Source of the DNA: a virus | DNA length: 29,154 nt | Virus record (IMG/VR): IMGVR_UViG_3300049846_000426 | Coordinates: 1-29,154 of that record | Strand: one strand, 5' to 3' | Shown here: piece after piece, positions 1 to 29,154 of the stretch | Numbering within the stretch: position 1 is the first letter of the stretch | Layout: the number at the start of each line of letters is the position of its first letter | The notes under the pieces: generated by a model | Told to the model about the DNA's origin: nothing | The model's input: the letters and a program-made list of their open reading frames with translations, nothing else | Databases searched by the model: none | Made by a program: the position numbers and the translations under genes

Positions 1-35
1 GGCTGTGACTGCATGCGACGTGGTGGATGGCTCAC
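1..35 (-). CDS. Start of a further minus-strand gene (partial)
   Basis: The frame opens with a GTG at 35 that overlaps the TGA of the lipoprotein gene as GTGA and stays open to the window edge. Only about 11 codons are visible, with an alternative ATG at 14, so no function can be given. The call rests on the GTGA/ATGA overlaps used at most gene junctions here. It could be a chance open frame. Confidence 0.35.
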   Translation of the reverse strand, partial: MSHPPRRMQSQ

Positions 36-334
36 GGCGACGCCTCGCATGCGCAGCCGTTGCGAGCGTTGCAGCCGCGGCCCTCGGGCGGGCATGCGTA
101 GCGGCAGCCGGTGAGCGCGGGCCAGAGCCGCTCGCTCGGTTCGATCGGGTGGCAGGTCGCGCCGACCATTGCCTCGAGCTCGGCAACCGGGCCCGCGTAG
201 CACCACTCGTCAGGCTCGGCCGGGCAGACGTAGACCGTCCCCGCCTCGCCCCACGTGGGCCACGGAGGCCAGGCGTCGCCGTCTGAGTCGGCGTCGCACG
301 CCGCCAGCGCCACGAACAGAGCCGCCCTGAGCAT
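32..334 (-). CDS. Small Cys-rich predicted lipoprotein
   Basis: This 100-aa protein begins with a short n-region, a hydrophobic stretch and a lipobox (ALAAC, Cys13), so it is probably lipidated and anchored in the envelope. The mature part is Trp/Pro-rich at first (WPPWPTW) and has about seven further cysteines, suggesting a disulfide-bonded extracytoplasmic domain. It follows the tail-tip genes and begins 26 nt after a copy of the recurrent promoter-like motif, with no Shine-Dalgarno sequence. Phage lipoproteins often act in superinfection exclusion or as outer-membrane spanins; neither role can be assigned from sequence. An earlier ATG (341-339) is out of frame. Confidence 0.75.
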   Translation of the reverse strand: MLRAALFVALAACDADSDGDAWPPWPTWGEAGTVYVCPAEPDEWCYAGPVAELEAMVGATCHPIEPSERLWPALTGCRYACPPEGRGCNARNGCACEASP

Positions 335-373
335 AAGGCATGGTCGCCGGGGCGCCCGGCCGGGTCGATTTCG
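335..373 (-). promoter_or_regulatory. Recurrent promoter-like motif, copy 1
   Basis: CGAAATCGACCCG reads on the minus strand from 373 to 361, six nt after the stop of the tail-tip gene and 26 nt before the lipoprotein ATG. The surroundings form a near-palindrome (CCGGGcCGAAATCGaCCCGG). The downstream GCACCGT block is poorly conserved here. It is inferred to start a separate transcription unit. Confidence 0.6.
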
Positions 374-379
374 GCCCGG

Positions 380-1849
380 CTACCCTAGGTCCACGATGCC
401 GCCGACGCGCCCGGTATCGATGGCAGATGGTGGCTCCGGGACGCGTCCGCGCCACACGTAGTTGACGTCGCTCAACAGGTCCAGCGCGATCCGGCCGTCG
501 GTGAGCGTGCCGCGATCGACGGCAGCGACACGGAAGACAAGCCCGGAGATGTCGGGCGTGGACCACGTCACCTTCACAGCATCGCCGGGGTTCACGCGGA
601 TGAAGGACCGATCGACGATCGCGCGGCACTTGATCTGTGGCCTGGACTTCCACGCGAGCTCGCGCGCGGCGATCCGGTTCGCCAGTGACGTCACGTGAAC
701 GCCGGGCATCTGCACGTAGTCCTCGTCGGATACGTTCTGGCCGTAGCTGTTCGCGGGGTTCTGTACGGTCACGCTGTTGTCCTGGTAGTCGTTGTCGCGA
801 TCGGTGTAGCCGAGCCGGACGCGGTTGACGACGCTCCAACCGCCGATCGAGAAGTTGACGAGGTCGACCGCGTTGTCCCTTGTGATGTGCGGGATTGTCG
901 CTGTGTTGTAGTCCGCGCGGATGAGCTTGAGCTTCAGCGTTCCCGCCGAGTCGTCGAAGTAGAGGACGCCGTCGATCTGGCGAAGGATCTCTTGAATGAA
1001 ATCCTTGGCCGTCTTGGTTCCCTCCACGGAGCGCGAGTAGCCGTGGCTCTCGTTGTAGAGCGTGGTGGCAGCGTCCGAGAACGACGTCGAGTCGATGTAG
1101 CTCGTCGAGATCCCGAGCTTGCCGAAGCTGCATTTCAGGACATCCCAGAGCACGTTCACGGGATTGCTGTCGTCGCCGATCCGCGCGTAGGTGCCGACCG
1201 CGGGATAGCCGTTGGTGTCCTGGTAGCTCGAGGCCTCGAAGCTGTAGGCCGGGACGCTCGGACCGCCGCCGATGATCCATTGGCCTCCAGAGTTGTAGAG
1301 CGCGATCGAGATGTACTTCCGAAACGCCGGAATCTCGGTTCCGCCGATCAGCGTCCCCAACTGCCCGGCCGCGGGGTCCTGCGCGTTGTTTCCGTCGTAG
1401 TAGATCGCGCGCCCGCCGATCTGTCCCTGCTCGCCACTCGATGAGGCTGAGAGCTCGGCGATGACTTCGACCTCCTTGTCCTCGGTCCACGGGAACGCCT
1501 TGTTGTCGCCGATCCACATGCCGTGTGTGGCGCTCGTCCCGGCGCCGTCGTCCATGCCGATGCCGACGACGAAGAACATATCCATCCGATAGAACTTCAC
1601 GCCGCTGGCCCAGCCGTTGACCACGTCGCCCGTGTCGATCGCTGGCGTTCCGTTCCACGCTAGGATCGGCGTGCGTACACGACACTTGCCGTAGATGAGC
1701 GGGATGCGCGCGCCCTCCTCGGCGAGAGGGATGCCGACCTCCTGTGGTTCGATCTTTCCCTTCGGAGGCTCGTAGAACCAACGGTGATAGACGAAGTCGC
1801 CGAGCTGATACAGCGCGCCCGCGATCGCTGCAATGGTTACCGGATCCAT
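380..1849 (-). CDS. Tail tip / baseplate hub-associated protein (phage-tail_3-like)
   Basis: The 489-aa product is probably a tail-tip component resembling the C-terminal part of lambda gpJ-like or gene-transfer-agent tail-tip proteins. Evidence is the N-terminal hydrophobic segment followed by a lead-in with IPLIYGKCRV (about residues 49-58), the central stretch with GTKTAKDFIQEILRQIDG, and a C-terminal stretch with NPGDAVKVTW and a later FRVAAVDRG, typical of that family. It would sit at the distal end of the tail and help in host contact or DNA entry. The ATG at 1849 overlaps the TAA of the hub gene (TAATG), so the two are translationally coupled. It closes a long tail-tip operon, and a new promoter-like motif follows. 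Confidence 0.7.
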   Translation of the reverse strand: MDPVTIAAIAGALYQLGDFVYHRWFYEPPKGKIEPQEVGIPLAEEGARIPLIYGKCRVRTPILAWNGTPAIDTGDVVNGWASGVKFYRMDMFFVVGIGMDDGAGTSATHGMWIGDNKAFPWTEDKEVEVIAELSASSSGEQGQIGGRAIYYDGNNAQDPAAGQLGTLIGGTEIPAFRKYISIALYNSGGQWIIGGGPSVPAYSFEASSYQDTNGYPAVGTYARIGDDSNPVNVLWDVLKCSFGKLGISTSYIDSTSFSDAATTLYNESHGYSRSVEGTKTAKDFIQEILRQIDGVLYFDDSAGTLKLKLIRADYNTATIPHITRDNAVDLVNFSIGGWSVVNRVRLGYTDRDNDYQDNSVTVQNPANSYGQNVSDEDYVQMPGVHVTSLANRIAARELAWKSRPQIKCRAIVDRSFIRVNPGDAVKVTWSTPDISGLVFRVAAVDRGTLTDGRIALDLLSDVNYVWRGRVPEPPSAIDTGRVGGIVDLG

Positions 1850-2736
1850 TAGGTTTGCCCCAGGACGCCCCAGCCGGCCGGCGTAAACGGGTTCTTCTTC
1901 GGCAGCTGCGGCAGACCGCCGAACGCTTCTTTGTTGTCGAACTTGTCATTGCACGTCGTGATGTCGAGCGGGCATCCCGCGTAGACCTCGACGGAGTCGC
2001 CGATCGCAAGCCCGACGATCGGCGCCTGGAGCTGCAGGTCTGCGACCGTGCTCACTCCGGGACCGAGGTCCGTTTGCTTGTACACGGTCATGCGCTCGCC
2101 CGTCGTGACGTGTAGCAGCTCGCCTTCCTCGGCCCAGTCAGAGCGCAGCGGATCCGATGCCGTGATCGTCGAGAGATCGACGCGCACGTCGCGACCGTTG
2201 ACATAGAGCACTGTGGTCGTGACCTTGTGCGGTAGACCGCTCGGGCCGCTTCCCGTGCGCGATACGCCACAGTTGCTATCGAACACAAAGAACGGGCACG
2301 CGCGCGACGCGGTGAACGCGGGAATCGGGCGAAGCATCCACTGGCCAGCGCGCGACGGAATGCGAAAGCTCGCGACGCGCCCCTCACAACTCATGCTCGA
2401 GATCTCGCCGCCCCATATCTGCTCGGTGATTCCGCCGTTCTGCCGGTAGATGGTGACCGCGATCTTCTTCGGTGGGGTCCCGTATTTCGTATAGCGGCGT
2501 GCGAGCGCGTGATCGATCGGCAGCGTGAGAACGCAGTCCTCTTCCTTGTCGGGCATCGTCACGGTAACCGGTCCTCGCTCGATCGGGATCGCGGTGTACG
2601 TGTTGCCGCCGTACACGATGTCACGCACAGACGAGGTGTGACGGTACACGGTCACGCCGTCATTGATCGAGATGCTGACGAGCTCGCGCGGCTGCGAGTC
2701 CTCGACGCTCGCCTCTGCGGTGTCGTACGCGGTCAC
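1849..2736 (-). CDS. Tail hub protein, BR0599 / DUF2163-like, probable Fe-S binding
   Basis: This 295-aa protein matches the BR0599/DUF2163 hub family found in siphovirus and gene-transfer-agent tail tips. Its C-terminus has the family signature: GCPLDITTCNDKFDN, then a Gly/Pro-rich LPQLPKKNPF. Cys147, Cys156, Cys255 and Cys262 are the four positions expected to bind a [4Fe-4S] cluster, as known for lambda gpL-type hubs; the cluster here is inferred. I chose the GTG at 2736 because it overlaps the TGA of the upstream gene as GTGA. A TTG at 2772 in the same frame would add 12 residues. It lies between two other tail-tip genes and overlaps both. Confidence 0.8.
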   Translation of the reverse strand: MTAYDTAEASVEDSQPRELVSISINDGVTVYRHTSSVRDIVYGGNTYTAIPIERGPVTVTMPDKEEDCVLTLPIDHALARRYTKYGTPPKKIAVTIYRQNGGITEQIWGGEISSMSCEGRVASFRIPSRAGQWMLRPIPAFTASRACPFFVFDSNCGVSRTGSGPSGLPHKVTTTVLYVNGRDVRVDLSTITASDPLRSDWAEEGELLHVTTGERMTVYKQTDLGPGVSTVADLQLQAPIVGLAIGDSVEVYAGCPLDITTCNDKFDNKEAFGGLPQLPKKNPFTPAGWGVLGQT

Positions 2737-4298
2737 CGCTGAACCGCCGTGGCTGTGGTCTGGATCTGCCAACCGTGCTGATCGAACGTCACGGGAAAGT
2801 CACTGCCCGCGAACCGACACAGCTCGAGCCACGACACGCGATCGACACTACTCGTGGCGAGCGTCGTTCCGATCGTCAGCGTCCACGTTCCATCTCCGTT
2901 GTCTACCCCGGTCGTGATCTCCGCGCGCGTGACCGTGCCCGAGGACTCGACGACCTCGACGTGTTGACGCTGCGACGGGTACCACGCCCCGACGTCTCCC
3001 TCGACGGTGATCGTATTCGTCGCCTTGCTGACGAACGGCAGATCGTCGCGATGCGTAGACAGCCAGAACGCCTTCTGTCCGCCGAGCACGGTCGCGAGGA
3101 ACAACTTCAGCCACTGGAATTCCAGGCCCAGTGTGCCGTGCGCCTGGACCGCTCGCCCCCAGTCGGCCATATCTGCCGAGCCGATCGAGTACGGGATACC
3201 TCCGTAGTCAAGGATCTCGGTGAGCGCGTGGATCGAGTCGGTGATCGTCGATTCGTTGTCGAGCGGCTGATCCCACACGGGATGTGATGCGTACGTGGTC
3301 ACGCTGGCGCCGGTCCCGACCGGGCCTGCCGTGTCGCCGCCGCTGAGTGCGGTCAACGCGACCTCGTCGGACCCGCCAAGCGTGCCGGTCCCGTACGTGC
3401 CCGTCGGCGCCACGAGCGTGCTGGTCAGCAGCGCTGCGTACAGATCCTCGACCGTCGAGAAGCCTGGGTAGAAGTGGAAGATCACCGAGCCGCCGGTTTC
3501 TTCGAGGAGGTAGCCGAAGTCCGCGCTGTCGCCGACCATCTGAAACGATGGCGCGCTGCCCTCGGTGCGCGCGGTCACGGTCGCCGAGTTGAGGCCGGTC
3601 GCCGCCGTCAGCGGGCCCAGGTCGAGCGACGCCAGAGTCATTGCGAAGTCACACCGCGCCGCCCGAGCTCGAAGCTCCCACCGCTCCGCGTTGGTCGGGT
3701 AGCGAGGCATCGCTTGCTCGGGTTCGAGGTAGATCGGGACCGCCGGCATGATGATCGCTCCGATCGCGCCAGCAACGCCGGGCGCAGCATCGAGCACGAT
3801 CGTCTGAGACGTCGTCGACTGGATCACGCCGTCGGCTTGCTCGATGATCTCCGGGTTCTCCGGGTCGATCCACATGGTGATCACGCGCTGCCCTGGGTTC
3901 ATCCAGTCACTCGCCGTCGTGTCCTCGACGTAGACCGTGGTTCCCGACGAGGCCAGCCGCATGCTCATTCCCTCGTGAGGCAGGCCGAGCAGGAACGCCT
4001 GCCCCGATGCAGCGTAGCGCGCGAGCGAGTTGCGAGCCGCGACGGCCTGGTCACCGAACAGCAGCACGCTACCGTCGTAGGACTCCTTGGCCGCGTCGTT
4101 CCTCGAGATGCGCTGCTCCTTGCCAGAGCGCGTCTTGATGACGTCGGTAGGCCAGCGATAGGTGACCGTGTAGCCGTTCTCCAGCGCGAGCGCGAACGTG
4201 GCAACGCCTCCCGGCGACGTGCCGGGGATGCCGGTGGCATCGTCCTCGCCGAGCCAATCGGCCACCCAATCGATGAGCGCGCCGCCGAGCCAATTCAT
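2733..4298 (-). CDS. Distal tail / tail-tip structural protein
   Basis: The product has 521 residues. The N-terminal half contains a segment (about residues 50-70, including TDVIKTRSGKEQR) of the kind seen in distal-tail-like proteins that precede BR0599 hubs. The C-terminal part is rich in beta strands. It is therefore probably part of the ring or extended tip joining the tail tube to the hub, but I cannot name a precise family. The ATG overlaps the preceding stop (ATGA) and the end overlaps the hub start (GTGA), placing it in one coupled operon with 4295-5092, the hub and the tip protein. Confidence 0.6.
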   Translation of the reverse strand: MNWLGGALIDWVADWLGEDDATGIPGTSPGGVATFALALENGYTVTYRWPTDVIKTRSGKEQRISRNDAAKESYDGSVLLFGDQAVAARNSLARYAASGQAFLLGLPHEGMSMRLASSGTTVYVEDTTASDWMNPGQRVITMWIDPENPEIIEQADGVIQSTTSQTIVLDAAPGVAGAIGAIIMPAVPIYLEPEQAMPRYPTNAERWELRARAARCDFAMTLASLDLGPLTAATGLNSATVTARTEGSAPSFQMVGDSADFGYLLEETGGSVIFHFYPGFSTVEDLYAALLTSTLVAPTGTYGTGTLGGSDEVALTALSGGDTAGPVGTGASVTTYASHPVWDQPLDNESTITDSIHALTEILDYGGIPYSIGSADMADWGRAVQAHGTLGLEFQWLKLFLATVLGGQKAFWLSTHRDDLPFVSKATNTITVEGDVGAWYPSQRQHVEVVESSGTVTRAEITTGVDNGDGTWTLTIGTTLATSSVDRVSWLELCRFAGSDFPVTFDQHGWQIQTTATAVQR

Positions 4299-5092
4299 GT
4301 CGGATCGTCAACCACCGCGGTAATGCGACCCGACGCGGTCACGGTGCCGTGGTGGCTGTCCTTGCTGTCGGCCAGGTCGCGGAACACGTAGTCGTTGCCG
4401 CTAACGCTGAACTTCGCGACGAGTGAACGCATGACGAGGCGCAAGGCGTCATCGCGCGTGGTACTGCCCTCGATCACATAGTCGCCGTAGCCCTCGGTCG
4501 CGATCGCCACCGTGCTCTGCGCGGTGTAGGTCGCGTGACCGAGTACCGCGACGTAGATCTCTGCGGCGTCGTAATTCGTCTCGGCCTGCGTCGCGGTGTA
4601 GTTGAACCATCCGTCGATGCCGCGCTGCGTACTGGCGGTGTCGACGAGCGTGTGCGTGCCCGAGCCCGCGCCGGTTAGGTCGATCTCGGTTCCGGCGTAC
4701 GCGTTCGCCAGCGAGGTCGCGAGGCTGATGCTGTTGGCGTTCACGGCGATCACGTAGTAGTCCGTCGCCGTCGCCAGGCCGGTCGGCAGCGTGCCCGAGG
4801 TCGTGAAGCGGATCGGCCCGTCGCCGGTCTCGAGCCCGTGCGCGGTCAGGTCGAGCTCGTTGTCGGTGAGGTCGACGGCCTCGACGGTGTCGTCTGCCAC
4901 GACGAGCGCGCGGCGTCGGTTCGTGATCGTACCTGCCGCCAGAACGTAGTCGTTGCCGTCCTGGGTGATGTAGACGTAGCCGGTGAAGTCCTGACCCCGA
5001 CCGGCGATCGATGTGCCGTCCGCCGCCTGGACATAGAGCGCCACGCGCCGCAGGGACGCAGTGGGTTGGTTCTTCTGCCAGACGGCGGACAT
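4295..5092 (-). CDS. Tail-associated structural protein with an inserted beta-domain
   Basis: This 265-aa protein has an N-terminal part (residues 1-75), then a module of about 85 residues marked by LTAHGLETGDGP and TATDYYVIAVNANS, then a C-terminal part. That module recurs in many unrelated phage structural proteins and looks like a portable beta-domain. The C-terminal end, with TTRDDALRLVMRSLVAKF, resembles small virion proteins encoded near tail tips. A structural role is inferred from its place directly before the distal-tail-like gene, with which it shares an ATGA overlap. No enzyme motif is visible. It starts two nt after the stop of the Pro-rich lipoprotein gene. Confidence 0.55.
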   Translation of the reverse strand: MSAVWQKNQPTASLRRVALYVQAADGTSIAGRGQDFTGYVYITQDGNDYVLAAGTITNRRRALVVADDTVEAVDLTDNELDLTAHGLETGDGPIRFTTSGTLPTGLATATDYYVIAVNANSISLATSLANAYAGTEIDLTGAGSGTHTLVDTASTQRGIDGWFNYTATQAETNYDAAEIYVAVLGHATYTAQSTVAIATEGYGDYVIEGSTTRDDALRLVMRSLVAKFSVSGNDYVFRDLADSKDSHHGTVTASGRITAVVDDPT

Positions 5093-5094
5093 GG

Positions 5095-5439
5095 CTACTT
5101 CTTCGCCTTCTTGGGTTCAGCCGGCGCGGTCGGGGCCGGGGGCGTCTGCCGGATCACGATCGCGTCGGTGCACACGACGCCAGGCGAGCCGACGCCGTAG
5201 CCGCAGTGAAGGAGCGTTTGCCCGAGCGTCACCATCGCGGTGTGCGCATGCGCCTCGCCTGCATCGGTGAGGTAAGGGACGCAGGTCGCCTTGTCGTTTA
5301 CGCCCTTGAAGGCTTCGCACACGAGGTTCTTCGGGGGTGGCGCTGGGGGGGCGACGACGACCGGGGCCGGGGCGGGCGCTGGCTTGGCGTCAGACGACGA
5401 GCAAGCGGTGAACAGAACGAGGGCGAGAATCGAACGCAT
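5095..5439 (-). CDS. Proline-rich predicted lipoprotein
   Basis: The 114-aa product has a lipoprotein signal (MRSILALVLFTAC, lipobox LFTAC, Cys13), then an Ala/Pro linker of about 25 residues and a small domain with four cysteines, ending in a Pro/Lys tail. I chose the ATG at 5439 because AGGAGA lies just upstream. An ATG at 5457, overlapping the previous stop as ATGA, would add six residues including two Arg and is also plausible. The Pro-rich lipoprotein form recalls Rz1 outer-membrane spanins, but no partner inner-membrane spanin or lysis gene is next to it. It lies directly after a metalloprotease-like lipoprotein gene, and the two may act together at the envelope. Confidence 0.65.
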   Translation of the reverse strand: MRSILALVLFTACSSSDAKPAPAPAPVVVAPPAPPPKNLVCEAFKGVNDKATCVPYLTDAGEAHAHTAMVTLGQTLLHCGYGVGSPGVVCTDAIVIRQTPPAPTAPAEPKKAKK

Positions 5440-5453
5440 GTATCTCCTGGTGG

Positions 5454-5957
5454 TCATTTGCAGCCTCTGTGAATCGCTCCGCAGGCAAGCGCCCGATCTT
5501 GTGCGGACAGGTCACTCATCGACCCGCCGCTGAGCATCACGCCGTAACTGCGTACGTGCTTGGACGTGTTGAGAAGGATGTGTCCGGCTTCGTGAGCGAT
5601 GACGTGCGCCAGCTCCTTGCCGTGGATGTTCGCGTCGACTGTGATCGTATCGGTCACACGGTCGCTCGCGCCGCGCATCCCTTCAGACATGAGGCACGGT
5701 TCCTTGCGCAGCCCAAGGACGAGCGCGCAATGAATGAGCCCGCGCGCGGCCCAGTCGTTGGGGCATGCGGGGAGCGCCGTCTCCTGTTCGACCTCGGTGA
5801 TGAATCCGAGCTGCCGCCACGCTGCGAGACCTTCTGCGACGCTGCGGATGTCGTCGTGGCTCCACTCCCCGGGCTCATACATGCGCACGATCGCCGTGGG
5901 GCCACGCGGACGCGCGGCGCATGCAGCGAACAGTGCGAGAGCAAGAATCAAGCGCAT
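5454..5957 (-). CDS. Predicted lipoprotein zinc metalloprotease (HEAGH)
   Basis: The 167-aa protein combines a lipobox (LFAAC, Cys13) with a zinc-protease signature: H122-E-A-G-H126 inside a hydrophobic helix, followed by His134 and a Met-containing turn (GVMLSGGSMSDLSAQD, residues 139-154). This pattern resembles metzincin/matrixin-type peptidases, where a third His and a Met-turn follow HExxH, but the third-ligand spacing here (HExxH plus eight) is not the classic one. Five further cysteines suggest disulfides. It would act outside the cytoplasm, on the virion or envelope. It sits in the operon after the secreted fibre-like gene and before a second lipoprotein. The substrate is unknown. An archaemetzincin-like or degenerate protease is the main alternative. 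Confidence 0.7.
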   Translation of the reverse strand: MRLILALALFAACAARPRGPTAIVRMYEPGEWSHDDIRSVAEGLAAWRQLGFITEVEQETALPACPNDWAARGLIHCALVLGLRKEPCLMSEGMRGASDRVTDTITVDANIHGKELAHVIAHEAGHILLNTSKHVRSYGVMLSGGSMSDLSAQDRALACGAIHRGCK

Positions 5958-5961
5958 GAGA

Positions 5962-6258
5962 TCACCGCACGCTCCACGTGCCCGGCTGACCGGGCCGTGC
6001 AGTCGGGTCGACGCGCGAGCCCTTGCGTGTGTCGGGTGCGGCTGGACCCTTCGCGACTCCGCGCACGACGAGGCTGTTAGCGCCAAACTCCCACGCCTCG
6101 CCGAGCACGTACAGGTCGAGCACGTCGGTCGTGGTCTCGGCGATGACGATCGCGGGTAGTGTCAGGTATCCGATCTGCGGGCGCCAAATGCCGTCCTGTT
6201 CCAAGACGTCCACAAGACGAGCGATGGTGTAGTCAACGATGTCTCCGCGAACGGCCAT
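5962..6258 (-). CDS. Small hypothetical protein in tail operon
   Basis: The 98-aa product is not recognised. The first 70 residues look like a compact alpha/beta fold (GDIVDYTIARLVDVLEQDG, then a beta-rich stretch). The C-terminal 25 residues are basic and rich in Pro and Gly, probably disordered. I chose the ATG at 6258 because AAAGGAAA lies at normal distance upstream; a much longer in-frame extension runs antiparallel to the fibre gene and is not supported. It lies between the secreted fibre and the metalloprotease, all in one direction. Confidence 0.6.
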   Translation of the reverse strand: MAVRGDIVDYTIARLVDVLEQDGIWRPQIGYLTLPAIVIAETTTDVLDLYVLGEAWEFGANSLVVRGVAKGPAAPDTRKGSRVDPTARPGQPGTWSVR

Positions 6259-6275
6259 TGGTTTTCCTTTTCTGA

Positions 6276-8504
6276 TTACGAGCGCGCCGACGACATCGTG
6301 TAGGCGAGTCGGGTGAAGTCTGTATCTGCGGTTCGAGCGGTCGTGCCTGCACTCTTGCGGATCTGGAATCCAGATCCGGTGAGCCGCGAGGTCGTGCTGG
6401 GGATGTTCGTAGTGATGCGGCCGACCTCGACGTTGTTGATGTAGAACCGAGCCTTGGTCGTTCCTTCGAGTACGACCTTGAGACGGTAGACGTTCGTCGA
6501 CGGCCAGGTGACCGCCGCGACCGTCGAGATCACACGCGCGAACGAGTCCTCGGCGTTGCTCGTCGTGTCGAGCTTGTATCCCGTGCGCGTCGAGTTGCTT
6601 GCACACCAGATCTGCCAGTAGTCGCCCGGCGTGCCGGTCGCGTCTCCGGTGCCCGGGTCCGTCGCGCCACCCGAGCGGTCATATAGGAAGTAGCAACCGT
6701 CAACCTCGTTGATGGAGTTGACCGTGTCCCAGAAGCCGACGATGAACGAGTACTCCTCGCCCGCCGTAGACAGCGTCGGGAAGCCACCGACCCACTCGTA
6801 GGTGGTTTCTGAGTTTTGCGAAAACGCGAGACCGGATGCGTTCGTCGTGATGTTCGTTGTGCCGGACGTCGTGGTCGATGTGCCGACCGACACCACACCG
6901 GGTCGCCCGACCGCATCGTAACCGTCGCTGGAACCGACACCTGACACGTAGTAGATACTCGGGATGGCGCCGTTCCCGAGTGTGCGGTAGTGCCAGTCGT
7001 CGGTGAACTCGAAGCTGGTCCCTTGGTAGAGGTTGATTCCCCTTGGACCGTTCGAGAACGTCGTCAGGTCGGTGGCGGAATTGCCGATGGTGTTCGCCGA
7101 GCCGTAGAGGGTTGCGTTCCCGTCGACGTTGAGCGTCGAGTCGAAGTCGGCTGCGCCCTGTCCGTTGAGCGTGGAGTCGAACGTGACAGCGCCGACCGCT
7201 CGGAGCGTGCCGCCGAGGTATGTCGCGCCGCCCGCGACATAGACCGAGTACGTTGTCCAGTTGGTCGCCGTGGCGTCGTCGACGTAGAGCCCGTAGGCGG
7301 TCTGGGATGCGCCGCCAGCGTAGGCCATGCCTGCTGTGGTAGCGGTGATTCGGAGGCCGTAGGCGTTCGTCGTCGGGCAGACTTCACAGCTCGCGCGATC
7401 GGGGTCCAGTGTGATCAGTGCGCCGTACAGATTGACCGTGTCTCCGATCGCCTCGGATCCGGTCGATGCCAGGTCGACAGTGTTGCGGATTCGTGCGCCG
7501 TAGCCGTCGTGGCTGATCACGGAGAGGGACTGATCGTTGAGGACATCGAGCACCATGGAGGTGCTTAGGTCCGTTGAGAATGTGCCGGTGTTCGCGACAG
7601 TCGTCACCGTTCCGACGTTGTTGGCAACGCTCGTCAGCGATGTGTCGCCGATGTAGACTTGTCCGTCGCTCTCCACGTAGAGGCGCGCGGCCCATCCATC
7701 TGCGTCCCTGGTCGTCATTGCTAGGTCCGCGTAGTTTGATGCGAGGTTGACGTTCTTTGCCTCGATCGCCGCGCGTGCAGTCGCGCCGAACACGATGCCC
7801 TCCCAGTTTCCGGTGGTCGCGCTGCTGTTGTAGACGCGGAGAATCGCCTCGTGTGATCCGATCGACGTGCTAGTGCCGGAGTCGACGAACGAAGCCTCAC
7901 CGTTGATCGTGTGAGAGTCCGTCGCAGCGTCGCCGAGCGTCGCTCCACCATTGATGATCGCGTCGCCGTTTCCCTTCAGCCAAATCGCGCGCGTCGTCGA
8001 CGAGCCACCCGGGTAGATGCCAAGTCCGCCCGTGCCAGCGTTCGTGAAGCCGCCGGTGCCGCTGTTGATCTGAATCTCGCCGGTCCCAGCGGCGTTGATG
8101 ACCATTCCCTTATTGCCGCTGGACGTCGCGAGCGAGCCGTAGATGTACGTGGTCCCTGCCTGCGTGAGAATCAGGTTGCCGTCGAGCGTCGTGTTTCCCG
8201 CCACGCCTAACGTCCCCGGCGCGGTCACCGCCGTAGACAAGTCCAACTGGTCCGCCGTGATCGTAAAGTCGCTCGTGTGCGTGATATCGAAGTCGTTAGC
8301 GGTGAGCGTTAGGCCGTCGCCTGCGGTGTACGTCGCGCCAGCCGTGCCACACGTCCACGCCGATCCGTTCCACTTGATCACATCATTCGCCGAGCATCCG
8401 GTAGGCGGGCGCCACGCGATAGTGACTGGCTGTGCGACCGAGATCGATGCCACCACGAGCAACGTCGCGATCGCGAGCAAGGCTAGACGGATGTATTGCT
8501 TCAT
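6276..8504 (-). CDS. Large exported fibre-like protein with Sec signal peptide
   Basis: This 742-aa protein starts with a clear Sec signal peptide: basic n-region (KQYIR), a hydrophobic core to about residue 22, and a likely cleavage site after SVA24. A CSANDVIKWNGSAWTCG-type motif follows (about residues 38-54), then long Gly/Thr/Ser-rich beta repeats like those of trimeric fibres, and a C-terminal region (about 520-742) that looks like a beta-sandwich carbohydrate-binding fold. A good CAGGAG ribosome site precedes the ATG. The gene lies right after the tape measure, where tail genes are expected. A signal peptide is odd for a virion protein made in the cytoplasm: it may be a host-derived surface protein, or be displayed on infected cells. 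Confidence 0.7.
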   Translation of the reverse strand: MKQYIRLALLAIATLLVVASISVAQPVTIAWRPPTGCSANDVIKWNGSAWTCGTAGATYTAGDGLTLTANDFDITHTSDFTITADQLDLSTAVTAPGTLGVAGNTTLDGNLILTQAGTTYIYGSLATSSGNKGMVINAAGTGEIQINSGTGGFTNAGTGGLGIYPGGSSTTRAIWLKGNGDAIINGGATLGDAATDSHTINGEASFVDSGTSTSIGSHEAILRVYNSSATTGNWEGIVFGATARAAIEAKNVNLASNYADLAMTTRDADGWAARLYVESDGQVYIGDTSLTSVANNVGTVTTVANTGTFSTDLSTSMVLDVLNDQSLSVISHDGYGARIRNTVDLASTGSEAIGDTVNLYGALITLDPDRASCEVCPTTNAYGLRITATTAGMAYAGGASQTAYGLYVDDATATNWTTYSVYVAGGATYLGGTLRAVGAVTFDSTLNGQGAADFDSTLNVDGNATLYGSANTIGNSATDLTTFSNGPRGINLYQGTSFEFTDDWHYRTLGNGAIPSIYYVSGVGSSDGYDAVGRPGVVSVGTSTTTSGTTNITTNASGLAFSQNSETTYEWVGGFPTLSTAGEEYSFIVGFWDTVNSINEVDGCYFLYDRSGGATDPGTGDATGTPGDYWQIWCASNSTRTGYKLDTTSNAEDSFARVISTVAAVTWPSTNVYRLKVVLEGTTKARFYINNVEVGRITTNIPSTTSRLTGSGFQIRKSAGTTARTADTDFTRLAYTMSSARS

Positions 8505-8560
8505 CGCCGGGACTCCTGGGTGCCGGCGGGCCTGTCTGCGTCGAGGCAGGAGGCGAGCCT

Positions 8561-8601
8561 GTGGAGACGGTGCCGCAGTCGGCGCCGTCGGGTCGATTTC
8601 A
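8561..8601 (-). promoter_or_regulatory. Recurrent promoter-like motif, copy 2
   Basis: TGAAATCGACCCG reads on the minus strand from 8601 to 8589 and overlaps the TGA stop of the tape measure. GCACCGT (8573-8567) lies at exactly the same offset as in copies 4, 7 and 8. There is no start codon at the 28-nt position (8560). The next gene begins at 8504 with its own CAGGAG ribosome site, which fits transcription starting near 8560 with a roughly 56-nt leader. Confidence 0.65.
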
Positions 8602-10479
8602 TCCCGCGCGCCGCCGCGCGAACGAGCGATCCACCCGAGCGATCGCGCGCTTGCCTTCGTAGGTCCCCATGACCGCAGTCACCTCGCGCGGGTCGTTCTG
8701 CACGATCACGTTGACGCGCGTCGGACCTGTGCCGCCGCCTGCCATGGTCCGCATCGCCTGGTTTGCGTCGCGTGCCCACTGCTGATCCGCGAGCCGCTGT
8801 TCGCCCGTGCGGACGTGCACGCTCTCGCCGTGCGAGACGCGGAACGCCGCGACGTGCGAGTCGACGCCGCCCCCGCCGCCCATGACCATGTCACCGCCGT
8901 GCGCGAAGCCGGGCAACTGCAGCGCTGACGAGTTAGCGACGTAGTCGAAGCCGTGGGCGCCGCCGGCGAGGCCGCCGAGGAACTGCCCGGCGACCGCGCC
9001 CGAGCCGCCGCCGCTAGCGAGCCTCATGATCGCCATCTTGATCGCGAGCCTCGTCAGGTCGCGGATCATCTGCTCGGTCATGTCGTGCCATGACTGCTTG
9101 CCATCGGCTGCAGCCTTGAGGAACGAGCCGCCGATCTCGCCGAGCCCCGCGGCCCAGGCTTCCTTCGTCTCCTGTGCGGCCTCCTTGGCCTTCTTGACGA
9201 GCTCGGCGTTAGCCTTGGCCTCTTCCTCTAGGCGCTTCTGGCGTGCCGCTGCGAGTCCTTCGAGCATCTGCTGATTGAGCTCGTCCGACCGTCGGCGGTT
9301 CTCGGCGAGCGCGTTGAACGCGTCGTCCGGCGCCGCCATCGTGCCGCCCGTGACGCTGTCGCCGCGATCGAGGTTGAAAGACATGTCGCCACGGACGCTG
9401 GCGTATCGGTCTGTGTCGATCTTCGCGTTGCGGAATGCAGCGAGCGCCTCTGCAGCTGACAGGGCCGCGTCCCGCTGGTCTCGTAGCGCTTTGGTGTCCT
9501 TCTCTGTCTCGACGCGCCACTCATCGGTGACTCCCGCGGCGTGCAGCGCGACGTCGGCGTAGCGCTTCGCTTCGTCGATGACGTCCGAGATGCCATCCGC
9601 CAGGCCCACGAATCCCTGACGCTGCTTGTCTGCCTCGAGTGCGCTCCAACGTCTTGTCAGGGCATCAACCTCGTTGGCGATTCGACTGATCGACTGTTCA
9701 AGTGTGCCGAACGGAGTGAGCAGATGGTCTAGACTGATCGGGCGCTCGATCGCGTCGGTGAGCTCGTGCCATGTCTGCGACCATGTCTTGGCTCGCTGTC
9801 CGAACTTCTGATCGATGCTGTCGGTGGCCGAGGTCATCGAGCGGACGAGTTTCTCGAAGCCGATCTGTCCCGAGATGGCCATGTCCAGAAGCTCGGACTT
9901 CGTCATGCCGAGCGATGAGGTCATCTGCTCGGTGAGATCGGGAAACTGCTTGAAGATGCCGCGGAGCGCTCGCGCGGGATCCTGCCCGGTCTCGAACGCG
10001 ACCGACAAACCCTGCATCGCTTGCGCTGCAGACTCCATCGAGGAGCCGCCCATCTGCGCGGCCTCGCCGAGTGTCTTGGTGAGTCGGATCTGCTCGGCGT
10101 GCGTCAGGTTGAGACCGTCGGTCGCATCGCGCACGGCATCGTATGCGCCGATCGTCTCGTTTGTCCCAGTCTTGAGCTCGTGCGCTAGGTCCCTCTGTTC
10201 TCGTAGGACGTCGTCGACCGTGCGGCCAGCATCGGCGAACTTCATCGCCGAGTTGCGGAGGTTCGTGTACTCGTCGTCGATCGCGGCGAGCTTACCGACG
10301 ACCGCTGCGCCGCCCGCGGCGACGAACATGCCGCCCATCGCCTTGCCCATGTCGAGCAGCGATTGCTTTGTCTTCTCACCCTTCTTCTCGAGCCCGTCGA
10401 GGGCCTTCTCGGCCTGCTTGCTGCCCGCGACGGCGCCCGTTGGATCGACCCTGACCTTGATGTCGAAGTTCTCGCTCAT
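8599..10479 (-). CDS. Tail tape measure protein
   Basis: The 626-aa protein sets tail length and guides tail-tube assembly. The N-terminus is charged and helical, followed by a hydrophobic Ala/Gly stretch (about residues 46-65). A tape-measure domain at about 65-250 includes SWHELTDAI-like repeats such as TWSQTWHELTDAIERPISLD. Long helices follow (about 250-470), then a second TWHDMTEQMI-like segment and a Gly-rich C-terminal region with LPGFAHGGDMVMGGGGG and HVRTGEQ, as in lambda-like tape measures. It starts with a strong GGAGG site and an ATGA overlap with the upstream chaperone frame. By the usual ~1.5 angstrom per residue rule the tail would be about 90-95 nm; this is an estimate. Confidence 0.93.
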   Translation of the reverse strand: MSENFDIKVRVDPTGAVAGSKQAEKALDGLEKKGEKTKQSLLDMGKAMGGMFVAAGGAAVVGKLAAIDDEYTNLRNSAMKFADAGRTVDDVLREQRDLAHELKTGTNETIGAYDAVRDATDGLNLTHAEQIRLTKTLGEAAQMGGSSMESAAQAMQGLSVAFETGQDPARALRGIFKQFPDLTEQMTSSLGMTKSELLDMAISGQIGFEKLVRSMTSATDSIDQKFGQRAKTWSQTWHELTDAIERPISLDHLLTPFGTLEQSISRIANEVDALTRRWSALEADKQRQGFVGLADGISDVIDEAKRYADVALHAAGVTDEWRVETEKDTKALRDQRDAALSAAEALAAFRNAKIDTDRYASVRGDMSFNLDRGDSVTGGTMAAPDDAFNALAENRRRSDELNQQMLEGLAAARQKRLEEEAKANAELVKKAKEAAQETKEAWAAGLGEIGGSFLKAAADGKQSWHDMTEQMIRDLTRLAIKMAIMRLASGGGSGAVAGQFLGGLAGGAHGFDYVANSSALQLPGFAHGGDMVMGGGGGVDSHVAAFRVSHGESVHVRTGEQRLADQQWARDANQAMRTMAGGGTGPTRVNVIVQNDPREVTAVMGTYEGKRAIARVDRSFARRRAG

Positions 10480-11266
10480 CGCTGCCTCCTCATTTCGTCG
10501 TTCTGTCGCTTGGTTCGGATCGCGTCGTTGTGCTCGATCGCCAGCGCGATCGCCTCCGTCGCCTCAACGCCGAGGCCCTTGTGCCTCGCGTAGCTCTCGA
10601 TCGCGGGCCACGGAATCGGCCCGTAGAACGGCACGAGAATCGGCGCGGACTTGGGCACAGCCATCGGGCGCAGCCCTGGAAGCCGCGCGGAGTCGAGCCG
10701 CTCCCATGCGTCGATGCAGATGGCCATCGCCGTATCGAGCGGTGGCTCTTGCGCCAGTATCGCGCGCTCCTGTGGCGTTAGCTTCGCGGCGGGCTTGCGC
10801 CGCGCGATCATCTGCTTAGCTGGCGCGGCGCGGCGATGCCAGTCCAGCCACGCCGCTACTCTTTTCCCAGGTCGACCGGCTCGCGAAAGCTGGCCGCCAT
10901 CTTGACGGTCATCCGCAGCGCGTTGATCTCCTCGTCGTATCCGTTCTCCAGCGCGAACTTCAGGAACGCGAGCGCCTTTTCCGGCGTGCATTCGACCGGC
11001 TTGCCGCCGTCGGTGACGTTCTCCCACGAGGCGACGCAGAACGCCGCAATGTCTGCGATGTCCTGCTCGAGCTCGTGCGCGAGCTGCTCGGAGCCCTTGC
11101 GCTCGACGAGGTCGGGCTTGCGCGTGAATGTCGCGTCAGCGTAGGCCGCGTTGCGTCGTCCGAGCTGGCGAACGTGCAGCGTGATCGGCTTGTCGGCGGA
11201 CGGCGACAGGCGATGGAACTTGAACTCGGTCGTGTCGGTGCGCTTGGCGCGGACGATGTCGAACAT
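10476..11266 (-). CDS. Tail assembly chaperone GT fusion made by -1 frameshift
   Basis: Reading the G frame from 11266 to the slippery site at 10868-10862, slipping back one nt, and continuing to the stop at 10476 gives a product of about 263 aa: 135 from G and 128 from the T frame (beginning RVAAWLDWHRR). The T frame has no convincing start of its own, and its upstream part antiparallel to G looks non-coding. This is the classic G/GT organisation just before the tape measure, whose ATG overlaps the T-frame stop (ATGA). The fusion is expected to hold the tape measure during tail assembly. The T part ends with a basic tail. Confidence 0.85.
10856..11266 (-). CDS. Tail assembly chaperone G (unshifted product)
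   Basis: This 136-aa protein is the normal zero-frame product and should be more abundant than the fusion. It is acidic and mainly helical from residue 50 on, with an N-terminal beta-rich part. Location directly between the tail tube and the tape measure, and the slippery heptamer three codons before its stop, identify it more firmly than similarity does. AGAGG precedes the ATG at 11266 at short spacing. A copy of the recurrent motif lies 86 nt upstream, leaving a leader with a tiny open frame. Confidence 0.85.
   Translation of the reverse strand: MFDIVRAKRTDTTEFKFHRLSPSADKPITLHVRQLGRRNAAYADATFTRKPDLVERKGSEQLAHELEQDIADIAAFCVASWENVTDGGKPVECTPEKALAFLKFALENGYDEEINALRMTVKMAASFREPVDLGKE
10862..10868 (-). 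other. Programmed -1 ribosomal frameshift site GGGAAAA
   Basis: On the minus strand the codons CTG GGA AAA GAG TAG contain the slippery heptamer G GGA AAA in the correct phase (X XXY YYZ). Slipping back one base allows re-pairing and opens the T frame, bypassing the TAG two codons later. This matches the known mechanism in lambda gpG/gpGT and many siphoviruses. Confidence 0.88.
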
Positions 11267-11324
11267 GGGGCCTCTGTGGTTAAGAGGCGGGCCGTGTTCG
11301 CATCGCGGCGAGCGGCGAGCCTTG

Positions 11325-11365
11325 CACCATGAGGATGCCGCCGCCGCCCACTCGGGTCGATTACA
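11325..11365 (-). promoter_or_regulatory. Recurrent promoter-like motif, copy 3
   Basis: TGTAATCGACCCG reads on the minus strand from 11365 to 11353, and its TAA is the stop of the tail-tube gene. The second block is weak. An ATG 22 nt downstream (11330) opens a 16-codon frame ending at 11280, before the chaperone ATG at 11266. It is inferred to drive the chaperone and tape-measure unit. Confidence 0.55.
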
Positions 11366-12899
11366 CGTCGGTCGGGATGTACCCGAACACCGCGAGCGCG
11401 CCCGCGATGCCGTCGGTTGCCGAGCGGAAGCCGACGATATCGCAATTGATCATCACGGGTTCGTTTGCGGCGTACGACAGGTCGGGGTTGCGCAGCGCCA
11501 CGTTCGGCATGTCTAGCAGCACGCCGTACTGGTGGTTCGCGATGAAGCAGTCCCACGCCATCCCGTCGCGGTTCGCGTCGGCTGCGTCGATGGCGTCCGA
11601 GTCCTGGTAGTACGCTTTCATGTTCACAGAAAACATGAATTTGCCGTAGTTTAGGCCAGACGCGCCGAACACGCCCTGGCTCTTGCGGGGCTTGATGTTG
11701 TTGTTCAGGTTGTAGGTCCAGTCGACGACGTCGGCGACGAGGCTGCCGCCGCTGTCGGTCAGGCGGACCTCGTACAGATCGTTCTGCGTGTCGAGCAGCG
11801 CATCGCCGAGCGGCGAGTAGGCCGAGCTCGGACCCGAGACGCGAGAGGCGACCGCCACCGGGAGTGTCGCGGTCATGCCGACGAGGCCGAGCGTCGCGGT
11901 GATCTTGCTGTCGATGGGCGCGGAGATCTGGAGCGTGTTCGCGCCGCATCCCTTCGTCATCGTGTAACGGGTGTCCGCCGAGACGCCCGGCTTGATGTCG
12001 GTCTTTTCGAAGGACATCGTATACTCGTTGTAAACCGCGTTATCGATCGGGTAGTTGCGGTAGAACCGCGACGACACGAACACGCGAACGGTCGACGTGG
12101 TTTCGGTCGTCGCCGCGCCGAGCGTCCAGGTGTGGCGCTCCAGCGTAAGTTGGTTCGTCGCGATCGCCGTGATGCGCGCGCGCCCGGTGTACGCCGAGTT
12201 AGAGAACGCGTAGAGCGCCGAGCCCATCGCGGTCGCCTGCGTCGCCGACGGCAGGTAGATCCACATGCCCACCACGAGCCCGAGCGTGGTGAAGTTCAGG
12301 GACGTCGAGGTCAGGTTCCCCGAGACGTCGAGCTCGAGGTCGCCCGCTGCGCCCTGGAAGCCGACGATGTCGAGCGTGGCGTTTGCTGGCGGGGTCTCGG
12401 CGACGAGCGTCGCCGTCGCGACCTTGATCGCCGTGCCCGTCGACGTCCCGGCCGTGACGAGTAGCGCATTGTTCGCGCTGTTCGTGAACCCGCGGCCCTT
12501 GATGAGCATGCCGTTTGGGATCGCGCCGAGCGACGCGACCGTATACGAGTCATTGGACCCGCCACCGTCGACAACCGCCGTCGGTCGGAACAGCGAGAGC
12601 CCGGTCCCGCCGATGTGCTTGGCCGTGCAGCGGAACGCCGGTGCGGCGATCGCGTCGACAAAGTCCTTGTTGAGGTCGTGCGTCAGGGACGGCGTGACCT
12701 CGTAGGCGACGTGGTCGCCCTTCTCCTGGGTCGCGTTTAGCGAGTGGATGTCGCGCTCGACGTCCGCGTACTTGCGTTCGAACCCCGACAGCCCGCCGAC
12801 GTCGACTTGCAGCTTGACCCAGCCGGACGAGGGCGCGGTGCCGCGCGTGGATTCTGTTGCTACGACGAGCTCTACGCCTTCGGCGATGTAGTCGGCCAT
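11361..12899 (-). CDS. Major tail tube protein (Phage_tube_2-like)
   Basis: This 512-aa protein should form the hexameric rings of the tail tube. The N-terminus (VELVVATESTRGT, then a block with HSLNATQEKGD) and the C-terminal stretch with a YNLNNNIKPRKSQG segment are typical of this tube-protein family, whose members are often around 300 residues. The excess length comes mainly from a Gly/Thr/Ala-rich region at about 110-290, which looks like an inserted beta-domain exposed on the tube surface. It starts exactly 28 nt after the palindromic copy of the recurrent motif, without a Shine-Dalgarno sequence, and ends in a TAA lying inside the next motif copy, so it appears to be transcribed as its own unit. 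Confidence 0.85.
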   Translation of the reverse strand: MADYIAEGVELVVATESTRGTAPSSGWVKLQVDVGGLSGFERKYADVERDIHSLNATQEKGDHVAYEVTPSLTHDLNKDFVDAIAAPAFRCTAKHIGGTGLSLFRPTAVVDGGGSNDSYTVASLGAIPNGMLIKGRGFTNSANNALLVTAGTSTGTAIKVATATLVAETPPANATLDIVGFQGAAGDLELDVSGNLTSTSLNFTTLGLVVGMWIYLPSATQATAMGSALYAFSNSAYTGRARITAIATNQLTLERHTWTLGAATTETTSTVRVFVSSRFYRNYPIDNAVYNEYTMSFEKTDIKPGVSADTRYTMTKGCGANTLQISAPIDSKITATLGLVGMTATLPVAVASRVSGPSSAYSPLGDALLDTQNDLYEVRLTDSGGSLVADVVDWTYNLNNNIKPRKSQGVFGASGLNYGKFMFSVNMKAYYQDSDAIDAADANRDGMAWDCFIANHQYGVLLDMPNVALRNPDLSYAANEPVMINCDIVGFRSATDGIAGALAVFGYIPTDV

Positions 12900-12973
12900 G
12901 CCGCCACGGTGCGGCGATGCGGCTGATCGGGTCGATTTCGACCCGAACGCCCCATCGGAGCGAGGCTCGCCGC
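12900..12973. promoter_or_regulatory. Bidirectional promoter-like palindrome, copy 4
   Basis: The 18-nt sequence CGGGTCGATTTCGACCCG at 12928-12945 has perfect 8-nt arms around TT. From each end of the palindrome the distance to the start codon is exactly 28 nt: to ATG 12899 on the minus strand and ATG 12974 on the plus strand. The minus side has the GCACCGT block (12912-12906); the plus side has a weaker equivalent. It is inferred to drive the divergent tail-tube gene and the + strand island. Operator function is the alternative. Confidence 0.7.
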
Positions 12974-13387
12974 ATGGCCAGCTTCGTCAAGTTCGAGTGT
13001 TTCTCCGAGAACCTTGCGGAGAAGGGGCACAACCTCGACACCGATACGCTCAAGGTGTTTCTCACCAACAGCACGCCGAACGTCGCGACGCACACCGTCA
13101 AGACCGACCTCACCGAGATCAGTGCGGGCAACGGATACACCGCTGGCGGCGAGGACACACTCAACGCTACGAGCCGCAGTGGCGGGACCACGAGCGTCAC
13201 GGGGACCGATGTGGTGTGGACGAGTTCGGGCGTGGGATTTGGCCCGTTCCGCTACGTCATTCTCTACAACAGCACGCACGCGAGCAATGCACTGATCGGC
13301 TACTGGGACTACGGCTCGAGCATCACGCCCGCCAACGGCGAGACGTTCACGGCAGACTTCGGGGCTAGCCTCTTCACGGTGGCGTAG
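12974..13387 (+). CDS. Small virion-associated protein, first gene of + strand island
   Basis: The 137-aa protein resembles a widespread but functionally uncharacterised phage protein: it starts with a FVKFECFSENLAEKGHNL stretch, then has LKVFLTNSTP, AGNGYTAGG, GFGPFRYVILYN and a C-terminal block containing YWDYGSSITPANGETF. It looks like an all-beta fold. It begins exactly 28 nt after the palindromic motif, with only a weak GAGG upstream. The next gene starts three nt after its stop. Its location among beta-rich genes suggests a virion surface or adsorption role, which is inference. Confidence 0.7.
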   Translation: MASFVKFECFSENLAEKGHNLDTDTLKVFLTNSTPNVATHTVKTDLTEISAGNGYTAGGEDTLNATSRSGGTTSVTGTDVVWTSSGVGFGPFRYVILYNSTHASNALIGYWDYGSSITPANGETFTADFGASLFTVA

Positions 13388-13390
13388 CCC

Positions 13391-14686
13391 ATGGCTGACA
13401 ACGTCGACATCACCGCTGGCACCGGCACGACGATCGCCACCGACGATTGCACGACCGGACACGTGCAGCTCGTCAAGCTCGCCTATGGCGCCGACGGCAA
13501 CCGCACGCAGGTAGCCGCAGACGCAGACGGCTTGCTCGTCAACCTCGGCACGAACAACGATGTCACGGTGACTGGCACGGTTACCGCGAACCTAGCAGCG
13601 GGCACCAACAACATCGGCGACGTCGATGTGTTGTCCGTGCCTGCGCCGCTCTCGACGACGGGCAACGGTACCGCCGCGACCGCGTTGCGTGTCTCGCTCG
13701 CCAATGACTCGACGGGCATCGTAGCACTCACCACGAGCAGTGCCGCGATCGGCAAGCTCGCCGCGAACGATGGCGTGGACGTCGGCGACGTCACGATCAA
13801 CAACGCATCGGGCGGATCTGCCGTCAACATCCAGGACGGTGGCAACTCGATCACGGTCGATGGAACCGTCGCTGTCTCGAATACAATCCTTGCCGCTGCC
13901 GGCTCGACATCGATCGCGAAAGCCGAGGACGTGCTCTCGGCCGATGGCGACGTCGGCGTGCCTGCGCTTGCGGTCCGCAAAGCGACGCCCGCCAATACAT
14001 CGGGCACGGACGGAGACTACGAGTTCTTGCAGATGTCGGCGGGCCGGCTCTGGACGAGCGCCACGATCGATGCGGCGCTACCCGCAGGAACGAACGCGAT
14101 CGGCAAGCTCGCTGCAAATAGCGGTGTGGATATCGGCGACGTCGATGTCCTCACAATGCCGAACGTCACGCTGGCCGCTACCACGAACACGATCGAGGTT
14201 GTAGGCGACATCGCGCACGATACCGGCGTCGGCGGAAACCCCGTGCAGGTCGCGGGTGCGGCGTGTGCCCTTGCGGACTCTGCACCGGGCAACCGCGTAT
14301 CGGCTGCCGCAGACGTGACACGGCTGGCCACGTCGCTGGACGGTGGCGTGTTCGTGCATCCGCACGGGCCGCAGATGTGGAGCACGCTAAACACGGGCTC
14401 GCTGTCGGGCACCAGCGTAAAGGCAGCCGGCGCGGCTGGCTTGTCGCACTACATCACGGCACTCCAGTTTTCGATCGGCGCGGCGACGGCGAGTAGCATC
14501 AAGCTCACGATCAGCGGTGGCGCGGACATCTGGGGACCGCACTACCTCGAGGCGGTGAACGGACGCGGCGTCAACATCGCGTTCAATCCGCCGCTGAAGG
14601 TCACTGCGGCAACCGCATTCACGGCAACGACGACAGGATCGACGACCTGCACGCTCACCACGCAGGGCTACACGGCGCCGGGGTGA
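13391..14686 (+). CDS. Beta-repeat structural protein (IGDVDVL repeats)
   Basis: The 431-aa protein is Ala/Thr/Gly-rich with short internal repeats such as NNIGDVDVLSVP, AIGKLAANDGVDVGDV and AIGKLAANSGVDIGDVDVLTMP, consistent with stacked beta strands. The last 110 residues differ and may form a separate domain (HGPQMWSTLNTG onward). No enzymatic motif is visible. Proteins of this type are common in phage virion gene clusters, but their function is not established. It follows the first island gene by three nt and is followed by the next with a three-nt gap, so all are probably one mRNA. Confidence 0.65.
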   Translation: MADNVDITAGTGTTIATDDCTTGHVQLVKLAYGADGNRTQVAADADGLLVNLGTNNDVTVTGTVTANLAAGTNNIGDVDVLSVPAPLSTTGNGTAATALRVSLANDSTGIVALTTSSAAIGKLAANDGVDVGDVTINNASGGSAVNIQDGGNSITVDGTVAVSNTILAAAGSTSIAKAEDVLSADGDVGVPALAVRKATPANTSGTDGDYEFLQMSAGRLWTSATIDAALPAGTNAIGKLAANSGVDIGDVDVLTMPNVTLAATTNTIEVVGDIAHDTGVGGNPVQVAGAACALADSAPGNRVSAAADVTRLATSLDGGVFVHPHGPQMWSTLNTGSLSGTSVKAAGAAGLSHYITALQFSIGAATASSIKLTISGGADIWGPHYLEAVNGRGVNIAFNPPLKVTAATAFTATTTGSTTCTLTTQGYTAPG

Positions 14687-14689
14687 TCC

Positions 14690-15436
14690 GTGGCGACCAT
14701 CAACAATCGCGGCACGGGCACGCACAACACGGCGGCAACGTCATTCACGCTCACCCCAGGCAGCAACTGCACGGCGCTGGCCAAGATCGTGCTCTGCGTC
14801 GCTGCCGACAACTCGTCCTCCGGTGGCGCGACGAACGACTTCACCACGGTCACCGACACGCTTGGCAACACCTGGATCAAGCGACAGTCGCCCGTATTCG
14901 ACAACGGAGCGGCAAGTGCCGGTGTGCAGGGCGCGATCTACGAGACCGATCAGACCGCAGGGACGCTTCAGACCACGACCACCATCACGGTCAACTTCGG
15001 AAGCTCGCCGACCGCGAAAACATGGACGCTCACCGAGATCGCGCCGGACGCGGGCAAGGTCATCACGCACGCAACCGGCGGCGACAAGGCAACCGGAGCA
15101 ACGGCCACTGCGGCAACCTCGGGCGCGTCCGGCACGATCTCCGTGGGTCAGATCAGCGTGTTCGCCATCTACATCGAGGCAGGCACCACGCAGACCTGCA
15201 CTGGCGACAGCGACACGACGAACGGCACATGGTCGACGCTGCAGTACACCGAGATCGGATCGACGACGAGCGGATCGTGTATCGCCAGCCAGGCCAAGAT
15301 CCAGACCACCGCCAACAGCACTCAGACGTACGATGTCACGCTGGGTATCTCGAGCGACTACCACTCGAGCTGGACGGTCTACAACGAGGTTCCTTCGAAC
15401 TCCTGCGGCTGCGGTGGCTCGATGGGTTGGTGGTAG
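14690..15436 (+). CDS. Beta-rich structural protein ending in a Gly/Cys/Trp tail
   Basis: The 248-aa product starts at a GTG three nt after the previous stop. It is rich in Thr, Ser and Ala, with a predicted all-beta body (TATLG-like repeats absent) and paired cysteines. The end is unusual: SNSCGCGGSMGWW, a short Gly/Cys/Trp tail. Related phage proteins begin with a similar NNRGTGTHNTAATSFTL stretch, but no function is known to me. The island context suggests a virion decoration or host-contact role. The strongly beta composition and the absence of a signal peptide argue against a secreted enzyme. Confidence 0.6.
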   Translation: MATINNRGTGTHNTAATSFTLTPGSNCTALAKIVLCVAADNSSSGGATNDFTTVTDTLGNTWIKRQSPVFDNGAASAGVQGAIYETDQTAGTLQTTTTITVNFGSSPTAKTWTLTEIAPDAGKVITHATGGDKATGATATAATSGASGTISVGQISVFAIYIEAGTTQTCTGDSDTTNGTWSTLQYTEIGSTTSGSCIASQAKIQTTANSTQTYDVTLGISSDYHSSWTVYNEVPSNSCGCGGSMGWW

Positions 15437-15439
15437 CCC

Positions 15440-16144
15440 GTGCTGCTAACCCTCCTCAAAGCGACCGCGAGCAACAACCGGACGCTCGCGTGCGACGCGG
15501 GATCGTTTGCGGTTACGGGCACTGCCGCAACGCTGAAGTACGGCCGACTTATCGTGTCGTCCGCCGGAGCCGTCGTGGTCACCGGCACCGACGCCGTCCC
15601 CAAGCTGGGTCGACTCGTCGTCGCCGCCGCCGGATCTGCGTCCATCGCGGGAACGGTCGCGTCGCTTCTCTACGGCCGGCGGATGGCCGCCGCTGCGGGC
15701 AGCGTCGATGCCTCCGGGACGGCTGCGGGCGTCCTGTACGGTCGCCTCGTATCGGCGAGCTCCGGCGCGTTCTCGATCACCGGCACGAATGCGACGCTGA
15801 CCTACGGAAACGGAAGCTACACGCTCGCATGCGACGAGGGCGCGTTCTCGATCACCGGCACGAGCGCCAGCCTGTTGTTCGGTCGCGTGGTGTCCGCGAG
15901 CGGAGGCGCGATCGCGATCGACGGCACCGCCGCCACGCTGATCGGCAATCGCATTGTCTCGGCGTCCTCGGGAACGTTCGCAGTCACGGGCACTGCGGCA
16001 ACGCTTACCTATGGCGCGATCGTCGTGCTGACCGCGACGCTCCATGACCCCGCGCGACTCGTTGCCGTGCTCGCCGGGAATGAGCGACAAGCATCGATCA
16101 CCGCCGTCCCGCGCCTTACCGCCACACTGCAAGGAGCTTCGTAA
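15440..16144 (+). CDS. Tandem-repeat protein, eight ~22-residue units
   Basis: The 234-aa protein is built from about eight units with consensus G-[AS]-F-x-[IV]-T-G-T-x-A-x-L-x-Y-G-R-x-V-x-A-x-S, covering about residues 20-200, followed by a 30-residue non-repetitive tail. Repeats of this kind occur in phage structural proteins and suggest an elongated beta fold, perhaps a surface fibre or repeat-adapted adhesin. It starts at a GTG three nt after the upstream stop and ends in TAATG, overlapping the start of the next gene. Copy number could vary by recombination, since some units are near-identical at DNA level. Confidence 0.65.
   Translation: MLLTLLKATASNNRTLACDAGSFAVTGTAATLKYGRLIVSSAGAVVVTGTDAVPKLGRLVVAAAGSASIAGTVASLLYGRRMAAAAGSVDASGTAAGVLYGRLVSASSGAFSITGTNATLTYGNGSYTLACDEGAFSITGTSASLLFGRVVSASGGAIAIDGTAATLIGNRIVSASSGTFAVTGTAATLTYGAIVVLTATLHDPARLVAVLAGNERQASITAVPRLTATLQGAS
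15500..16030 (+). repeat. Diverged ~66-75-nt tandem repeats inside the repeat protein
   Basis: Successive units encode the 22-25-residue repeats. The best-preserved pair shares an identical 25-nt stretch starting at 15764 and again at 15839, exactly 75 nt apart. The first and last units also resemble each other (15508-15542 and 15978-16012). Most other units have diverged in DNA but kept the protein pattern. Confidence 0.7.
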
Positions 16145-16461
16145 TGCTTGACGTTATCCACAAAGGCATCGACTGGCGGCAGACGCTGACGGTGGTAGAC
16201 GCGGCGGGCGACGCCGAGGACCTTACCGGGCTAACCATCGTGCTCGAGCTTCGCCGCCACACGCCAGACGCGAACATCCTGACGCTCACCGTCGGCGACG
16301 GCATCACGCTCCAAGCGCAGAGCGGCGCCACGCTGGGACTCGCAGACGTGCAGCTCGACGCGGCCGACTCGGTCGCGCTTGAGTCTGCGAATCACGTGAT
16401 GCGCGTGCTTATCGACGCTCAAGTCGCTATGGACTGGGTCAAGGTGACGGTGAGGGACTAG
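16144..16461 (+). CDS. Small beta-domain protein, last gene of + strand island
   Basis: The 105-aa protein contains KGIDWRQTLTVVDAAGD, DLTGLTIVLELRRH and MDWVKVTVRD, a pattern like the N-terminal beta-domain of baseplate or fibre-attachment proteins in which DLTG-A/L marks a strand. This suggests an anchor or adaptor for the neighbouring repeat proteins, which is inference. The ATG overlaps the TAA of the repeat gene. Its own TAG overlaps the stop of the convergent tail-terminator gene by two nt. Confidence 0.6.
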   Translation: MLDVIHKGIDWRQTLTVVDAAGDAEDLTGLTIVLELRRHTPDANILTLTVGDGITLQAQSGATLGLADVQLDAADSVALESANHVMRVLIDAQVAMDWVKVTVRD

Positions 16462-16898
16462 CGCGTGTCGACGTACCGGAACCGCACGACCACGACGCGA
16501 CGCGACCATGCGCCATCATCGGGCACCTCCTCGGTGCGGCCCTCGTAGAGGTTCAGGTTCTCCAGTCGATGACCCTCGAGCGCGGTGCGCACGTCGTCGG
16601 ATAGCTCGGCGAGCGTTGCAGCGCCCTGGTTGATCGGAGCGAACAGCTGGACGAACACGTTCCCGCGTCGCTCCCATTTCCGATACGGCGCGGAACCTTG
16701 GGTGAGTTGCGACGCCGACGTGTGAATGATCGACACGCGCGCCCATGCGCCAAGGTCGCCGAGTTGGTCTGTCGAAAACGACTCGTTGGTGTACGTGTAC
16801 GGAACGCAGTCGGGATCGTCCGTGTCCTGCGGGTGCAGTGCATCCCAGCCGGTTTCCCACTGCCCGAGAATCGCCTGGATCGCTTCGAGCTCGGTCAC
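16458..16898 (-). CDS. Tail terminator protein (DUF4128-like)
   Basis: The 146-aa protein should cap the tail tube and join it to the head, like lambda gpU. Evidence is the family pattern: PYTYTNESF near residue 33, WARVSIIHTSASQLTQGS, RKWERRGNVFVQLFAPINQG, and a C-terminal VVVRFRYVDTR. It begins with a GTG 29 nt after a copy of the recurrent motif and lacks an obvious Shine-Dalgarno sequence. It appears to be a one-gene unit: the motif precedes it, and its stop meets the stop of the convergent + strand island head-on. Confidence 0.8.
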   Translation of the reverse strand: MTELEAIQAILGQWETGWDALHPQDTDDPDCVPYTYTNESFSTDQLGDLGAWARVSIIHTSASQLTQGSAPYRKWERRGNVFVQLFAPINQGAATLAELSDDVRTALEGHRLENLNLYEGRTEEVPDDGAWSRRVVVVRFRYVDTR

Positions 16899-16940
16899 GA
16901 CTCGGAGCGTGCAATCCCCAAGGCCCTAGGGTCGATTACG
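16899..16940 (-). promoter_or_regulatory. Recurrent promoter-like motif, copy 5
   Basis: CGTAATCGACCCT reads on the minus strand from 16940 to 16928 and contains the TAA stop of the 47-aa gene. The GTG of the tail terminator lies 29 nt further on. GCACGCT is found at the offset where other copies have GCACCGT. Confidence 0.6.
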
Positions 16941-17079
16941 CCTTCGCGCGGTTCGGGTCATACCTGCGCGCGAGACGCTCGGCCGTCCGCTGGAACAGGT
17001 CGTATCCGACAGGGCACGGAAACTTCGGCGTCCGCTTGCAGCGATCGCAGCCTTCGACGTGATCGAGCCACTCGATCAT
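16936..17079 (-). CDS. 47-aa zinc-knuckle-like protein
   Basis: This short gene encodes 47 residues: MIEWLDHVEGCDRCK, then Cys22 in a FPCP turn, a LFQRTAERLARRY helix and a basic end. Cys11, Cys14 and Cys22 with His7 could bind zinc. Support for it being real: its ATG overlaps the TGA of the gp10-like gene (ATGA), the frame is open from there to a TAA placed inside the next promoter-like motif, and small CxxC proteins are often found between gp10-like and tail-terminator genes in siphoviruses. Function unknown. Confidence 0.7.
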   Translation of the reverse strand: MIEWLDHVEGCDRCKRTPKFPCPVGYDLFQRTAERLARRYDPNRAKA

Positions 17080-17540
17080 GTGTCACCAAACGGTGAGTAC
17101 GCGCTCGCGAGGTTCTCTGCTGCCGCGCCGCCGAGCTCAGACTCGTACTGCTCACGCATGGCCGAGATCCCCTTGTCCTTGGTGCGCGTCTCGACCGCCC
17201 GCAACGCAAGCGCGATGGCCCTCTCGACGAATCCTGCGGGCGCCTGCTGCGAGTGTCCGTAGTTGAGCCGCCGGATGTAGGGGACCGAGTTAGAGACCCA
17301 CAGAGAGCCGCTGGCGAGCTCGTAGGCCACGACAGCAGCAACCCCCGCGGCGTGCGCGGCCTCGCTGGTTACGACGCCCTCGTGAGGCTCGCCGACGCTC
17401 GGGACCCAGTTACGCCGAGCGTGCCCGGTGTCTACGGGGGTTGCCTTGCGTAGCTCCTTGTCGATCTCAAGCGCGAGCATGCGCACGACGTCGCGCGCGT
17501 GGCGCCGCAGGGAGCCCGCGATGCGCGACGCTTGCGACAC
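17076..17540 (-). CDS. HK97 gp10-like neck / tail completion protein
   Basis: The 154-aa product matches the HK97-gp10 family: TPVDTGHARRNW (about residues 34-45), a Gly/Ser stretch, then NSVPYIRRLNYGHSQQAPAG followed by a long helix. Proteins of this family act at the head-tail junction or in tail completion. The start is a GTG at 17540, three nt after the stop of the 76-aa gene, and the end overlaps the 47-aa gene by ATGA. The neighbours on both sides are head and tail-terminator genes, as expected. Confidence 0.85.
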   Translation of the reverse strand: MSQASRIAGSLRRHARDVVRMLALEIDKELRKATPVDTGHARRNWVPSVGEPHEGVVTSEAAHAAGVAAVVAYELASGSLWVSNSVPYIRRLNYGHSQQAPAGFVERAIALALRAVETRTKDKGISAMREQYESELGGAAAENLASAYSPFGDT

Positions 17541-17543
17541 GGC

Positions 17544-17774
17544 TTACGCTCGAGCGCGCTTTGACTTCGGCGACGCGGGCGGTTCCTGTGACGGCTCGTG
17601 CCCGATGGCGCGAAGGTCGTGGAGTTGCCGAAGCTTTCGCTGAGACACCCCAAGGTCGCGCCACGGGAATGGGGCGTCCTTCGACAGCGTCTTGCCGCCG
17701 ACCGTCAGCGACTGGCGCTTGACGAACAGCGGCTTGTCCGCGTCGAGGTTCGCATGGTCGCGCACGCGCGCCAT
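17544..17774 (-). CDS. Small basic head-neck protein
   Basis: The 76-aa product has a folded first 58 residues with KRQSLTVGGKTLSKDAPFPWR followed by a helix (SQRKLRQLHDLRAIGH), and a Pro/Lys-rich basic tail. It lies between the major capsid and the gp10-like gene, where small connector or capsid-associated proteins are common. I do not recognise a named family. The ATG is four nt after the capsid stop. Wild guesses about DNA binding rest only on its basic tail. Confidence 0.6.
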   Translation of the reverse strand: MARVRDHANLDADKPLFVKRQSLTVGGKTLSKDAPFPWRDLGVSQRKLRQLHDLRAIGHEPSQEPPASPKSKRARA

Positions 17775-17778
17775 GTGC

Positions 17779-18774
17779 TTACGCCACCGCAGACGGGATG
17801 TAGACGCCAGCGTCAGCCGCGATGAGCTTGTGCGTGAATGCCGACTGGATTTCGACCATGTCGGACTCGCGCGACTCGTCGCGGTAGGTCTTGATGCGCC
17901 AGCCCATCGGGTTGCCGATGTAGCGAGACCACGTGAAGGTCTTGACGCCGGTCACCGACTCGATGCCGGGTGCGTTGTTGCGGTACAGAAGGACGGCCTT
18001 CTTGCCGGCGATGTACGCGGCGGACGCCGTGGCGCCTTCCGTTGCGGTGTTTTCGACCGCGCCCATCACGACGATCTCCTCGAGGCCAAGGAGGGCCGCG
18101 ACCATCTGCGGGGTCACCTTGGCCATCGAGCCTTGGAGCTGGCCGCCGTACTTCAGGCGGTCGATCAGGTCGGGATGGTCGGCGAGCTTGTCCCACACTT
18201 GCTGGCCGAGGCCGAGCACGTTCGGGCGGGCCGCGCCCATCGTGAGGAGCTCGATCTCAGTGCACCATCCGCGGATGTCCTCGATGGGTGTCGAGGCCGC
18301 GTCGTTCCACTGCAGGAACTGGTTCGTGGACACGCCCGAGGCGACGCCGGTCTTCGTGGTGGTCCACGTTCCCGAGCTCATCGCCGCCGTGACGAACGCC
18401 TTCTCGCGCTTGATGCGCTCCATCAGAACCAGGAACTGCATCGCGTTGCGGTCGCTGTTCAGCGGGGCGTCCTCGTTGGCGCGAACCTGATCTGCGATCG
18501 GCTTCTTGAGCGCGTAGGGGATGCACGTGAACGACGTCGACGAATCGACACCGTAGCCCGCTTCGGCCGCCGCCGTACCGGGTCCGCGCTCCTTCATGGA
18601 ATCGCGGCCCCAGTAGTCCTTGGTGAACTTGAAGAGCACGTTGCTTTGCTTGTCACTGGGATGGATCGGCGCGAGCTTGTCCGCCCCGAACTTGTCCAGC
18701 GACTGCGCGTACTGGACAGACAGATCGGTCAGCGGCGCATTGACGTGAACGTCGCCCTGGGTCGGAAGAGACAT
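17779..18774 (-). CDS. Major capsid protein
   Basis: The 331-aa protein is assigned as the shell protein by length, composition and position after the scaffold and DUF2190-like genes. The sequence contains the beginning typical of such proteins (SVQYAQSLDKFGADKLAP), an IADQVRANEDAP extended segment, a long helix with RIKREKAFVTAAM (spine-helix-like), and a C-terminal YIGNPMGWRIKTYRDE-type strand. An HK97-like fold is expected from family knowledge, not shown directly. ATAGGAGC precedes the ATG. A separate protease/scaffold gene upstream indicates that the capsid matures with a distinct scaffold. Confidence 0.88.
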   Translation of the reverse strand: MSLPTQGDVHVNAPLTDLSVQYAQSLDKFGADKLAPIHPSDKQSNVLFKFTKDYWGRDSMKERGPGTAAAEAGYGVDSSTSFTCIPYALKKPIADQVRANEDAPLNSDRNAMQFLVLMERIKREKAFVTAAMSSGTWTTTKTGVASGVSTNQFLQWNDAASTPIEDIRGWCTEIELLTMGAARPNVLGLGQQVWDKLADHPDLIDRLKYGGQLQGSMAKVTPQMVAALLGLEEIVVMGAVENTATEGATASAAYIAGKKAVLLYRNNAPGIESVTGVKTFTWSRYIGNPMGWRIKTYRDESRESDMVEIQSAFTHKLIAADAGVYIPSAVA

Positions 18775-18823
18775 GATTCGGTGCTCCTATTTTGCTGCTG
18801 GTGATGGAGAAGAAGGGCGCTGC

Positions 18824-19198
18824 TTACGCGGCGACCGTCATGGGGATGAGAAGGATCTCGATGATGTCGCCATCGGCACCGGCGGCCTCGAGTGCGATGC
18901 CGCGTGCGTACTGCGTAGAGGCGGAGGTCTGCGCCTTGCCGCTCGCCATCGGAGCGACGAGCGCGCCGACCGAGATGGCCGCGCCTGCGACGACCTTCGA
19001 GGTGCCCGCGAACGCGACCACAGCGGGCAGGCCCGCTGCGCCGGGGTCGTTCTGCAGAACGCCGACGGACTTATCCGTGGTGCCAGCGCAGGTCGTGACC
19101 GTCTTGGCCGCCGACAGCTTCTGGAAGAGGTACTGCGCCGACGACAGATCGCCCGCAGCCTTGGCCGTGAAAACGAGAGTAGATTCCTGAGTTGCCAT
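18824..19198 (-). CDS. Capsid decoration-like protein (DUF2190-like)
   Basis: The 124-aa protein resembles DUF2190 proteins encoded just before the major capsid gene in many phages; these are beta-rich and thought to decorate or stabilise the capsid. Features are TLVFTAKAAGDLSSAQY at the start, VGVLQNDPGAAG in the middle, and a C-terminal ARGIALEAAGADGDIIEI. CGGAGAA lies at normal distance before the ATG. It is separated by 49 nt from the capsid gene, a gap with no motif except that gene's own ribosome site. Confidence 0.82.
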   Translation of the reverse strand: MATQESTLVFTAKAAGDLSSAQYLFQKLSAAKTVTTCAGTTDKSVGVLQNDPGAAGLPAVVAFAGTSKVVAGAAISVGALVAPMASGKAQTSASTQYARGIALEAAGADGDIIEILLIPMTVAA

Positions 19199-19219
19199 GG
19201 TGGTGATTCTCCGTCGGGG

Positions 19220-19825
19220 TTACTTGCGCTTGTTGATCGCTGCGTAGAGTTCGATGCCGCGCTTGGTCGCAAGGACCATGTCCGCAGCCTTGAAACGGTC
19301 GACCTTGTGATCTGCCATCGCCTTGGTAACGGCGGCGTCGTACTCGGCCTGGGGGTTCTCGATGACCGGGTCCGCGCCGGGGTTCACGCCCTTGGCGGTA
19401 CCGGCTGCGACCATCGCAGCGTTCGCCGCCTTGAGCGCCTCGATCGCGCCCGTGCGCTTCGCCTCGTCCGAGATCGACTCAGCCGCCTTGAGCAACTCGA
19501 CGTGAACCTCGTCCGTTCCGGCGAGTGCGCCGAGCATGTCGGCCGCGCGCTTCTTGAGCTCGACGAGCTCGCGCGAGGCGACCTCGGCCTTGGCGATCTT
19601 CATGGCATCGTCCGCGCGCTTGGCCATGTCGGCGAGCGCCTGGCCCTGGCTCTTGCGGATGATCGTGCCGTCGTCGCACTTGTACAGCTCGACGTCGAGC
19701 GCCGCAGCCTTGGACACGTCGGCATCGCGATCGACCGACGACTTCGCGAGGAACGCCTCGGCGTCATCGCTCGAGAGCTTCGAGTAGTGCGCGTGCTGCG
19801 CTTCGGTGAGGACGACGATCTTCAT
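19220..19825 (-). CDS. Internal, separately translated scaffold protein (nested)
   Basis: An in-frame ATG at 19825 is preceded by AAGGTGA at good ribosome-site spacing and lies exactly 28 nt after a copy of the recurrent motif. The product (201 aa, MKIVVLTEAQHAHYSKLS...) is highly charged, Ala-rich and helical (KRADDAMKIAKAEVASRELVELKK), typical of scaffolds, and ends with LYAAINKRK. This matches the known lambda C/Nu3 layout, where the scaffold is the C-terminal part of the protease made from an internal start. That it is actually made is inferred. Confidence 0.7.
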   Translation of the reverse strand: MKIVVLTEAQHAHYSKLSSDDAEAFLAKSSVDRDADVSKAAALDVELYKCDDGTIIRKSQGQALADMAKRADDAMKIAKAEVASRELVELKKRAADMLGALAGTDEVHVELLKAAESISDEAKRTGAIEALKAANAAMVAAGTAKGVNPGADPVIENPQAEYDAAVTKAMADHKVDRFKAADMVLATKRGIELYAAINKRK

Positions 19826-20356
19826 AGCGTCACCTTGATTGGTAGTTGTGGGGCGGGTCGATTTCGCTGCAGCGGCGCCGACGTCCTCGACGCGCTCGCC
19901 CATGCCCTGGATTGAAACGGCGGTGTATTCGCCGCTTTTGAACTTCGCGAGCACGTCCGCGCTTGGCTTGAGCGCGATCATCAGGCCGGTCGTCTGCGTC
20001 TCGACGCCGAACGCCTTCGCGATCTCAGGCGTCATCGGCATCGCGAACACGACGCGACCATCCGGCTCGCCGTCGTGCATCTCGTCGGTCGGGCCGCCGT
20101 TCTCCATGAACTCGGCAGCCGCAGCGACGAAGTCCTCGTCGATGTTGTCGCCGTGGAGGTCGTAGTAGTCGGCGCCCTCGCTCTTTGACGTGAACGCCCA
20201 GCAGAACACCAGGCCGAGCTCGTCGGCGACCTTGACGACGTTCGCGACGCCTTCCGCCTTTCGCTTGATAAGGACGACCTTCGCCGTTTCCTGCGCCGGG
20301 GCGTCAACGGGCGAGATGAAGTCCAAGCGCTTGAGCTTGAGTTTGTATCGACTCAC
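19220..20356 (-). CDS. XkdF-like prohead protease fused in frame to scaffold
   Basis: The 378-aa product has an XkdF-like domain at about residues 5-160: KRLDFISPVDAPAQ, then GLVFCWAFTSKSEGADYYDLHGD, EMHDGEPDGRVVFAMP, and FKSGEYTAVSIQG. This family is linked to prohead serine protease function in Mu/PBSX-type phages, though I cannot point to the catalytic triad. An Ala/Lys-rich helical scaffold domain follows (about 178-378). The GTG at 20356 overlaps the previous stop as GTGA, giving a better start than the ATG-like site at 20551. The scaffold half is also likely made alone from an internal start at 19825. Confidence 0.78.
   Translation of the reverse strand: MSRYKLKLKRLDFISPVDAPAQETAKVVLIKRKAEGVANVVKVADELGLVFCWAFTSKSEGADYYDLHGDNIDEDFVAAAAEFMENGGPTDEMHDGEPDGRVVFAMPMTPEIAKAFGVETQTTGLMIALKPSADVLAKFKSGEYTAVSIQGMGERVEDVGAAAAKSTRPTTTNQGDAMKIVVLTEAQHAHYSKLSSDDAEAFLAKSSVDRDADVSKAAALDVELYKCDDGTIIRKSQGQALADMAKRADDAMKIAKAEVASRELVELKKRAADMLGALAGTDEVHVELLKAAESISDEAKRTGAIEALKAANAAMVAAGTAKGVNPGADPVIENPQAEYDAAVTKAMADHKVDRFKAADMVLATKRGIELYAAINKRK
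19826..19866 (-). promoter_or_regulatory. Recurrent promoter-like motif, copy 6 (inside the protease gene)
   Basis: CGAAATCGACCCG reads on the minus strand from 19866 to 19854, in frame through codons AKSTRP of the protease-scaffold fusion. It lies exactly 28 nt before the internal scaffold ATG. Its location at the junction between the two protein domains supports function beyond coding. Confidence 0.65.
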
Positions 20357-20634
20357 GAGTCCGCCAGTTCCACGGCACTGCACGTGCCGTCGCTGCCGCC
20401 CTCGCGGATCGCGTAGATCGCGTCGGTCGGGCAGTCCTTGCCTTCGAGGATGAGCGTCCCGTTCTGCACGAGCCGAATGCCCGTGGTCGCCGCAACGCCG
20501 GCCGCGCCGATGCGCACCGGGTTCGCCGACGTCTGCGAGATGCAGGCCCACTTGCGGGTTGCGTTCGCGGGCAGAACGACGATTGCGACGTTCGAGACCG
20601 TGACCGCCGCGCGATTGAAGAGCGAGGCCGCCAC
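20353..20634 (-). CDS. Small beta-rich capsid-associated protein
   Basis: The 93-aa product is predicted all-beta with PVRIGAAGVAATTGIRL, TLILEGKDCPTDAIYAI and a final SDGTCSAVELADS. Such small proteins near the protease gene are often virion decoration or cell-adhesion domains, but I cannot assign a family. The start is a GTG at 20634, two nt after the upstream stop with AGGG nearby. Its TGA overlaps the GTG of the protease gene. Confidence 0.62.
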   Translation of the reverse strand: MAASLFNRAAVTVSNVAIVVLPANATRKWACISQTSANPVRIGAAGVAATTGIRLVQNGTLILEGKDCPTDAIYAIREGGSDGTCSAVELADS

Positions 20635-20636
20635 GG

Positions 20637-21056
20637 TTAGGCCCTCAGGATGCAGCGAACGAGGACGAGCGAATCGCGCGTACCGGCCGCACGGGTGCAG
20701 GACAGTCGCAGCGTATCGCCGATAGAAAACACGTTGACGGACCCAGCGTCGTCGATGGTCGACGCGGTCGTTACCGCGTTGTCCGTGGCGCATGCGACTG
20801 CGTCACTGATGGCGGTTCCCGACTTCTTGAGCGTCACGGTGTTGCCCGCGCCCGCGCCGTTGCGCTTGATGCAGGTCATGCCGATCACCTCGAACTTGTC
20901 AGTCACGACAAGGTCGATGTCTCCGGTGGCCGCGTCGGGCACCGTCACCGGGATGACGAGCTCGAGCTGTGGCGTGGTCGCTGAGTCGTCCGCGACGAGT
21001 CGCCCGACGTAGTCCTTGGCGACCTTGGAAAGCTGATGCGCGCGTGGAGTGCTCAT
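20637..21056 (-). CDS. Beta-sandwich head protein, probable decoration
   Basis: The 139-aa protein has a short basic N-terminus and a beta-rich body (ELVIPVTVPDAATGDIDL, VIGMTCIKRNG, GDTLRLSCTRAAGTRDSLV). Composition and position just before the capsid assembly genes suggest a virion surface or capsid-stabilising protein; this is inference. It begins exactly 28 nt after a copy of the recurrent motif, with no Shine-Dalgarno sequence, and heads a unit with the next small beta-protein and the protease-scaffold gene. Confidence 0.62.
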   Translation of the reverse strand: MSTPRAHQLSKVAKDYVGRLVADDSATTPQLELVIPVTVPDAATGDIDLVVTDKFEVIGMTCIKRNGAGAGNTVTLKKSGTAISDAVACATDNAVTTASTIDDAGSVNVFSIGDTLRLSCTRAAGTRDSLVLVRCILRA

Positions 21057-21097
21057 GCCGCGACGGTGCGCCCGTCATGGCATGCGGGTCGATTTCG
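21057..21097 (-). promoter_or_regulatory. Recurrent promoter-like motif, copy 7
   Basis: CGAAATCGACCCG reads on the minus strand from 21097 to 21085, directly after the TAG of the upstream gene. GCACCGT (21069-21063) lies at the shared offset, and the ATG at 21056 follows 28 nt after the first block. From GCACCGT to the ATG it differs from copy 4 at one base only. Confidence 0.7.
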
Positions 21098-21388
21098 CTA
21101 GCGAGCGTCGGGCGCGGTCATCTGGGCCAGCTTGCGCAGCAACCCAACCCCGGTCTCGCCGATCAAAAGCGCGGCCTCAATCATGGCCTCTTCCTCGTCG
21201 GGGTTCGCCTCTGATGCACGCAGCAGGGACCGCTTCGCAAACACGCATGCCTGATACGCAGCGCGAAGGTTCGCCTCGCTCGGTGACAGGCTCGCCGTAC
21301 TGATCGCCGACTGCGCATCCCGGTACGCGCGAAATGAAACACGCCGCAAGATCGTCGCGTGTTTCCCAGGGTCCGCCATCGGGCGCAT
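21098..21388 (-). CDS. Small helical protein after Mu-F-like gene
   Basis: The 96-aa product is mainly helical (SLSPSEANLRAAYQACVFAKRSLLRASEANPDE, then a second helix pair) and is not recognised. The start is uncertain: ATG 21388 is four nt after the Mu-F-like stop, and ATG 21379 is an alternative; neither has a clear ribosome site. It closes the portal unit, with the recurrent motif starting immediately after its stop. Position suggests a head or packaging accessory role, without other support. Confidence 0.55.
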   Translation of the reverse strand: MRPMADPGKHATILRRVSFRAYRDAQSAISTASLSPSEANLRAAYQACVFAKRSLLRASEANPDEEEAMIEAALLIGETGVGLLRKLAQMTAPDAR

Positions 21389-21392
21389 TTTA

Positions 21393-22793
21393 TCAGAAGG
21401 GTGGGTCATCGTCGTCGGGTTTCGCTTGCTCGTACTCGGCGCGGTATTGGGCGTAGTACTTTCGCTGCTGCTCGTCTGCCCACTCTTCGCCGATCTTCGC
21501 GTCGAGTTCGGCGCGAACATGGAACCGATCGCCCTCGTTGCCGAATGCGGTCTCACCGCCTGACCCGTACTTCTCCATGAACGCTTGCGACAGGTCGGAC
21601 GCAGCATTGATCCGGTCCTTGTTTCCTCGGATCCGGCCGGCCTCCTGCCGCATGAACTTGTGGCCTTCTTTATCCCAGATTCGCGCGAGGTCTGGCGAGA
21701 GGTTGCTACGTGCTGCCGAGTGAATCTCGCGCCGACGCTCGGCCGATGCCGCCGCCGCCACCCGCGCCGCGGCCTGCCGCCGTGGGTTCTTGGCTGGCTT
21801 GCTCGAGGTCGACTCGCCTGGAGCGTCCTCGGCGTCTACCCTGGCGCCGTTCATCGTCGTCGCGACCGTGCATCGGCAATTGGCGTCATGCGCCGCGCCG
21901 CCCTTGCCGTCCCCTGGCCACATCTTGCGCGTGCCGTCTGGGAACACGAACGGCTCGCTTAGTTTGACCTCGGTCCCGTTCATCGCGTGATGGTCGGGGC
22001 GTGCGTCCTTGGTGCGCGGGCCCGAGATCCATTCCTTGACGAGTTGGCCTGCCTCGACGTCGCCGCGCTCGATCGCTTGCTGGAAGGAGTCGTCGATCCC
22101 GGCGTGGACGTTCCGCGCCGACTCGGTGCGCGCGATGACCTCGGCCCGATGCTGAATGTATGCCTTGCGATACTTCTCGGTCATCGTGTCGATCTGCTGC
22201 TCGGTGAGCGATCCGCCCTCGCGACCGAGTCGACGTAGCCGCGAGTTGGCGCGGTCGTCGTGCAACTGACGCCCCATCGCGTTGCCATAGTCCCCACGCT
22301 CGAGCGCGCGCCGGTAGTTGCGCACGTGCTGCTCTTGGTTCGGCGTAAGCCCGATGGAGTCGCGAATGTCGCGCGCGATCGTGCGGGGGTTGAGGCCCTG
22401 CCGCTGGCCGTCGGTGATGACGTTGCGCAAGATCTCGCGGGTCTCGGTCTGTAGGCCCTGGACGAGCTCGAGTTGGTTGGTCTGCGCACGCTTGACCGCG
22501 GCGTGATTGGTCACGTCGAACCGAATCAGCTTGTCGGCCACCTGACCGTCGAGCCACTTCGCCGCCTCGCGTCCTGCCTGGACGTAGGCCGAGTTCGTCT
22601 CGGCCGCGAACCTCAGTGCCGCAGACTCGACCTCGGCAATCACGCCAGCGGTGTCGCCTGCGTAGAGTCTAGCCTCGATCGCCGATGCGGAGTTGGCTGG
22701 AAGGTTGCGCAGCCATTCGACCGCGCCAATCCACTCGCCGCCGAGATGTTTCTCGACGAGCGCGAGGAGCTTTTGCATGTCGCGTTCGCTCAT
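21393..22793 (-). CDS. Minor head protein, phage Mu gpF-like, with C-terminal extension
   Basis: The 466-aa product contains the Mu-F domain at about residues 215-312: IARTESARNVHAG, then GPRTKDARPDHHAMNG, FPDGTRKMWPGDG and DANCRCTV, whose His/Cys residues are characteristic. Such proteins are minor head components next to the portal, involved in head assembly or in DNA ejection. The N-terminal 210 residues are helical. Residues about 335-466 form an extra charged domain with no family I recognise. ATGA overlap with the upstream neck gene shows coupling. Confidence 0.88.
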   Translation of the reverse strand: MSERDMQKLLALVEKHLGGEWIGAVEWLRNLPANSASAIEARLYAGDTAGVIAEVESAALRFAAETNSAYVQAGREAAKWLDGQVADKLIRFDVTNHAAVKRAQTNQLELVQGLQTETREILRNVITDGQRQGLNPRTIARDIRDSIGLTPNQEQHVRNYRRALERGDYGNAMGRQLHDDRANSRLRRLGREGGSLTEQQIDTMTEKYRKAYIQHRAEVIARTESARNVHAGIDDSFQQAIERGDVEAGQLVKEWISGPRTKDARPDHHAMNGTEVKLSEPFVFPDGTRKMWPGDGKGGAAHDANCRCTVATTMNGARVDAEDAPGESTSSKPAKNPRRQAAARVAAAASAERRREIHSAARSNLSPDLARIWDKEGHKFMRQEAGRIRGNKDRINAASDLSQAFMEKYGSGGETAFGNEGDRFHVRAELDAKIGEEWADEQQRKYYAQYRAEYEQAKPDDDDPPF

Positions 22794-23149
22794 CTACGAC
22801 AGAGACACGTCCAGATCGCGACGGTCCCCTCCACGGCGGTCACCTTCAGGGTTTGCGAGTCGATCGTGATGGTGTCGGTCGCCTTCGGCTTCACGGCACC
22901 AAGGCCGATCAGGCACACGACCTTGTCGCCGCGCTCGACGATGGTCCCGTCGATGCTCTCGAAGCTCTCGCTCGAGACAAACCCCTTGCACGAGTAGCTT
23001 GTGGTCGTCGGGTTGGTTCCCTCGGCCAGCGCACCAGGCGTGCGGGTGCCTGGAGTCGAGCGCGTGAGGGTTGCCGACTCGGTGACTCCAGCCGACGGTA
23101 GCGCGTTGCCCAGGATGCTGGCGATCTTCGTGATGAGCGGCGTGGTCAT
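22790..23149 (-). CDS. Head-tail joining / neck protein
   Basis: The 119-aa product is beta-rich after a short helical start (LITKIASILGNALPSAG), with YSCKGFVSS, TIVERGDKVVCLIG and a TITIDSQTLKVTAVEG strand pair, a layout seen in small head-closure or joining proteins such as those annotated as head-tail adaptors. It overlaps both neighbours with ATGA, between the connector and the Mu-F-like protein. The assignment rests on context and length. Confidence 0.62.
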   Translation of the reverse strand: MTTPLITKIASILGNALPSAGVTESATLTRSTPGTRTPGALAEGTNPTTTSYSCKGFVSSESFESIDGTIVERGDKVVCLIGLGAVKPKATDTITIDSQTLKVTAVEGTVAIWTCLCRR

Positions 23150-23673
23150 TGCCCACCGTTCATGTCGTAGTCCTCGCAGTCATCGGCTGGGCTGGTCTCG
23201 GAGCCTGTCGAGCCGTACGCCGTGACCGTCGTCGCGCCCTGCGCCGCCGCGAGGTAAGAGCCCACGAGCCGCTGAACAGCGACGGGTAGCTTTGTCGCGC
23301 CGCGGCCTGCCGAGGTCGGCGCGAAGTAGGTGACGCTCGCGCCGCCAGCGCCGACGCTTTGAATGTTCGAGCCCGCGTCGAGGTTGCTGACGATGGAAGG
23401 ATCCGACGCGATGAGCACGGCGAGCTCGTATTGCGCCGTCGCGAACGCTGCGATCAGATCGCGCTCGGCGAACGTGTCCGCTGACGATATCCATGACTGT
23501 GCGTTGAGGTAGCGCACGGCCGCCGCCAATGTGCGCTTGCGGTTGTCGGCGCTGAGCGCGGTCCATGTGTCCGCCGCGGTCCCATACATCATGGCGACGT
23601 AGGTGATCGACGCAGCGTAGGTGCCGTGAATGGTCTCGGTCGCGCCGCCGGTCAGGGTGATCGTATCACTCAC
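23146..23673 (-). CDS. Head-tail connector / adaptor protein (gp6-like)
   Basis: The 175-aa protein has the helical core typical of connector adaptors next to the portal: a stretch with SADNRKRTLAAAVRYLNAQ, then AERDLIAAFATAQYELAVLI, and later ATKLPVAVQRLVGSYL. It would form a ring beneath the portal and close the head. The GTG at 23673 overlaps the portal TGA (GTGA) and has GAGGAGG upstream; a longer in-frame extension antiparallel to the portal gene is not supported. Confidence 0.78.
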   Translation of the reverse strand: MSDTITLTGGATETIHGTYAASITYVAMMYGTAADTWTALSADNRKRTLAAAVRYLNAQSWISSADTFAERDLIAAFATAQYELAVLIASDPSIVSNLDAGSNIQSVGAGGASVTYFAPTSAGRGATKLPVAVQRLVGSYLAAAQGATTVTAYGSTGSETSPADDCEDYDMNGGQ

Positions 23674-25112
23674 GGTGCCTCCTCTTCGGGTGCGTCCTCT
23701 TTGCCATCGGCGCCGGTCTCGTCCTCGCCCTCTGGATCGTCCTCGGGCTCGGGCGCCGGGATGCGCGGGGCCATGAGCTCGGCCATCGGCTCGGGCCGTG
23801 GTGGCAACCGCATCCGCTTGCGCATCACATCCCAGGCCGGATCGTCGGGGGCGAGCCCGGCCATGGTGAGCTGCGAGAGCGCCTGGGTCACCGTCAAGAT
23901 CGCGTCCGTCGACACTGGCTCGGCGACAATGCGCGGCGTGCACGTGTCGGGGTCGAGGCCGTTGCGAGCGATGAGCCTACGCGCGAGCTGATGCGTCGCG
24001 AACCAGGCTAGCTCGGTGAGCGTGGTCTCGACCGTGGTCTCGAACGTCGTGGTTTTGTCCTCGTGCATCGAGTACGACCCGCCGCCATCGCCGCCCATGA
24101 TCGCGAACTCGATCCCCAGCACGCGGGCGATCTGGAGCTCGACGCGGCGCATGGTCTCGTGCGCTTGCGCCATGTTCGCGGTCTCGGTCTTGATCAGATC
24201 GAACGTCCACTTGGGGCGCCCGGTGTGGGTGCCATCGGGGTTGGTGTAGTCGGCCGAGTCCTGCATCAGCCACTGGGCAGTCTCGGGCGACTTGTTCCGC
24301 TTGTTCATGAAGTCGCGGATCACTTCGGTGGCCGCGTCGAGGGCCGTCGTAATCGTCGACGCGTCCTCGGAACCTGTCGCCGCGGCGAGCTCGCCGAGCG
24401 GAGCCGTCGAATAGGGGACGCCGCCGAGGTCCTCGGAGAACGCCTTGAGTTCCCAGGACTCGAACAGGTCGAGCCGCCGCACGTACTCGATCACATGGCG
24501 CAACAGGCCCACGCCCTCGGGATGGTCCGTGAACGTGTCATCGACGCAGTAGAAGCACTCGTCGAGCGGGATCGGGATCTCTTGGCCTGTCTGCCGGGCT
24601 CGCTGGATGGCGGTATCGAACGGCGAGAACTCATCCTTGCGCTTCCACTGCTCGATCGTGAACTGCGGGCGATGCTCAATCGCCGAGTACACGATCAGCC
24701 CGTCGGGGCGACGGCGCATCGCGGTAGCGTGCAGCGAGAACCCCAGCGGCTTGTACATCGCCGCCTTGCGCACGACGGAGGCCCAGGGCTTTTGCATCGG
24801 AGCGTTGAGAAGGCCGCACTCGACGATCTCCATGGCGCGGCGTGCGTCGCGTGCGCTGCATTCGGTGGGCTCCTCGGCATGCCACTCGGTCCCCGCTAGC
24901 AGGTTGACGAAGTAGCGGATGCCCGTCGCAATGATCGGCTTGTTCGTCGCGTTCGCGAACGTCGTCCACTTCTGGGATCCGGTGAGCGCGGAGTTGGACT
25001 CGTTCGAGGATACGTAGCCCGAGAACGCGGTCACACCCGTCGAGCCCGGAGGCCGCGCTGCCTTGCGTGCAGCCGTGTTGCCCTTCTCGAACTGGCCGCG
25101 CGTGTTTCTCAC
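23670..25112 (-). CDS. Portal protein (DUF935 / Mu gp29-like)
   Basis: The 480-aa protein should form the dodecameric portal. Evidence: position right after the large terminase, length, an N-terminal stretch with KPIIATGIRYFVNLLAGTEW, a middle DHPEGVGLLRHVIEYVRR, and the GIEFAIMGGDGGGSYSMHEDK segment followed by a long helix, as in DUF935-type portals. The C-terminal 50 residues are Pro/Glu/Asp-rich and probably disordered. Start is GTG at 25112, exactly 28 nt after the recurrent motif and without a Shine-Dalgarno sequence. Confidence 0.85.
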   Translation of the reverse strand: MRNTRGQFEKGNTAARKAARPPGSTGVTAFSGYVSSNESNSALTGSQKWTTFANATNKPIIATGIRYFVNLLAGTEWHAEEPTECSARDARRAMEIVECGLLNAPMQKPWASVVRKAAMYKPLGFSLHATAMRRRPDGLIVYSAIEHRPQFTIEQWKRKDEFSPFDTAIQRARQTGQEIPIPLDECFYCVDDTFTDHPEGVGLLRHVIEYVRRLDLFESWELKAFSEDLGGVPYSTAPLGELAAATGSEDASTITTALDAATEVIRDFMNKRNKSPETAQWLMQDSADYTNPDGTHTGRPKWTFDLIKTETANMAQAHETMRRVELQIARVLGIEFAIMGGDGGGSYSMHEDKTTTFETTVETTLTELAWFATHQLARRLIARNGLDPDTCTPRIVAEPVSTDAILTVTQALSQLTMAGLAPDDPAWDVMRKRMRLPPRPEPMAELMAPRIPAPEPEDDPEGEDETGADGKEDAPEEEAP

Positions 25113-25153
25113 ACGCGAACGGTGCGCGAACGGAGCCGAACGGGTCGAATACG
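25113..25153 (-). promoter_or_regulatory. Recurrent promoter-like motif, copy 8
   Basis: CGTATTCGACCCG reads on the minus strand from 25153 to 25141, just after the terminase stop. GCACCGT (25125-25119) lies at the shared offset and the portal GTG (25112) follows 28 nt after the first block. It separates packaging from head genes. Confidence 0.7.
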
Positions 25154-25154
25154 G

Positions 25155-26525
25155 TTATCCCGTGAGCCCGCCGTGCACGACGGCCACGCGCTTGGAGTGC
25201 AGCCGGGCATAAGCTCTGCTCGTCGCGTCGACGCGGTCGCGCAAGCGGCCCGCCGGGAAGGCCTCAAGCTCGGAGAGATACGCATCGTTCCAAGGCGCGC
25301 GAACCACCATCACGTTGAGGGCCTGCGCTTGGCTCGCGAACGGTTCCGCTCGCATCTCCTTCGAACCCGTCTCGGGTGAGAAATGCGCGGTGTAGCCGTG
25401 CAGCTTCGAGGCTAGGTAGCTCTTCTGCGACTTGCCCGCCTGTCCTGGGTCCTGCGGCAAGTCCTGCGCAACGCTTCTCCCGTCCTGCTCGGCCGTTCGC
25501 ACGATGAGCTGCTCGACCTCGAACGGGGTTCCCTTGATGTAGGCCACGTCTTCGACGAACACCTTCCCGCCGACGAGCCGCAGCTTGACCCCTGCCGTTG
25601 CCGCCGAGTCTCGCTCGGTCGATGCCGCGAGGTCCCATCCGCGCACGCACACGCCGCCGCCGGGGCTTTGGTCCACCACCGTGAACCAATCCCGCTTGAA
25701 CATGCCGCCGCCGCGAGGGAACGGGCTCTGCTGATACAGCGACCACCATCCGTGCTCGCCGCGCGCGCGGATCGCCTTCAGCCGCTCGATGTCGTACACC
25801 TCGGGCCATAGCGATCGGGCCTGGGGATCCTTCTGCTCGTCGGCCGCTTCCCAGCCATCGCCGACGATCGCGGGGAGCTCGATGTGCTCCCACTTGCGGC
25901 CGAGCGGGTCGACCTTGATCCGGCCGATCGTATCGTCCTCGTGCCACCTGGTCATGTTGACGATCAGCGACGCGCCCGGCTCGAGGCGCGACATGATGTC
26001 ATCGCGGAACCAATCCCACGCCCGATCCCGGTAGAGCTTGGACTCCGCTTGCTCGCGCCCCTTCACGATGTCATCGCACACGATGAGCCCCGAGTTGCAG
26101 CCGCGCCCGGTGACGTCGCCGCCCGTGCTCGTTGCCTTGAGCCCGCCCCCGACGATGGTCCGCCAGTCGTGGACGGCTTGCGCTTCTGGATCGAGCGGAA
26201 CGCCTGCCTGCCGCACGAGCTTGCGCACGACGCGCGATGTGGTCTGCGCGAGCTGGTCTCCGAACGTCGCGTAGAAGTTCAAGCACGCGGGGTCGTACAG
26301 CGTGCGCCACGCCAGGCCGTGCGCGATCGTGATGGTCTTGCCGAACCGCGGGGGCATCGAGATCGTCGCGCACACCTCACGCTGCCGGGTCTCCTCGATG
26401 ACCTCGACGACGCGCTGTAGATGCCACGGGATCGGCGCATGCTTCGGCGTCATGCGCGCGATGAACTCGCCGAGAGACTCGACCTCGTGCTGTAGCGCGT
26501 AGAGGCTACTCGGCGTCGCTGCCAT
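25155..26525 (-). CDS. Terminase large subunit (ATPase and nuclease)
   Basis: The 456-aa protein packages DNA into proheads. ATPase motifs: Walker A MPPRFGKT (57-64), Walker B LIVCDD (147-152), and NMTRW (190-194). The nuclease part contains WDLAAS (Asp298), DLPQDPGQAGKS (Asp355, Asp359) and a C-terminal FPAGRLRDRVDA segment (423-434). The last motif usually reads with paired acidic residues; here one position is Arg, though Asp430 and Asp433 remain. The ATG at 26525 lies inside the end of the upstream gene (20-nt overlap). The gene is followed by a promoter-like motif. Confidence 0.93.
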   Translation of the reverse strand: MAATPSSLYALQHEVESLGEFIARMTPKHAPIPWHLQRVVEVIEETRQREVCATISMPPRFGKTITIAHGLAWRTLYDPACLNFYATFGDQLAQTTSRVVRKLVRQAGVPLDPEAQAVHDWRTIVGGGLKATSTGGDVTGRGCNSGLIVCDDIVKGREQAESKLYRDRAWDWFRDDIMSRLEPGASLIVNMTRWHEDDTIGRIKVDPLGRKWEHIELPAIVGDGWEAADEQKDPQARSLWPEVYDIERLKAIRARGEHGWWSLYQQSPFPRGGGMFKRDWFTVVDQSPGGGVCVRGWDLAASTERDSAATAGVKLRLVGGKVFVEDVAYIKGTPFEVEQLIVRTAEQDGRSVAQDLPQDPGQAGKSQKSYLASKLHGYTAHFSPETGSKEMRAEPFASQAQALNVMVVRAPWNDAYLSELEAFPAGRLRDRVDATSRAYARLHSKRVAVVHGGLTG

Positions 26526-26886
26526 GCTCGAGCTCGTCCATCGCCGCCGAGTCCTCGTCGGCTGTGGTGTCCTGCGCTGCGATGCGCCGCTCGTGCGGGG
26601 TCATGCGGAGGGCCTCGAGGAGACCTTGCACGCGCGGGTCGCTGATAGCCCCCTCGACCTGTAGGTAATCGGGCGCCTTGCCGAACGCTCGCTCGAGCAG
26701 CACCACGATCGCCTTGAGTGAGTCTCGGTGCTCGCCGTGGAGAGCGATCTCGTGGAGTCGATCGACGTAGAGCTTCCCGTTCTTCCCTCCGATCTCGCGG
26801 ATGGCATCGGACAGCAGCCGTTCTCGGGTCCGCTGCTCTCGGGTCCTGCCGCCAGGGTTACCAGATCTTCCGGGTTCGAAGGGCAT
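26506..26886 (-). CDS. Probable small terminase subunit (DUF5681-like N-terminus)
   Basis: The 126-aa product starts with MPFEPGRSGNPGGRTREQR, the signature of a short N-terminal domain (DUF5681) found in proteins next to the large terminase. A helical middle (LYVDRLHEIALHG, LKAIVVLLERAFGKAPDYLQ) and an acidic tail follow. Its place and length suggest the DNA-recognition subunit; this is inferred. I chose the ATG at 26886; a TTG at 26901 is possible. It overlaps the large subunit gene. Confidence 0.72.
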   Translation of the reverse strand: MPFEPGRSGNPGGRTREQRTRERLLSDAIREIGGKNGKLYVDRLHEIALHGEHRDSLKAIVVLLERAFGKAPDYLQVEGAISDPRVQGLLEALRMTPHERRIAAQDTTADEDSAAMDELEHGSDAE

Positions 26887-26910
26887 TGCTTTGAATTCCA
26901 AGCCTGCGCC

Positions 26911-27567
26911 CTACCTGCCTGATTTCGCGAATTCGCCCGCCAGCTTGGCCAGCTCGCGTTGCTTGCGCTCGTGCTTCTTCTCCCGCTCGGCTTCGCGCTT
27001 GGCCGCTTCCGCCGCCACGCGCTTTCCCCACCGATTGCGCTCGAGGATATCGTCCGCCGCCCTCGCCGCTAGGTTGAGTTGCCCCAGCCCTGCCGCCCGC
27101 ACAGCTTCGCGCTCGGCCCGTGGCAACGCTTTGCCGTCGGGGCTCGACAGGTAATCACTCGCGTCGAGGTAGCGCTTCACGCTGTCGCGGACGATGCGCC
27201 GCTCGAACTCGTCCTGCTCGTCGATGCCCGGTGCGCCGCGCTTGCCTCCGCGGTACCTGGTGCGCGTAAACCCGTCGTGCGCGTCCACCTCGGTCACGAG
27301 TCGCGGGCCGCGCTTGTTTACAAATTTGTTCACAACAAGCCTTCCGCCCGTTGCGAGACACCCGACGCACAGCGCGCCGCCCTGGTGTCGCTTTCGCTTG
27401 AGACAGTGTGAGCACATCTCGGGGAGCCGTTCGCGCTTGCGCGCCATGCTCTCCCGTTGGCGCCGCTTCTGGTCCTCGTGATGCTCCTCGCACCAGTCGC
27501 TATCGTCTGCGGCCTGTCGACGGCATCGCGTACATTCCCTCACCGCTTCCTGAGCTAGTTGCGACAC
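26911..27567 (-). CDS. Double zinc-finger protein before terminase
   Basis: The 218-aa protein contains two clusters of metal-binding residues: CTRC-x11-CEEHH near residues 12-30, and CSHC-x11-CVGC near 52-71. The rest is charged and helical, with a lysine/glutamate-rich C-terminal helix (EAAKREAEREKKHERKQRE). The N-terminal fingers could bind DNA or a host factor; the middle is unfamiliar. It starts at GTG 27567 with GGAAGGG upstream. A small-terminase or packaging-accessory role is possible by location, but the fingers could equally mean regulation. Confidence 0.6.
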   Translation of the reverse strand: MSQLAQEAVRECTRCRRQAADDSDWCEEHHEDQKRRQRESMARKRERLPEMCSHCLKRKRHQGGALCVGCLATGGRLVVNKFVNKRGPRLVTEVDAHDGFTRTRYRGGKRGAPGIDEQDEFERRIVRDSVKRYLDASDYLSSPDGKALPRAEREAVRAAGLGQLNLAARAADDILERNRWGKRVAAEAAKREAEREKKHERKQRELAKLAGEFAKSGR

Positions 27568-27622
27568 GTCAGACCCTTCCGCTACGTTGTTCGCAGCGAT
27601 GGGCCTGGCCGGCTCTGCTATG

Positions 27623-27661
27623 CGGCCTCACCGATTCCACCCGGTGGGGCCGTTTTCGTTT
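27623..27661 (+). terminator. Terminator-like hairpin with T-tract, + strand
   Basis: On the + strand, ten-nt arms (27623-27632 and 27643-27652, one G-U pair) surround a ten-nt loop and are followed by TTTTCGTTT. This is the form of an intrinsic terminator for rightward transcription, yet no + strand gene is seen nearby. Read on the minus strand it has no T-tract and might instead shape the leader of the 218-aa gene. Confidence 0.5.
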
Positions 27662-27664
27662 CGG

Positions 27665-27814
27665 CTACATCCTCGAGGCAATGTCGGCAGCGCGATCGAT
27701 GAGGTGATCCCTAAGTCTCGGGTCCTTCCATCTAATCCCGATGTCCGCGATCACGACAGCGAGGAGTTTTTCGCGCTCTGGAACGTCGCGCCTACTAGGT
27801 GACTTAGCCTTCAT
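27665..27814 (-). CDS. Small basic hypothetical protein (49 aa)
   Basis: The 49-residue product begins MKAKSPSRRDVPEREKLLA and ends in a helix (DHLIDRAADIASRM). It is not recognised. The start is ATG 27814, which overlaps the stop of the nuclease gene as ATGA and has GGGAGA just upstream; a GTG upstream would extend it within the nuclease gene. It is the last gene of the accessory cluster before the terminator-like hairpin. Confidence 0.6.
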   Translation of the reverse strand: MKAKSPSRRDVPEREKLLAVVIADIGIRWKDPRLRDHLIDRAADIASRM

Positions 27815-28269
27815 GTTCTCCCTTTCCACTGCACTCGATTTCCCGCCTCTCTCCACTTCAATGTCGGATCAAATTCAGCGTTCCACCCGACCCACGACTT
27901 CCACTCTGTCCGTGAACTCGATTGGATGCCGAATTGATATCTCCCGCCAGAACTCGGCCATTGAACGGAGCCGACTATCGACGCTCGCCCCGTCCATCCA
28001 GAGCTAATAATCTTCGGTACCGCTTCATACAATTCTTCGACGTCAAGGCATGGCTTTACCTCGACGACTCGACGAGCCGTCGTCTGCTCACCGCTCGACA
28101 GAACAACGAGATGGTTGATGACGAAATCTGGAATGTATCCGGCCAGGTCGAGTGGCTCGTATTCCCATTTGATGCCAACTAGGTCGAAGAACGCAGCCCA
28201 TCTCGCCTCTAGCCTCGAGCGAAACCTCACCCCTGAGTAAGTCGTTGGGATTGCCGCGATGCAGCTCAT
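27811..28269 (-). CDS. PD-(D/E)XK family nuclease-like protein
   Basis: The 152-aa protein has the pattern RSRLEARWAAFFD (Glu21), WEYEPLDLAGYIPDF (Asp48) and VVEVKP (Glu70, Lys72), which is the E...D...ExK arrangement of restriction-endonuclease-like folds. Similar short phage proteins are annotated as nucleases of unknown role; DNA processing during replication or recombination is plausible, next to a RusA-like gene. The ATG overlaps the RusA-like stop (ATGA). Aromatic-rich C-terminus is unfamiliar. Confidence 0.8.
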   Translation of the reverse strand: MSCIAAIPTTYSGVRFRSRLEARWAAFFDLVGIKWEYEPLDLAGYIPDFVINHLVVLSSGEQTTARRVVEVKPCLDVEELYEAVPKIISSGWTGRASIVGSVQWPSSGGRYQFGIQSSSRTEWKSWVGWNAEFDPTLKWREAGNRVQWKGRT

Positions 28270-28652
28270 GTCATCTCCCTAACCACCACCCGCACTCCCT
28301 CGTCGTCCCCGTAGCACTTCGTCACGTACAGGTCCGACACCTGCGCGTCATCATCCCAGCAGATGCCCGTGAGCGCGTCTAAAACGCTTCTGGCGAGCTT
28401 GTCCGCGTCCCCTAGCGGGAATTCGTTCGCGGGCTTCTTCGGCCGTCTGAACGCAAACCGTAGCTCCACAGCGCATGCCTTGGGCTTGGCGATGAGTCGC
28501 GGTCTCGCCGCTCGAGCTGCCCACGCCACCGCGAGCGCCCACGGCTTTTCGTCCGTCTGCGGCAGAAACGCGACCTTGCGACCACGGACAACCGGACGCC
28601 ATGAGCCCTTGGTGCGCGCGTGTCCTGGGACGAACACGTCGAGCGTGGTCAT
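28266..28652 (-). CDS. RusA-type Holliday junction resolvase
   Basis: The 128-aa protein has the RusA signature: FPLGDADKLARSVLDAL (about residues 78-94) and ICWDDDAQVSDLYVTK (97-112). Asp82, Asp84 and the Asp100-102 run match the known catalytic acidic residues of Escherichia coli RusA, while the position of its Lys76 is Arg88 here, though Lys85 is near. It would resolve branched DNA before packaging. It starts at ATG 28652, overlapping the previous stop as ATGA. Confidence 0.9.
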   Translation of the reverse strand: MTTLDVFVPGHARTKGSWRPVVRGRKVAFLPQTDEKPWALAVAWAARAARPRLIAKPKACAVELRFAFRRPKKPANEFPLGDADKLARSVLDALTGICWDDDAQVSDLYVTKCYGDDEGVRVVVREMT

Positions 28653-28924
28653 CGCGTCGCCTGCATGCTGAGCCAAAGCCCGTGCGCTGGACACCATGCG
28701 TCGTGCTGCGACTCGGTCCTGGCGACCACGAGCGGCCAGCAGCAAAGGCACGACGCGCACATGGCCTGCATAAACGCCCGCTCCTTGAACGCATCCAGCC
28801 GCGTCACCTTGTCCTGCTTTGCGTGCGCCGTCGCGCGATCCTTGAGCACTTGCCGGATGGGCTTGGTCTCGCCGTCTGCCACGGCCCAGCCGACATCACG
28901 GCCTTTCGTCGGCTTCTTCGTCAC
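28649..28924 (-). CDS. Small Cys-rich hypothetical protein
   Basis: The 91-aa protein has a lysine-rich N-terminal half (VTKKPTKGRDVGW as first residues) and a C-terminal metal-site-like cluster (CASCLCCW, then CPAHG), suggesting a zinc-binding fold. The GTG at 28924 overlaps the previous TGA as GTGA. No family recognised. Confidence 0.6.
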   Translation of the reverse strand: MTKKPTKGRDVGWAVADGETKPIRQVLKDRATAHAKQDKVTRLDAFKERAFMQAMCASCLCCWPLVVARTESQHDAWCPAHGLWLSMQATR

Positions 28925-29151
28925 GGCGTCCCCTTCCTGCGTTCCCACTCCGCAAACGCCGCGTGCATCTCTGCGGTCTCCGCATGCTTCACGCGTCCGC
29001 TCTCGGCGAGAACCTCACGAGCTCGCGCGTACACCCGTTGTTCCTCGGGCGACCCTGCTACGTGCTGCAGCGTTCGCATCACGTCGGCGAGCGCGTCGAC
29101 CGCCGCATCCGCGCGCGCCATGAGCACGGCGATCCGTTCCTCGAGGCTCAC
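28921..29151 (-). CDS. Helical hypothetical protein, possibly cut at window edge
   Basis: The visible 76-aa product starts at a GTG three nt from the window edge and may begin earlier outside. It is almost fully helical with heptad-like spacing (ERIAVLMARADAAVDALADVMRTL), so a coiled coil is likely. Function unknown. It overlaps the next gene as GTGA. Confidence 0.55.
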   Translation of the reverse strand: MSLEERIAVLMARADAAVDALADVMRTLQHVAGSPEEQRVYARAREVLAESGRVKHAETAEMHAAFAEWERRKGTP

Positions 29152-29154
29152 CGC

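Follow-up and report, generated by a model that had tools for sequence, protein, structure and literature searches.

Predicted late promoters with a conserved upstream box and a loose -10 element ahead of virion genes in a group of uncultured tailed phages

Virion genes and element copies of the window

The window, i.e., the whole stretch of DNA that was analysed, is an IMG/VR record of 29,154 bases and represents a virion-gene fragment of an uncultured and probably temperate tailed phage. All virion genes of the window are encoded on the - strand (Table 1). Gene calls in the contigs were made with a simple codon-score script, and most + strand ORFs of the window were ruled out as genes by this score, the exception being an operon of five genes that is set inside the virion block and for which no Pfam family match was found.

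Nine copies of an element of the form GWAA-TCGACCC-G-N15/16-[CG]A[CG][CG]NT-N6-RTG are found in the window, eight on the - strand and a divergent one on the + strand (P1 to P9 in Table 1). The boxes of P5 and P6 are placed back to back (GGGTCGAAATCGACCC) with their genes diverging, and such divergent pairs recur at the same locus in relatives. P3 is located within the protease-scaffold ORF and carries TCAAGGT where others have GCACCGT, with an ATG at the unchanged offset. The product of this internal start begins with MKIVVLTE in the window and with MKIVILSE in the related contig G016, and we take it to resemble the scaffold start of the lambda C/Nu3 kind. P7 and P8 have their gene starts further down, giving predicted leaders of about 58 and 56 nt, respectively.

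Table 1. Genes of the window and copies of the element, with box, -10 hexamer and start of each copy and its counterparts in related contigs
Feature	Position	Strand	Box TCGACCC	-10 hexamer	Start and remarks	Counterparts in relatives
Terminase	25155-26525	-
Portal protein	23670-25112	-			downstream of P1
Head morphogenesis	21393-22793	-
Head maturation protease (PF14550)	19220-20356	-			in-frame internal scaffold-like start 19825
Capsid-position gene	17779-18774	-
Tail-terminator-like gene	16458-16898	-
Operon under P6, five genes	12974-16461	+			codon-score gene calls
P6 operon genes	12974-13387, 13391-14686, 14690-15436, 15440-16144, 16144-16461	+
Major tail tube protein	11361-12899	-			downstream of P5
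Tape measure	8599-10479	-
Further tail genes	down to 380	-
P1, ahead of portal gene	25113..25152	-	25148-25142	CACCGT 25124-25119	predicted +1 = GTG 25112	ahead of portal genes: L006, L042, L219, G015, G016, L255
P2, ahead of 139-aa gene preceding head protease	21057..21096	-	21092-21086	CACCGT	predicted +1 = ATG 21056	G015 20163, G016 7508, L006 4288, L042 7272, L227 3100, L239 1165
P3, within protease-scaffold ORF	19826..19865	-	19861-19855	CAAGGT	in-frame internal ATG 19825	equivalent internal site: G015 20979, G016 8384, L039 2599, L042 8532, L219 7017, L221 2365, L227 4026, L255 3728
P4, ahead of tail-terminator-like gene	16899..16939	-	16935-16929	CACGCT	GTG 16898, one nt past usual place	L064 5419, L038 3305, L138 8495 region
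P5, ahead of major tail tube gene	12900..12939	-	12935-12929	CACCGT	predicted +1 = ATG 12899	L064 2466, L039 6675, L038 2827, L138 8076, L165 3220, G015 28782, L224 2565
P6, divergent, ahead of five-gene operon	12934..12973	+	12938-12944	GAGGCT (in CGAGGCT)	predicted +1 = ATG 12974	divergent pairs: L064 (2490+/2466-), L165, G015 (28752-/28782+); also L168 contig
P7, ahead of tail-chaperone region	11326..11364	-	11360-11354	CATCCT, spacer one shorter	ATG 11266	L038 1175, L039 8341, L064 692, G015 31341, G016 14879, L224 4111
P8, past tape-measure gene	8561..8600	-	8596-8590	CACCGT	predicted +1 8560; ATG 8504 with AGGAG
P9, past last long tail gene	335..372	-	368-362	GACCAT, spacer one shorter	ATG 334	G015 43547, G016 26719

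An earlier note on this DNA had described GCACCGT as a second conserved block at an identical offset, and the block was confirmed on the - strand at 8573-8567, 12912-12906, 21069-21063 and 25125-25119, in all four copies exactly 16 nt after TCGACCC (15 after TCGACCCG); the variant GCACGCT given for a fifth copy is present at 16912-16906. The six nt that should separate the block from the start codon are seen at 12899, 21056 and 25112, whereas the gap at 16898 is 7 nt. The spacing of 16 nt holds from block to block, but TCGACC and the -10 hexamer are 18 nt apart. It was also correct that the copy at 8596 has no start codon at the predicted point and that its gene instead starts at 8504, 56 nt past the predicted +1, behind AGGAG. 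By itself the heptamer GCACCGT shows no excess in the window (7 against 8 expected); four of the seven are positioned exactly 16 nt past a TCGACCC, and for four of eight boxes to have it at one offset P is near 1e-14 (calculated by hand arithmetic from base composition).

Conservation of the element in related phages

Relatives were gathered by homology searches with terminase, tail tube, head and portal proteins and by pattern searches, yielding 13 further contigs with the box and a total of 56 copies in 14 contigs. Among these, G015 is a contig of 55.6 kb encoding an integrase, a VapE-like primase-helicase, an amidase and a Cro/CI-type HTH protein, of which the first three indicate that it is temperate, and G016 is a contig of 30.5 kb. 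Protein identities between the window and G015 or G016 are mostly 30-65%; the spacers have diverged among the three, and the element is still found ahead of equivalent genes.

For column statistics every A[AT]TCGACCC match in the 14 contigs was taken, chosen blind to all else (n = 56). The box is flanked by G/W/A/A directly upstream and by G directly downstream, and beyond box and flanks the only strong columns are an A at offset 25 (47/56), a T at offset 29 (43/56) and the start codon at offsets 36-38, while the spacer contains no comparable column. A and T are four positions apart and, given the 18 nt that separate TCGACC from the hexamer, they correspond to -11A and -7T of a sigma-type -10. 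The A/T pair is present at hexamer offset 23 or 24 in 52 of the 56 copies; the four lacking it at the expected offsets are G016 4135, G016 8384, L006 665 and L219 2787. Aligned on the hexamer, the consensus at positions -12 to -7 reads [CG]A[CG][CG]NT. Position -12 is C or G in 47/52 and T in just 3/52, so that the hexamer is not of the TANNNT type, and with T at -15 in 4/52 there is no TGn extended -10. Position -1 is C in 32/52 and +1 is A or G in 42/52. The box itself occupies about -40 to -29, its conserved length being 11-12 bases (GWAATCGACCCG).

GCACCGT as a fixed block was thereby ruled out, as relatives keep only its A and T: the second block is conserved among them as [CG]A[CG][CG]NT and not in the letters first described. 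Judged from these columns, it is a loose -10 element, of which GCACCGT is the commonest form in the window. The relatives support the suggestion that the two blocks form a -35/-10-like pair by which +1 would fall on the start codon (56 boxes in 14 contigs, offsets 25, 29 and 36).

The A-11/T-7 pattern occurs 31 times in 13 searched records, compared to no occurrence of the reversed control pattern. A blind count of 7-mers upstream of genes recovered both TCGACCC and the box of a further relative, GCAAGGATC (see below), in their own phages. A search with the box alone and an ATG at fixed distance gave mostly chance hits among the matches listed, with L064 and L138 recovered among them. Scanning the whole viral collection with the motif only, GAAATCGACCC-N18-ANNNT-N6-RTG, returned 20 stretches, 12 of them from the phage group, including a new member, L255. 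This contig encodes relatives of the terminase, portal, head morphogenesis, protease and capsid-position proteins (28-48% to the window) and has elements ahead of the portal gene, ahead of the protease gene and within the protease gene; the other eight stretches are without a second full element and look like chance. The predicted late-type promoter family is specific to this uncultured phage group.

Position and type of start codons

Three sequence tests of LEADERLESSNESS were made, based on start position, on the split in Shine-Dalgarno (SD) sites and on start-codon identity, and all three speak for leaderless mRNA. In 29/56 copies a coding start falls exactly on offset 36, compared to 0.4 expected, and in 43/56 one falls within offsets 33-40; the distance from -7T to the start is 7 nt in 30/40. 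A shift of the -10 by one base towards the box goes along with an equal shift of the start (medians 35 and 36; P = 3e-5, for copies related by descent), so that the start codon keeps its distance to the -10 rather than to the box. Where genes of these phages have no box, NANNNT is not enriched at the equivalent place. An SD of four or more bases precedes only 5/43 near-start genes versus 9/11 leadered genes (P = 1.7e-5, again for copies related by descent). These P values overstate independence because the 56 copies share descent. The near-start codons comprise 30 ATG and 13 GTG and no TTG, i.e., all 43 are ATG or GTG; in mycobacteria RTG was shown to function at the 5' end, in contrast to TTG and CTG (PMC4633059). 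Long 5' leaders, which would speak against leaderless mRNAs, are not predicted from the sequence at most of the genes, where leaders are expected to be of zero or a few nt.

A predicted late promoter and the factor reading it

From this arrangement we infer a promoter role of the element, which the sequence supports strongly together with its geometry, as well as a +1 on the start codon and late expression. Very probably the first block is the upstream box, and the second the -10, of a phage late promoter from which, with good confidence, most mRNAs are predicted to start on the start codon. The promoter would be repeated ahead of most virion-gene transcription units; RNA polymerase would open the DNA at [CG]A[CG][CG]NT, where A-11 and T-7 are conserved, and RNA synthesis would begin 7 nt past this T, as a rule with the A or G of RTG. 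With the RNA starting on RTG, most element-driven mRNAs would be leaderless and translated without an SD site. If the start codon is located further down, as at 8504 and at the scaffold starts in several relatives, a leadered mRNA would be formed, usually with an SD.

Leaderless genes of Actinobacteria and Deinococcus-Thermus carry a -10-like TANNNT some 12 bp before the start (PMC3160421, PMC12340547), and in Deinococcus most promoters of such genes have no classical -35 (PMC12340547). The phage element shares with them A-11/T-7, a hexamer about 6 nt ahead of RTG, the absence of an SD and a high GC content, but it is nearly devoid of -12T, always has the long fixed box and serves a virion regulon. 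In analogy to T4 middle promoters, it may combine a phage-specific box in the -35 region with a host-type -10 at many genes; the T4 promoters, however, need an excellent TAtaaT, have the MotA box 12 bp from the -10 and drive middle genes (PMC2988021). The phage element, in contrast, has a degenerate -10 without strong TAtaaT, its box is further up and its genes are mostly virion genes. Middle/late transcripts of the Thermus phage P23-45 are leaderless. The promoters of P23-45 likewise precede middle/late-type genes, with host polymerase being redirected away from -10/-35 promoters to an extended -10 (PMC7403470), whereas the phage element has no TG extension and keeps an upstream box.

We somewhat favor, by analogy to MotA at T4 middle promoters, a phage-encoded DNA-binding factor reading the GWAATCGACCC box over host sigma alone. 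The contig L005, whose terminase segment is 75% identical to that of the window, is without the TCGACCC element. Six of its intergenic sites, those at portal, protease and tail tube among them, carry AAGGATC instead, mostly as part of GCAAGGATC, and in each case a [CG]ANNNT hexamer follows 29-31 nt downstream (hand count). This swapped box over an unchanged -10, together with the shortage of -12T, argues for a phage-specific activator. The regulator candidates found are only the Cro/CI-like HTH protein, at L233:2491-2715, and a 127-aa HTH-like protein with weak scores, at L233:3751-4134. In G015 as well as in the L005 contig the latter stands first in the early operon (31% identity between the two proteins), and it is, on weak grounds, the best candidate for the box reader. 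Among the proteins scanned, covering part of those of G015, no relative of MotA or AsiA was found. ECF and sigma-28 type promoters misfit in spacing and letters.

In its broader form the explanation states that a late virion regulon is dedicated to leaderless mRNAs, that host polymerase is brought by a phage factor to a box particular to the lineage, above a weak -10 largely ignored by host sigma alone, and that relatives swapped the box and kept the layout, including an internal promoter in the protease gene making the scaffold; taken as a whole, this may hold at slightly below even chances.

Rather doubtful, though to be taken seriously, is that the identical promoter with its leaderless mRNAs is read by the host primary or an alternative sigma factor alone, with TCGACC as a GC-rich TTGACA and no phage factor. 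TCGACC matches TTGACA at four of six bases, the hexamers are spaced by 18 (or 17) nt, the -10 keeps A-11 and T-7, and no PF04542 (sigma region 2) match indicating a phage sigma factor was found in the window (G000), G015 or G016, of which G000 and G016 are fragments. Furthermore, the TANNNT format exists in a genome of one candidate host phylum, the Gemmatimonadota. Yet the box is longer than a -35, the -12T usual in host leaderless promoters is rare, the related phage has GCAAGGATC as its box and this is placed further upstream, and the full element occurs in just 1/298 Gemmatimonadota genomes, which is about chance.

It is improbable that the boxes are operators or stoperators of a phage repressor that silences virion genes in the prophage, with ordinary promoters beneath. 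The integrase and the Cro/CI-type HTH protein of G015 mark the phage group as temperate, and a box overlapping a -35 would make a good operator; however, the box is asymmetric, strictly gene-oriented and at fixed spacing to the -10, which a repressor site would not need, and there is no other conserved -35-like column. Binding by a repressor can be compatible with the promoter explanation.

The probability is smaller still that the element acts at the RNA level, as a translation signal in a longer transcript similar to the start-associated sequences (SAS) of cluster K mycobacteriophages. Like these, it is a short conserved asymmetric sequence that adjoins start codons and is repeated through the genomes of one phage group; SAS, however, are located 3-7 bp from the start, contain AGGAG and belong mainly to non-structural genes (PMC3203893), whereas the element spans about -40 to -7, has no AGGAG core and is found on virion genes. 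Neither GGGATAGGAGCCC nor an SD core 3-7 bp from the start is found in the element. Its spacing is kept to the A/T pair of the -10 and not to the start alone, the box is still present at genes whose start is distant, most of which have an SD in addition, and there is no excess of RNA structure at the element (mean z -0.16). That the pattern arose by chance, or from the codon usage of GC-rich genes, is of negligible probability: GCACCGT alone is of unremarkable frequency, but the position statistics, the reversed-pattern control, the conservation at orthologous genes and the recovery of L255 by motif alone speak against it.

Discussions of leaderless mRNAs usually concern host genes or isolated phage examples, lambda cI being one. 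If the promoter explanation applies, leaderless mRNAs appear to be the basis of a whole virion regulon, and the geometric rule connecting box, -10 and start is exact across phages with only 30-60% protein identity. With such an exact rule across a regulon, why a virus gives up ribosome-binding sites becomes directly testable; possible gains for the most abundantly made proteins are independence from 30S initiation or timing. The box could in addition serve as a sequence tag by which to find the phage factor and to connect uncultured phages with one another.

Regarding the host, no tRNA genes were found as a clue, and no cultured relative was closer than about 41% terminase identity. The contigs L224 and L239 fall into one Gemmatimonadota MAG, G020, in which binning errors are possible. 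As a promoter of Gemmatimonadota hosts the element was rejected, the single match among the 298 genomes showing no good sign of a phage gene nearby. In a complete Gemmatimonadota genome, 12 TANNNT have their T at -7/-8 from starts where 3 are expected, an enrichment suggesting leaderless genes of like geometry and thereby making Gemmatimonadota a plausible host phylum.

Operon and internal start within the virion genes

The virion genes of the window, encoded on the minus strand, surround a five-gene operon on the opposite strand, which is under the control of the divergent predicted promoter. The related phage contig G015 carries a comparable reversed cassette at the same position (25149-28685), as seemingly do L064 and L165, two further contigs of this phage group. 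The internal start of the protease gene is in frame and has its own predicted promoter element upstream; both were found to be kept in eight relatives, and the scaffold protein is probably made separately from this start.

Positions of the operon and of the protease gene in the window
Feature	Position	Strand	Pfam search
Five-gene operon	12974-16461	+	no match for any of the five genes
Protease gene	19220-20356		
In-frame internal start	19825		

At L233 4596-4760, in G015, the element also precedes a ResIII-type helicase gene, and the ATG after the element does not begin a good coding frame. Possible explanations are a different start site for the gene and a frameshift in the contig.

Start codons in a Gemmatimonadota genome

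In the complete Gemmatimonadota genome G043 (L264, L275-L294), TANNNT hexamers with the T 7-8 nt ahead of start codons are enriched (12 versus 3 expected), which suggests that some host genes in this phylum are leaderless. Shine-Dalgarno sites are scarce there (41 of 217 genes with an upstream gap).

Repeated boxes in other phages

Contig G001 (L240-L242) contains a second kind of box at 13632, 17288, 22892, 27683, 29789 and 38671, which reads GCAAGGATC in most cases and as the palindrome GCAAGGATCCTTGC in some, with a [CG]ANNNT hexamer about 30 nt downstream, ahead of virion genes. This is the architecture of the window's element with the box exchanged. In an unrelated phage (L029 179-6680, plus strand), about seven copies of the unit CAATATCGGC...GCGAATAACCTATTGATGACACAACC stand 5' of genes having leaders, and this unit looks like another, putative, repeated promoter.
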